Shown here: positions 1 through 64,000 of the stretch, piece by piece
Layout: each line of letters opens with the position of its first letter
Position numbering within the stretch: the stretch's first letter is position 1
Assembly: GCA_944472135.2 (NCBI GenBank)
Contig: OX235268.1
Location: 10,360,589 to 10,424,588, forward strand
DNA: 64,000 nt
Direction: 5' to 3'
Source: Trichobilharzia regenti
Taxonomy: Eukaryota; Platyhelminthes; Trematoda; Strigeidida; Schistosomatidae
Position numbers and translations under genes: made by a program
The notes under the pieces: generated by a model
The model's database searches: none
Seen by the model: the letters and a program-made list of their open reading frames with translations, nothing else
Told to the model about the DNA's origin: nothing

Positions 1-2140
1 ACAGTGCAATTGTAATAATTCATAGTGACAGCTGATCAACGTCCAATAATTTTTCCAGTATCCGCAAAGAAAAGCATTGAACAATAACATGGAATGCACT
101 AGGCATGATTCTTCAAAGGACCTGCAGAATAAAACGTGGAATATGACGAATTACATTATGCTGAATGAAAACGCACACTGACATTTTGACTGGAAGAAAA
201 TACTTATCATTTTGTGACAGAATGGTTGTTATGCATTTGATTAGTGATAGAAGTATAAGATACGGTAGAACTGGTCTTCAGAGGAGAAGTGATAATTTCA
301 CCGGTCAAATCGGTAACCCTAAAAGTAGTATTACTTACTATGCTCATGATCACCTCACATGTTTGCATTATTGTTAACTGAAATTCCATGCATAAACAGC
401 TTCTAGGAGATTCAATTAAATTGTGAGAAGGAATTCAGTGTAAATAATATTGTGCCCTATTTTCAAAAGTATCTCATAGTATACTGACATTAACAACTCA
501 TAGTAATTTCAACCTTCATAAGTAGCAAATTCACAAAACGTGAAAGATTGTGGACACTTCAACAAGGGCTTCAGTCTGTATATTGAATCATTAATTGTTC
601 ACAGTATAGAAATATCTGAATGGTACTAATATTACCTGATAAATATGCTTCCAGGTTTTATCAATTCCGGGAGAACTTGGTTGCCACACACAGCATGATA
701 TAAATTCACAGTTGAATACCTGTCGGTATCTATGAGACTTCACATCTAAACGACTAGAATTGTACAAGCAGGGGACATTTTATTTTCGGATGATGTTGAT
801 AATGACGACACTCGACCTCGCATCAACTCTGATTTCAAATTACAAACTTTTGTGCAGTAGGAAAATTATCTCAAGAAATGAATATAAATGAAAGGATTAG
901 AATGAGCTGAAATAATGTGGATGGACAGGATTCTCTTTCATATACATCAGCTTGGTCTGAATGATTACGACGAAACAGTATTAACAGCTAATACACTATT
1001 CCTAAAATAGCTGATGCAATCACCTTGCACAGCATAAAGATTCAACACTGTAAAACCTTCGCCTCAAATCCATGCGGAGAAATAATTTATACAAATATTA
1101 TTGACATTGGTAATAAAACAAATTTTTTTCTCATTTGTATCAACCGAAACCGCATTCTTATACGATATATGTCTTCAGGACTATTTCAAAATATTATGAC
1201 AGCATTCATTTGAGTGAATTTTGAAACTTATTATTTCTAAATATACAATGTACACCTTGTTTGTATTTAAATGTATGTGTTTCACAATTTGCTTTTTTCA
1301 CTTTTCTCTGTTCATGGTCTTATGATGTTCATTAATTAATCATGATTCTCTGTATTTTGTTGTGTTAATAGCAACGAACATGCGAAAACTACTCAGGCAT
1401 ATTAAGCCAATTTACACTTTTGATAGAACTTATACCTACTTAGCGTACTATTCAGCTGTTGAATTCTGTCCATTACATCTCTGTTTTTGACAACTTTGTT
1501 CAGTGGTTGATTACTCTTCTACTTATTCTATAGAATATAGTGAATTTCGCCACGTCGACTGACAATATACGCTGACTTCTGGACACTCTTCATCCTAATA
1601 TTGACTGTGTCATCGTTATTTTGTCTGGCAGAATATGCCTGTAGTTTCGTCACAACAAGGTTATTATTGACGTGCCTAGTGGTAGCAATATTAGAGTGTA
1701 GGTGGTTGTCGGAGAAAAGCTGGTAATTTCAGCAATAGTACTAGTAATCGTAGAAGTAGGAGTATTTTATAACAACCAATACTCCAATGATTCTAAAACG
1801 CCGTACACAATTTACTATGAACGCCACTGCTACACATATCAAATCACTATTATACAATCAATTTCCGTGTATATTCAGGCCGAAGATTACTTAATTGAAT
1901 TGTGAGAATAATTGCATTGAAAGAAGTGTTGTTCCCTAGGTGGCAAATCCTGATTTTCAAAACATTTTATAGTACTTTATTCTTTTATCAGTAGTTAAAT
2001 GAAACAAGGTGAATGATTGTAGATGCGTGGACAGGTGTTTTTGTCTCTTGAGTGAACAACTATTTGGTTAATGTTTCGAAATTTCCACTGCCAATTGATA
2101 TACATGTGAATGAACATCTCTCAGAATTTGGCAACTATGA
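1..2140. other. Upstream intergenic DNA, no gene recognised
   Basis: AT-rich sequence with only short ORFs of about 60-70 codons, none with recognisable motifs. No tRNA-like head, RT motif or convincing acceptor-donor pair was seen. It may be flank or intron of a neighbouring gene. Confidence 0.5.
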
Positions 2141-2146
2141 GCACTG

Positions 2147-2194
2147 TTGTCCACTGCTGTCTCCCGAATACATCTACAAAATATGAGATATAAT
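2147..2194. repeat. 48-bp direct repeat, copy 1
   Basis: Identical to 2263-2310. The two copies flank an AT-only stretch (about 2199-2263) whose halves are near reverse complements and could fold into a hairpin of about 30 bp. The origin is unknown. Confidence 0.85.
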
Positions 2195-2262
2195 TTTTGA
2201 ATTTAATTTTTAACTTTTTTTTAAATTTTGATTTGAAAAAATTTAAAAAAATTAAAATTAAA

Positions 2263-2310
2263 TTGTCCACTGCTGTCTCCCGAATACATCTACAAAATAT
2301 GAGATATAAT
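2263..2310. repeat. 48-bp direct repeat, copy 2
   Basis: Second exact copy of 2147-2194, starting 116 bp after the first. It adjoins the right arm of the AT-rich foldback. Confidence 0.85.
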
Positions 2311-2764
2311 GGAACAGACCTGTGCAAGCAAGATTCATCCAATTCGCACAGATTCTGCTTCCTCCGAAATGGTGTGTGTTGTCTCCAGTCCCATGATTTT
2401 GCTTTCGCGATTATCGTTCCATCTCTGTTAAACTGATTGGTATTCCCATTTACTTCACAGACCGCTTTCTACTGATATCGTATTTTCTTCCATGTATTTC
2501 GTTTGATGGCTTTTGTTGGCAGGTTGAAGTATGGATGTTCGTATTCTTTCTCATCTATCTTGCATCGTGTGTTTGACCAGGCGATATTCAGAATGACCTT
2601 TCCATTTTTGTAATATTGGGAATGCAATGGCAATCATTTTATCGTAATATTTCCTACATAATTTCTAATTTCCTTGTCTTCACCTCTCTATGAATTTTCA
2701 TATATCTTATATGAATCTTATTCATCTGCTAATCATGTCCATTGATTATCATATGATATAGAAG

Positions 2765-3258
2765 ATTTGTACCTCAAGTGGATGATTTTGATGTGGTTGT
2801 GTTCTCTGAGCTGGATGGTTGATTTGCAAAGCTTTCATCACCCTACTGGGTGACATCTTCAGCGCATACTTCAATTTGACGTGAGATTTTAAATTTCTCA
2901 ACGAGTTTATTAATCATCTCTCCTGACCGGTGACCTTGGAAGTGATTGGTTGTTTTGGTGTCTTTTCACACCTTCTGGGCTACTTGCATTGAAACTAATT
3001 ATTTCTTTGACTTGAACTTTGACCGTTTGTGTGTGAAGTTTCTTTCTTATTGGTTGATCAGTTTTGTCTATCTCTATGTGTCTATTGATTGATGATTCAC
3101 TGGAATGCCAAGCTTCTAAAAATTCTCTAGCATTCTTGTTGTTTCCTCTGTCTAATATTTGAACATTATCCCAGTCTAATTGATGTCCGTGGTTGTCTGT
3201 ATGTAGTGAGGCGATATGAGGGAGTGGGTATCATCTCTTTTGATGGCTAGCTTATGTT
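2765..3258 (-). pseudogene. Penelope-like element fragment (C-terminal GIY-YIG endonuclease region), antisense
   Basis: The minus strand from about 3255 reads EHKLAIKRDDTHSLIS, then after a one-base frame change HTDNHGHQLDWDNVQILD, then RGNNKNAREFLEAWHS and INRHIEIDKTDQPIRKK. The histidine/aspartate-rich stretch followed by a REFLEAWHS-type tail is what I know from the end of the GIY-YIG endonuclease domain of Penelope-like retroelements, which are abundant in schistosomes. The RT domain is not present here. The reading frame is broken by the frameshift and later stops, so this is a dead 3' fragment. The stretch at about 2765-2900 looks like the element's 3' untranslated tail. The superfamily call is inference from the motif; the lineage is not assigned. 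Confidence 0.6.
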
Positions 3259-3263
3259 CGTAG

Positions 3264-3795
3264 GGGATATAATCATGGTGTGAAATGCAAATAAAATATT
3301 TGCGATAATAATGATAGTTGAATATCAAGTGTGAAATATGAACTAGTTCACAGGACGTATGCTTATTAGAAAGGGATGTATAATTATGGGATTAGGAGGC
3401 AAATATAAAGACTCACATTACATGGTGTGAAATTAGAAACGATATGAGTGAAAGTGTCAATAATTATTTTTGAATTTAGAATGACAATTGGGAAAGATGG
3501 AAACAAATCAGAGTGAGAATAGTCATAAAAATAAACCAATTATTGTAGAAAAGGTACACAGATAAATAAAAAACAAACAAATGAATACCTGCTGCTCTAC
3601 GCCAAACAAGGGAGTAGGGATTCTAAATGCATAGCTCATTCACAAATTCTGTATCACGAAAATCATTCAACAAAGACTCAGCTGTCTGTAAGAGCTCAAA
3701 ACAAAGAAAATGCGCCAGGTGAGCATGCCTTAGACACAAATTATTGAAACTGGAGAAACCAAGGTTTGAGGGAAATAAATAGGTAAGACAAATAT
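3264..3795. repeat. Dispersed repeat R1, copy 1
   Basis: Aligns by eye over roughly 500 bp with 47652-48145, sharing runs such as GAATATCAAGTGTGAAATAT and CTGCTGCTCTACGCC with substitutions and small indels. It has no coding content. It lies directly before the duplicated MEG promoter of copy A, where copy B instead has a terminal-exon-like block. Confidence 0.75.
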
Positions 3796-3814
3796 TTTTT
3801 AGAATATACTTTTA

Positions 3815-4354
3815 CATTATCCTCTCAATAATTTTGATATCTATTGACATACTTGTTATGCTATTTAGCTCACTGCGCTGCGCCTTACATATCCTAAACA
3901 TGTCACACCTTAACGCTGAACCAACCTCGTCTGATAACCTGAAGTACCTGGATAAACCCTTCACGTGTTCTTTGGTGCACACCAGTAATTAAAAGATTTC
4001 TTGCTCTCCATAGTGCTTTTTCGTGATGAAATCTATTGTATTCTCACTGAAATCACAACAAATTTCAAACAATCTAATAAATTTATGGTCACCTCCTTGT
4101 TGTTTGAAGGTTGTTTTCAAGTTGTTTTGTGTGCAAAGACTTGATATTTTTATCTATCAATCAACAATAATTATTTTGAGCATTTCATTTTGTCAAAAAC
4201 ATGATTATATTTATTTACAGTGAATCGTTGAAGCTGCTACAACAGCCAGTCAATTCAAGGGTAAAATGATCCTTAAAACCAATCACTTTGATTAAAAACA
4301 ATAATAAAAAAGAGTATATAAGGAGATCTGTTCTTGGTTAACACTTCAGTCACA
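3815..4354 (+). promoter_or_regulatory. Duplicated upstream region and promoter of MEG copy A
   Basis: Similar along its length to 53825-54371 upstream of copy B, including a shared block around TTGACATACTTGTTATG and another around GTTTGAAGGTTGTTTTCAAG. It contains an AACCAATCAC (CCAAT-type) motif near 4278 and a TATA element GTATATAAGG at 4314-4323, 32 bases before the ATG of exon 1. Conservation in both paralogues supports a real promoter. The transcription start is not visible from sequence. Confidence 0.7.
4314..4323 (+). promoter_or_regulatory. TATA box of MEG copy A
   Basis: GTATATAAGG; the same ten bases lie at 54331-54340 before copy B, at the same distance from the ATG. The leader between TATA and ATG (about 31 bases) is nearly identical in the two copies, so the 5' UTR must be very short. 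Confidence 0.75.
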
Positions 4355-4421
4355 ATGAATTTCTACAAAGAAGCACTATTACTTATCTGCATTGCATGCT
4401 TGATTCATGAGTATGATTGCA
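4355..4421 (+). CDS. MEG copy A exon 1 (signal peptide)
   Basis: Begins MNFYKEALLL, continues with a hydrophobic core ICIACLI and ends HEYDC plus one base, 22 codons in all. The intron donor GTAAGT follows at once, leaving a phase-1 split codon. A basic/polar start and a hydrophobic core rich in Leu, Ile, Ala and Cys are typical of a cleavable secretion signal. The 67 bases differ from copy B at only three positions (a silent Tyr codon change, a silent Cys codon change and the last base). The flanking intron is much more diverged, so this exon is under purifying selection or was recently converted. The ATG is the first after the TATA box. Confidence 0.85.
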
Positions 4422-7400
4422 GTAAGTCGGAAATATTGAATTAAATTATGTTTTACATATTTTATATGACTGAACGGTTGATACAGAACTACTTAAGATT
4501 TATATGCATTTTGAACATAAGGGTGAATAAAACTGTTTTATGTAACTCTGCTAAAGACTGCCACATTTTCAGTTTCAGTGATGAGCTGTACAGATATATT
4601 AATAAAAATATGAAAATGTATTCAGAGGTAGAGAAAATGTCGAATTTCAAAATATAAGACTTTCAGAAACATTGATGATCCTAGTAGATAATGCTAAAAT
4701 ATATTTCGACGTATGAGTAACACACTCAGTTGTTTTTTAAAGTAAAACCGACTGACACTTATGTCTGTATGTTCATAAGTTCAACACAATTGTACTAAAA
4801 TCTCACACTATTTCTTTCGAATAATGTCACTGATGCGAAGATTTTCCCGAATCAACTCAAACACCGATTTGGTTTTGCAAGGCAAATATTTTATTTTTGT
4901 ACATATAACACTATGATAATTAGCAATATTTGTTTTCACTATGAAGTGTGTATTTGTGTGCGTTGGTGGTACAGCGGTTAGGACGCTCGCCGACTATGCA
5001 AATGGTCCGGGGTCCGATTCCCGCCCACAAACGCACTCCTTTACCTCGTTCATCCAGAAATAATGCTGGTAAAGATGAAAGGTTGGGCCTGAGGCCAGCA
5101 TTTCCATCCTGTAAAAGTAATCATTGCTACAGAAACTTCAATCCACTAGCTTCAGGCGCTATGTTACACTGAACGTGAAGGGAAAAAATGAATTGTATAT
5201 TAACATGCAGTATGTTTGCCACTGAATTTCGAGTATTTGTAATTTAGTGCATAATTTCATAGTAGAGTACATATTAGCAGTATTTCATATTATTTCACAT
5301 ATAACAGAATGTTCTTAAAGATGTTACATAATTTAGGATTTTCACAATGCCGAATACCGTCTCATTATATGTAGACGGACTCATGCTCCTAGAAAAAGAA
5401 GACACGGTCAACAATTGACGATTATTTGTATTCGGGAATTATGAGTATTCTATTATCCAGTTTTATTGTATTTGATAAATTTCCCTATTGGCATACTGAG
5501 GTTCAAGCTAGAGCTTAGAAGTTTCGGTAGCAGTGGTATTGATTCCTACAGGATGGTGTTGCTAGTCCCAAGGCCAACTTTTCCTCTTTATCAATCTTAT
5601 TACAAGTTCAGCAAAGTAAGTTATTTCGTCGGTTGAGCATCGAACTCCGGACCATCTGAGTATTCGGTAAGCATTCCATCGCTGAGCTATCAACTCACAA
5701 ATGTTCCGATAAGTCCAAATTGTGTTGGCAATGGAACCTCTGTCACAGTACATGGGGATTTGAGAAACAATTTTCTGATTCTCTTCCCTTTTCAATTTCA
5801 GCCCTTTGTGATTTTAGACACATACCTATTTAAAATCTTAGTGCATGATTTGAACAAAATTATTTCAAAATAAGGTTTAACAGCTATCTGGTTTTCAAAC
5901 TGAGTTGAAATCAGTGTGCTATCTGCGTGTTCACAAGTGGACTTTGTGACTGATGGCAGAAATGGACAAACCATCCACTGACATCTTTCATTAATACTGC
6001 AACATTCGCAAAAGTTCATGCGAACCGTTTGCTTAGCCTAAACGCATAATATTAATGGCCGAAATTTCTTTTAAACATCAAATCTATATCAACAGACTGT
6101 AAGTTTGATCCTGAATTTTGAAAACTTATAATTTAATGTCCAGTTTCACAGTGGAGTACATATTCATAGAATTTCATTTTATTTCATTTATTACAGGATG
6201 TATTCGGAGATTTTATATTATTTAGCATTTCCACAATGTTGAATACCGTCTAATTACATGTAGATAGATTCATGATCCTGCAAATAAAAGGTGCAGTCAC
6301 CAGTTGCAGTTTGCTGTTATTTTAAAGTGGTACTTATATTCACATCCAGTCATTCCTTCCCTGTTAATGTATGCCCTTCTCATAACAAATTCTACCTTAT
6401 GTGAATTGAATTGTCTACTTTTATTACTATAACAAATTACCATATTGTTGATTGACACAACAGATGAATACTACAACATATAATGAATGATTGTATTCTT
6501 CAGTGGACACATCATTAGGTGAATAATATTCATATTAATTGAAATTGCTCATGTTGCGTCTCAAATAGCATTTGGCACATGCGTACACACCATGAATCTA
6601 CTTGAAGCATTTGACAAATTTTTCTATTCCAGAAAGAACAGTTTTGTCTTAGCAGGGATATTTCATGCCTGCAGTGAAAACACTATACTCACGATTATTT
6701 TTTCTGTTCAAATTTATATCAACAGTCAGTAAGTCTATTGTTCAGTAATGTACATCCTCAATTTAATGTTTCACTGAAGAGTACACTAGGGATTTCTAAT
6801 ATTTCACATTATTTCATAGCACATAAGATGCTTTTAGAAATTACAGACGCCCTCAGAACTACTGAATTTTGAATAGTTTCTCACTATCTGCGGAGGCATT
6901 CAGGGCTGAACTGAAAATCTTAGTTTTCAGAACAATGCAATTAGTCCGTTTTCCACTGAAGGCATGTGTATATTCTACTGCAGTTTTGCATTCAGTTCAA
7001 CAATTTTATTTGTCTGTTTTCATTGTACATTATTGTACCTAATATTCTGTTATTTTCATATTTATGTGAATACCCTCTATTTTTCATTTAATCATTCGAT
7101 TTCAAATGTACAGATAGTAAGTATACTGATATTTATTTTACATAATGTAATGTGCAGATTTATTCTATGCGTTCATATCCTGTAATAATTTTAATTATTC
7201 TACAGTTATGATACAATGAAACAACTTCACTTTCTCAATTATCTCGAAGTTCAGGATTAGACTGTCTATGCAGTATGATGTTCCTCACTAAGTCTTTCAT
7301 TTTTAGTTTTACTGATGAAAATGTTCTGGCGTCATAGTATAGTTAATTATCTATTGTATGAGTACTTCATCAGCGCTGAATGGTTCTAAAGTAAATGAAC

Positions 7401-10400
7401 TGTTTTCTTTGATGGTTTATCCCAGCTTGTTTTTGTGTATTCCACTTGTACTTTGAATTTATTTTTCCTGCGGAAATTTACGGGCAATTTCCTTTTTGAT
7501 TTTATATCCAAACGGACTATTTATTTTAGTCGTCAAATCATTTTTTACTGGAGATATTATCAAGATCTTCCAAGGGATCAACCAATTCAGCTGCTTCACT
7601 TATCGTTTTTCTATTTTAAATTAACTCTCTTAATGATTTGCACTGTGAATATTTCTTCATTTGCTAATTTGTGTTGCATATTCAAGTAATAAACTTTCGA
7701 TCATGGGGAGTTGCAAATGAAAAATTGTCAATTCTTGTTGAAATAAGCAATTTTTTGTCACAAAGACCTGATGATCACTGCCTGTCCCTTCACACTCTTA
7801 GGAGGAGAAGGAACCAACATTATTTTCGCAATTGTAGTTGAGCGTACATGCATCATAATTGTAGAGAAGAGTTTGAAACCATGACTTTCCCTACACCTAA
7901 CCTTGTGCTTGAAGTACTTTGACAAAATGAGAAGTATGAACGAACTCATCTTGACTCGATGATACCTTGTTATCTTTTGTGGTATATATGTTGCTGGACA
8001 TATTCCAGCACACATGTAACTATTAAATTTGATTGAACTTTCAAGTAATAATAATAATCACTTTATTCCACAACAATTGAAATGTTAACGTATGACTTAG
8101 CCAGTCAATACTATCAGACTTAACTTATGACAAGGCAGTGTCTCACTTGAGGCAATTATAAACAGCACTATGGAACCACAAATGGTCGTATACACATTAT
8201 GCTGTTTAAGCACTTCCAAAATACGAAAATTCAGCAAAAGTATTTCTGTCAATTCGATAACATCTCATCATCTCAGAAGCATACAAATAGTAAATCACAC
8301 CGATTAGTACAGCCTCTTGTAATAGGACTTTCTTTCTTTTCTTACGTTCTGGAGTTAACTTGAGAGAATGCAACTAAATCGCGTCAACTCTCAGAGAGAT
8401 TGGTTTACACAGTCTAAAAGGTGATATGAAATATTCAAATATGAATGAAAAGTATTTTAGTAATTTCGAAATATATCACAGAATATCATTGGAATATTTA
8501 AATAAAATAGAAAGTAAGGAAATAAAATAGTCTAAATATGCCTAATATTCAAATTAGAAGAATAATGAACAGCATATTCCACTTTCAATTTCTCAAAATG
8601 AATGTGAATCAGAGCTTGAACAAAATACCTGCATAACAAATTATTCAGAATAATTCTCCACTAAAATCTGCAGTTAGGCGTCAACACCTCTTCGGTATAC
8701 ACCAATTTCGATATGACTTATACTTTACCATCGACCAGCTGATCTAGAAGCAAGTGTTTTGTCTTCAGGAATTTAAGATATCCATCAAGAAGGTATCAAA
8801 TTATGTTCTTAATAATAGCCTTAACTGCTTGATATCTTACCGTCGGCATACTTAAGATAGCTGTATGAATAGCAAAAGCTGCACATTGGTGCTCATTGTT
8901 CAATGTACTTCCTACAGCCGAATTATGGAAAAAAATGTCTTCAAGTCCACCACACTACACATTTTGATAAATTTTTGTTTTGGATCAGAAGAATTCTGTA
9001 TATCGTGAAAATAAATAGAAATACTAATAGGATTTTTTCTTACTGACATACCAAAGAAGACAGAAGTGAAACGAAAGTTCTGTTCAGGCACCATGCTACT
9101 GTTAACATTACGAAGCTGATATGTATTTGTCATGCATTGCAGCCATATTCTAAAAGCTGTTTTTCTCTGAACAATGCTTTAACTGAGACAGCATACATGA
9201 TATCGGTAATACAGAGAATTGTCTGATGTTCAGATTCTCTGTTCAGATAAAGTCTACCGGAGTCGCTACTACACTTCTGACTAGAATGCTGCTTCTCAAA
9301 TGAAAACCTTCGGTGAATTGCATATTTAATTTCTTTGTGTGAATTCAATTTAAACTTAATCGCGCAGAAGAAACTGGTAAGATTTTTTTATAGCTCAAAG
9401 TGAATGTATGTGTTCCCTCAAAGTTTAACAGCAGAACAGAAGGCGTATTTCAGAGAGTATGCGTTTGTTGCATTTGCGTTTTCTGAAAACTATTTCTCGT
9501 CAATATTTAGTTCACTTCGCTGAACATAATTTTTATCGAACAGCTAATACTTCACATCTGCGCTTGGCTTAAAAATCCCTTCAGCCTTTGTTTCTGGTTT
9601 AAAACGATAGCGACTGTGAATATTTTAGGTTTATGTGGAAAACGTCAACTGTATAATTTCTTAGATCTGCAGACATGTGAACACACAACTACTTTTGAAG
9701 TGATCAACAGATAATATGATGTGGGGGAAGACATATTTAGCTGCAAACCTGTCACTTCTGTTCAGTGTACTGGTCACTTATTTGACCTGAAACGTCATTC
9801 AGTATCTCCACCATTAATCAAGAAGAAAAAGTTTGTCTGCCCTCTTGAAAAGGAAAATACGTCAATTGAACCCTAATGAAATTTTTATCACCAAAAAAAG
9901 AAATTGAGCTGATTTTTGAGTTTGGTAGAAAGACACATATGAACAGCTCAGCAACATACAGTGATTGCTTAAAAAATGTGTAAATATAAATAGCGGCTTG
10001 ATCACTTGAAAATATACCTTGGCTTCTCGCTGTTACACTACTTGCAATATATCCATTGAAACGTAAACAAATTTATCCTAATCGACGAATAACTAGTTGA
10101 ACTACAGAAGCCACATTTTGTCTGAAATAGCGCCTCAGTTTCGCTATACTTTACCACCATGGACCTGTATGGGTACTTGTAATAGTAAATCATTTATAGG
10201 TGTATTTTATGTTAGAATACAAGTAATTTAAGTTGTACATTTTTGCTTAAAATAGCGTTTTTCTCTTTCCTCATAGAAAGATATTTCAGTGATTGATGTT
10301 CTATCATATTTTCATTGTAAATTCTCAGGCTACTGGGGTAGGTTTTAAACATTTTCCTTAAGAGAATTTACTAAATATTATGAAATCAAGCCACGAGTAA

Positions 10401-13400
10401 AGTAAAAAGATGAAGCGTTGATACTTACAAATAATGTGGACGTAATTTGTAGAAAGGTTTCATGTCAAATAAGCTGTCTTACTTGTACACTTGCTGTTTT
10501 CCCTTGGTAAAGGTGGCATACACAGTTGCAGACATTTTGTAGATTGAAACGAAAAATGGATTTAGTATTCAGACCTTAACCACTGTTTGCTTGGTTTTCA
10601 GCTGTATTCACCTTATATCTCGTCTATCAGCTGGTCATGTTTGACTATAGAATGAATCAAGAGCGATATGATAGGTGAGATACGAGCATTTATAGGAAAC
10701 TGATACATTCTAATAAATACTTGATCTTCACTTCATCCCACTCGAATCGGTAAATATGAAAAAAGACAGTGCATCAGATTGACTAAATGGGAATCAGAGT
10801 AACATTTAAATCAGCAGACGCATCGAGAGACCAACTTTATCGGCCTAAAGACTGGATAGGTCAAATTAGGAAAAATAAAACAGTTTTCCAAATAGCCAGC
10901 CAAGCGAAATTATCCAGAAAACTGTTGTTCACTACAGAGGATTCACTTACATGTGATCGAGAAAAACGGTGGAATTGTTTGAAGTTATAAATAAGGAAAA
11001 AAAGTGTTGGTAAGAGAAGCTAACGAAAACAGAAGAAACGTATTCAAACAATAATCTGTTCTCGGTGTATCCATTTCTTTACCTGTACAAATGAATTTAT
11101 TTACAGTCTTTGAAGGAACAGCTTAGTAACAAAACTGATGCGATGTCATAACCATATATTTTTTGGTGTCTTTTGATGCCCAAGAGTACTCGAATAAGTA
11201 TATTCGAGTTGAATATAGAGGAAGAATAATTCAATACGTTAGTTGTAATCAGGATGTTAACAGGTATAAATAGGATTGTGAAATTACGGAAGAAATGCAG
11301 TACTCATAAAAGAGTCAAAAATACAAACAAAATCAAGTTGGTAGATAACATCGGAGTTGCTTGTGTGACAGCAGAAGTAGTTGGATACTTTTGATTTCAT
11401 ATGCATGTCTTCCATTTCATTGCTGAAGGTCTAGTCAGTCAAAGACTTTACCTTGGGAAATTTTTCCTGAATCAAATAAACGGATAATATTGCCACCATT
11501 TATTGATTTTCCCGGTTTAATTCAATGGTGGAATCTTGACACAGATAATAGACAAGATAGAATAAGCTCACGGGTGATCTCCAATCGCTAAAAAGTATAA
11601 TTATCTTATTTGATCTAATCCACAATGCTCACACTTTTGGATTGAGTTTAGTTTTTGTTAGGTACTACATTTTGCTTGTGATGGAATTCATCTTGAAATC
11701 CTTCAAACGTTCCTACGATCAACTAGGTATTTTAATATCGCCGCTTTCACTTATAAGAAATACTAGATATTTCATTGGAGGATTTTTAACTGTAATCCTC
11801 TGCTTTAATAATTCGACAATTTTACTTCATTTTCGTAAATTTGAAGAGTATACAGATGGTGAGTTTTGCAGAAATACTATGAAACCAATGCTTCATATTT
11901 ACATGAAGTTTCAACCAAACTGCTAAGTCGTTTACAAATAAAAAAAAGTAAAGTTTAGTTTATTAATAATTAATCTGAATTTCAAATGCTGTATGCAGTA
12001 TATCCTGATGACTTTGTCTTCATTAAGTTGGCATTATACAAATAAGGACTGGCGACTAACCAAGTTCACAAGGAGGAGAGCTCACATATGGTCTTACCGC
12101 TGGCATAAATCAGGGTTGCACTTTCATTTGGAACACACTGTCTAATGTAAAGATATTACAGATAACAACCACCAGTATTTCTCTATCTGCAGTTTGAGAC
12201 GTCAAATTCAATTTATTATCTAGAATTTCACCAGAGTTCTCAAAAATAAATAAAAGTGGATCTTACTTCATCAATTTGTTTAATACTGCAAGCGCTATAC
12301 CCCTTCTTTTGAAATAAATAATTGTACTGCAATTCTGATTTACAGATATCTATGGTAGAAGTAAGTATTGTTGAAATAATGCAAAAACTGTGCACTATGA
12401 GAACGAGAATTTTCAGGAAGTCGGTGACTCATTTACGATTTATCACTGAATATGAAATCGTTCCTAACCATTTTATGTTTTAAATGCAGTAGAACACCTT
12501 GACGTCATTAATTTGATTAACCTTGTAGTTAATTAACTAGGCCCAGGTCACATATGGTTCTACTACTGCCATGAACTATGTTGAGCTTCTAATTGAAACA
12601 CATCCTTTACCCATGTTCGGTGTTTCTTGATGATGTTCAATAGTTTCTCTTACAGCATGCATATTGCAGTAAATTTTTGTCGTCATATTCTAATGAATAA
12701 CAAATTAGTTCTAAAGGTGACTTCATTTTGATACTGTTGTTTGCAAATGCTGCTGATAAATCAAATATGGAAAGCAGATAAAAAATTAAATTTTTGTCAC
12801 TATTTTGACCCCGGTTGATTATCAGTTGGTAAGTCCCATTTCCCAAACACAGTTACTGTGAGATTGTGATTTCTGTTAAATGATTTTCGAAAAGCTATAC
12901 AATTAACTATCTTTGGTTTTAGTTCGAAAGTGGTCGTATGGAGTGTAATTCCTGCGACATTTCGTTAGAAATTGGTCTTCGAAATAACTAGATGTCGAAC
13001 TCACTAAACATACCTCTTGTCTTTTATTATTTTCGCTAAATAAGCAGACGTTATATCCATAGATTATCAGTGAATTAAGTATTTTAAATCGCCATTCTAA
13101 GTCCATATATTTTGTGGGCTGAATGTACTGCTTTGATTTTGTTTGCAGTTAGGAATAGAGATATGGAATGTATTTTCTGGCTTATTGAGTTCAACATGAT
13201 TGCAGTTCACCAGGTCTTGTCACCGGTTATGTCAGAAGTGTGCCGATTTAACCTGTTTCTAGGGTGAAAAACAACATATGTTAATATATATATATATTGT
13301 AACGCTAAATAATTTCTTTACAAAATTTGTATGTTGCAAGCACATACTTAACTCTTAAGGCTGAGGCCAGCTAGCTACGCCTTGTTGCATGCAACAGTGT

Positions 13401-16400
13401 TTGTTTGTATAAACTGCGTCCGTTAAACAATTTGAAAATATTTTGAAATAAAAGCTTATGTGGACAGAAATTCAAAGCAAATTGAGAACAATGTTAGTGA
13501 AGAATATGTACTTTTCCTTTGAGTCGCCAATTGTTTTTATTAGTCGTACTGACGCGTCATGCACCAAATGCCTTTTGCTTTATTCATTTCCATTTCTCTC
13601 AGTGAAAATACGTAAGTGTATCTGTCCGACTGTATCACAACACACAGAGATTTCACATTAAAACATAGAAATTAAACTTAAGACGCATAGGTTTTCAGAA
13701 AAGCGTCTGTTCAAGTAACGTTTGCGTAAATTATACGAAAATGTCTCGAATATACCATCTTAAATGAATTAGTGTTCGTGAGGAAACAGAATATGAATGG
13801 TCAACTATTTAGAAAACATTTTCATAAAATCAATATCGAAAGATATTCCTGCACACCCCCTTATTATTCTCTCCAGCTGGCGCTTTGTATGTGGTTCAAA
13901 TTCCAATATGTAATATTCGTGATAGGACTAAATCTTTATTTTAAGAGGCCTTATGCAAATCATTATTGATTACTGCATTATAATTTCGACAACTCATAGA
14001 ATTCAAGGATGGTATGGTATACGACACTAGTTTATCTAAGAAACACGATGTAATGTCAGCAATGTGTGAAACCTATTACTATTTAAAAATTATTAAATTT
14101 TGCCCGAAAAAGTAACTGTTAACTTTAATTTCTTGTCCGCTTTCACAAGTTTTTTTCCCGTCATCCTTTTGTTTCCTTTGCACTACGCAGATGAAAGTAA
14201 TATCAGTAAGTTACATGTAGCTTAAGCAATTAAAAAGTTCTTGATTTACTGGTTTTATCACGAGCTGACATTAGTTGGAGAACTGCGATATCAGTAAGTG
14301 GCGGACAGCAGCTTTTTCTTATTTTAAGATTCTTCCGTGGTGCCCACTTATGGTGTTTCGATCCCAGATCCTCTTCGTTCACTAGGCGAGCTTGTAGACC
14401 GCTTGGCCACTGAGACTAGATCTAGTGGCTGCACTACCGCCTTTTCGCTATGTGAATGGCACAACGTACATCGATAATCATAGCCGACCAACTCCCTTCT
14501 TACATGACATGGTGTACACCACGGGTTACGTTATCACACTAGTACCACAGTTAAATACTCTGTCTCTAGTCGTTAGTGAGCATCGTGCTCGTCTTCAAAT
14601 ATTGTTTTGAAAGGAGGTGCTTGATAACAAGTTCCGTCATAGGCTGATATAAGTTTTTAGACTTAATAACATTTGCAGTGTTACAGTAGAAAATGAAAGA
14701 CTTGCTTTATTTGGAGAACGGTATATCTATATAGCCAAATTATGTACATCACATCTTCAATGCACCATCTATACAGACCGTCATGTCGTCGTGCTTCAGG
14801 CCTTCATATTGTGCTTTTTTCAGATCTGTCATATGTCCTCGTTGCTTGATGCTTTTGTACCAATGAACGTCTGTTTATATACTATCGATAAATCTTCTCA
14901 GTAGCACTTACCACATTAATGCTTCGTGTTTCTTGACATTAGGTTGAGAGAAATTTCCAACAGAGATTCGCATCAATGCTGCGTTCTCTTCCCATTAGAA
15001 AATACTTTTGAGGACCACAAATTCACTATGACATATATTTAGCGATCCTGTTCATATGTGCTTCATCTGAAGCAATGATGTTCGATTTACGGTATAATAT
15101 AAAATAGTTCCACCTAATACGCAAAATTCGCAGTAATCAATGGTAACGCATGATAAAACTTTCAGTAACTTACCGTTTCAACTTATGTTATGAACTGTGC
15201 TTTAAGGTCGCAATTTCACATTATCAAATCAACGGCTGTTCTTAATTACTTACAACTGCCCACCTCTAACGTTTTCCTTACAATCACAACGCGATTGACT
15301 GATGATTCAGTAACTCGACAGAAAGTGAAGTGAAATATAAAATGTAGATTTCTTAATATTGTATTTGTGACTAAATTCTAAATCACTTTTTATTGAAAAT
15401 AAGCCGGTAAGTCCACAAATCTATGACAGCACTTAACACCGACTTAAGCTTTTATGATGTGGTTCATAAGATTACTTTGTAACTCCGAAACCTTTTTCAG
15501 AGTTGAATTCATAAAAGCCTTTATTGTTTTTAAGTTATAAACGGCTAGTGTAGTCCAAAGGAATTAGTTTAATCACATTTTGTTAAACAACACAGTGGTT
15601 TCAACCAAAGCCTTAATCGGCGATTGACTCCTGGAGAGGTATTATATGTGGAAGACTTGCGTTTCATAAATTTAAATAATGTTGTATCTATTACGCCTTC
15701 AGTCACCACCTTACTCACAAGATAACTTGGAAATTCAAAGTGCACTCCAAGTTTTCGAGAGCCTTGATTTAACCTAAAAGTCGTAGTCGTTTTCCTCCTG
15801 TTTTTTTTTGTGATTTTGTTATCAATTGTAATAGTGATTTAATAAAAAAATATGAAGATGTTTCGTGAAGTGAAGTAACAATGAATTACTGCAGGATGTT
15901 AAAATAACAACATGATATAAGATTTTGAAGACTAGTGATAGTGAAATAAGGTAGACAAACTCACAGGTTAGGATGGCACGCCGTCGATCTTATGTGTAAT
16001 AATCTGGTGTAGGTTTGATCTAATCATCCGCATTTCTGACCACCAAGTCAAGTGTAGCAGTAGTAAATGTTAACACTTGCAATACTTTTACACTCATATG
16101 CACACTTATATGTCAGAGTTATTTTCTGTTATGATTAATGTGGGAATCCAGATTGAATTGCCTTAGGTAAAGAATAGTCCTATCGATTAATCACAATAAA
16201 GCAACCAGCAGTTATAATGTATAAAACATTAAAGGATTTAACTGATTTTATCGGTGGAATGGTTCAGTGATCAGCGTTAATTAAAATCTTGTATTTATTT
16301 TCACTAGAAAGAATTTTTAAGTTGAACAAAACTTATATTACTAAAGACAAATATTTACAAAATGTATTCAAAGGGAAACCTATTTCACTGATATTCCTAT

Positions 16401-19400
16401 TTAAACCTTACATTGTACATAATCTCAGGGAATAGACAGGTCATTTGTACTTTATTGATTTAATTATTGGCTCAGTGCGCTTAAGAAGTCCTGTTGCATT
16501 AAGTTTATAATTTCCAACTATTAACTACTAATCAATCAATCCTCTGTCTTTACGAAATAATTTCATTAAAAGAGGAAGTATTAAAAAATAGTGAGTATTT
16601 ATTAACCATACATCATGATGTAATGCTTTGAATAGCTCTAATAACTAAAATTATAAACCCATCCTTGTGTATAGTGTTGTAGTACAGTTATGACGTAAAT
16701 ATAGGCATAAATAAGACGCATGATTTTCGCCTTTCATCCATTGTGCATCTGCTTCAGCCAGCCTGACGCTAAACTTCAAGAATTCACTTAACTTTTTGAC
16801 GCTGGAAGACTTTTAAATTCCAACATAATCTTATAGCATAAAGATTTTATGAGAAACTGACAGTCATGAAATAATCACTAATCTTAGACAAGATTTTCAA
16901 AATATTTAATTTGTATGAATGTCAAAATTAAATTTCATAACAGTGACAATACAGCAATTTGAAATGTTTATTTATCTACATAGTCGTGGATGCTCTACGG
17001 ACATGTAAGTCGTTGTTGATAAAAACTCTGAAAATCTGCTTCATTTCCTAATTTACTTAATAGTTTCATTTCTAAACTTTAGTGAATTCATGAACTGATG
17101 ACTTCCTACCCTTTTGACAATGAGTACTAGGCTAATGATTTTGTACCTTCATAAGTGAACGTGAAAAGTATATTGATTTAAGAACAAAACTTGAGCCATA
17201 TGAAAAAGTATAATTCCATGTGGATAAAATTTATTTTGATAACTTTACACAGTGTTATACATCAATATTTAATAATGAGCTCTTATTTATACGATATCAT
17301 GAGTTCATAACACTGTGTCCTTATTGAAATAACTTGTATCCATTGTGGAGTGAAAAAAATATGTTTTGTTAAACACTTACAATAGTAATCTGGTGAGATT
17401 TTGAATGATGCAGATGCCAAGAGACGATAACAAAGAAAATCATTTAAAATGAAATTATGGATTTTTATATTTTGTTGGTTTTCTTATTTTGTATAAAGGT
17501 GCACGAAATAGTAAGTACAGTTACCAGAACACATCATTCTACATTTAATTTGTGAAAAATTCAGTGATTTCAAGGCTGTTTTTCCCAAAGCAACATCAAA
17601 CAAAACCTAATGTCTTCGTCAGATGCAAATCAAGAAGCGACTTTAACTTCTTGTCACTAAAAAAGTGTGAGTTGAAAATAACTTGCGGTCTAGGAACACC
17701 CTGACTACCAGGTGAGACTCGCCATTGAAATAAGTATCATATCCAATACTGATATACCAAGTGACATACCATGTATATTCATTTTAATTTGTCATACTTC
17801 AATAAACAGTCCTCTTGTGTCGCCCATATTTTATAATTGTGATGATACTGATTGCGATTTTGCCATTACAAATTGTTTTATCCTCCGAAAACTGCGTGGA
17901 TAAGATGTCCAAAGTAAAACTGACTGTCTTGTAGACTTGCATGTTATGAATTTGATGTAGTCATTTACGATGATCAACTACGCAATGATGAGTAAATGCT
18001 ACGAGAACTTGTTAAGCCAATGAAAAGCCAGTGAACAGAAAACATGGATCCTAGTAATGTTTCCTGAAAATTTACCAGCAGAAAGTAAAATACAGCACAC
18101 ATAGATTCACTGATCCACCATTTTCAAAATTACCACCTTTATATGATGTCAATTGTTGGAAATAAAGTTTGTCAGTTATCCATTAAGTGAAACCATAACA
18201 AAATGTCAAAAACCATGTTAACTGTCCTTATTCAAAGCAGTCAAGAGATATATAAATAAATTGATTAGTGGCGACTCTACATTATAAGCACAAATGTAAC
18301 TTGGGTCATTTATGTGGCACTAAACTATTTACAAAACATGAAACGATGAGTTACTTGTAAACTTTTTATTGTTATCATGTAATATAAATCACACATTGGG
18401 TAACTGGTACAACCAGGCAACTTCCAGAATATCTTTTAAATAATTAGGATACTTAGATAATTCGATGTTGATAATTGTATCGCATCACGACTACCTTGAA
18501 CTGAAGGACGTTCTTGGAAATAAAAGTCTTTTTCAAAAGTTGATTTTTTATTTCTCACCGACTAAAACTTCTGAGAAGTGTTTTATTGAATCAATGGATA
18601 CACTCAGTAAACTGAGCTTCTTCTAACAGTATCGTGAATCACGCATTCAATTCCAGTAATTTTTAAAATTAACTTACTATGAAGTGTACCCTAACTTGTA
18701 ATTTGTTTTCTAATCATTTCAGTGTATTCAGATAAATGGTCACTTGGTAAGAACTCAGATTAATATTTCCTGAAACATTTTAGTAATTCATAAGTACTAT
18801 TGTTTCGATATTTGTTCTACTCAATTTCTACACTTAAATGAAAGACTGAATTCTCTTTATCTTAAATGTTATTATTTAGTTAATTTAATTTTCAGAAGCT
18901 TCGAAAGCCACACTTCATATGAATTATGTGTTTCTTGCTCATCACACACAGACGTTCGATTAACCTTACGACAATCTCTTCCACTGTGTATTGACTTTCA
19001 TGCACCTTTGCTGGCTAAATTGTGTTCTCATCTGAAGATACATCACTTAAAATGAAAATGAGAATGTTCGTTTCAGTGTTGTGTAGCTGCATAGACTTCG
19101 AATCAGCTAACGTCTTCAACAGTTTGCAGTGTATGTAGTAACGGGAAAATGAGGACATTAATGAAGGAAAAATAATGTTTTTGTGCAGCTGTTAGAATTT
19201 TATTTTCAAGCTTTTAATTACATAATTTCAGCTCACAATAGCATTCCTCAACTGCTTACTGCTCTATACGGTCATGAAGAATAAAGCGAGTACATTGCAG
19301 ATTTATTAGACATCTAGGAAATATCCAAGAAATTAGGGACAAACCGCATTTCCATGTCCAGTAATAGCATTCCTTTAAGTCAACTTTTGATTGAGTTATA

Positions 19401-22400
19401 ATAACACTGACGTTGATTACAGTTCTCCAAGGACAATAACGTTTGCTACTGCAAAAAGGAACAGATATTTTGAGTGTCGTTTCATACCATTTATTGTGTT
19501 TTGTGATTTGAGATGATATGTATAAAATATTTTTTACACTGAAGGAAAAATGAGAGCAGTAACATTTCATTGGTGTGTGTGCCTCTATATAAAATATTTG
19601 GTGTTTCGGATTCTCACCTTTGTATTTTGAAGTAGACTCGCCAGAACAAAATTCTTTTTTCGCTGAGCAATTCATGTAATGTTTTGGTGAAAATAATTCT
19701 TTTCATCACTTTTCAGCATTCAGAATATATAAAAGTCTTTCTTCGATGATTACGCCAGAAATAAACAAAAATGACACATGCTTTTCATGTTTAGACAAAC
19801 TTTTTGAGGATTTCAGTAAGTATAATCTTCAGTATGATTGGTGATGTTACGTTAAACATTTGTTGGATTTATTTCTCCCTTCGGGCTGAGGTTATTGTGA
19901 TAAAACCTTTGAATCGAAAAATATTACTCATGTGTAATTTATGGAGCGGGCACCAATAAATTAATAAAGAAATAAGACAGCAGAAATCAGGTGAATAGTC
20001 TTCGCTAGTGATTCTACTTTCCTCTTTCAACTTAGTAAAGGTAACACGATCATATAGTATTTGTGTACATCCCCACTTGCTTGCAGCTGCAAGAATGCTG
20101 GACCTTATACCATGAAGATACTGAATCCGTTAGTCAGAAAATTTGATTTATGCTGTGCTCAATTTACTTTACGAGATCTACAGTGTGTCATTCTTTTCCA
20201 CTTAATATCTTTGAAATATTTCTACATACGGAAAGAAGAAATGTAAATATTTTTCAAATTTTTATAGCATCTCCTTCACGGTACCTGAGATTTATGCACT
20301 TTCTGAGGTGGATGACGTGGAAACTATCATGTCTAACTTTGATATATCTATTTCAAAGACTTATTGACTGAATGGACTCATTGTTAACCGCTTCTCATCG
20401 CCACGATTTATCAGATTCAGCTTGTTTCTTAGATGATTGAAAATCCATTTGACAATATTGTTTAGTACGAGTTATTTTGACCTAATGCTTTTGTATTTTT
20501 AATCTGGTTTGCATTCTAACTCTGATAAATCAACAGAACAGCACGTAGATTTGGAATGTGAGAATGTTTTAGGGAGGATATGACGCTACGATTATTCAAG
20601 TACATGAAAACTTCACAACAACCAGTAGAAGGCTCAAATATGTGTAGTTGTGCAAGGAAACCCAAGTTTGTGTACAGACTGTATATTTGAATTGTGCTGA
20701 TGTAAGTTTAACCACTTCGATTATCTATGAAGATTTTCACATACTTTATCTTATCACTTCACGATTCATTCGCCTGCTCCAGACAGCGAAACAGGTGAGA
20801 AAACACTGTCTTCCCTTCACTACAGTTCTATTTCATATCACCAATTCCAAGCTTCTTTTAGGAGATTTCGGCAGATTTCTGCTTTCCAAAATAGATGATT
20901 GAAAATTTTCAATATTTAAAGTGCCCCATTTTTGAATATAACTCCTTATGATCAGTCTGTGTATATGTCATGCATTCAGATTCTTTAAACACGCGAAATG
21001 AGTTGCATAAAAACAAACCGAAAATCCAGTCTTGTCATTTTTTCACTCAAACGTAATAAACAAGTGGAAACTGTCGATTATAATGTGAGTAGATTATATA
21101 GGCATTGAGGAATAACTATGTGTGTTTCGTTTTTCAAACGGGATTGTGATAAAAAAATTCATGTTCATAGCGTGTATTCCCCATTGCCAATATTAGGGAA
21201 AAGTGCTTCAAAATTCTCGTCACCTTTAAAGCATTTAACTTAATTTTAAAGGTAGAGGTTTTGATATTCAAATGTTGGCTTGCAGTAATTTGATTAGTTT
21301 CACGTTTTCATCATAAGCTGACACTACTTATAGGACCACTGGAAAATGTTTTGTCATTCTGGTGACAAGATAAGCTTAATGGGTTGAGAATAGTTTCAAG
21401 TAGACTCACCCTATTTTTCGTCTTCACAACACCTTATAGCAGAGACTTAATTCAAATTAACTTAAAAGATTCCATAAGTAAGTTGGTAATACCTTTCATT
21501 TATGTTATGTTTTAATGTAAAAATTCCCCTAGCATTGAAAAACTGCGTTATCAATTGAGAGTGTGGTTAAGGTGATGTCGATCGAATATTGATTCTCACT
21601 CGGCTATTGCTCTTTGAGGCAGTTGAGTCCCATCACTCCGGAAATCATGATATCTTGTCTGTATAGGGCAGTTAGAGATGGCTCAGACCACAAAGTTCCC
21701 AATCAGACAGTGCTTAGGTCTTTTCATGTTGTGCAAGTGTTTACATAACTGAAGATATTTATCTTTGATACTATGAATTCAAATGATGTCACATTTTCGC
21801 CTAGTTGCAAAAGCTTTCTGCAAAATCACTTTAACTGATTTATCTGCAGTTTGAAGGAGAAATGGAGACTTTATTACGTGTTATAATAAATTAAAACTTT
21901 AAAGACATTTCTGTATCAAAGTTCTGCTATAAAGATATCATGAAGTACATGCAGACTGGTTTGTTTGTTGAATGACTCAGTTTGTGGTATGCACCGTAAA
22001 TTTGGGTTGTCTGACTAATAAGGGGTCAGTGCTTTCACATAGTCTTCACTCGATCTGTGGAAATTCCATTTTAATTATAGTGACTACTTCACACTCAGCT
22101 GTGGAGTGACAAACATATGTTCCAATAATACAAAAATTTGCTTATTTTTCGTTTGTTAGTCATATATACGAAAGCATGAAAGGGGAGTACTTGTGGTGAA
22201 TTCTTCTTTAAAAAACTACGGAATAGATATTTCGCGTTCCCACACAGACACGCACATACAATTTTTCACATTTCATCATACTGTCAGCTGCATAGAAGGA
22301 TCATTTCATTTGTTTAGAACATTGTGATTAATTTTTATTATGCAACAAAATCGGTTAGCAAACACTCAGTTTTAAGAAAGTGTTAACCACAGACATTAAT

Positions 22401-25400
22401 GGACCATATAAAACCCAAACATTTGCAGTGATTTCTGGAATAAACTTCATTTAAAACTTTTATAGACTATGCATATTGTTCATATTACTGAAGCGAAGGC
22501 CTGTAAGTGATATGCTTCTTAACTTGAAGTTAATAGAATGCCAAAATTTCCGGCTAATTCGCAAGTAACGATATTAATACTTTTGCTAGTTTCAACGCTG
22601 ATAAAAGTGTTTGCAGCGAAATAACACACTGAGGTGTAGCTAGTGAGATGAAATGATTACCCCATGAATTTGTTCAAAACACTACGTTTTGGTAATTTAC
22701 TCAGTACGAGCTTATAAGAATTTGTCAAGCAGAAGAGATGGTACGTTCGGTCATTATTCACATGTTCAGATAAATGGTAAATTATTAATTTAAAGGAAAG
22801 AGAATATTCGCATGAAAATTATTGGGCTTTTCCTTCTTCTCTATTTAACAAACATGTAGATAAGATTTGTAAGTAAATTATACAATACATAATTTAATAT
22901 GAATAAACAAAACTGAATAAACATTCTCAGAAATCCTGGCGTTCTGTGTCTTCTAAGAACTTTCAGCAGAATATATTGTAATCTGTTTCCAGTTATCATG
23001 TAAAAGAGATCTTTGTGAATAACTAGTATCATGATGAAATGAAACTTCAGTCAATTTACTGAATTACCTTTGAAACGTCATCTAGTACATAACAGTGTTT
23101 CACAGTGTCATTATTACAAAATTTAACATGGACTCACGAAAATCCACAATGTCTTAGTTTAACACATCTGTTTAACTTTCAGATTTCACAAAGTGTTTCC
23201 ATAGCTAAGCGGAATAACAACAGTCCCTTCAGAAAATTTGAACTTTGTTATTAAACGTCGAAAGTTATCTGAGAAAAGTAATGTATTTTTGTAATACATA
23301 TCGAACAATCTTATCAAAAGTTCATTATTTAAATCAATTTGTGTAAAACATGAAGTGTCAGTCGGAATGAACAAATTCAAAGGACTGTGGTGCATATTTT
23401 TACCATTAAACAAAAATGTCATTCATTTTTGTAAACTCGTGTCCGATTTTCCTCTTGATTATATCAGAAAACTGGAAAACTTCGCGGCTAGGACATTAGT
23501 GACAAAGCTGGAATTTATTTCCCTGAAACTCAAAGTTATATCGATCACGGAATATTCATAAGGCTGAAAATCCTTCACCTAAAATTCAATCAACGTGTTA
23601 TTCCTCCATACATCAGTGGGCAATGTGATTAGCTAAAATTCTTGAAAAAGCCAAAACTTAGCTGTGTTATCACTTCCAACATTGTACAAGTGATAATGTG
23701 ACGTCTTATAACCATCTAAGATTTGCGTGTGGAAACGTGTACATGGGGAGAAGTAATGGCGTTTCACACTTGAGGTTGGACGAACATATACCTGAATGTT
23801 TAAGAAGTAAAATAGACTGAGGAATCTCAGGAATTGTATACTGCCAGCTTCGTATACGGCTTAATAGTGAATTGATACAAATCACAAAATTGATATCAAA
23901 ATCGGTCCCAGTCTTATTGATGCAAACAGTTAGGGACATGAGTTATAGCCGCTGGTGTACACAAAACCAATTCTCTCATACTCTCAACCTACATTGGTAA
24001 TCCATATCTGATTGTTATGCAAAATATAATGTCGATTATTCTTATTATTCTTGAGTTGCTTATCACTTTGTTTATTTCATTTTCATTGGCCATTTATTTT
24101 TCATATTAACTGATTTGACAAGTATACATGTGTGATCAAATTGTTCGAAATGTATGGCGCATAATCATCACTTTCTTTAAATGACCTCCATCGTTCTAAT
24201 AACAACATCTAACCTTTGTTTCATTTTCTGTGTATCGAGAGGATAAACATGTAAAAATTGTATTCGTAAATCAGATCAAAATTGTAAGTTACCTAATGAC
24301 ACTGGACGCACTTTTCTTAATTTAACAGAAGGTTAATTATTTCGAAATAAATGAATAATTAAAGAAATTCTAAAAGTCATGCTCAAATGCATTTTTCAGA
24401 AGGAAGACAGAAGTTATCATAACTTTTTGGAATTTAATAAACACTCAGTTCAGAGCATAAGACCTAACATTTGTGGTGCGGCTGCTACTCGAAAAACAAT
24501 AGAGTGAAATTACTTAGTTTTTCTCCATAGATGAATGAAGGACTGTGAACTATCTATCAATGGGCACAACCCTTTTTTATGCACTAAGACAAATTCATCG
24601 TCCTCAATGCTTTACAAACGTATGCGATTTAAAAAATGTTGAAAGAGAATTATTTTTTGTGCTTGAGAATACGAACTTTTGTTGCTATTTCTGTTTTTAA
24701 TACAGACGAATGTAAGTCACTTTGGTTTCGGTAAATGCCAGTGTGTATCTCAATTCATGCAAAGTGAAGAGCTATTTGTTGTCATGCTGATCTAGAAGTG
24801 GATACCTAGTAAGACATAACTGCTAACCAAGGATTAAAAGAATAAAATATACAAGAGTATACAAAACCCCTACTACAAAAGTAATTTCAAATACTGAAAT
24901 TAGAGACGTTGATCCACCACGTTCACATTTTGCACTAACTGAAGTGCCACACTATTTTTGGAGTAATTTATTTGGCTACATAATTCTTTCCACTGGAAGA
25001 ACCTTCTTTGTCACTACAAATGTGTCACACTTTGCAGTAATGTGAAGTACATACAACGTATTATAAAGGATAGTCTTGAATACTAAGACAATGAATAAAG
25101 TTAACTATCCTAAGAATTACTTGAGTGAATGCACACTATCTACATTCCTATGATAGACTGTGGTGAGTAAATGTTTGCTTTATATTTGAGTGATAAATTT
25201 GGATTATTTCTGCATTTTTAAGATCTTCAAAAATCTAGATGAGATATTTCATAAGCATTTTGTTGAAAATACAAATAATTCAGTGAAATAAATGCACAGT
25301 TTTGATGGGGTTGTCACTGCGATTTAGAAATATATATATCGATGTAAGATTTTGAAAATTTTCAGACAAGGTTCTCATGAAGTTTATTGAAAACTACTAG

Positions 25401-28400
25401 GCTACTAGATTAACTTGCTGTAATTTCCGGCTACGCAAGCAATTGATTTCCAGCTTGTTCGGCAATGTTTAACAATATTTCAAATCCTGAAGCAATGAAT
25501 TTCTTTCTGAACAGAACTAGAATCCTGGAAAATCTGAATGTTGTGATCTGAATTTCATGGAACTAGGTTAGCTTTGGTAATATCAAGACAGTACTGTTAC
25601 ATACAGGAATTCAATAACAGACACCAATCATGCGGTAAATTACCCTAAAGATCACATTCCTCCAAAACTCATGTTTTAAATGACCAGCTGTCACACACGT
25701 CATGAATTTCATAGAACTTTGATTTTAGTATTACCACAGAAAGAAAGATTTGTCAACTGCAATCGTCAATCAAAGGAATTCTATTTGACTGCACATGCTG
25801 AATAATTACACATCTCTTTGGTGACATATTATTTACTGACAGCCTTTCTCTGTGAATAGTCGTTTTCTACAGTCAGTGTGGCACAGATAACTTTCATATG
25901 TATATATTTATACGGCTGATTCAATCCGCCATCAAAATTCACATGACATTATTACATTTGACAAATAAATGTCTGCTTGACGTTTGCGTGTGAGACATTG
26001 GCTTTTCAGACCTGTTCTACGTAATATTTTTACTCTCTCCAATGTTATTAGTATTTACACTCGAAATTAATGTTCACTTCAAGTCTGTGGGGCTGAGTGA
26101 GATCCTGTGATAAAATGGCTCATAGTCTTTGATTCAAGTTGAATCTAATACTCAGTTTTGTGCCATTGAAAGTGAAATACTGTGAATATCTGGATTGTGA
26201 TGCATTCACAGAATACTGTCAGTTACAAAAAGGTACATTTGAAAAGAGTTTTCAACTCTCGGTGAAATACGAAACTTTTTGTTAACTATGGTTCCTAATG
26301 GTTTTCGAGTATGTTGAAATATTTTTTGGTAAAGTGTTTCCGTCATTTCCATCTGTTCATCTTTTTTTAATAGTATTGCACTGTTACAGTGAGTAAATTA
26401 TTCAACTCTCATTTATTTTTATGTAATGGGCATTTATTTATTTGTATTCTGTCTTTTGATGAACCACATATCACTACTTTGCCGTTGTAAGCCAATCGTC
26501 AAACATATTTTTCCGAAAACAATACTCTACCTTAAAAGCGGACGTTTGGGGGTGTTTATATGCTCTAGTTGACTCAATGCGGGGGTGATAATTAAAACCT
26601 GGGCATTTGCATTGATAATATTGTTTCAAAAGAAAATAAATTTAAAGTTGAATTCAAATAATAACGCTAATATAGTGATAGAATAGAGGGTCATTATCTT
26701 ATCTTAGTTGTGAGTTTCCTTCCCTGTCCATTGAGGAAGAGCTGCATCTAAGGTAGCATCAGCTAGAATAAAGCAGTGGAGGACTTCCGATTTTATGCAG
26801 TGTATTGTTTCCAGTCAGGAAATTAAGACTGCAACTATTTATAGTCCAGCACTGTGCTTGTGTAGCAGCCAGCTTGTTTTATAGAAGAGGCGAGGGTGAA
26901 GAGTCAATGGCAGGGGTGAATTCTAAGAAGGTGCACCAAACATATTTGGCGCTCCTGTCCAAATTAGACACAGTGAAATATATCAAGAAAACAGTGGCCT
27001 CAGAAGTATCTGCCGTGTTTCTAAGTATATAGATTAATGTCAATAAACGCTTTCAAATAAGGTTCAGAGTTAGGCAAAATCCGCTTTTCCATCGTCCCTC
27101 AAGAAAGTGACTTAATATCGATAAGTTTAGACTTAACGCCTGATTCACTTGATGATTTGGAAACAACGAAAGTTTTGTCAACTCTCGAAGTAGTCGGTCC
27201 AATTTTAGTGGAAATGATTCATTGAAAATACCTACGAAAAGATAGTATAAAATGCGCTCATATTTCTTCAGGGAGCATCGATGACACAGCGGTTAAGACG
27301 CTCGCCGACCAAGCATATGTTTCGAGGTTCAATCCCCGGCCGACGCACTTCTATACCTATCAAACCACTAATGAGACTGGTAAAGAGAAAAGGTTGGGTA
27401 TGAGGCTACCAACCCTATCCTGTAAAATTGAACACTGCTACAGAAACTTCAAGCCACTACTTTCAGGCCCTTTGTTGCACTGGGAACGTGAAGGAAAAGA
27501 AAATGAAAAATGATAAAAATATTTCTTCAGGATACTAGTAGGTACACCATTAACACCAGGGGACTGGGTATGTTTCAAGCATTAAAGATACTTGAGGATG
27601 TCATTTTAATTAAAAAACCAGAGAAGCTGTCAGAGTTTATGCTTGTAGCATACGAAGTCATAGCATCTGCTGGATGGCATATGGAAATGTATTAGGAGTA
27701 TTAGAATCAACTGAAGACAGATTATTATTTACCTACTTACCACCAGTGATTTCCTTAAATAGCTTCCACATATTTAGTGAATATTGCATGTGTTTTCTTC
27801 TCAGGGTTTAACAAGGCCTATTTCTCGGAATACTGGTATGACAAAGTGATTCATATTAGGTAGCGGGGCTCTTTACCTAGCTTCACCTATACCGAAGTCA
27901 TCTGTAAACACTAGTACAAGAGTATTTACAGTTGTGTTGAAAAGCTGACAATATTTCCATGACCTTATGTTGTAAGAAAATGTGGTCACGAGAATTGAAA
28001 TCCACAGTAACTATCGACAAGAAGTTATCGAGGAGGTGACAGCAAAGCTGTTTCGGTAGACATTCGACAGTGAAGCAGTCAATTTCGTCACTTAAGTATC
28101 GAAAAACGCACTATTTGAATTACACCTTTGGGAATCGATGAATTTTGAAAGTCAACGACCGCATCTATTCCTAGATCTAAAACCGATTTTGTCTGAAGAA
28201 TCTGAAACAAGTGAAACCGACTAAGCTTCCTTTATTTCTATTTGTTTCAAAGCATCCGATGCTGGATTCGAAACGTTTACTGCAGTTCAAGATTATATTT
28301 AGTTGAATATAATAGGTAGCTCAAAATTTCCACGAATAAAATACACATATATCTCGGTGCAAACGGTCTTCATTATCACTGAATTTGTTATCCAGTTACC

Positions 28401-31400
28401 TTTAGACTGAAAAAAATACAACAAAAACTTACAATAGCATTGTCTGTTCTAATTGACAGCCAGGAAAACTTCCGTTACTTTCCTTTGTTCAACTCACTAG
28501 TAGAACACCCCTCATGTAAACTTCTCAACCTGTAAAGTGGTGATTATTATTATTATTATTGTATCCTTTAGTTCCTAGAGGAACATAGGGCTTCAGCTGC
28601 GCACCTGCATTGCCTTCGGTTTTCTGACAACTTTTTCACCCTGCTCCAGGTCTGTCCACATGCTTTCATCTCCTCCTCGCATGACCTCCTCCAAGTCACC
28701 CTTGGACGACCAACTCGCCGCCTCCCTTTCGGGTTCCACTCGAGGGCTTGTCTAGTGATGTCACTTGATGGTTTCCTCAGCGTATGGCCAATCCATCTCC
28801 ATTTCTTTCTGCCTATTTGTTTCACAATCGGTTCCTGATTGGTTCGCTCCCAGAGATCCCTGTTGCTGATCTTTTCTGGCCATCTGATCTTGAGTATTGA
28901 GCGGAGACAGTTGTTAATGAAGGTTTGAAGTTTGTTTGAGATGCTCTTTATGACTCGCCAAGTCTCTGATCCGTATAGTAGCACTGACTTCACATTGGAG
29001 TTGAAAATCCGGATCTTATTTTTGATGCTGAGTGCTGTTGACCTCCACACAGATTTGAGAGTAATGAAAGCTTGTCTTGCTTTTCCGATTCTGGCTTTGA
29101 TGTCCTCGTCAGTTCCGCCTGTAGTTGAGACGATGCTTCCCAGGTAGGTGAAGGAGGTTGTTTCTTTCAGGTTCTTCCCATTTATGCTTATTGTTGTCTG
29201 TTGTTGTTGCTGTTGATGTTGGCTAGGAATCTTCATCACCTCTGTTTTATCTATGTTCACGTGAAGTCCTATCTTTGATGCTTCTTCTGCCAACTTGTTA
29301 CTTTTCACTTGCATATCTTCCAGTTTATGGGAAATCAGACATATATCATCGGCGAAATCCAGATCCTCCAAGTCTTTTGTGTCAGTCCATTTTATGCCTG
29401 TTCCCTCGTTGGTTGCCGTTGTCTGTCGCATTATCCAATCAATTGCAATCAGGAAGATCATTGGTGATAGTAGACAGCCTTGCCTCACTCCCGTCCTCAC
29501 TTCGAAGGCTTCCGTAAGTTTCCCGTTGTGGATTACTTGGCATGCAGCATTGTCGTATAACTGTTGGATGAGGTGTATAATTGTCGATGGGACCCCGTAG
29601 TAGCGAAGTAGTTTCCAAATGACCTCTCGATCGACGCTGTCGAAGGCCTTTTCAAAGTCGATGAAGTTGAGATAGAGAGGTGACTGCCATTCCAAGCTTT
29701 GTTCAATGATGATCCGTAGAGTGGCGATTTGATCAATACATGATTTGTTTCTCCTGAATCCAGCCTGTTCCGGACGAAGTTTTTCATCTAGGGCTTGTTT
29801 GATTCTCTCCAGGATGATGCGACTTAGTATCTTGCTTGGAATGGACAGAAGCATAATTCCACGCCAGTTTTTACATTGACTTAAGTCTCCTTTCTTTGGA
29901 AGTTTGAATAAGTATCCGTTCTTCCAATCCTCGGGTACTTTGCCCTCTTTCCACACCTTCTCCAGCAGTGGTGTCATCAAGTCCGCTGTTGTCTCTGGGT
30001 CTATTTTCAAAGCTTCTGCTGGGATTCCATCTGGTCCCGGTGTTTTACCAGCTTTAAGCATCTTGATTGCATTCAGGACTTCTGATTTCGTTGGGGGGTC
30101 AGTGTTCACTGGTAGTTCTGCTTCCGTTGTTGGTATTGCTGGGCGTGTTGTAGGTGGCGGACGATTTAGAAGTCTTTTGAAGTGTTCAGCCCAGTGCTTT
30201 CTCTGTTCCACCTCTTATATATATTTTTATTTTCATCATAAAGTGGTGATAATAAATATATATATATATAAATTCAAGAGCAAGATAAGCTGACTTTCAC
30301 TTCCTTACATTCAGCTTTCTGCGTCACAATGTATAAGTACTGGTCCACTGATTTAAACAATGCGCTCTCCAGAATTGCATATCTCAAACAAATATATACG
30401 GACGCAATTACTCTGAAGGCCTTCCTGAAAAAGCCATTCTTATCGAAATAAACAGTATTGACTAATGCAGAAAATATAGTTTCCATGACTTCATAAATAT
30501 ATGTACAAATACATCATATAGACAAAGGTAAGTTTCAGTGTGTGATAATATATATACCAATGTTTAAAACATCTAAGTCACTGATTACATCAACCGCTCG
30601 CTTTCCTAGAAATGCTGAGCATTAATAGATTTACATAAGCGTTCACCTAAAAATAAATGTGATCATGTAAGTTCATCTATTACTGATTATACAGGTGGAG
30701 TGAAAAAAATAACTGGAAATATACTTGTCAAGTATTTTCTTCAGCTAAGTTATTGTGTTGTGTCAATATGATAGCAAATAGCGGATTAAAATTCCATCAT
30801 CAATTCCATTTAGGAGATGAAAACAGAATCCCTGAAGTTCTGCATAGGTGTGGTCAGTACTCATCAAGATTTTAAAACCAAGTCAATGTTCCCGTTATTA
30901 TTACTAAAACGTAACTGTCCAACGGTCACTGTATCAGTCAACACAGCTGTTCTTTGTGATCTCTATTTAGCCAGTAAAATGACGCATTCTGAAAACTACC
31001 ACCGACTGCAGGGTGACTATTAGTTAGATGAAAACAAGAACTAGAAAGAGTTCAAGTAAAGATTGATAGAATGGATATGGTTAACCGTTAAGGTGCTTGT
31101 GTTATGGTTTGTGTCAGTAGCATGAATACAATTCTGTGTTGATGACCTTTGTTTCCGAAGTCTATTTCCATTATTTATCATCACCACCTGCGCACATTTA
31201 TCCTCTAAACACAGACGTAACAGACAAATGATTTTGAAATCATAGATACAGGCAAATCGCATGAGCTTACTTACACTATTGGAACTAATATTTAGGCTTC
31301 TGAAGACATGAAAAACTTGACTATATTTAAAATTTCTAAAATTTATCTACAAATGCGACCTCAACGTTTTGTGCGTCGGTGGCACAGTGGTTAGGACTCT

Positions 31401-34400
31401 CACCGACCATGCACAGCGTCCGAGTTTCGATCTCCTGTCGACGCACACTTGATATCTATGGTCGGCCTGCAAAACTTAGGCTACCGATATCCATGCTGAA
31501 AATTTCATGCTTGTACCAAAAATACCGTGTGAAATCAAGCTGCAATCAAAAAAAAAATATTTAAAACTATGGTCCACCTATAATATTTTTAATTCACTTT
31601 TTGTATGTGAACAGTTAAATAGGTCAGCAGATCAGACTACAACGATTCTAAGAATGCCATCTAATAGATTTATTTTGAAATTAATCATTGAAAGACTTTC
31701 TGAGTCAGATATGTCGTAAGATTTGAAGAGCTGTCGCAAATTTTAGTCCATAGACGAAAAGAAAGAAATAAGTCTATTACGACGACATCTGAGCCAGGAT
31801 CTATTTGATTTGATGCAATTTAAACCAAGAATAATCACAATGGCTTCATGACAGACTTCAAAATGTTTGTCAGGTATATAAATTGTTTGGTTTATTCACT
31901 TCTGTATTTATTAGGTTGTCTATAGAAGTGGCTAGCTGACAGAAAATCGTTTAGAAACGAATAGTCACTTAAGCTAGAAATTATCATGCTCCTGCAAAAT
32001 GCCACTCGTGATGTGTTTGATTGTAGCTGAAAAGTACATATGTTAACTGAATTCTGTCTGTGTTCAGAAAGTACAATAAGCAAAACAAAGTATTCAATTC
32101 TGAACAACAGAATGTTGAGAAACTTACTGATCATCCATCACTTGACGAAAGGCAAAAATGTTCACAATCATTCATTTGCACATATATTCGGCATATTATC
32201 GACTGGTGTCAGAGAGTTGATTTGTTAGCTAAGCTGAATAGATCAACTTCATTAATTTATTGGTGTGAATTCACAATGCGTTCACTGAAAGAAGAATGAA
32301 AACCAAAATTTCATATTCTTTTCTAGGAACTCTACTCTTGTTTCTCTTTCATTGGATCAATACAATATCGCCTAGAGTTGCCCATTGAGCTGTCTCCTAG
32401 ACAACATTATGTCAACGAACACTTATCTGAGTCACTGGTGTCTAACTTTATGTTTTTTTAACTGGTAACTAAGCTTTATTCTAAATAATTTCGATTTATG
32501 AGTCCTCTTATTTGTAACAATGAATGCTTCCAGTGAAGACAAAGCAGTTGACGTATACGTTCTCAAATACTTACGGAACAAATTAACAACGATCCATCAC
32601 GAGCAAATTTGATATTACTAGCAGACAGGTGTTGCATTCATAGATTAAAACAATATTAACAGTCTGCAATGTTTTTCTCGGCAAATATGAACATTATGTG
32701 ATGAAGGGCACTCACAAGCAGCTGATATAATTATTTTTGATTTTTAATTTTTAAACAGAGAACGAAAGAGAAGAATGGTGAGTTGTTACGTCACATGAAG
32801 TGGCAGCTCCTGTTTTCTGACTAATTATACGATGTGTCTTAGAATAGATTTGTTCACTTTTGTGAGGAGCTGAATTTACATTCATTAAAAGATTATCTGG
32901 ACAACGTCATTTGCTAGTTTTAATTCGACATATTTCTACAATCAACAAACCATGAATATACGGTCAATTAATTTATAGAATCCAGTGGACTCTACTTTAT
33001 ATTCTGCTTCAAACATTTCATTTCAGTCTCAAATAATATTTCTCAGTTTTGATGTCGGATTTCCTACACCTAAGAGGAATCCTACTGAGTTACCTATATC
33101 CGATGGTACTTATTCCATAAAACTTTTAACTCAGTCTGTGGTTTACTTCACTAACGGATTCCTCTTAAGAAACGCGAATAGACCAAATGCAACATAGAAC
33201 AAAACAATGTGGATTGGTTTTATTTTCTCAGTGTCTTTTTAACTGCTCCAGACTTGCACGATAATAGTAACTGGTGATTTTTACAGTTTGAACTTTGGTT
33301 TACTGAGAATTAGAAATCTTTAAAATGTCATGAGGAGTCGCATTCTGTATTGAAAGCAGTTGAATTTCCTCAAAAAATGAAGAAATTCTTCGATTAGATT
33401 TCAAATCCTGCAAATAATAGTATTACTTAGGTCATTAGAGCAGTGCTGATAAACAAATAAAGACGCACAAAAAATTGTCATTTAAATGAAGTGACTTAAC
33501 TTGAATACAAGAGTCAAATATGAAACCTGAATTCATGCCTCAAACAAAGTCTACTTTTAACTTTTATTTCCTAAATTGTGTTGACCCTCAGATTTACTTG
33601 AACTTTTAAAGGACTGATGAGATATTCGAAAGAAATATTTCTAACAATGAATCCAGGATGATAAGATTGTTCGGATATGCAGAGTCAGTTTTAATTTAGT
33701 TATCACCTGGGTGAAAAAATAAACAGGCTTTTGATAGCAAAAATCACATGTTAATTTTTGGGATGTCCTGCTGGATGAAAGGAAGTAGATATGCACTGAA
33801 TACTCAAAGCTGAAAAACTTTGGGGAAGTAAACTAGGCTGCATTAATAAAACATGAAATCTTTGTAGATAAGTACAATTTATCATGTATTATCAACCATA
33901 TTTACTGCAGAGACTAACTATGAGGTGTTCGTAATACTTGTTTGTCATGTCATACGTTGTTAAAACAATTAGGTATTACAGATAACGTTATATGAAAGTG
34001 AACGGAGAGGATGGCATGTTTATGAAACTACCTTAACTGCCGAGTAAAGTGAGGTAGCTAAAAAGGGTACTGATTCCTATGTGTCATAATTGTTTGCATG
34101 ACATTTAGAACGCTGTGCTTTTGTATTAGGTATGTAATGTATGTGTCCGAATATATTTTATTTATTTAAGCGAGAAATATGTCGAGGTAAATTGTGATTC
34201 ATTTATTTATTCTGTAATTAACAGTTGGTCATTGACTTGCACAAACCTGACTGAAATTCTTCTCGTAAAATGTCTGACAGCTGATTTCTCCATGATGTCC
34301 TTATCAGAATGAATTTATGTATATAATGCCTAAGGACAACTAAATTTTGCATTTGAAGGATATTTCATATTTGTGATTTTTTGTATTATTTTCAGATCGG

Positions 34401-34439
34401 AACACCTACAACTCCCGTCTCAAGTGGAAATTCGACTAA
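4355..34439 (+). CDS. Micro-exon gene copy A, whole coding locus (multi-exon)
   Basis: Proposed secreted-protein gene of the schistosome micro-exon type. Exon 1 (67 nt) encodes a signal peptide and ends in phase 1. It is followed over 30 kb by candidate symmetric exons at 11847 (12 nt), 12346 (15), 13613 (9), 14191 (15), 16984 (21), 17499 (12), 18723 (24), 19795 (21, or 99 from 19717), 20783 (12), 22494 (9), 22860 (9), 24706 (6), 25157 (6), 26374 (15) and 30522 (6), then a terminal exon at 34396. Chaining them in phase 1 gives no internal stop and a product of about 100 residues. Four of these micro-exons have equal-length counterparts in copy B. MEG proteins in general are secreted by schistosome life stages in the host and vary by exon skipping; the function of this one is not known. 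Which exons are really used needs transcript data. The numbered MEG family is not assigned. Confidence 0.65.
4422..4958 (+). other. Start of intron 1, copy A
   Basis: AT-rich intron sequence. One block ending at 4627 has a good acceptor and a possible donor, but its length (55 nt) is not a multiple of three and it is not conserved in copy B. Confidence 0.5.
4959..5189 (+). mobile_element. tRNA-derived SINE
   Basis: The head resembles a tRNA gene, with A box TGGTACAGCGGTTAGGAC and B box GGTCCGATTCCC. It is followed by a body with AAGGTTGGGCCTGAGG and ATCCTGTAAAAGTA, ending in CACTGAACGTGAAGG and a short A-rich tail. The same body recurs at 27284-27505 and on the minus strand at 5500-5710 and 37130-37240. 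Inserted in intron 1 in the sense orientation. Confidence 0.8.
5500..5710 (-). mobile_element. tRNA-derived SINE, second head type
   Basis: Read on the minus strand: A box TAGCTCAGCGATGGAATGC and B box GGAGTTCGATGC, then the same body as the 4959 element (AAAGTTGGCCTTGGGACTAG, CATCCTGTAGGAA). The head differs from that of the 4959 element while the body is shared, which indicates related SINE subfamilies with different tRNA-like 5' parts. Confidence 0.75.
6096..6098 (+). CDS. Candidate 3-nt micro-exon ACT (copy A)
   Basis: TATATCAACAG acceptor, then ACT, then donor GTAAGTTT. No other AG lies within about 45 bases upstream, so if the donor is used the exon is 3 nt. The same acceptor-three-bases-donor layout recurs at 6726 and in copy B at 55003. 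Three-nt exons are below the usual MEG range, so this is tentative. Confidence 0.35.
6726..6728 (+). CDS. Candidate 3-nt micro-exon TCA (copy A)
   Basis: Second module copy: a pyrimidine-rich tract (ATTATTTTTTCTGTTC), then TATATCAACAG, TCA and donor GTAAGTC. Tandem duplicate of the 6096 site. Confidence 0.35.
7114..7116 (+). CDS. Candidate 3-nt micro-exon ATA (copy A)
   Basis: Preceded by GATTTCAAATGTACAG and followed by GTAAGTATA. Copy B has the homologous context GATTTCAAACG...AACAG, CTT, GTAAGTATA at 55197. Splice signals are kept in both copies while all three exon bases differ. Confidence 0.35.
7200..9350. other. Intron of copy A, no exon recognised
   Basis: No convincing exon. At 8047 an (AAT)n tract followed by CACTTTATTCC reads on the minus strand as AATAAAGTG then (ATT)n, like the 3' end of a non-LTR element. 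The rest of that element (roughly to 8345) has no coding motif I can recognise. Confidence 0.45.
9368..9376 (+). CDS. Candidate 9-nt micro-exon (copy A)
   Basis: AAGAAACTG between an acceptor ending CGCGCAG and donor GTAAGA; phase 1 reads xAA GAA ACT G with no stop. The upstream tract is only moderately pyrimidine-rich and no copy-B counterpart was found. Confidence 0.35.
9380..11840. other. Intron of copy A, little recognised
   Basis: One weak exon-like site at about 10327-10335 (GCTACTGGG, good acceptor ATTCTCAG, donor GTAGGT). A longer open block, 10602-10674, has good signals but is 73 nt. No element was recognised. The counterpart of the copy-B 39-nt exon should lie in this stretch but was not found. 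Confidence 0.4.
11847..11858 (+). CDS. 12-nt micro-exon (copy A), paired with copy B
   Basis: AGTATACAGATG, after a pyrimidine-rich tract (TTTACTTCATTTTCG...) and acceptor AAG, before donor GTGAGT. Phase 1 reads xAG TAT ACA GAT G (Tyr-Thr-Asp). Copy B has a 12-nt exon in the same order at 60172 with the same donor. An internal CAG would also allow a 3-nt exon ATG in A, matching ACT in B, so the acceptor is uncertain. Confidence 0.6.
12346..12360 (+). CDS. 15-nt micro-exon (copy A), paired with copy B
   Basis: ATATCTATGGTAGAA, acceptor CTGATTTACAG, donor GTAAGT. Phase 1 reads xAT ATC TAT GGT AGA A (Ile-Tyr-Gly-Arg). The copy-B counterpart at 61300-61314 has equal length and shares only the 3' end AGAA; the surrounding intron (about 12.06-12.48 kb versus 61.02-61.42 kb) is alignable. 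Confidence 0.75.
12826..12828 (+). CDS. Candidate 3-nt micro-exon TTG (copy A)
   Basis: Pyrimidine-containing tract, GATTATCAG, TTG, then donor GTAAGTCC. The nearest upstream AG would give a 51-nt block with an in-frame stop. No partner found in copy B, where an RTE fragment is inserted in this intron. Confidence 0.25.
13613..13621 (+). CDS. 9-nt micro-exon (copy A), paired with copy B
   Basis: TGAAAATAC, following a very strong pyrimidine tract (TTTCATTTCCATTTCTCTCAG) and followed by GTAAGTG. Phase 1 reads xTG AAA ATA C (Lys-Ile). Copy B has TAAAAATAC of the same length at 62618 with donor GTGAGTG. Confidence 0.8.
14191..14205 (+). CDS. 15-nt micro-exon (copy A), paired with copy B
   Basis: ATGAAAGTAATATCA after TTTGTTTCCTTTGCAC...GCAG and before GTAAGTT. 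Phase 1 reads xAT GAA AGT AAT ATC A (Glu-Ser-Asn-Ile). The copy-B counterpart at 63759 (GTACTGATACTATTA) keeps the length but changes most residues. Confidence 0.75.
14335..14420 (-). mobile_element. tRNA-like SINE head
   Basis: On the minus strand: A box TGGCCAAGCGGTCTACAAG and B box GGGATCGAAAC in tRNA spacing. A different head from the other SINEs. Element limits beyond the head are not clear. Confidence 0.5.
14620..16980. other. Intron of copy A, no exon recognised
   Basis: AT-rich with no convincing micro-exon. A 3-nt acceptor-donor coincidence at about 15404 has a poor acceptor. No element was recognised. Confidence 0.45.
16984..17004 (+). CDS. 21-nt micro-exon (copy A)
   Basis: Acceptor TTTATCTACATAG, donor GTAAGTC, 21 nt. 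Phase 1 encodes Val-Asp-Ala-Leu-Arg-Thr plus split codons at both ends, with no stop. It lies past the part of copy B inside the window, so the pair cannot be tested. Confidence 0.6.
17499..17510 (+). CDS. 12-nt micro-exon (copy A)
   Basis: GTGCACGAAATA after a long T-rich tract (TTGTTGGTTTTCTTATTTTG) and acceptor AAAG, before GTAAGTA. Phase 1 reads xGT GCA CGA AAT A (Ala-Arg-Asn). Confidence 0.6.
18723..18746 (+). CDS. 24-nt micro-exon (copy A)
   Basis: Strong acceptor (TTGTTTTCTAATCATTTCAG) and donor GTAAGA. Phase 1 encodes Tyr-Ser-Asp-Lys-Trp-Ser-Leu with split codons at both ends. An internal CAG offers an alternative 15-nt version (from 18732) that also keeps the frame. Confidence 0.65.
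19717..19815 (+). CDS. 99-nt exon, or its 3' 21 nt (19795-19815), copy A
   Basis: Two acceptors share one donor (GTAAGTA at 19816). The distal acceptor CATCACTTTTCAG gives 99 nt, open in phase 1, encoding FRIYKSLSSMITPEIN then KNDTCFSCLDKLFEDF. The proximal acceptor CTTTTCATGTTTAG gives 21 nt encoding Lys-Leu-Phe-Glu-Asp-Phe. Both lengths are multiples of three, so either choice keeps the frame. The Cys-x-x-Cys pair in the longer version would be the only one in the predicted mature protein. I do not recognise the segment as a known domain. Confidence 0.55.
20783..20794 (+). CDS. 12-nt micro-exon (copy A)
   Basis: ACAGCGAAACAG after an excellent pyrimidine tract (TTCATTCGCCTGCTCCAG), before GTGAGA. 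Phase 1 reads xAC AGC GAA ACA G (Ser-Glu-Thr). Confidence 0.6.
22494..22502 (+). CDS. Candidate 9-nt micro-exon (copy A)
   Basis: CGAAGGCCT after CATATTACTGAAG and before GTAAGTG. Phase 1 reads xCG AAG GCC T. The acceptor is moderate. Confidence 0.45.
22860..22868 (+). CDS. 9-nt micro-exon (copy A)
   Basis: ATAAGATTT, with a strong pyrimidine tract upstream (CTTTTCCTTCTTCTCTATTT), acceptor ATGTAG and donor GTAAGTA. Phase 1 reads xAT AAG ATT T (Lys-Ile). Confidence 0.6.
23186..23422 (-). pseudogene. Coding-like fragment shared with 52840-53040
   Basis: A minus-strand ORF contains LLIRLFDMYYKNTLLFSDN. A plus-strand ORF at 52852 contains VIRLFDMCCENPLSDSDK and a similar continuation (VVIPL versus LVIPV). 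The two are diverged copies of one sequence, probably a fragment of an unrecognised mobile element or a processed gene. No function is proposed. Confidence 0.35.
24275..24283 (+). CDS. Weak candidate 9-nt micro-exon (copy A)
   Basis: ATCAAAATT between GTAAATCAG and GTAAGTT. It resembles ATAAGATTT at 22860 in length and ends. The pyrimidine tract is poor and it is not included in the chained reading. Confidence 0.25.
24706..24711 (+). CDS. 6-nt micro-exon (copy A)
   Basis: ACGAAT after a strong tract (TTGTTGCTATTTCTG then TTTTTAATACAG), before GTAAGTC. Phase 1 reads xAC GAA T. Six nt is the smallest size I know for schistosome MEG exons. Confidence 0.55.
25157..25162 (+). CDS. Candidate 6-nt micro-exon (copy A)
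   Basis: ACTGTG between CTACATTCCTATGATAG and donor GTGAGT. Phase 1 reads xAC TGT G and would add a cysteine. Confidence 0.4.
26374..26388 (+). CDS. 15-nt micro-exon (copy A)
   Basis: TATTGCACTGTTACA after CATCTGTTCATCTTTTTTT and TAATAG, before GTGAGT. Phase 1 reads xTA TTG CAC TGT TAC A (Leu-His-Cys-Tyr). Strong acceptor. Confidence 0.6.
26400..27280. other. Intron of copy A with an unrecognised block
   Basis: 26750-27050 is somewhat less AT-rich and holds a 75-codon ORF with no motif I recognise. It may be element-derived. Confidence 0.35.
27284..27505 (+). mobile_element. tRNA-derived SINE
   Basis: A box TGACACAGCGGTTAAGACG, B box GAGGTTCAATCCCC, then the same body as 4959-5189 (AAAGGTTGGGTATGAGG, ATCCTGTAAAATTG, GGGAACGTGAAGG) and an A-rich end. 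A full-length, moderately diverged copy in sense orientation. Confidence 0.8.
28533..30250 (-). mobile_element. 5'-truncated RTE-clade non-LTR retrotransposon with target-site duplication
   Basis: The antisense element has its 3' end at about 28545, marked by an (AAT)n tail directly after a very short 3' UTR, as in RTE elements. A 12-bp direct repeat TAAAGTGGTGAT lies at 28533-28544 and again at 30239-30250, consistent with a target-site duplication. The apurinic-like endonuclease part and the start of the ORF are missing. Recognisable element sequence begins near 30215, with about 23 bp of AT-rich filler before the duplication. It is inserted antisense in an intron of copy A. The open frame and clear duplication suggest a young insertion. 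Confidence 0.85.
28568..30211 (-). CDS. RTE reverse transcriptase, N-terminally truncated
   Basis: 547 codons open to a natural TAA. RT signatures in order: FKLPKKGDL and NWRGIMLLS (about residues 102-123), AGFRRNKSCIDQI (150-162), NFIDFEKAFDSVDR (182-195), TGVRQGCLLSP (240-250) and the catalytic LDFADD box (284-289), so the polymerase core looks complete. A glutamine run lies at 333-338. The C-terminal part carries WRWIGHTLRK and GRRRVGRPRVTWRR (about 471-509), typical of this clade in schistosomes. There is no ATG at the start: the first codon of the listed frame is GTG with a stop two codons upstream, so this is a truncated reading frame, not an expressed gene. It is most similar in kind to SR2/SjR2-type RTE elements; the exact family is not assigned. 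Confidence 0.9.
   Translation of the reverse strand: MEQRKHWAEHFKRLLNRPPPTTRPAIPTTEAELPVNTDPPTKSEVLNAIKMLKAGKTPGPDGIPAEALKIDPETTADLMTPLLEKVWKEGKVPEDWKNGYLFKLPKKGDLSQCKNWRGIMLLSIPSKILSRIILERIKQALDEKLRPEQAGFRRNKSCIDQIATLRIIIEQSLEWQSPLYLNFIDFEKAFDSVDREVIWKLLRYYGVPSTIIHLIQQLYDNAACQVIHNGKLTEAFEVRTGVRQGCLLSPMIFLIAIDWIMRQTTATNEGTGIKWTDTKDLEDLDFADDICLISHKLEDMQVKSNKLAEEASKIGLHVNIDKTEVMKIPSQHQQQQQQTTISINGKNLKETTSFTYLGSIVSTTGGTDEDIKARIGKARQAFITLKSVWRSTALSIKNKIRIFNSNVKSVLLYGSETWRVIKSISNKLQTFINNCLRSILKIRWPEKISNRDLWERTNQEPIVKQIGRKKWRWIGHTLRKPSSDITRQALEWNPKGRRRVGRPRVTWRRSCEEEMKACGQTWSRVKKLSENRRQCRCAAEALCSSRN
30522..30527 (+). CDS. Candidate 6-nt micro-exon (copy A)
   Basis: ACAAAG between ATACATCATATAG and donor GTAAGTT. 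Phase 1 reads xAC AAA G. Same size and first two bases as ACGAAT at 24706. Moderate acceptor. Confidence 0.4.
31371..31500 (+). mobile_element. tRNA-derived SINE, degraded
   Basis: GTGGCACAGTGGTTAGGACT (A box) and CGAGTTTCGATCTCC (B box) are followed by a shortened, diverged body ending near ATCCATGCTGAAAATT. Same family as the 4959 element. Confidence 0.65.
32759..32777 (+). CDS. Candidate non-symmetric micro-exon, 19 or 17 nt (copy A)
   Basis: Very strong tract (TTATTTTTGATTTTTAATTT) leading to AAACAGAG, so the exon may start at 32759 (19 nt) or, through the second AG, at 32761 (17 nt: AACGAAAGAGAAGAATG). Donor GTGAGT. Neither length is a multiple of three. If included, the 17-nt form would bring the terminal exon into phase 0 (GTPTTPVSSGNSTNAN then stop). 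Possibly optional. Confidence 0.35.
32985..33197 (+). other. Open block with nested inverted repeats
   Basis: A 70-codon frame rich in Ser/Thr/Asn/Pro, with an acceptor-like CATTTCATTTCAG at 33014-33026 but no good donor and no AATAAA nearby. It contains nested inverted repeats: CCTAAGAGGAATCC (33069) with GGATTCCTCTTAAG (33156), and ACTGAGTTA with TAACTCAGT inside. It could be an unused terminal exon or a small element; unresolved. Confidence 0.3.
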
Positions 34440-34540
34440 CGCTAATTGATTGTCCTCACTTTACGACTACATCCACAGTTAATTGTTACTTTTTAACATT
34501 CCTAAATGAACTGATTGATATAAGTTTAAATAAAGTACTT
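34396..34540 (+). CDS. Terminal exon of MEG copy A
   Basis: Strong acceptor (TTTTTTGTATTATTTTCAG). In phase 1 the coding part is 34396-34439, ending Arg-Leu-Lys-Trp-Lys-Phe-Asp then TAA. In phase 0 it reads IGTPTTPVSSGNSTNAN then TGA at 34447. Phase 1 agrees with the symmetric exon chain. Phase 0 has the Thr/Ser/Pro-rich character of the block at 53644 and would require a frame-changing exon such as 32761-32777. The 3' UTR carries AATAAA at 34529-34534. Confidence 0.65.
34529..34534 (+). terminator. Polyadenylation signal AATAAA
   Basis: Canonical hexamer about 90 bases after the phase-1 stop of the terminal exon; the only well-placed one after a strong acceptor in this part of the window. 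Confidence 0.6.
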
Positions 34541-34833
34541 TATTGAAATTCATGATTATGTTCTCCAGGAACCCTGCTCGGTTATCTGTAGGCATTGTCG
34601 ATTAATTGTTGTATAACGGCTGCTGAGCAATCATAATACAAAAACAAAAGTATATAAGGCTGATTTGAAATTGTGGATGTGGTGTCCCCACGACATGAAA
34701 CATTTGGGGTAAGTGTGTATAAATGACATTGTGGCACGTTAATTGCTACAATACAAAAGTGGCCTCGCATAAACGCATTCATGCTCGGATATTGGTTTTC
34801 ATTTCTATACTATTGTAGCAAACTTTGTCAGCT

Positions 34834-34854
34834 AAAAAAAAAAAAAAAAAAAAA
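34834..34854. repeat. Poly(A) run of 21
   Basis: An uninterrupted A tract, about 300 bp after the terminal exon. It could be the tail of a retroposed sequence inserted in sense, but no source element is recognisable before it. Confidence 0.7.
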
Positions 34855-34859
34855 CTAAG

Positions 34860-35655
34860 GTTTACAGTAGTAGAAAAGACTAGTTCTTTCAGATACAAAC
34901 ATCATGGAGGCTGAATTTATGAAAAAATCAATAATATAAAAAGACACTAGGATAAATCTGTCACTTTTGGCTGTGTGATAGTGGTAACGGGAAATTCTAC
35001 TAACATTATTTAGAGAAAGCGCTAACAGATGGACCTGAGAATTCACTCCACTTTCTCATTAGAAGTGTGAACTTTATACATAACTGCTGGTTGAGTGATA
35101 TGATCGTAAAAAAAACGTCTTTTTCTAAAAGTAAAAAATGTGCTAATTTCCAACGTAGTGTAGATGTGAAAGAGATTATTTCAGTTTAAAATTTTACTGT
35201 AGCTTAGGTTTATTAATACTTTCGGTGCACTTTGTCTAAGTACTGTCAAAAAACGTTTTCTTATACGTATATAACGATCCGGAATAAAAGCGTTTATTAT
35301 TCGTCAAGAAATAGTTTACGACATATACTGATCATAAAATTATATATTTGAGAAACATTTTGAATAGTGAAATGATTGTACCATAATGTGAACAATTGTA
35401 TAATAGTCTAAGACGAGCTGGTGTTGTGCGCGATGGAATTATGTGATGCAGATATCAATTTCTGATTTTGTTTGATGGTGTCTCTATTTTCTGGTCAACT
35501 TTTGAATCCTTCGAATTCTATTTTTGTCTGCAGACCTCAATTTATCTCAAGCCTCTCAACCGAATAATTTCAAATTCGAATAGTTTTATATGTCTGCAAG
35601 CAATGAGGCATGGTTGAAAAATCACTTGTAAAGGAATTACACTTTATTATTTCCT
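34860..35655. other. Intergenic, nothing recognised
   Basis: AT-rich sequence without motif, SINE head or convincing exon. Confidence 0.5.
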
Positions 35656-35660
35656 ATATA

Positions 35661-36306
35661 AGACAACAATCAGCATAAGTGGGAAGAACCTGAAAGAAAC
35701 AACCTCCTTCACCTACCTGGGAAGCATCGTCTCAACTACAGGCGGAACTGACGAAGACATCAAAGCCAGAATCGGATAAGCAAGACAAGCTTTCATTACT
35801 CTCAAATCTGTGTGGAGGTCAACAGCAATCAGCATCAAAAATAAGATACGGATTTTCAACTCTAATGTGAAGTCAGTGATACTATACAGATCAGAGACTT
35901 GGCATGTCATAAACAGCATCTCAAACAAACTTCAGACCTTCATTGACAGCTGTCTCCGCTCAATACTCAAGATCAGATGGCCAGAAAAGATCAGCAACAG
36001 GGATCTCCGGGAGCGAACCAATCAGGAACCGATTGTGAAACAAATAGGCAGAAAGAAATGCAGATGGATTGGACATACGTTGGGGAAACCATCAAGTGAC
36101 ATCACTAGACAAGCCCTCGAGTGGAACGCGAAAGGGAGGCGGCTAGTTGGTCGTCCAAGGGTGACTTGGAGGAGGTCATGCGAGGAGGAGATGAAAGCAT
36201 GTGGACAGACGTGGGGCAGGGTGAAAAAGTTGTCAGAAAACCGAAGGCGATGGAGGTGCGCAGCTGAAGCCCTATGTTACTCTAGGAACTAAAGGATACA
36301 ATAATA
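35661..36306 (+). pseudogene. RTE reverse-transcriptase 3' fragment, sense
   Basis: Same family as 28568-30211, covering its residues from about 339 to the end: TTSFTYLGSIVSTTGGTDED, then a nonsense change (ARIG, stop, ARQAF), then a frame open to RGRPRVTWRR-like motifs and the same terminal RN then TAA. It ends in GGATAC followed by AAT repeats, as in the intact copy. 5'-truncated, lightly mutated. Confidence 0.85.
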
Positions 36307-36330
36307 GTACAATAATAAATAATATAAGAG

Positions 36331-36965
36331 GAGACAGAGGTGATGAAGATAACCAATCAACAGCAACAACAACCAGCAATAATCCCCCATATAGGGATAG
36401 ATTTAACAGAGGTTGCCGCCTTCGGATATCTAAGAAGCATCGTTGCAAATATAGGCAATCGGAACGGAAGAAGATTTCAAAACAAATCAGAATTGGAAAG
36501 GGAAGATACGCCTTAGTCACTTTGAAATTAGTTTGAAAATCTTCCGCACTCACTTTGTCGGTATAGCGAACCAGATAAGGAATTTCAACGGCTAAATCAA
36601 CTCACTCATTTCTTCTACACGAGTCAAACAAAAACTTGAACTGCCTGTTACGGAAAGGATTTTGACACAGTTGACACGCTTTTATCGACACCTGCATTTC
36701 TGTCATCATTTTGGAGTTCACATGGCCAGAAAGAAAGAATAAGCAGCATAAAAATATGCGGAACAAACCAAAAGACAAGAGCTGATCGCTCAACAAATGT
36801 ATAGGAGAAGGTAAGAATGGATCAGGCATATAATGAGAAGGATGACATCACACTGCAAGCCACTGCTCATTTGGAATCCAAATAGGAAGCGATAAGTGAA
36901 TCTTCTGACGGCGTCATGGAAGATGTCGGGTGAGAAATAGATAAGTGAGTTTGGTCAAGTGTAAT
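36331..36965 (+). pseudogene. Older RTE fragment, sense
   Basis: Starts with TEVMKITNQQQQQ, matching the TEVMKIPSQHQQQQQQ region of the intact RT. It continues GYLRSIVANIGN (for TYLGSIVSTTGG), then is badly mutated, with a recognisable end near 36820-36900 (WIRHIMRR, LLIWNPNRKR). It lies head to tail after the younger fragment but covers the same part of the element, so it is a separate, older insertion. Confidence 0.7.
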
Positions 36966-37129
36966 GGTTCTCCCTCCTGTACTTATAAACACCCCTACAC
37001 CCTGTTATATAACTGTAGAACTTGATGACGAAGTCATCGAAAAAATATTCTTTGTTCAGTAATCAGTATTTTGAAAACTCGAATAGGCATCTTTATTCAG
37101 TTATGAATTGAATGTCTGAGGTCATATTT

Positions 37130-37240
37130 TCTTTCCTTCGCGATGTTCAGTGGACTATAGGGCTTCAAGCTAGACGCTTGAATTTTCTGCAGCAGTGATA
37201 ATTTTATAGGACTGGGTTGCTAGCCTCATGCCTAATCTGA
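37130..37240 (-). mobile_element. SINE tail fragment
   Basis: On the minus strand: GCATGAGGCTAGCAACCCAG, then CTGCTGCAGAAAATTCAAGC and CACTGAACATCGCGAAGG, the body and 3' end of the 4959-type SINE. The tRNA-like head is missing. Confidence 0.65.
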
Positions 37241-38334
37241 GGTCATATGATAAGACATAGTTTTTGAAAGCTAGAGATATCCTGATTGTAGGTTCGGATT
37301 AACTTCCCTGAAGAAATTTGGACCAGATTGTCGAACGAAACGTTAGAATTATTATTTCTATTTCTCTGAGATTTTACAAATATAATTTTTACATTGAATT
37401 AAGTTGAGAATGTGTCACTGTATATGCTTGATTTATAAAATTGCATTCGTGCTTGTTCAGAAATAATCTTACACATTAGGCTAACAAGATCACCTAGCTT
37501 CCTTGACAGTGTAGGAAGAGTGTATTTCCCTAAGAAATTCTGAAATAATAGGCTCTTATTATGAATTTTGGCTATACAGTAAGAATTCACATTTTGTCTG
37601 AGATTTGTAATATATTAGCGCAAACAATCTCAGAAATACTGATTACAAACATACTTGTCACACATATTTTAGCAGAATGGAATAGAGCATAGGTGATAAC
37701 AGTATACATCAAAATGTTTACAGGTCTAAGTCACGGATAAGAGGTCAGAAAATGGAGTAAGAATATGGGGAAATCACAGACTGAACCATAGTTCTCAAAG
37801 TGGATTACCAAGGAAGGTTCAAAATAATGAAAAGTACGTGTGTGATCACAATCTCCGAAATATTTCACGCAAATAAATTGCACGTTTCAAATGAACTACG
37901 TCTTCTAAATGTTTCACCAGAATAACAGCTGAGTCAAAAAAACCTCTTAAGACATCAGTTCGGTTGTGTACTATTCAGGGGAGAAACGTTATTATTTAAA
38001 AGCATTTGAAATATCCAAATAAGTTTCAGAATTGTTGTGTAATTAGTCATAGTAGGATTTATGCAGAAATGACTCTGCTACACTTATTTCATTCCCGACT
38101 GTCGTTTACCATCTCACCGAGAAGGACAGAAATTGTTGATGAAAATCTGTATTCAATACAAATACAAAAACATGATGGTTATGTTCCCAGTTGTAAATAA
38201 CAGGGAATAGTAGACATCACATGAAAACATTTTCACCTATGAAGTAGTATTTACATGGAAATTATTGCTTCATAGTTTTTATTATATGAGGAGTTTTAAT
38301 AAGTTTCGAAAGTATTGGATAAATTTCGTGGTTT

Positions 38335-38620
38335 CGAAGGTATTCCTGAGGACATGGAATTGTGTGTATGAATCCACTATTACTAGAAATAATATCTGGA
38401 TGTCTTACTGTATATCACGTATGACGTTAGCTTAAATATTCAAAGATTGCAGGAGAATTGTTTACTCTTTATGCTAACTTCCAACTGCTGTTAGCTAAAT
38501 AGCAAGTATCTCATCTTCAGCTGCACTTAAACGGCACTGTAACCTCTGACAACTAAGCAGCAATGTGGATTCCTTCACCTTCATGGTAAAGACTTATGGA
38601 TATTAGTTTCTTTAGCTGTT
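38335..38620. repeat. Dispersed repeat R2, copy 1
   Basis: Diverged match to 42028-42310, sharing GACATGGAATT, GAAATAATATyTGGAT, CTTCCAACT and TTCTTCACCTTyATG-type blocks in the same order. Non-coding. Confidence 0.55.
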
Positions 38621-38959
38621 GAATGCTACACCATGTGCCTCGAAATTGTTTCTCACTGTATCACCAATGCACATCAGTCGATGATATGTTTCAAATAACA
38701 ATGTACGAATGTTTTGCTCCAAAAGATTGAGTACAGTTCCCAGTGCTCTGAAAGTTGCATGACTTATTCTTTAAGAAACTCAATCTAATGATTATCCGTT
38801 TTTTCTAGATATTTCTGAATGTTCAACTACATATTTTGGTTTGGTATCCAACATCAACCGAAACCATCAGCGGGATATGTATCCATACATCCTGTTTGGA
38901 TACGTCGCACTAATCGCGCTAAAATCGTGAATTCTAATAATTTAGAATTCATGGGCTGG

Positions 38960-39130
38960 CCACTTAACTGAGTACCAGTGGCTGAGTGTTTAATGAGCTT
39001 GCCCAATAACTGGAAGGTCCTCAGTTCAAAGCTCAGTTCGTGCGTATTGTCAATGAATCTCAATCTAGGATGAAACAGATGTCCAGTACTCCCAGGTTGT
39101 CAGTGTTTCTCTAGAGAATGTCAGTCCGTG
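38960..39130 (+). mobile_element. tRNA-like SINE, different subfamily
   Basis: The head ACCAGTGGCTGAGTGTTTAA with B box CAGTTCAAAGCTC is followed by a body containing GGATGAAACAGATGTCCAGT, unlike the 4959 body. The subfamily is not assigned. Confidence 0.5.
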
Positions 39131-40560
39131 GTCAAACTCGAAAATCGAATCAAATTCCTACAAATCAACTGTGGAAAATCATGATCATGCTAACTTATTT
39201 CTTCTTTCACAATCGTGTTTTCTTAAAAACATCCCATGAAATGAAATTATGATTTGATGATTTGTCAGCCTTTTGTTTCAAATATCAACAAAATAATCTT
39301 CCCAGCAACTCCACTTTCAAAGATTCTAGAAACCGAAATTCATCTACATGATTCAGCCAAGTAATTAAGGATCAGCTACTGTGTTTGCAACAGCTAAACT
39401 GGATAATAGATCGCTCCAGGGCTTCAGGACGATATATACGTGTATACCACACTACTGTAGGCTTATGCATACTTCCGAAATCAGACGTCTACATTCTACA
39501 TACGGGATTTCGTTATGTCATCAACATTAAGACTAACTCTTTGTTTAACTTCTTCGTTCTTTACACACGTTTATCTATCTGCATTTGATAACATTAATAT
39601 TCACCCGACATTTCAAGCAAGGGACAATCACCTAAGAGAGTGAAATAATATTATTTCGCTTGCCTAAGAATAGATAACAGTGAGTCAATGAAGAGTGATA
39701 TAATTGAGCATGTATTCCACACTCGACACTGAACATGCAAGGAGAATTCATTCAAAGTTTACTGTAAAGTCGAAAGAAGCCTCCTGAAAATAGTAAGCTT
39801 CCGCCTATATGCTATTTCACAGCCATCAGAGATTCGCATGAGAAACCCTCATTCACATACAGCGTAGAAATTTTCTCATCACCTTCTACGTATTTTATAA
39901 TCTCAAGTTCAATTGTTATTATTACTTAATTATTAACTCTATTTTTATGTATTATTCGTATGATATTTAGTATCATCATTTTCTTAACCAAACTGCTATT
40001 TCCTTTTTTCATATTCTGTGTAATTTATTTTGGTCACTTGTCTCTTAGCTCTTTCATTAGCGTCCTATTTTCTCCGGCCATGTTTATTAATAGTCAGCCC
40101 AAGTGAAAATTAATTAATCTCTTATCCCCCCAGTTATAATTGCATTATCCACCACACTATTTAGATTATTCTATTGAAGTTGACAATAACCATAACTAAC
40201 TTTTTATTCTTGTTTGTGAAACCTGCTTTAAGCGCCAACATCATGCATTATATAACCGCTAAGTGAAGTAATTTACCGATAAGATTTTCTCCACTGAACT
40301 CCTTGTTCTTATTTTCGTGTCTAGGCGGTCACCTTTCGTGTATTAGTCATGACAAGGTCAAAAGTAAGAAATGGGTGAGAAAATGAAACATTTTGAATAA
40401 TTCAATGGAACAATGAAAGACATTCAAGAGGCGATAATTGGTATAGTTTTCGGAAAAACGAAAGACAACAGTCTTAAGACAAGTGCGTAGCGTTGTCGCA
40501 AATACAATTCACTTGCTGACCTGAGTGGAAAAATATTATTTCTCAATATTGATAAACATC

Positions 40561-40626
40561 ATTGAATTGAATTTTTGATTTTCCCGTCGATTGATTGGAA
40601 GGGAAAACTCAAAAATTCAATTCAAT
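40561..40626. repeat. Foldback (inverted repeat), about 25-bp arms
   Basis: The left arm (40561-40585) begins ATTGAATTGAATTTTTGA and the right arm (40601-40626) is its reverse complement apart from one extra base. The loop is about 15 bp. It lies just before the hammerhead-bearing SINE. Confidence 0.8.
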
Positions 40627-40640
40627 AATTAATATGACCC

Positions 40641-40840
40641 GTTGCACAAGAGGTGGCTCTCGTGGCCCAAGTGGTCTATTGGATAACGTTTCGGCGTTTG
40701 AAACTATGGGCACTGGGTTCGAGCCTCAGTGGGAACATCATCACTCACTGAGAAACGCAGGTACATCCAGCTGACGAGTCCCAAATAGGACGAAATGCGC
40801 ATCCTGGATTCCACTGCTAGCCACCATCCACCAATTGATA
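40641..40840 (+). mobile_element. Sm-alpha-type SINE with hammerhead ribozyme
   Basis: The tRNA-related 5' part has A-box-like GTGGCCCAAGTGGTCTATTGG and B box GGTTCGAGCC (40716-40725). A hammerhead core follows, then the tail CACTGCTAGCCACCATCCACC. This order (pol III-like promoter, then hammerhead) is what is known for the Sm-alpha repeats of schistosomes. Strand is plus. Confidence 0.8.
40761..40813 (+). ncRNA. Hammerhead ribozyme, type I-like, complete core
   Basis: CTGACGAG core, stem II GTCC with GGAC around a six-base loop, then GAAA. Stem I is ATCCAG (40765-40770) with CTGGAT (40804-40809). Stem III is short, ATGC against GCAT. The cleavage triplet ATC ends at 40803, so self-cleavage is expected after that C. 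All invariant core bases I can check (CUGANGA, GAAA, UH at the site) are present, so it may be active. Confidence 0.8.
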
Positions 40841-42027
40841 AACATCGTCATCCCAAGTATACTGTATTACGTATGAAAATTACGCGATTTTATTTTCAAT
40901 CCTTATTATCTTCATCTGACGGAAGCCCGTTCATTTTGCATTTTCATGAGGTTGAGCTGAATTTGAAGTGTCTTATAAATCAAATACAATTCGTGTGACT
41001 TATTAAACAAAATGTGCACTCACTCTTAATACAACCACAAAGTATTAGGTATAATGAAATAAAAGTGAGCACCCAGCGGAGAGTAAACAACTTTGAAACT
41101 GAAGGCGTATAGGATTTAACAGTGAGGATAATTAAATCCGACTGCACCGGATCTGGTTACTAAAGTACTTTGTTCAAGTAAAACGTTCATCTCTATTTAA
41201 GGTAGTGGTAGCCGGATACATCGGTTGCACACAACGGTGAAACACGAGGACTACTGTTGAATTTCTAACGTAAAATTATATCAAACAAGATTATGAATGG
41301 ATATCAATGGTTGCTTTTAACGAGGTATGGCTGTGTGCATTGTCAGATAACTATCAATTTTCCAATGTAAAATTAACTATGTTGTTCACTCTAAAAAGAG
41401 GAAGGAACAGATTATTGAAGGAATAAGAAGTCTACATTGATTACCTAGGAGATGTTTGTATAAAATTTTACGTTTTCTCTTGTGCTACGAACATCGCTAA
41501 GTTAAATTGAGCGATGATATCTGGTGTATTCAAATGATTTTTGAGTTGCACATAAAGCGTGGTTAAGACAGTGTCAATCGTTGCAATGAAAACAAGATAG
41601 TTTATAACCATAAGTAGAATGCTAACAAACACCATTATCAGTTGTTTACGTGACTAAGGAATAAACACTAATAGTAAAGACAAAATTATAAATAATAAAA
41701 CCACAAACATCCATGACAAGAATAAAAATAAATAATCCATCAACTGATGTGTATGATCGGTAATGATTAATTGACAATTGGGCGTTGTATATTTATCGTG
41801 TTCAATATTAACATTCACATTTATCTTCATATACATATATTTCAAAGACTCTAGTGGTTTTGCTATTCGTACTGAAGAGAAAAACATCGATCAGAATATC
41901 ATTTGAAGATATCAGATGAATTTAATTTCCATGCGTAGAGTAGGTTAAACATTGAGATTGTCTGATGTGGGATAAGAATCGCTCATCAGCGTATGTTCAC
42001 CGTTATTTGAATAATTCAATGCGTTCA

Positions 42028-42310
42028 GAGGTATTTCTTACGACATGGAATTAAGAGTATGAATCCATCCTCACGAGAAATAATATTTGGATATCTTAAA
42101 GTATATGACTTATGAAGTTATTCGAAAATGTCTAAGATAAGCAGCAGATTTGTAAGTCGTTTGAATGTCTTCCAACTTGTGGTAATCAAACAACAGTTAT
42201 GCTATAGTTAACTATGCTTGAATTCTGTTGCCACCTTGAACTTCTAGTCGCCAATGGTAATTTCTTCACCTTTATGTAGATAAATACGAGTAACAAATAT
42301 TTTGGTAGTA
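42028..42310. repeat. Dispersed repeat R2, copy 2
   Basis: Second, diverged copy of the block at 38335-38620, same orientation. Confidence 0.55.
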
Positions 42311-42319
42311 AACAGTCAA

Positions 42320-45300
42320 TGCCGTATGCTGAAGAAATGAAAGCAGTATTTCGTAACTACTGACGGAATTCGTAATCAGTTCAACGTGTTTAGGAAATTT
42401 ATAAGACTTGATATCACTTTAGTTAATTGTACGTGTACCACTCCAACTTAATTGATATCTTCAAATTTTTTCCTGATTTTGGTTCTCTTGGAAATGGTAA
42501 GGAAGGCAAAAGGTGACCTTTGGTGCATTATTGCAGAGAGATGTGAACATTAAAGCTGGAAACAAATGAGCCCACTGCACCCATTTCCCAAATAATTTCA
42601 CTGATCATCCATTACAATTGATAGCTACATCGCCGAAAACCTCTTCAAGAATGGTTGTACATTTATTCATTTGCGCGTATGAACAATATACAAATACAGG
42701 TGAAAATCTTAACTTTCTCAGAATCCATTGTCATTCTTTAGTCTAGTGTATTTGAACTCTTATCACTCACTGAAAATTGCGAGGTATAATGTATTAGTAA
42801 CGCAAAATTAGTAACCCACTATTGCATACACTTGATATATTTTTATGTAGATGCAAATTCAAATAACGCTCTACCTATACAGAAAGGACATGAATATAAT
42901 ATCTGTATGTGTGCAGATTTATTGATTTGGACAGTTACATCACTTTTTTAATTCAATTTACAAATCGTATGTTCTGCGTCAATTGTGGAAAAAATTGTCA
43001 CCGCCATGACAGTTATTTGTGTTTGTTATAGATTATCTGAAATTGTGTTTCCTGACACACATGTTAGAACGTTTTGTACGATAAACTACACGAAATCACT
43101 GTCTGCTTGATAGCATTCCACAATAATTTGTACCACGACTCATGTCAGTATTGAGAACCGGTGGTGAATATTTGGCTTAGTCTCACAACTAGACAGTTTT
43201 CCCATGGACAATATTCACTACGTTATCGAGTGAAGACTCTACTTTAGTTCCTCTGAAAAAAATGATTAATGTCTCTCCGTAAACAGGTTCCTTTTCTACA
43301 TGCAATTTTTCAATATTTTTCTAGCTTTTTGATAAGAACTTGGTGTCATATTTCTCAAAATTTCATTACATGGACAACGACATGTGCGGTGTTTAATGCT
43401 CACTTAACAAAGTCTAGTACATTTATCGCCAAACGTATGCAATCATGGAAGTCTGGTCCCACTTTATAATGTACTAGAGAACTCAGCTTTCAATAGCCTA
43501 TTTACAGAGCAATTGTACAAGTCGCCTAAACGCTAATGTTGATCAACTGTTGGCATAACAGGAATAATATTTTCTGCACTCTTATGTGAATATATAGATT
43601 GAACTTCATCGAAAATGAGGCCAACTGATATATATATATATATACATATTTATTGCCCTCAGTCTGTCGGCTTTACAATCGTCTGAATGATATTTCTTTT
43701 AATGAAGTAGGAATTAAATGTTAGGATGGATGAGTTAGTGGCTGTTTGAGACATTTAAATGACGTGAAAATATTGTAGAGACAATCCGGCAGGAATGGTA
43801 ATTTTCTTTTCACCAGTAAACGTTATTTTCATTTTTACGAACAGTCAACTCTTACAGAAGTGTTGCTGTCTTGCCATATTATTCATAAACAGAGCAAATA
43901 TATATATGATTTTATTCATACGTTTACAAACATTCTATTTCCAATCTCATATGAGGGTGAGGAAGAAATTCAAATATAATATTGTACATTTCTGCCTCGA
44001 GTTTATCTATATTTAGCCTAGCTTTCGTAATATGTCGTCCAATAAACATCGAAATCAGATGAGACAAGAAGACTGGAAACCTGATCATGACCCTACCGAA
44101 TAAGGATTCTGGAATTTTCCTACTAAATACAGTGGTTTTAAAATATTACGAGAATCCGTACAACGAAAATAATTTTGAAAATCGTCCCTATTGCATTTAT
44201 CAACTATAAATGCGAATGTGGATATTTCGTCTACCAAATTTCTTCGCCTGTCAGGTCACTCAGTGATATGAATCTTGTGCTTTTAGGGTTCACATATAAC
44301 TGATAAAGATTATTTAATTAAAGGCAAACTACTTATTCTAAGTTAAAATTGAAAAACCCTCCAAAAGCGGTTCTCAAATCTGTTTATATCTTACATATCC
44401 TACATGATACACATCGTTACAAGAAAAATAATGTATGCCTGTATCTGTCATAACTAGAAAGAATTTAATATTACATTCTAGACTATCATTCATAAATCTA
44501 TCCAATAAGTAAATGGAATTGTGACTATTTATCACTCATCTATTTGAGATCTGAGGAAACATATCGAAAATTGAAAAATGAATCTTCAAACTTCGAGTGC
44601 TTAGTCGAGTGACCATAGAACAATTTGGCAGATGTAGTCTCTTCTGTATTGATGCGTGTATCCAATAATTCGGACTGGACGAACTGAACTACATTTTGGT
44701 CCGTCGGCTTTAATGCTTTTGAATATTCACAACACAGTATTTGTAATCGTATTAACCATGATGATAAAATTTCCAGGCGTCAGAAGTAGAACTAAAGTGA
44801 ATATATAGGTGATGGCTAAATATTACGAATAAACGACGAATCCGAAACATTCAGACCCTTCCAATCTGCCACAATAATTCACCTTGAGTTCATTATCTAT
44901 TAGGGCTAGTTGTGAATTGGGGTCATACAATTCGGTAGACTTTGAACACACAGTCACTCCTGTATTTTCATTCAGTCTGCGTAAACCTCACTTATTCACT
45001 CTCTGTTGTCATATCAAATAATACATCGAGGATACCCTACTTGGTTGACTTAATTTCAATTAACGCCTTCTCCTTAATCCTGTTCCCTTCACAAGTCAAG
45101 AATCCTTCACGGCCTTTCAAGTTGCAGTCGGTATGAATTATGTAATGAATTTAAAATTAATTGAAACAACCTGACTGTTCTTCAGCTCTCTGAAAGCTTT
45201 GGGAGAGCCATGAAATATAATAACTTTCTTGCATCTTACTTACTTTATCTTCATTCTACTCTTGTCCAGACAAAGCTGCTGTCATTTTATCATACCTGAA

Positions 45301-47640
45301 GAACTCAGGAGCAATACCAGATAAAAAATAGAAAAGGATGAACAGTTATAATGGATCAAATAATCTGAGCATTGGAATAAATTGCAAAGAGAAAATAAGT
45401 CGAATGAATTGTGCATACTTTAGAGATTTATGAACGAAGTGCTTATTAACATATCGAAGAGTAAAGTTCCAGTTCATAAAAAGGTCAGCATTATGTAACA
45501 CTGAACTGAAGTGAACAAAGAATGTTGTTTTCGATAACGCCTGCCTCTAATTCTACGGTTTTTATTCATCGCACTTTGAAGTAAGATTTTGCCAACACCA
45601 TTAGTATCTACTAGTAACACTGAAATATTGCTTAAAACGTTATTACGATGTTGAGAAGCAGATTGAATTGGACGTTGTAAGCGTGATCTCTCGAAACGTG
45701 TAGCTGAGAAATATTCTGTTCTGTTGAACTTAGGCTGATGGATTCCTCAATTTGTGAAAATCAGGTGTTTGTAGGGGATCAAAGAAGTTCGTCATATCAA
45801 TCCAAACCTCTAGCGACATATTTGCTAGTCTGTTTAGATTGAAACACATGGTGGGCTATTGGATTTTAAAGTGACAACGGCTCAGCAGATTATATTCTCT
45901 ATTTTGTGGTTGAAACAGTCACACGAAGAGCCTGGTCACTAGGTTAGGTGTGTTGGGTAGAAGATGCTGCATGTAATTCAGCCAGTGTACAGAACTAGCA
46001 CGACGGATGACCACACATCAACTGTGAGCATTATTTCTTGTTAAAATCGGCTAGAAGCCAGCTTAAAGCTATTTGAGCAGCCTTGCTAACTGGTTTTTAT
46101 GGATTTGGTGATCCTCACACGATATATTTTTAATTTGTCAACACGGTTAAAGTGAGTCACTCATGAGATTTGCTTTTGCTCCGCCTCTGTACAGTGCAAA
46201 CCCCAGCCAAACACGGACAAAACAGACATATTTCGTGATAAATATAGTAGTGGATCGGAACTATCAACGCAAGTTAGTATGAGTAACAATGAATAAGCGG
46301 TTGTGAACGCTCGTAAACAATGTTAAACTGGATACCACCGGTCTGATCATAAACTTTACATTTGTGAATGATACCATCAAAAAAGATAGCGGAAATCAGG
46401 AATACGTTTATGTTTATTAGTAAGTGAATAATGTAGTAAAAGAAAGAAAATTTAAGGTATACTCACACAACTCTACTAATAAACACAGGGGTGGTGGAAA
46501 AGATACATACAAAAATAACGATAACATTCAAAAAGTTTAACGTGATTCAATAATTACGGATTTGAAGATTTTACGGCATTCCAGGCTAGGAATCGTGGAG
46601 GAACAAGGCATTTTAGATATAAAGTTCTGGGTGTTTTCAATGCAGTGAGTTTTCCCGAAATACATTTTTTACCCTGCAGCTGGATGTACTCATCGAAATT
46701 TTTTCTGGTACATTTCTCAAGCAAATTTCCTCTCATATTTTCTGCTGGACTTCTTGCATGAAGGGCAAACACAGATTTTATTTCCTTTTTAGATCCTTCC
46801 TACTGTAATCTTTAATTCAGAAATCAAATGAGCTTCATTGTTAACCTTACATTGTTCTTATGTAAACATGAAAAAAATTGTTTCATTTGAGACGTATCAA
46901 GCAATCGTTTTTCTTATTTGAATTTTGAATAAGTTCCAAAATTGGTTATTTGGCTTTTGGATGCTGCTCCAAGTAATTCAGCATGCTTCTCACATGTAAT
47001 ATTAAACAGATTTGATATGTAACGTGTTTCTTAAACTGTTGTGTGTGTAGCTATCAAATGTATTGGATAATCGTGAAGATGCAGAAAACTGATCTCTATC
47101 TCCTACCGTATGGCAAACAAAACTTCGTCGAGACACTCGCTATTACGAAATGCTACAAAGGCAGGGTAAAGGCGACTACGCTCCGATATATTAGTGGTTC
47201 TATTAAACAATAATACCGTTCAACTCTGTGCTACCTAGACAGTGCCGTGAGGCAGCTGCTATACAAGCGAAATATATATATATTTCCAAATACACAACAA
47301 GCACGTACAATCAAACGGGATATTAGCAACGAGATGAGATCCGGCTCTCTGTCCATTGGAATCAGGCAGCGAGAGCACTCAGGTGAGAAAGATCAAACAA
47401 ACAAACCATTGTCAGTGTACAGGTAAACAGGACGACGTATTACAGTCATAGACCAAGTAATGAAAACGGCAAATAATAAAGATACAAAATCAACATATGG
47501 TATGTAAATTTCAAACAAATGATACAATAATTCCCATTGTAACACTAGAAACACAGTGTTCACCAAAGAGACTCCTTTCAACGAATTTATTATCAAGCTG
47601 TACATTTCTGTGTATATATGGTTTTTTAAGAAATTATATC
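42320..47640. other. Intergenic, no gene recognised
   Basis: Contains short TA microsatellites (near 43630 and 47275) and a less AT-rich stretch at 47080-47400 that may be a fragment of an element. No splice-like micro-exon pattern with a good acceptor was seen. A 72-codon minus-strand ORF at 46554-46772 has no recognised motif. Confidence 0.4.
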
Positions 47641-47651
47641 CGGTGAGGTTA

Positions 47652-48145
47652 GGTGGAATAATAATAGTATGAAATGCAGTTAAAATATTTACGATCATGA
47701 TGATAGCTGAATATCAAGTGTGAAATATAAACTAGTTCACAGGACTTATGGTTATTAGAAAGGCGTGTATAATTATTAGATTAGCAGGCAAATATAATAC
47801 CTCACATAACATGGTGTGAAATTTGAAACGATATGATTGAAAATGTCAAAAATAATTTTGAATTAAGAATGGCAACTGGGAAAAAATGAAACAATTCAGA
47901 GTGAGAATAGTGGTAAAAATAAACCAGTTATTTTAGGAAAGGTACATAGATAAATAAAAAACAAACAAATGAATTCCTGCTGCTCTACGCCAAACAAGAA
48001 ATTAGGGATTCTAAAATTTTGCATTGAATAAATCAGCAGAGAGCAAAGATTCAGCTTATGACGAAAAAAGGGCGCCAGGTGAGCATGCTTTAGACACATA
48101 CTATTGAAACGACAGAAATCACAGGTTGAGGGAAATAGGTAATAC
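47652..48145. repeat. Dispersed repeat R1, copy 2
   Basis: Same orientation as 3264-3795 and alignable along about 490 bp, with many substitutions. Confidence 0.75.
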
Positions 48146-48329
48146 AATTCAACTAGAAAACAGTGAGAACAGCTATACAATCAAGATCACAATATCAAGA
48201 GACACTAGACACTCAGATAAACGCGGAGGAGGAAACATTTCAAAGGCCAATGAAAACTGCGTGAATATGAATGAAATAATCCTAAGCCATTAAGAAGTAA
48301 CACATAGGCCAAAGTTTGAAGCTCACTTT

Positions 48330-48830
48330 TTTTTTCTCAGCATTGTGCCTATGAATATGAAGGATGTCGCTTCGTTCTACTTCACCATTAGTCTTCAAAG
48401 AAGTGGATGTGCACAAGTTGCATTTGTTTCAGATCCTTTCAACATTGGTTGCACGTCACCTATCTTCAACAACAACAACAACAACCAAGTATTCATGTCT
48501 TTCATAAACAAATAATGTGAGATGTGAAAATGTAAACAGAACAACGTCAACAAACATATCACGCACATTTATGACGACGTCTGTTGCAGATGATAACCAA
48601 CAATTTATCATTTTCAAAAATGGAATAATTTTGAAGCTGAAGTCGTAAACTAAATTTTATTTTCTCATCATTGTTCCTATGGATATGAAGGAAGTCACCT
48701 TTATCTACTTCATTGTCGTTCTTCAATGAAATGAACACATGCAAACTGTATTCCTTAAAAACACTTTTAACAGTGATTGCACGTCGCCTACCTTTAAAAT
48801 GATAAGCAAGTAACCATGTCTTCAAAACTC
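48330..48830. repeat. About 325-bp tandem repeat, left array
   Basis: One full and one partial unit. Each unit has a TATGrATATGAAGGA block, then an ACATTGGTTGCACGTCrCC-type block, a TGAGATGTGAAAATGTA-type block, and AATTTATCaTTTTCAAAAA. The first unit holds a CAA microsatellite. The array resumes at 50630. Confidence 0.65.
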
Positions 48831-49596
48831 AAATATTTTGCTTTTAATTTCATTTCTAACTTAAGAAGTCCTTTAGTTTTTAGGGTTTTAATTTTTCTCT
48901 TCAGCTTTTTGTGCTTTGTTCCTGCAGTAAATTTTCGTGATTTTTTATTCCATTATTTTCTAATTAAATGTTTTGTATTCTCCCTTGTCTTTTACGTTGA
49001 ATTTATACGTCTTACGGTGAAGAGTAGGAGAAAGTCTTCCCCATTCTTGCGCATTTGATGATGTATGTACTTCTTTGGCACGTGGAATTATTGTATTACG
49101 TCTCATATGATGTCATCTATTTCATGACATATACCTCAAGTTCGAAACCTATGATACTGTTTAAAAAATCATATGAATTTGTCCTCCTGAGTCTTCATTA
49201 TCTGTCTTTCGTATTGTCAATAAGCTCTCAGCTTTTCCTCGCATCATCTACTCCATATCACATTCAGACCCACAGGTTTGTGTTTCATGTTCGGGTATCA
49301 CTCGGTCATTAATCTTCAGGACGTTGTTATCTTCAGTGCACATCAGATCCATTCATTATTTTCATATATAGGTTTGATAACATGTTATTGGTTAGTTTGT
49401 TGTCAGAAATGGTTGTTTCTAATGATTTTCGACTGGCCATTTCGTCCACACCTCGGAGTGAAAGCACCTGATAATGGAATGATTTTACGGTCAGTTTTCT
49501 TGGAGGCTTTCTCAAAGTCATTGAACTGGAGTTAGATATTTGATAAGTACCGATCTGTTCCATGAAGACCCATAGATATTTATTTGATCAGCACAC

Positions 49597-50370
49597 CAAT
49601 TATTATTATTGTTTCCTCTAGTTCTAAGAGGAACATAAGAGTTCAGCTGCACGTCTTCACTGCGTTCTGCTACCTGCCTTAACTCCTTCATGTCATCCTC
49701 GCACTGATGACCAACTCATCGCACTGACTTCACGTTGAAGTTAAAAATCCGCATCTAAGTTTTCATGCTGAGTGCTGTTGACCTCCATACAGACTTAAGA
49801 GTAATGAAAACTTGCCTTGCTTTCCCGATTCCCGCCTTCATATCGTCATCAGTTCCGTCCACCTGTAGTTGAGATGATGCTTCGCGGGTAGGTGAAGGAA
49901 TTTTACTCATTCAGATTTCTCGCATTCATGCTGATTGTTGTCTGTCGTTGGTACTGTTGCTATCAGCTAGAAATCTTCATCACCTCTGTCTTATCTGTGT
50001 TCACCTGAAGTTCTATCTTCTGTAGGTGCTTCATTTGCCAACTTTCTGCTTTTCGCTCGCATATCTTTCAGTTCTTGGGAAATCATATATATATATATAT
50101 ACATCCAGTTACTCCAGGTTGTTTTTGTGTGGGTCCATTTCATGCCTGTTTCTCGCTCCCCGTCACTGTCTGTCACATTATACAGTCTTCCACCCCCAAT
50201 CAGGAAAAGCACCCAGCTTTTATTACTCCTGACGTCACTTCGAAGGATTCCGTGAGTTTCCCACTGTGGATTACTTGGCATGCAGCATTGTCATTAAACT
50301 GTTGTATGAGATATATAATTGTTTCCGGCACCCCATAATGGTGATGTAGTTGAGAAATCATCTCTCGATC
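49597..50370 (-). pseudogene. RTE fragment, degraded, antisense
   Basis: Starts with ATT repeats and a close match to the 3' end of the intact element (on the minus strand: AACTCTTATGTTCCTCTTAG). It then jumps over an internal deletion of several hundred bases near 49705 to the YLGSIV region and ends near the RT palm region around 50370. A TA microsatellite lies inside. Many stops and frameshifts. Confidence 0.75.
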
Positions 50371-50384
50371 GCATTGGTATTAAT

Positions 50385-50640
50385 GAAGTGTTCAAAAGGT
50401 GGAAATGGCATTTTGTTGAGAATTTTTTCTCTCATGTGAGTTATCTGTGGAAGGCAATTTATGCTGAATCGCAATGATAGAGAGTTGACCAACGAACTGT
50501 TTCGTTTACTCGAGCTGGTCATCATCACAATTGTGTTTATTTTGCTACCAAAGTTCTGAAGTGTTGCTGTTTCAAGTACACTAGGCCGCTTTTTAGCATA
50601 CATATATGTATATATATTTGTACACTGACATTTTTTTATT
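50385..50640. repeat. Dispersed repeat R3, copy 1
   Basis: Matches 52075-52330, with a shared core AAGTTCTGAAGTGTTGCTGT followed by TTCAAGTACACTAGGCCGCT and ending in a TA-rich tract before TGACATTTT. Confidence 0.75.
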
Positions 50641-51345
50641 GTGCCTATGAATATGAGGGATGTTGCCTTGATATGGTCCATTGCGCGTTTTCATTTAAGT
50701 GAACGTGAACAAATTGCATTCATTTCGTATCCTTTCAACATTGGTTGCACGTTGCCTATCTTCAACAATTAGAAAAACCAAGTATCCATGTTTTCAATAA
50801 ACAAATAATGTGAGATGTTAAAATGTAAACAAAACACAGTCAACAAACATTATCACTCGCATTTACAAAGTCGATTTTTGGAGAGAATGATCAACAATTT
50901 ATCGTTTTCAAAAAATAGAAGAGCTTTGATGGTGAAGTCGGAAACTCATTTTTGTTTTGTCAGCGCTGTGTTTATGAATGGGAAGGATGTCACATTGATA
51001 TAATACATTGTCGGTCTTCAATGAAGTGGGCGTGTGCAAATTGTATTCATTGCAGATTCTTTCAACATTAGTTTCACGTCACCTCCTTTCAAAACAATAA
51101 AAAAAACATCCACGTCTCCAATACACAAGTAGTATGAGATGTGAAAATGTATACAGAACACAGTAAACAAATATATGACGCTTATTTCATTGAGATGTTT
51201 TGCAGATGATGCACAACTATTAATTATTTTCAAAATTGAAGAGCATTGAAGCTGAAGTCGTAAACGCATTTGTATTTTTTCAGTATTGTATTTATGAATA
51301 TGAAGGATGTCGCTTCGATCTATTTCACTGTCAGTCAATCAATTG
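50630..51345. repeat. About 325-bp tandem repeat, right array
   Basis: About two units plus a partial third, starting near 50640, 50967 and 51287. Same unit as the left array at 48330-48830. Confidence 0.65.
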
Positions 51346-52074
51346 TTTCACTGTATTATCTGTTTGTATCAGAGGTGCTCTCAGCTCTGTTGAAAATTAT
51401 CTCGTAGAAATATTGTCATAGAAAAACTAGATTTCTATTGTCGTTGGATTCAGAAAAGTGACAAAAGCTTAGCGCTGAAGGAAATAATAGTAAACATTCA
51501 TAGCTCATTTCTACTTGTGAAGAATGATAAACTAACAGAATAATCATCCTGGACATTTTATTGTGGAGATTCATACAAGGCTGAAGTCATGATGGATTTT
51601 CAGTGGTTTAGAGTATAAAAGTATAAAAATTGAAAATTTTTTATTTTACAATAAGTCTCCAATACGAAAGTAATTTAGATAAGAGACATAAAAACATTTC
51701 TGCTCCATAAGATAATCCAGTCATCCCCACAATTGTAATAACATGCAGTCAGAATGAATTAGGGAGACAAAATACGACATTGAACTCTGAAGGACTGGTC
51801 TTCATTGACCGTGTGTTTACTGAGTTTTCGTTGTAATATTATCAAAAATTTCAGTGATTATTCGTTATTGTATTACAACTACGAATCTGATAGTGTGTTG
51901 GTGTATCAGCACGTTGTATTGTTCCACAATTCACCAATGTTTTTAAGTACTATTCATTTACAAAATCTTCAACACAAAAACGTATCGATAGTGTTAAATG
52001 CTACGCTTCAGTGATAAACACTATAGCCATTTATTGTTGCACCAATCCATAGAAATTCAACCGTTACGGATTTG

Positions 52075-52330
52075 TGTAAATGAAGTATTTAAAAAGTGAA
52101 AATATCATTTTGTTGAGAATTTCATCTCTGACCTAAGTTTTATATAGGTAAAAAGTTTTATCCTCAGTCGTAATGATAGACAGTTGGTCAATGGAACGTT
52201 TCGCTCATTCTAGCTCAACATCATCAAAATTGTTTTACTTTGATACCAAAGTTCTGAAGTGTTGCTGTTTCAAGTACACTAGGCCGCTTTTTATTAGAAT
52301 ATATATATTCGTATAATGACATTTTGTCAT
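52075..52330. repeat. Dispersed repeat R3, copy 2
   Basis: Second copy of 50385-50640 in the same orientation; the conserved core of about 50 bases is nearly identical and the flanks are more diverged. Confidence 0.75.
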
Positions 52331-52839
52331 ATCATGACTGAGAATGTGAAGTTCTTAGAACATGCAGAAATCGACGTCACATCCCACTGTATTAAACAAT
52401 TTAAATGTACTTGTGGACACACACATTGGAAAGACGCTAAAATTAAAGGCTTCAGAGCGTATTCCTTAATGTCTTTGCCTCTGAAGGAAGCAAATTGAGT
52501 CTATAGAACCCGTTAATTGTGAGAACAAGTGACCTCCCTCCTCTATTATGAAACATATTGTAAAGACAGGACATAAAACTGATGTTTGGGTTGCGTCCTG
52601 AAATTCGTGGAAGCCTTAGAAATTAGGAAGTTTAAATCAACTTTACATCTTCCAAAAGTATTCATTATCACATTAAAATTTGTTTTGTTACCAGGGTAGA
52701 TAAAGTTTCATCTCCATTCCTCGGTTGAGTTATCTGCATTGTTAATTTGACCTTCAATATACAATTTTAACTTGACCGAAGTTTATTTTCTCACCCCCCC
52801 CAACTGCATAATTGTCACACATCAATATGTATATCACTG

Positions 52840-53040
52840 ACACATCCATGTGTGATTAGACTGTTCGATATGTGCTGTGAGAATCCTTTAAGCGATTCAG
52901 ACAAATTACGTTTTCTTACTGCTCTGTGTAAACTGAGTTTTTGTTCTGAAACTTTCCACAACTGTGCTTTGGTTATACCTGTTTTTATCCAAGAAGAATT
53001 CATAGAACTACTGACTAGCTTATATAGACCTTTAATTCAC
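52840..53040 (+). pseudogene. Coding-like fragment shared with 23186-23422 (minus)
   Basis: Contains VIRLFDMCCENPLSDSDK, then CALVIPVFIQEEF and a stop at 53041. A diverged copy of the minus-strand fragment at 23.2-23.4 kb. Function unknown. Confidence 0.35.
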
Positions 53041-53643
53041 TAGAAAGTTTTCTCTGCTTCGGCTGTCTAAAAGCTGCAAACTGTAGGCCATCAAATGAAG
53101 AGAACAACGCATCAAAGTTTAACTTTTAATTTGGTTCCGCAAGACGTGGTTACGAATTGAATTTTAACTTGGTGAAATTATTCAACTAAATTAAGATAGT
53201 AAAAACTTGGAATTCTTCTTAACTACTTTTGCAAGTTTAATATCGTTCACTAACATATATTTTGTGATGCAGGTGAACTATACGATGAAATGTTTCTGTT
53301 GTACTTGTTTTACTAAATGTATACTATAGATACTGCTTCGAAAAACGAACAGTATTTACCAATAGCGCTTACAAGTTCAATTAGTTCATTTCAGAAAACA
53401 ATTTGGAACATCTTAGGTTATACTACCCATCATACTATTCACTACATTTGATTAAATAATTTTAATAGGTATGAAAAAGGATGGATGTCCGTGGAGTACG
53501 TTACGATATGATTGTAGACTTTTCTGTTAGATGCGTGAATTTAAATCGATTCATATTGAAATATAGATAACGTCCGAGTACAATCTAAAATACTGTCTAC
53601 TTGCTTCACTCATAATCGTGCTGTATACTCTGGATTTTTGCAG

Positions 53644-53752
53644 GAACCTCTTATCCTCATCCGAAAGCTATTCTACAAGCGGTACACAGCTTCTGCCAGT
53701 AGACACAGCTCCAGCAGTGAGCACTCCTGTAGATTATACTAATAATTTGTAG
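53644..53752 (+). CDS. Orphan terminal-exon-like block upstream of MEG copy B
   Basis: Acceptor CTGTATACTCTGGATTTTTGCAG. Read with one base completing a codon, the frame gives SSSESYSTSGTQLLPVDTAP, then AVSTPVDYTNNL and TAG at 53750. This Ser/Thr/Pro-rich end resembles the phase-0 reading of the copy-A terminal exon (TPTTPVSSGNSTNAN). No AATAAA follows within about 300 bases. It may be the last exon of a preceding MEG in the array, or a relic; its own first exon was not found between 34.5 and 53.6 kb. Confidence 0.4.
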
Positions 53753-53824
53753 TTGTGGACTTTAACTGTATATCCAAGTAACCGTTTACTTAATAGAACT
53801 TATTACTGTATTTTTTGTAATAGA

Positions 53825-54371
53825 CTGTTACACTATCCTCTCATTAAATTGAATATCCATTGACATACTTGTTATGTTATTGAGCTCGCTGGGCAGTCCC
53901 CTACATACCCTATACTTGTAACAGCTGGACGCACAACTCACCACGCCTTTTAACCCAAAATACCTAGATTAAACCCTTCATGAGGTCTTAGTTGCACACC
54001 CGGAAGAAGTAGATATCTAGCTCTCTATAGTGCTTTTAAGTAATGAAATCTACTATATTTTCACTAGAATGACTACAAATTAGAAATATCCTAATAAATT
54101 CAAGGTTGCCTTTTTGTTGTTTGAAGGTTGTTTTCAAGTTGCTTCACGTGTAAAAGCTTAATATTTTTATCTATCCATCAGCGATAATTATTTTGTGCAT
54201 TTCATTTTATCAAAAACATGACTGTATTTATTTACAGAGAATCGTTGAAGCTGTCACGAGAGGTAGTCAATTCAAAGGGAAAAACATCCTCGAAACCAAT
54301 CACTTTGTTTGTAAACAATAATAATAAAGAGTATATAAGGAAATCTGTTCTTGGTTAAAACTTCAGTCACA
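53825..54371 (+). promoter_or_regulatory. Upstream region and promoter of MEG copy B
   Basis: Paralogous to 3815-4354. CCAAT motif near 54295, TATA box GTATATAAGG at 54331-54340, and a short leader ending CTTCAGTCACA as in copy A. Confidence 0.7.
54331..54340 (+). promoter_or_regulatory. TATA box of MEG copy B
   Basis: GTATATAAGG, identical to copy A and at the same distance from the ATG. Confidence 0.75.
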
Positions 54372-54438
54372 ATGAATTTCTACAAAGAAGCACTATTACT
54401 TATCTGCATTGCATGCTTGATTCATGAGTACGATTGTG
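54372..54438 (+). CDS. MEG copy B exon 1 (signal peptide)
   Basis: Same 22-residue sequence as copy A (MNFYKEALLL, hydrophobic core, HEYDC). Differs only by silent changes in the last Tyr and Cys codons and by the final base (G for A), which changes the first split codon. Donor GTAAGT. Confidence 0.85.
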
Positions 54439-57400
54439 GTAAGTTAAAAATGTTGAATTAAATTATACTTTAATGTGTTTAATATGACGGATCTGTGAAC
54501 TCAGTACTGTTGAGAAGACTTGAATATTTTTACAATCAGGGTGAATACCAATGTTAAAATAGCTTTACTGAGGGCAGCCACATTTCTTTTGTCTGTGTAA
54601 ATCAGTAGAAATATGCCAATAAGATGAGACGGCCTCATCTATATATAATTTCTGAAATAGGAATCCCACCAACACATCAAATATGTATTAGACGACAGAC
54701 TCGAGAAATTTCAGATAAGCAAATCTGTATGATTCATTGTGAGAATCGAAGTCTTTTATGTGAAAAAACATAATTAAGCGTGAAGTTAATCCCTTGCAAT
54801 AAAATCCCTGTGTTAACCGAACGTTAGTCGGTGCGGTACTCGAATGTTTTCAGAAAATAATGAATCGTTCAGTGGCACCTCACACAAAAACTACAACATT
54901 AGGAGAGAATTGTGAATACACACACAGATATTTTATACTTATGCTAAACACATTATACTATTAAACAGTGGTTTTTTTCTAACATCAAATGTATATCAAC
55001 AGGCTGTAAGTTTGCCATTTGTTTTCGACTATTCATAGTACATTGTTACATTTGTCACAAAATTGCATTGGCTGTTAATTACGGTGCTTATTACTGTTTT
55101 CTTTTTTATATTATTTCACGTTTCAAATTTACGTCAATACACTCCGCTAATCATTTCATCATTTGATTTCAAACGTAAATGAACAGCTTGTAAGTATATC
55201 GGTAATATTTTTATACACAACTGATAACTTTGTAATGAAAAACGTAAGTTGAGCGTGGCACTTTCAACAATAATAGTTGCTTCAATGTCGGAATGCAGTT
55301 GGATAACGTCATTTTACTAAACATGCAAGCGCATAGGATGACAATTCTGATGTAATATATTGTTTCTGATCCAGTATACCATTGCGAGCTTTATAGACGA
55401 TAAAGTCGCATTTCTGAAAGTATCTAGGTTGCATAACATACATAATTCATAATCATGTTGATGAACACTTCACCAGAGTTCATGTGCTTCGCAAGGACAT
55501 TGATGGTTAATGCAGACTCGTTGTCTGAACCAGTCATAGCATCATTTTTTCCGAGATATTTTTATATAATTTCGTGCTGTTTGAGTGTGGTTTTTTCTTG
55601 CTCATTTGCAGTAGAAATACAATTTATATGATCCCAATACTTGCACATTTCCGCTGCAATTCATATTTTTTTTTAAAATAAACTTTATGCACGTTTTCGT
55701 CTGGGTCATACTCCCTGAGATCATTTATTATTACAATTTTAGTCAACAGCACGTTTCTTTTGATGATATCACCAAGTCTCCAATACAGGTGTATTCCACT
55801 AATTCGAATAACGTTTCACTTTATCAGAATGTCCCATAGTTTCATACACTGTTTACATCAGCCACTGGTGTTTGGTGGAACTTTCATAGTATAGTAGAGA
55901 ATTGAAAAAACGATTCGTCAATTCTGTCACAAGAAAGTGATATTTCTCATACTTATCATTTTTTAAAGTCACTGTCACAAAAATGAAGATAGATCTTGTA
56001 ATCATACTTATATTCCCATAAGCACAGAAACTCTTCCTTTATCAGGATGTCAGTGTGTCACAGTTTCGATAATTTACATTGTTTCCGAATAAATCGTGTT
56101 GACTATTTACCAGAGTGCGCTATATAGCGTAAACTGTGACATGAAAAACTGGGTAGTAGATGAAACTTACTCCGCTGGTTTTAGAATGTATCCCAGATTA
56201 TTATCACTTGAATGATTTCATAAAATATAACGTTACAGAAATAAAAAGCGCTCATTCCAAAATGAATTTTGTTGTGAGTTTGAGCAAAACGCCTAGATAA
56301 CTTATAATTCACGATCTTTTGTTATAGATGACTGACAAATGAGGACACCGTTGACGCGTATCAGCGCCAAAAGAGTTAACAACAATAGATTGTGACTTGT
56401 GGCTAACTTTTCACCGACTGATTTATTGAGAAGTGCTTCACCTTAGAGGATTTTATATATTCAGAGGAAAGATAAAATTATACAGGTAATAACACTCTGA
56501 AAACTTCTGAATATACTGCAAAAGACCGGCATATATATTTGTTAATTGAACACTAAAAACCTGAACATCAACTGTGTTGTTCACCGTTCGGTATACTCCC
56601 GACAGAGGAAACAATCATATCATGTCTGCCTCAATACTGATATTGTATAAATTTCTATTCTGAATGAAATACCCTTCATGCCAAAGGATTAGTTATAAAC
56701 ACTTATAGGAACATTATTCCACTTGTGTAGCAAAACAGACAGACACACAACCAAAGATCTTTCAACCTGCATGCTTATCATAACATTCGGAAAATAATGC
56801 ATAATTATGACATATTGTAGAAACATTTAAAAAGCCGTTGATTAATGACCATCACATTTACTTAGACAGTATACTTGATGCGCAGAATCATATAAAATAC
56901 ACACATATAGAATTCTATAGCGACCCCATTATCTTTCCAACAGCAGTGTGATAAAACTGTTTAATATTCTTTCACAATTGGTAAAACGTATTCCGATAAA
57001 GTCTCACAATGTTATATGGTAATATTTACTGATGACATTTCGAGAAAAATCTCTTTCTCATAATGATCAATGGAATGGAATTATACTCTGCCACAGTGCA
57101 CAAGCTTTACTTTTATATCAACGTTATTATGCTTCTATTCGAAAACCTGTTAAATGAATAATAGCCCTTAGTGAATTCTGCATTTCATTTCAGCGTGTCA
57201 ATCTTCTACACCCGGTGTTCCAATGAAAGAGGGTAAGCATCTTAAGTAAAGTTGAATGTATTTATAACATGTAATATTCAGCAGGGAAGCCTGGAAACTT
57301 TTGTAGGGAGCACACTCTTAGTGTTTTTCAGTAGGCTGATAATCGTTATCCAGTCATATGGTTTTTGCTTCAATGAGCATAATCATACTCGATGAACAAC

Positions 57401-57613
57401 CGATATTACGTGATTGTGTATTGTGAATAATAATAATAATTCAGTCAACTTTTTCAATGAAAAACAGTATCTAAGACGAAATGCGCACCCTGGTTTCTAC
57501 TGCTAATCACCATCCACCAATTAAAATGAAAACAGTATCATTTGTGAACATTTTGCGGTTTTTTTGACAAATTTCAACTTAACGTGAAAAATTCGTTTTA
57601 CAAACTGCATGAA

Positions 57614-57651
<38 letters not shown>

Positions 57652-60600
57652 AAATGAGAAATTCACCAGTGATCAGCAGTGAATTTTTTGAAATACAAAT
57701 CTTGCACTTTCTTAACACGTTATTTTTAAATCATTTACCGGAAATTTCATTGGAAGGCCTGAAATACGTCTTTTCATATTTGACCATTACCAATTCTGAT
57801 AATTACCAACCTGTTTGAACGGTAGTCAATAAAATAAATAACTTTGTATAGATTGACATGATTGTCACTTGCAAAGGAATTTAAAGTCAATCTAGAAGTC
57901 TAGAAAACTGACCCCCACGGAAAACTCTGAAATGCACACCTTAATAGTAGCGTCGAAACATCGACTTGAATTACTCATTCTTTCATCACGACTGACGTGT
58001 TCTTTGGTAAACACAATAGGATTTCATATTATCCTTCAAATAATGTGAAGGCTTGCAGAACGACACCAGTATTCTACTATATTTAGAATATGTTAGTAGT
58101 GTTTTTGTTCAGATGCATTTAAAGGAAGTTTATAGAGAGTATATTTTTCAAATAAGAACTGGATAGCTCACTAAAGCATGACCGGATATGAACTTCACTC
58201 CGAATTCGGTCAAACTGTATAAAAGTGTCAGATGAGATTTTCCCCCAAAACAGTTAAACAACCAAAAATCATGCTTTTATATCTTCGCTGTTCAGGTGTG
58301 ATCGCTTGATAACAGCCCAGAGAGACACTTCAGAATGCTCAGTACACATCTGAATCCCTGTTGATAAAGGAAACGAAACTGTTGTTATCATGTAAATACG
58401 CATTGTTTGAAATGTAGTATGTAACACCAATATGTCTGCCGACTTTACAAATAAATATGCGGTTAATGATACATGGTTGCAGTAGTTTTTCAAGCCAACC
58501 TTATGAGAAATGCTTGCCTAAATACATCTATAGCAGCAATTAAATTTCCACCAAGTTGCCTTATTACTGGTTCATTATGTGTTAAACATATTGTCAGCCA
58601 ACTTGAGGTTTATAGGAAATAAGACTTTAGGCGATTTTATATATGCCATTTCCCCTATGATACGATTCACTAGTAATTTATCTACTGAACTGCAATCAAA
58701 TATTTCCCTTTCATCAAACCCCTTTGGAAGTGGTATTATGTTTGCAATCGCACGTTTTTATGGCAGTATGTCACCACTAAGTTGTTGGGATGATACAAAT
58801 TCCCTGGTGTAATTCACAGAGATTTTAATTTTAGGAGTTTTCGAAGTTGTCATTTAGCAATGAATATTTTTCTTTCGTTTTTCTGTGACCTTGTTTTTCA
58901 CTGATTACCTTTCATAATGTTTTCACTATATATGTTTAGAATATACGGGTATGTTTCAAAAATTGCGTTTGGTTAACTTGAACTAAGTAATATAGTTTTC
59001 GAAGTTAACCGAAATAAAACCTCTGTGTATTTAGGCTAGCGTGTCAGTTTGTTTGCAAAAATGCATATATAAAATACGCGAGCGTGGTTATATTGACCGT
59101 AAGCCAAATTATTTGTGCCCCCTCATTTCGACATTTAACATGTCGGCAGAAATAACTGCAGAGATTTTATATAATGGACAGAAATAAATCATTGAATCTT
59201 GGTACTATGATTATCGTTACTGTAGTGGATAACTGCATTCACATTATCTGTGCTGTCTCGTCATCAAGATGTTCAAGGCATGTTTTCTAGTGACCGCGAA
59301 AATTCCACAGTGAGTGACTGACGTGAATCTACTCGTTACTGATCCACCATAGTGTCAGGCTTGAGCAGTTTCTATATTGTGTACATTTTTCTTCTCACTA
59401 ACTATACGGGATTCTAACTTAGTCACACCTCGTTTGTTACCATCGCTTTGGAAATGTTTGCACGAACAGTAATCTTTCACCTTGTATTATTTTACCGTGG
59501 TATATATTAAAAATTGATTTTCCATAAATTGCAGGGTAGTGACATATGTGAAGCGACTAACATTCATATGCACAGAAGATGCTAGTTTTAATCTAAACTG
59601 CAGAAAGATTCATTCCTGCTAACATTGTGAAACGAAAACGTATTTCATGTACAGAATCAAGATTCACAGGCCTAGTAACAAAGTTTTATTAGCGTTATCG
59701 TTTATACAGATACCATATTTCTTGATAACGAGATAATTCATGGCTGACTTTCTTCAATACCCTAATGAAGTTTATTGGTATCATTTAACTGTTCAGCACT
59801 GCATCATTTAAATGTTCACTGAGTAAAGCCTACAAGAAGTCATAGTAAATTCTGCCAACACTGGCTATAAATTTTACTTGAAGAGGAAACTATGTCTCGA
59901 ACCAAGTAAAGTTTACCTCTGTGAACAAACACTCCTCTTCTAATCAACGATTTAATTTGAGGCGATTTGCAAACAGTTGTAATTCAAATAAATTTTACGA
60001 TCAACCCTGTAAGAGAAAAAGTTGCTATGCTTGACGAGGCAGGCATTTCTCAGGAATAACTCTTATTTGATTGAAGGATTAAATTAAATAAATACTCTAC
60101 TTACTTCAATCATTATGATTAATGACACGATTATTTTTTTCCAATTTTGTTTCATTTCTGATTTAATAAAGAGATTTTAGACTGTGAGTATGATCCAGAT
60201 ATTGTGAAACTTTCACACCATATTATTATTGCTCCCTTGCGTTCCTAGTGGAACATAGGGCTTTAACTGCACGTCTCCATTTGCTTCTGTCTTCTGCTGT
60301 ACTTTTCACCTGCATCCATGGTAGTCCATACTCTTTCAATTCCTCTTCACACGATCTCCTCCATGTCACCCTTGCACTGACGTCCCACTCGCCGCTTCCC
60401 TATCGGCCTGGTTCCACTCGAGCAATGGCTCGACGCGCGATGACACCCAGTGGTCTCCTCAGCGAGTATCCAATACAACTCCACTTTCTCCTGCATATCT
60501 GTTCAGTGATTGGTCCTTGCTTTGCTTGTTCCCATAATTCCTTGTTGATGATTCTTTTCGGCCATCTGCACTTCAGTATAGATCTAGCGAAGACAGTTGT

Positions 60601-63600
60601 TGATAAGGATCGGCAACAGGCTGTTGGAAATATTTTTTGTTACCCTCCAAGTTTCTGATCCGTACAGAAGAACTGATTTTACGTTTGTATTGAAAATTCA
60701 ACCGAATTTCGTTGTTGATGCTGAGTGACGAAGATTTCCAGATTTATTTCAGGTTGATGAATTTGTTTCTCGCCATTCCCGATTCTCGCTCGATTTGACA
60801 TCCTCGTCCGTTCCAACTGCCTGTATTTGAGACAATGCTCCCTAGATAAGTGAATGAAGTAACCTCTTTCACACCATAAATGCTTGCATTTTTAGCTAAA
60901 TTGTTAAGCTGCTGTTAATCAGTCAACATGAAGTAATTTATTAGTATTCTGACTTTTAAATGTCACAGATAATGACTTCTTTGTTTTTCCTCAAATTTAC
61001 ATTATGCTAATGACCACTTATAGAAGAAGGCGAGATCACGCATAATTCTATCGTTGTAATGTGTTGGGTCCTACTTTGATTTGAAACACAGTGGCTGATG
61101 TAAAGTCATTGTGAATTACACCACCAATATTTCTCTAAATGCATCTTTTGTTGTTAAGGAGAAATTAAATTCTGATATTTCCCCGAAAGACTTTATTAAT
61201 AAATATACTTTGATCTTGCTTTACCAGTTCTGCTTAATACCTCAGGTAAAATCCTACTCATTTTTGCTTTGACAATCCTCTTACGAATTCGGTTTTCAGT
61301 AGACGGTGCTAGAAGTGAGTGCTGTTGGAATAATTTGAAAACTTTGCACCGTAAGCACATGAACTTTCAACAAATGTGCAAGCTAGTTTACGATTTATCA
61401 GTGCGAAATCAAAACACTCGTTAAAATTTCTACTCTGTTATTTATATTACCCGTGTAGTGGATACATGACGGACAATAGGTAGTCGTGTCTATAGTGATA
61501 TTTTTATTTTTCTACCCTCGAGTTCAGAGTGCAAAATAGGTCTTCAGCATTCCATTTTCACTTTGTCTTATTCGATGACTACTGATCGTGATCTCTCATC
61601 TCTTCCTAGCGTGACCTACTCCATGACACTCTTTAAACAAAATCAACTGGTCGTTTCTCAGTCCAGTCCCACTCGAGCAGCAGCCTAGTGCTCGATGTCA
61701 TTCATCAGTGTATCTCTGACTCCTCCACACTTTCCTCTGCATGTTTGCTGAGCGACAGGGTCTTGCTCGGCTTGTTCTAGCAGTCTATTGTCACTACATC
61801 CTGCTGTTTATTTGATCTTCAATATGGAGCAAAAAAGACTGCTGTTCATAAGAGTCTCCAACCTGTCGAAAATGCTTTTCGTGACGTATTGAATTCCACA
61901 TTTATGCTAAAAATCCGAATTATGTTGTTTGTGCCTTATGCAGATGGTGTGACCCACCTTACCGATTCCGCTTTCGATATTTTCATCTGTTCCGCTTATG
62001 GTTGGAACGATGTTTCCAAGATGAAAGCAGGCGTCAGTGTCCACAGTGATATCAGGTTACAAATTAAGTCGACAAATAATAGAAACAGTAACTGAGAGAT
62101 AATGAAGACCTGAACGATGTTTAATTGTTTTTTCCTAAAGTATGCAGATGGCAGTTTTCAGAAACTTTGCAATCTGTGCAAGCTTCCCCATGAAGGGGTT
62201 ATTGTATAGATATCTTTTCAGTCTAAAACTTAAGACAAGAATTATAAAGTTTTTATAGGCGGGGCCTCCTGAATAAGTCCACTTTAATATATCTAATGAG
62301 TAAATTAAAATACCTCATAGTCTAAGAATAAGTAGCTTTAAAATATGTGTCTGATCAAGAAATTGGCAGAACGACTTGTTTATTTCATTACATTATCCAA
62401 ATATCAATAAATTTCACAAAGTAGATTAAAAATCTACATCAATAAACAGTAATTGTTAGATAGATGTTTAACATACACTTCAATCTGTGTTGGCCTGCAT
62501 TTATCTGAATAAGGGAAATTTTCATGCAGAATAATATGGCTTTTTTTCTAAAGGTATTTCCACTATTCTTGCCGATGATTCATTCCTATCCCTTTAATTT
62601 ATTTGTGTTTCACCCAGTAAAAATACGTGAGTGATTCTAATTTCGTTTTCTGTTTATGGTTTTACGTTTCAAATATTACAGCAATACATTTTTGTGAACA
62701 GTAATGTACTCAATTAGGTCTCATTGGGCTAAAATTTGATATACATAGCTTTATAAATAAATATTCAAACACAAACCAATCACGGCGTTTTGTCAGTAGG
62801 ATAACAAAATGGAGCTTATAAATTGTGCAACATTAATGGTTCCATCAATTACAAGGATAAGGAAGCAAGGCGGTCTTTGATAACAAGAATAATGAGAAGC
62901 AGCATGATTAAACAAAAACAAATATTCAGGTAGAAGTGGCCGATAAACTGAAATAAATAAATACTATTTCGTAGGCAGTCTAGTATTACTTAATCGGCCC
63001 ATTTGCAGTTCTTAGCCTTCTTCGACTAATTCTGCCTGAACATTTGTATATTTCATCACACAGTTTTTTGTTATTCTTGTTATCATAAATAGCTCCACTT
63101 CTCATCTTTGTTACTGACAGAATCATTATTATTACAATTATCATTATTATCATGATTAATTGTACAATTTATATGCACGATTTTATTATCCTACTGACAA
63201 AACACCATGATGGGTTTGTGTTTCAATATTTATTTGTAAAGTTATGTATATTAGAGTTAAGCCTGATGCGATATAATTGGAAACATTATTGATCGCTTAA
63301 ATGTGTGTTTCTAAATTTCATAATGAGAATGTTTAATATTTTCAATTATTGGTACAAATTTCTCTTTTTTTCCGTCTCATATATCTGCTACGTGAATAGT
63401 TTATTTATTTTGGCTTTACCAATGTACATTTGACAAACATGGATTTTCAAAATATCATTCTTTGTGATTGTCTGAGCGTTATTTCGACCACTGAGTCGTA
63501 GATGTCAGCAAAATGTCAACTGTAGAAAAATGTACAAATCCTATCCCGAAAGGGGGAGAAATTAAAGATGGAATAATTTATCAAAAAAGTAGATTACCTG

Positions 63601-63773
63601 CAGCGTCTACTCGACTTATGCGGAAATGCTACATTGTGAGCATCATGTTTAAAATTCGATACTATTTATTATTTGTAAATTTCATCTTCCACGTCATAGT
63701 AGCCTCTGCTTTCATAAATTCAATCCGCATATTCTTTTATTATTTTCGAACTACACAGGTACTGATACTATTA
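54372..63773 (+). CDS. Micro-exon gene copy B, 5' part (runs off the window)
   Basis: Tandem paralogue of copy A. Exons supported here: 54372-54438 (67 nt, signal peptide), 57194-57232 (39), 60172-60183 (12), 61300-61314 (15), 62618-62626 (9) and 63759-63773 (15), plus possible 3-nt exons at 55003 and 55197. All internal exons are symmetric, phase 1. The chained frame is open and begins, after the signal peptide, Cys-Ala-Cys-Gln-Ser-Ser-Thr-Pro. The last four exons match copy A in order and length. RTE fragments sit in the introns after the 12-nt and the 15-nt exons and have no equivalent in copy A, so they arrived after the duplication. The 3' end lies beyond 64000. Confidence 0.65.
55003..55005 (+). 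CDS. Candidate 3-nt micro-exon GCT (copy B)
   Basis: TATATCAACAG, GCT, GTAAGTTT: the counterpart of 6096 and 6726 in copy A. The next upstream AG would give 37 nt, which is not symmetric. Confidence 0.35.
55197..55199 (+). CDS. Candidate 3-nt micro-exon CTT (copy B)
   Basis: AATGAACAG, CTT, GTAAGTATA: the counterpart of 7114 in copy A. No other AG lies in the preceding 100 bases or so. Confidence 0.35.
55210..57190. other. Intron of copy B, nothing recognised
   Basis: AT-rich, with no element and no convincing exon. Confidence 0.5.
57194..57232 (+). CDS. 39-nt exon (copy B)
   Basis: Strong acceptor (TTCTGCATTTCATTTCAG) and donor GTAAGC. Phase 1 encodes CQSSTPGVPMKE with split codons at both ends. 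It joins directly to the signal-peptide exon in frame. No equivalent was found in copy A between 7.2 and 11.8 kb. Confidence 0.7.
57471..57523 (+). mobile_element. 3' fragment of the hammerhead SINE
   Basis: Starts inside the ribozyme (AAGACGAAATGCGCACCCTGG) and continues with the same tail CCACCATCCACC-like sequence as 40791-40835. The 5' half, including the CTGANGA core, is missing, so it cannot cleave. Confidence 0.65.
57610..57650. repeat. TA microsatellite
   Basis: Run of about 12 AT units broken by one G, in an intron of copy B. Confidence 0.8.
57830..60160. other. Intron of copy B, nothing recognised
   Basis: No element, SINE head or micro-exon with good signals. The GTAAG sites at about 59091 and 60009 have no in-frame acceptor nearby. 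Confidence 0.45.
60172..60183 (+). CDS. 12-nt micro-exon (copy B), paired with copy A
   Basis: AGATTTTAGACT after a long pyrimidine tract (CCAATTTTGTTTCATTTCTG), acceptor AAAG, donor GTGAGT. Phase 1 reads xAG ATT TTA GAC T. As in copy A, an internal TAG leaves a 3-nt alternative (ACT). Confidence 0.6.
60222..60890 (-). pseudogene. Diverged RTE fragment, antisense
   Basis: Begins with an ATT tract and then, on the minus strand, the element's C-terminal region (the plus strand has GTTCCTAGTGGAACATAGGG, as at 28573). It continues through the WNP, WIGH, RWP and IGKARQ-equivalent regions with frameshifts and stops, ending near the YLGS region around 60860. More diverged than the copies at 28.5 and 35.7 kb. 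Confidence 0.75.
61300..61314 (+). CDS. 15-nt micro-exon (copy B), paired with copy A
   Basis: TAGACGGTGCTAGAA, acceptor TTCGGTTTTCAG, donor GTGAGT. Phase 1 reads xTA GAC GGT GCT AGA A (Asp-Gly-Ala-Arg). Confidence 0.75.
61505..62060 (-). pseudogene. Old RTE fragment, antisense
   Basis: Shares the plus-strand order of landmarks with 60222-60890 (GCGTGACCTACTCCATGACA, CCCACTCGAGCAG, TTGATCTTCAATAT, ATGCTAAAAATCCGAATT, then a TTTCGATATTTTCATCTGTTCC-like region) but is heavily mutated. It separates the 15-nt and 9-nt exons of copy B. Confidence 0.6.
62618..62626 (+). CDS. 9-nt micro-exon (copy B), paired with copy A
   Basis: TAAAAATAC after TTTATTTGTGTTTCACCCAG, before GTGAGTG. Phase 1 reads xTA AAA ATA C (Lys-Ile), one base different from copy A. 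Confidence 0.8.
62640..63740. other. Intron of copy B
   Basis: AT-rich, with a long inverted similarity: TTTGATATACATAGCTTTAT and CAATCACGGCGTTTTGTC near 62735-62800 recur in reverse complement near 63180-63250. No exon recognised. Confidence 0.5.
63759..63773 (+). CDS. 15-nt micro-exon (copy B), paired with copy A
   Basis: GTACTGATACTATTA, acceptor TTTCGAACTACACAG, donor GTGAGT. Phase 1 reads xGT ACT GAT ACT ATT A (Thr-Asp-Thr-Ile), against Glu-Ser-Asn-Ile in copy A. Confidence 0.7.
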
Positions 63774-64000
63774 GTGAGTTACACATGGTTTGAGCATAAA
63801 AAAGATTATTTGTTTAGCCAGTTTTAGCGAAATTTGCTGATTTTGAGTACAGTTTAATCTATATTCTCTGAAATTACCTTAGGTGAAAGATTGCAGTGCA
63901 AATTTATCGGCCTTCATTGATTTCACATTCTGATTCTTTTCATAAATTAGTATTTTTACCAAAATATTTTGCTTGTGTTATCATAGTTTCGGTTTTTCAA

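Follow-up and report, generated by a model that had tools for sequence, protein, structure and literature searches.

The splicing of micro-exon genes (MEGs) was reportedly first described by DeMarco in 2010, and the genes, their symmetric exons, their expansion and their high dN/dS are already in print. The available sections of two sources on schistosome MEGs (PMC10526429, PMC5825161) describe a signal-peptide exon, short symmetric exons that can be skipped without effect on the frame, long introns, an arrangement in clusters and a secreted product. The review among them gives exon lengths of 6-81 bp in its text, with 15 bp the commonest, and of 3-81 bp in its abstract (PMC10526429). The family described here shares this plan, secretion being predicted, but differs from the genes in these sections by 30 genome matches to its exon-1 block, by genes of approximately 50 kb, provided that the terminal exon is part of them, and by runs of 3-nt exon candidates. 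MEGs of a bird schistosome have also been published, namely counterparts of MEG-4, MEG-8 and MEG-9 in Trichobilharzia regenti, which, unlike the present family, were recognised by conserved C-terminal motifs (PMC5825161, in the sections available). A published comparison of orthologous coding sequences, in its accessible portion, likewise reports a conserved signal peptide, an accelerated mature region and recent species-specific duplication, whereas here tandem paralogues are set against their own introns, exon by exon. Microexons of 3-30 bp (PMC9929638) and a single-nucleotide exon in Arabidopsis (PMC4674806), as excerpted from these papers, are of the same extreme shortness; here up to five 3-nt candidates, read from DNA, occur in one gene. 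Titles and abstract openings of the open-licence literature on Trichobilharzia MEGs contain no report of the present family, and length-limited protein searches gave no match linking it to a numbered family (MEG-1 to MEG-32). The gene type is known, and the present family shows its pattern of fixed splice signals and changing peptide unusually clearly; new are the family itself, the series of 3-nt exon candidates in it and the use of introns as a yardstick.

Layout of the locus

The window, i.e. the whole stretch of 64,000 nucleotides analysed, contains gene A (ATG at 4355) and gene B (ATG at 54372), in both of which a shared upstream block is followed by a 22-aa signal-peptide-like exon and collinear tiny exons, all on the + strand. 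The tandem micro-exon paralogues proposed in the first-pass annotation are real, and the series is larger than noted there, with 19 candidate micro-exons in A (m1-m19, 3-21 nt, every length a multiple of 3) and at least 14 of these 19 matched in B, the series of which runs beyond the window end. Paralogue C, upstream of the window, possesses all 19 micro-exons of A at equal lengths. The coding region of A and C consists mostly of very short exons divisible by 3, and the N-terminus is a hydrophobic, signal-peptide-like stretch of 22 aa on its own exon. Introns in A measure approximately 0.4-4.7 kb before m19 and approximately 23 kb ahead of the candidate terminal exon, and the symmetric phase allows in-frame skipping, with some junctions that could still create stops. 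A schistosomatid host organism is indicated by one LINE reverse transcriptase, the closest named match of which, among the best 120 of 2948, is Trichobilharzia szidati (93% over 61% of the query), followed by Heterobilharzia americana (79% over 86% of the query). The genes are probably a MEG family of Trichobilharzia and the host organism is probably a bird schistosome; the 'intramammalian' stage named earlier was an assumption. ARAGORN detected no tRNA.

The upstream block of A (4260..4354), a putative promoter, is common to B (54276..54371) and other copies, and the region 4260-4460 has 30 matches in the genome. Exon 1 of A (4355..4421) consists of 22 signal-peptide-like codons plus one nucleotide (phase 1) and ends at a gtaagt donor; exon 1 of B (54372..54438) encodes the same 22 aa and differs in 2/66 bases. 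The 22-aa frame is open up to a GT donor in 20 of the 20 copies fetched. The 300 bases upstream of the ATG differ at 46/300 positions between A and B. Among A-D, exon 1 differs in 2-4 of 66 bases, compared with 9-20% of the upstream DNA and 17-31% of intron 1. The earlier statement of a same promoter and signal-peptide exon holds for the block and the 22 aa, the promoter role being putative. The exon-1 ORF had no match in a length-limited protein search, nor had the 22-aa peptide among the sequences of solved structures.

Micro-exons of the individual copies

Splice-site scanning of A yielded 25 raw candidates on the + and 12 on the reverse strand; seven were dropped and m4, taken from a pair in the first-pass annotation, was added to give the 19. 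Exon 1 itself was removed from the raw list, as were candidates 6675 and 19759 (longer alternatives with a shared donor), 9368 and 29508 (without C counterpart), 40325 (a repeat found in several units) and 26052. Candidate 3-nt exons are m1 (ACT, 6096..6098, in the context CAG-ACT-GTAAGT, with splice sites aligning in C, D and at 55003 in B), m2 (TCA, 6726..6728, kept in C and D), m3 (ATA, 7114..7116, kept in C, in D (ATG) and in B (CTT)), m4 (ATG, 11856..11858, CAG-ATG-GTGAGT, splice sites kept in C) and m6 (TTG, 12826..12828, splice sites kept in C around CTG). Longer are m5 (12346..12360, 15 nt in A, B, C, E and F with five different sequences, hypervariable), m7 (13603..13611, 9 nt, conserved in the copy comparison), m8 (14191..14205, 15 nt in the same five copies, hypervariable), m9 (16984..17004, 21 nt in A, A', B, C, E and F), m10 (17499..17510, with an AAG acceptor, 12 nt in A, B, C and E, 9 nt in F), m11 (18732..18746, 15 nt in A, B, C and F, 14 nt in E), m12 (19795..19815, 21 nt, conserved between A and C), m13 (20783..20794, 12 nt in A, B, C, E and F), m14 (22860..22868, 9 nt), m15 (24275..24283, 9 nt), m16 (24706..24711, 6 nt), m17 (25157..25162, a 6-nt candidate that has an AAG acceptor in C and escaped the automatic scan), m18 (26374..26388, 15 nt) and m19 (30522..30527, a 6-nt candidate). 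Exons m12, m14-m16 and m18 were placed by A-C alignment and scan. The start of m11 was shifted from 18723 to 18732 to match B and C; the in-frame acceptor at 18723 would make an exon of 24 nt.

The aligned A-C scan found 31 conserved acceptor/donor pairs on the + strand, some of which overlap or fall in repeats, with 22 divisible by 3, against 3 on the - strand; run automatically, it picks up 17 of the 19 micro-exon sites, with a neighbouring C site as the partner of m1. The motif CAGNNNGTAAGT, in which three bases separate CAG from GTAAGT, occurs six times in the window, always on the + strand, against 0.37 expected; copies C, D and B retain this spacing.

Gene B contains a candidate 3-nt exon GCT (55003..55005) that aligns with m1 of A and a GCA site of C and D, candidate 3-nt exons for m3 (CTT, 55187..55189, from alignment and motif) and m4 (ACT, 60181..60183), and, from scan and comparison, m5 (61300..61314, 15 nt), m7 (62618..62626, 9 nt) and m8 (63759..63773, 15 nt); the starts of m9-m16 and m18 lie beyond the window end, at window coordinates 65697-82581. 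The extension scan of B gave 26 candidates, 6 of them on the reverse strand; it supplied 12 of the 14 matched exons, m4 and m10 being found by motif and alignment. Exons m1, m2, m6, m17 and m19 (5/19) were counted as unmatched in B, though 55003 aligns with m1. Candidates 61246 and 68353 represent alternative forms of exons already matched, and 57194, 69510, 72435, 74984, 76252, 78519, 83527, 88614/88650 and 93228 were left unmatched; the first of these is a 39-nt candidate (57194..57232) from splice-site scan and comparison, to which neither A nor C has a match. Seven of the unmatched candidates (those other than 74984 and 88614/88650), together with 55003, scored -3.0 to 21.5 against 14 C exons, under the off-diagonal maximum of 29.5.

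The flanks of true pairs rank first of 14 in 11/14 exons for A-B and in 8/14 for C-B, so most exon pairs are homologous by descent. Pairs 12346/61300 and 14191/63759 (15 nt each), read directly and recovered by the scan, stand as first given. The 9-nt pair is correct at 62618 in B, its start in A being 13603 instead of 13613, 10 bases off. Pair 11847/60172 had been read as 12 nt, which is possible behind AAG acceptors; 3 nt (11856-11858, 60181-60183) behind CAG/TAG reads at least as well, the B exon being 12 nt long and starting at 60172 in the earlier reading, and flank homology is weak at this pair (A-B z 1.6, rank 3/14; C-B z -0.4, rank 8/14). The 12-nt alternative of m4 starts at 11847 and uses the same donor; the 3-nt reading resembles the other 3-nt sites.

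A candidate terminal exon of A (53644..53752) has a phase-1 frame that stops at 53700-53702 (18 aa) and another that runs to 53752. The exon has four copies in the cluster, with two distinct sequences and both frames open in each. A 35-aa reading is no longer preferred, as the frame that would suit phase 1 is the other, of 18 aa. C and B' yielded no terminal exon, and the terminal-exon ORF had no match in a length-limited protein search. Gene D, in which early 3-nt sites were found and no m5-m18 block, and in which the exon-1 donor is gtaatt, was left out of the rate comparison. For E and F, the exons obtained are m5, m7-m11 and m13, and do not include m12, m14-m19 and the 3-nt exons.

Frame, length and sequence change

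Phase 1 is free of stops in A, C, B, E and F; candidates with stops had been screened out in A and for most exons of B, while placements in C, E and F, which rest on alignment, show 0/43, 0/26 and 0/25, against 11/100, 5/58 and 5/57 in the other two frames. None of the 190 junctions among exon 1 and m1-m19 of A creates a stop codon; 2/190 could in C and 6/105 in B. As the terminal exon begins with GA, TGA would arise in phase 1 after the 5/19 A exons ending in T, and free skipping is therefore not fully safe. 'Length-locked', as the exons had been called, is accurate for the frame and goes too far for length itself: 19 random A-C intron windows matched to the exons in size would show no length change at all in 23% of cases, and among the seven exons read in each of E and F are the 9-nt m10 of F and the m11 of E, the latter breaking the frame. 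Against B, exons had no indel in 165 bases (P about 6e-9; with multiples of three only, P 0.02), in over-gapped alignments with B partners partly chosen for equal length and 5/19 unmatched. The symmetric phase-1 exons, and a peptide that changes under kept frame and splice signals, were borne out.

Between A and C, mismatches amount to 61/186 (33%) in micro-exons, 149/760 in ungapped flanks and 4/171 in splice-site bases, while 15.9% of 17,872 aligned intron columns differ. Matched intron windows resampled in 20,000 draws gave a mean of 25.9 and a maximum of 51 differences, the observed 61 never being reached; pN is 0.42 and pS 0.15 (43 codons). The excess is concentrated, with 11/19 exons exceeding their own flanks, and ranges from m19 (6/6 bases changed) and m11 (10/15) to m7 (1/9) and m12 (1/21); the last two contradict the earlier label 'sequence-free'. 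These rates, with nearly fixed splice sites and a phase 1 without stops, suggest that the peptides inside the micro-exons diversify within fixed splice signals. Exon divergence exceeds that of gapped flanks in 10/10 pairs among A, C, E, F and B, pairs that are not independent and, as a five-copy comparison, rest on 7/19 exons; pN is not above pS in two of the ten (A-F, E-B). The A-B comparison of exons with introns, proposed earlier as a check, gave an exon rate of 0.491 equal to the ungapped flank rate (0.489), with 0.539 against 0.459 for C-B (P 0.08). The very similar A-A' pair has 5/186 exon differences (by eye) against approximately 2.5% overall, and no excess.

Explanations and significance

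Anatomy, homology, rates and open frame are established directly, and they very probably reflect a tandem MEG family in which purifying selection acts on splice signals, phase and signal peptide, and diversifying selection on many micro-exons. Genes of the A and C type would encode a small secreted protein, from a signal-peptide exon, up to 19 frame-neutral micro-exons and a short terminal exon. Purifying selection would keep splice signals, phase and signal peptide, while under diversifying selection the residues encoded by many micro-exons would change at a higher rate than intron DNA. Since all micro-exons are symmetric in phase 1, omission of any one keeps the frame, so alternative splicing could further multiply variants. 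Expression, splicing, secretion and alternative inclusion are predicted, as is host immunity as the selecting agent.

Relaxed selection on decaying paralogues, with lengths kept by descent alone in exons too short for indels and peptides drifting neutrally after loss of function, agrees with the 0.23 probability, under the intron null, that 19/19 A-C exons keep their lengths, and with the damaged look of D (no m5-m18, donor gtaatt) and E (14-nt m11). It is nevertheless very improbable, as neutral drift should not outpace introns and the A-C exons do (61 against 25.9 expected), splice sites are nearly fixed, and the exons of C, E and F contain no phase-1 stop. An assembly effect could quite plausibly, if not preferentially, account for part of the copy number, with A'/B' an alternative haplotype scaffolded in tandem instead of a paralogue: B' and B share 99.9% identity across 4,075 bases, and this identity stops exactly at a 500-N gap (C7:10335830), but A and A' are approximately 2.5% different over 50 kb. 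Such an effect would leave A, B, C, E and F untouched, which differ by 16-31% near exons, the window being without any N.

The spliceosome has difficulty with exons of very small size, and the 3-nt sites, read from DNA, might be intronic splice-like elements (for example a ratchet or decoy for removal of long introns) or tails of longer exons whose acceptors lie upstream. An open 54-nt alternative of m2 in A (from 6675) and C and, in C and D, an open 39-nt alternative at the first of the 3-nt sites favour this reading, which we consider unlikely in view of the strand-specific enrichment of the three-base spacing in the window and its retention in C, D and B. Recursive-splice sites, moreover, are expected as AG directly followed by GT, a form from which the 3-nt sites differ. 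Speculative, and doubtful, is a splicing dial, in which serial 3-nt exons would add or omit single residues ahead of a cassette of micro-exons replaced wholesale within fixed splice frames.

MEGs are an odd route to variable secreted proteins. In the diversifying family proposed here, introns are still alignable between tandem copies and thus provide a neutral yardstick for each micro-exon individually, and between A and C change is concentrated inside 6-21-nt exons while the splice frame is held. The 3-nt candidates provide a test set for the lower limit of exon recognition. If the splicing dial were true, combinatorial splicing and adaptive replacement would, in dozens of genes, both operate on the micro-exon as their unit.

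Gene copies and cluster layout

A search of the genome (954 Mb, 548 contigs) with the upstream and exon-1 block (window 4260-4460) yields 30 matches, the window's two counted and some of them partial. Eight strong matches lie on the same contig (C7) at 10.19-10.60 Mb, eight at 0.99-1.65 Mb and five at 11.0-11.4 Mb, and nine elsewhere in the genome. The first cluster has the order D, C, A', B', A, B, all on the forward strand, followed by E and F on the reverse strand; exon 1 of A (4355-4421) and of B (54372-54438) lies in the window (C7:10360589-10424588), the other copies outside it. Exon 1 is open over 22 signal-peptide-like residues and ends at a GT donor in all 20 fetched copies (of the 30 matches). 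Comparisons between genes A, B, C and D show 2-4 differences in it over 66 bases, against 9-20% divergence in the 300 bases upstream and 17-31% in intron 1. This resembles the micro-exon gene (MEG) orthologues of S. mansoni and S. haematobium, in which, according to Philippsen et al. (PMC4350168), the signal peptide is conserved and the mature part evolves faster.

Gene A is 97.5% identical to A' across 50 kb and 81% identical to C across 32 collinear kb; alignment of A with B is limited to the upstream block and exon 1, plus patches. The window contains no N. B' and B share 99.9% identity for 4,075 bases, exactly up to a 500-N gap outside the window (C7:10335830), beyond which the sequence resembles the 3' part of C (~97%). 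A'/B' may therefore represent a haplotype copy, possibly joined in by the scaffold at this gap. For gene D (C7:10190636) the scan did not find the m5-m18 block, and its exon-1 donor is gtaatt; it is perhaps a truncated or decaying copy.

Micro-exon series and reading frame

Scanning gene A for acceptor/donor pairs with lengths divisible by three and a stop-free phase 1 gives 25 candidates on the forward and 12 on the reverse strand. The series m1-m19 (6096-30527, 3-21 nt) comprises 18 of the 25 together with the first pair of the first-pass annotation. Each of the 19 is matched in C by an exon of the same length; in B, where counterparts were chosen in part for equal length, 14 of 19 agree in length and order, and the final one begins at window coordinate 82581, clearly outside the window. 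An independent scan of the A-C alignments for conserved acceptor/donor sites of any length returns 31 pairs on the forward strand (22 divisible by three; some overlapping or in repeats) and three on the reverse, and recovers 17 of the 19. Scored by flanking sequence without exon or splice bases, the true partner ranks best for 11 of 14 exons in A-B and 8 of 14 in C-B, m4 being among the weakest pairs. Judged by these flanks, most pairs are thus homologous by descent and not coincidental look-alikes. The earlier description of A and B as tandem micro-exon paralogues is supported.

Phase 1 contains no stops in C (0/43), E (0/26) or F (0/25), against 11/100, 5/58 and 5/57 in the other two frames combined; 3-nt exons, holding no full codon, are left out of these counts. 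None of the 19 micro-exons of A starts with AA, AG or GA (chance about 0.01 from background dinucleotides), so no stop arises at any of the 190 junctions that exon 1 and m1-m19 could form; stop-making junctions number 2/190 in C and 6/105 in B. Length conservation between A and C is not significant alone (probability 0.23). Against B, about 19 indels are expected in 165 exon bases and 3.9 when only multiples of three are counted, and none is seen (P 0.02 for the latter), figures obtained with over-gapped alignments and partners partly chosen for equal length. Moreover, m10 of gene F has 9 nt instead of 12, and m11 of gene E has 14 nt, which breaks the frame. The pattern is read as frame-locking, with length following: the kept phase of the first-pass annotation stands, and a length lock beyond frame is not fully supported. 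In gene E (C7:10481901-10483774), the m9-m10 intron stretch, which holds a dispersed repeat, matches twice; taken with the 14-nt m11, this may mean that the copy is decaying or leaves m11 out.

The 3-nt candidates (m1-m4, m6) are the least secure part of the series, since longer alternatives are open at two of the sites. CAG-NNN-GTAAGT occurs six times in the window, always on the forward strand and within A and B (0.37 expected). A relaxed pattern occurs eight times (1.54 expected), the added sites being exactly the pair 11847/60172 previously taken as 12-nt exons, for which the 3-nt reading is at least as good. In the 20 fetched copies, the first 1.5 kb or so downstream of exon 1 holds a similar motif 13 times on the forward and three times on the reverse strand. 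A dispersed repeat (4958-5188, also near 27272-27503 and 65283-65513) starts where D homology breaks off, just upstream of a GCA 3-nt candidate that C and D keep and A seems to have lost. Window 5184-5432 and 6073-6321 form a 73% direct repeat with m1 (6096) inside the second copy, which suggests that 3-nt exons may have spread by local duplication.

Substitution in micro-exons and introns

Between A and C, micro-exons differ at 61/186 bases (0.33), their 20-base flanks on both sides at 149/760 (0.20), splice sites at 4/171 (0.02) and introns at a rate of 0.159 (17,872 aligned columns); pN is 0.42 and pS 0.15 (43 codons). Intron windows matched in exon size and anchored at splice-site-like positions (20,000 draws) show 25.9 +/- 5.5 differences with a maximum of 51, against the 61 observed. 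Peptide change under kept frame and splice signals, as first proposed, is thus borne out for this pair. The excess is uneven, high in m5, m9, m10, m11, m15 and m19 and low in m7, m12, m14 and the 3-nt exons early in the series; 11 of the 19 micro-exons exceed their own flanks.

Sequence slices from E and F extend the comparison to five genes for seven of the 19 exons, those of unequal length being left out. Exon divergence exceeds gapped-flank divergence in 10/10 gene pairs, which are not independent, pN exceeds pS in 8/10, and the splice sites show 0-5 differences in 63 bases. Gapped flanks favour an exon excess and ungapped flanks work against it; the A-C excess appears under both. In A-B, exon divergence (0.491) equals ungapped flank divergence (0.489), with no excess; C-B (0.539 versus 0.459, P 0.08) is only suggestive, and the very similar pair A-A' has no exon excess (5/186 differences, counted by eye).

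Terminal exon, mobile elements and the gene family

A candidate terminal exon of A starts at 53644 (forward strand) behind gatttttgcag. The fetched cluster has four copies of it, with two distinct sequences, lying upstream of the first exons of D, C, B' and B; the 3' ends of C and B' yielded none. In the frame that carries on phase 1 a stop is reached at 53700-53702 (18 aa), an alternative frame runs to 53752 (35 aa), and both are open in each copy. As the exon starts with GA, five A exons ending in T would produce TGA in phase 1; with no further exon accepted after m19, the last intron would measure about 23 kb.

The introns of A also contain a LINE reverse-transcriptase ORF (RVT_1, 548 aa, stop-to-stop open) at 28568-30214 on the reverse strand, and a partial second copy lies at 35661-36316. 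Among the named matches of the 120 listed of 2948, the closest by identity is from Trichobilharzia szidati (93% over 61% of the query), followed by Heterobilharzia americana (79% over 86%), which points to a schistosomatid, probably Trichobilharzia; the genome is larger than that of Schistosoma (about 0.4 Gb). At 40765-40809 on the forward strand there is a type I hammerhead ribozyme (Rfam RF00163, 69 bits), which overlaps 40786-40836, a segment with a match in B at 57472-57522.

The family is a real, well-supported and unusually readable MEG member. MEGs are reported from Trichobilharzia regenti (PMC5825161), and for Schistosoma MEGs symmetric micro-exons, expansion and faster evolution of the mature region are already in print. 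The genes would encode small secreted proteins, with micro-exons that may be included alternatively and host immunity possibly driving the peptide change, as put forward for MEGs in PMC4350168. New here are the family itself, a comparison of each exon with the introns, the series of 3-nt candidates, and a frame lock as the corrected form of the length lock.
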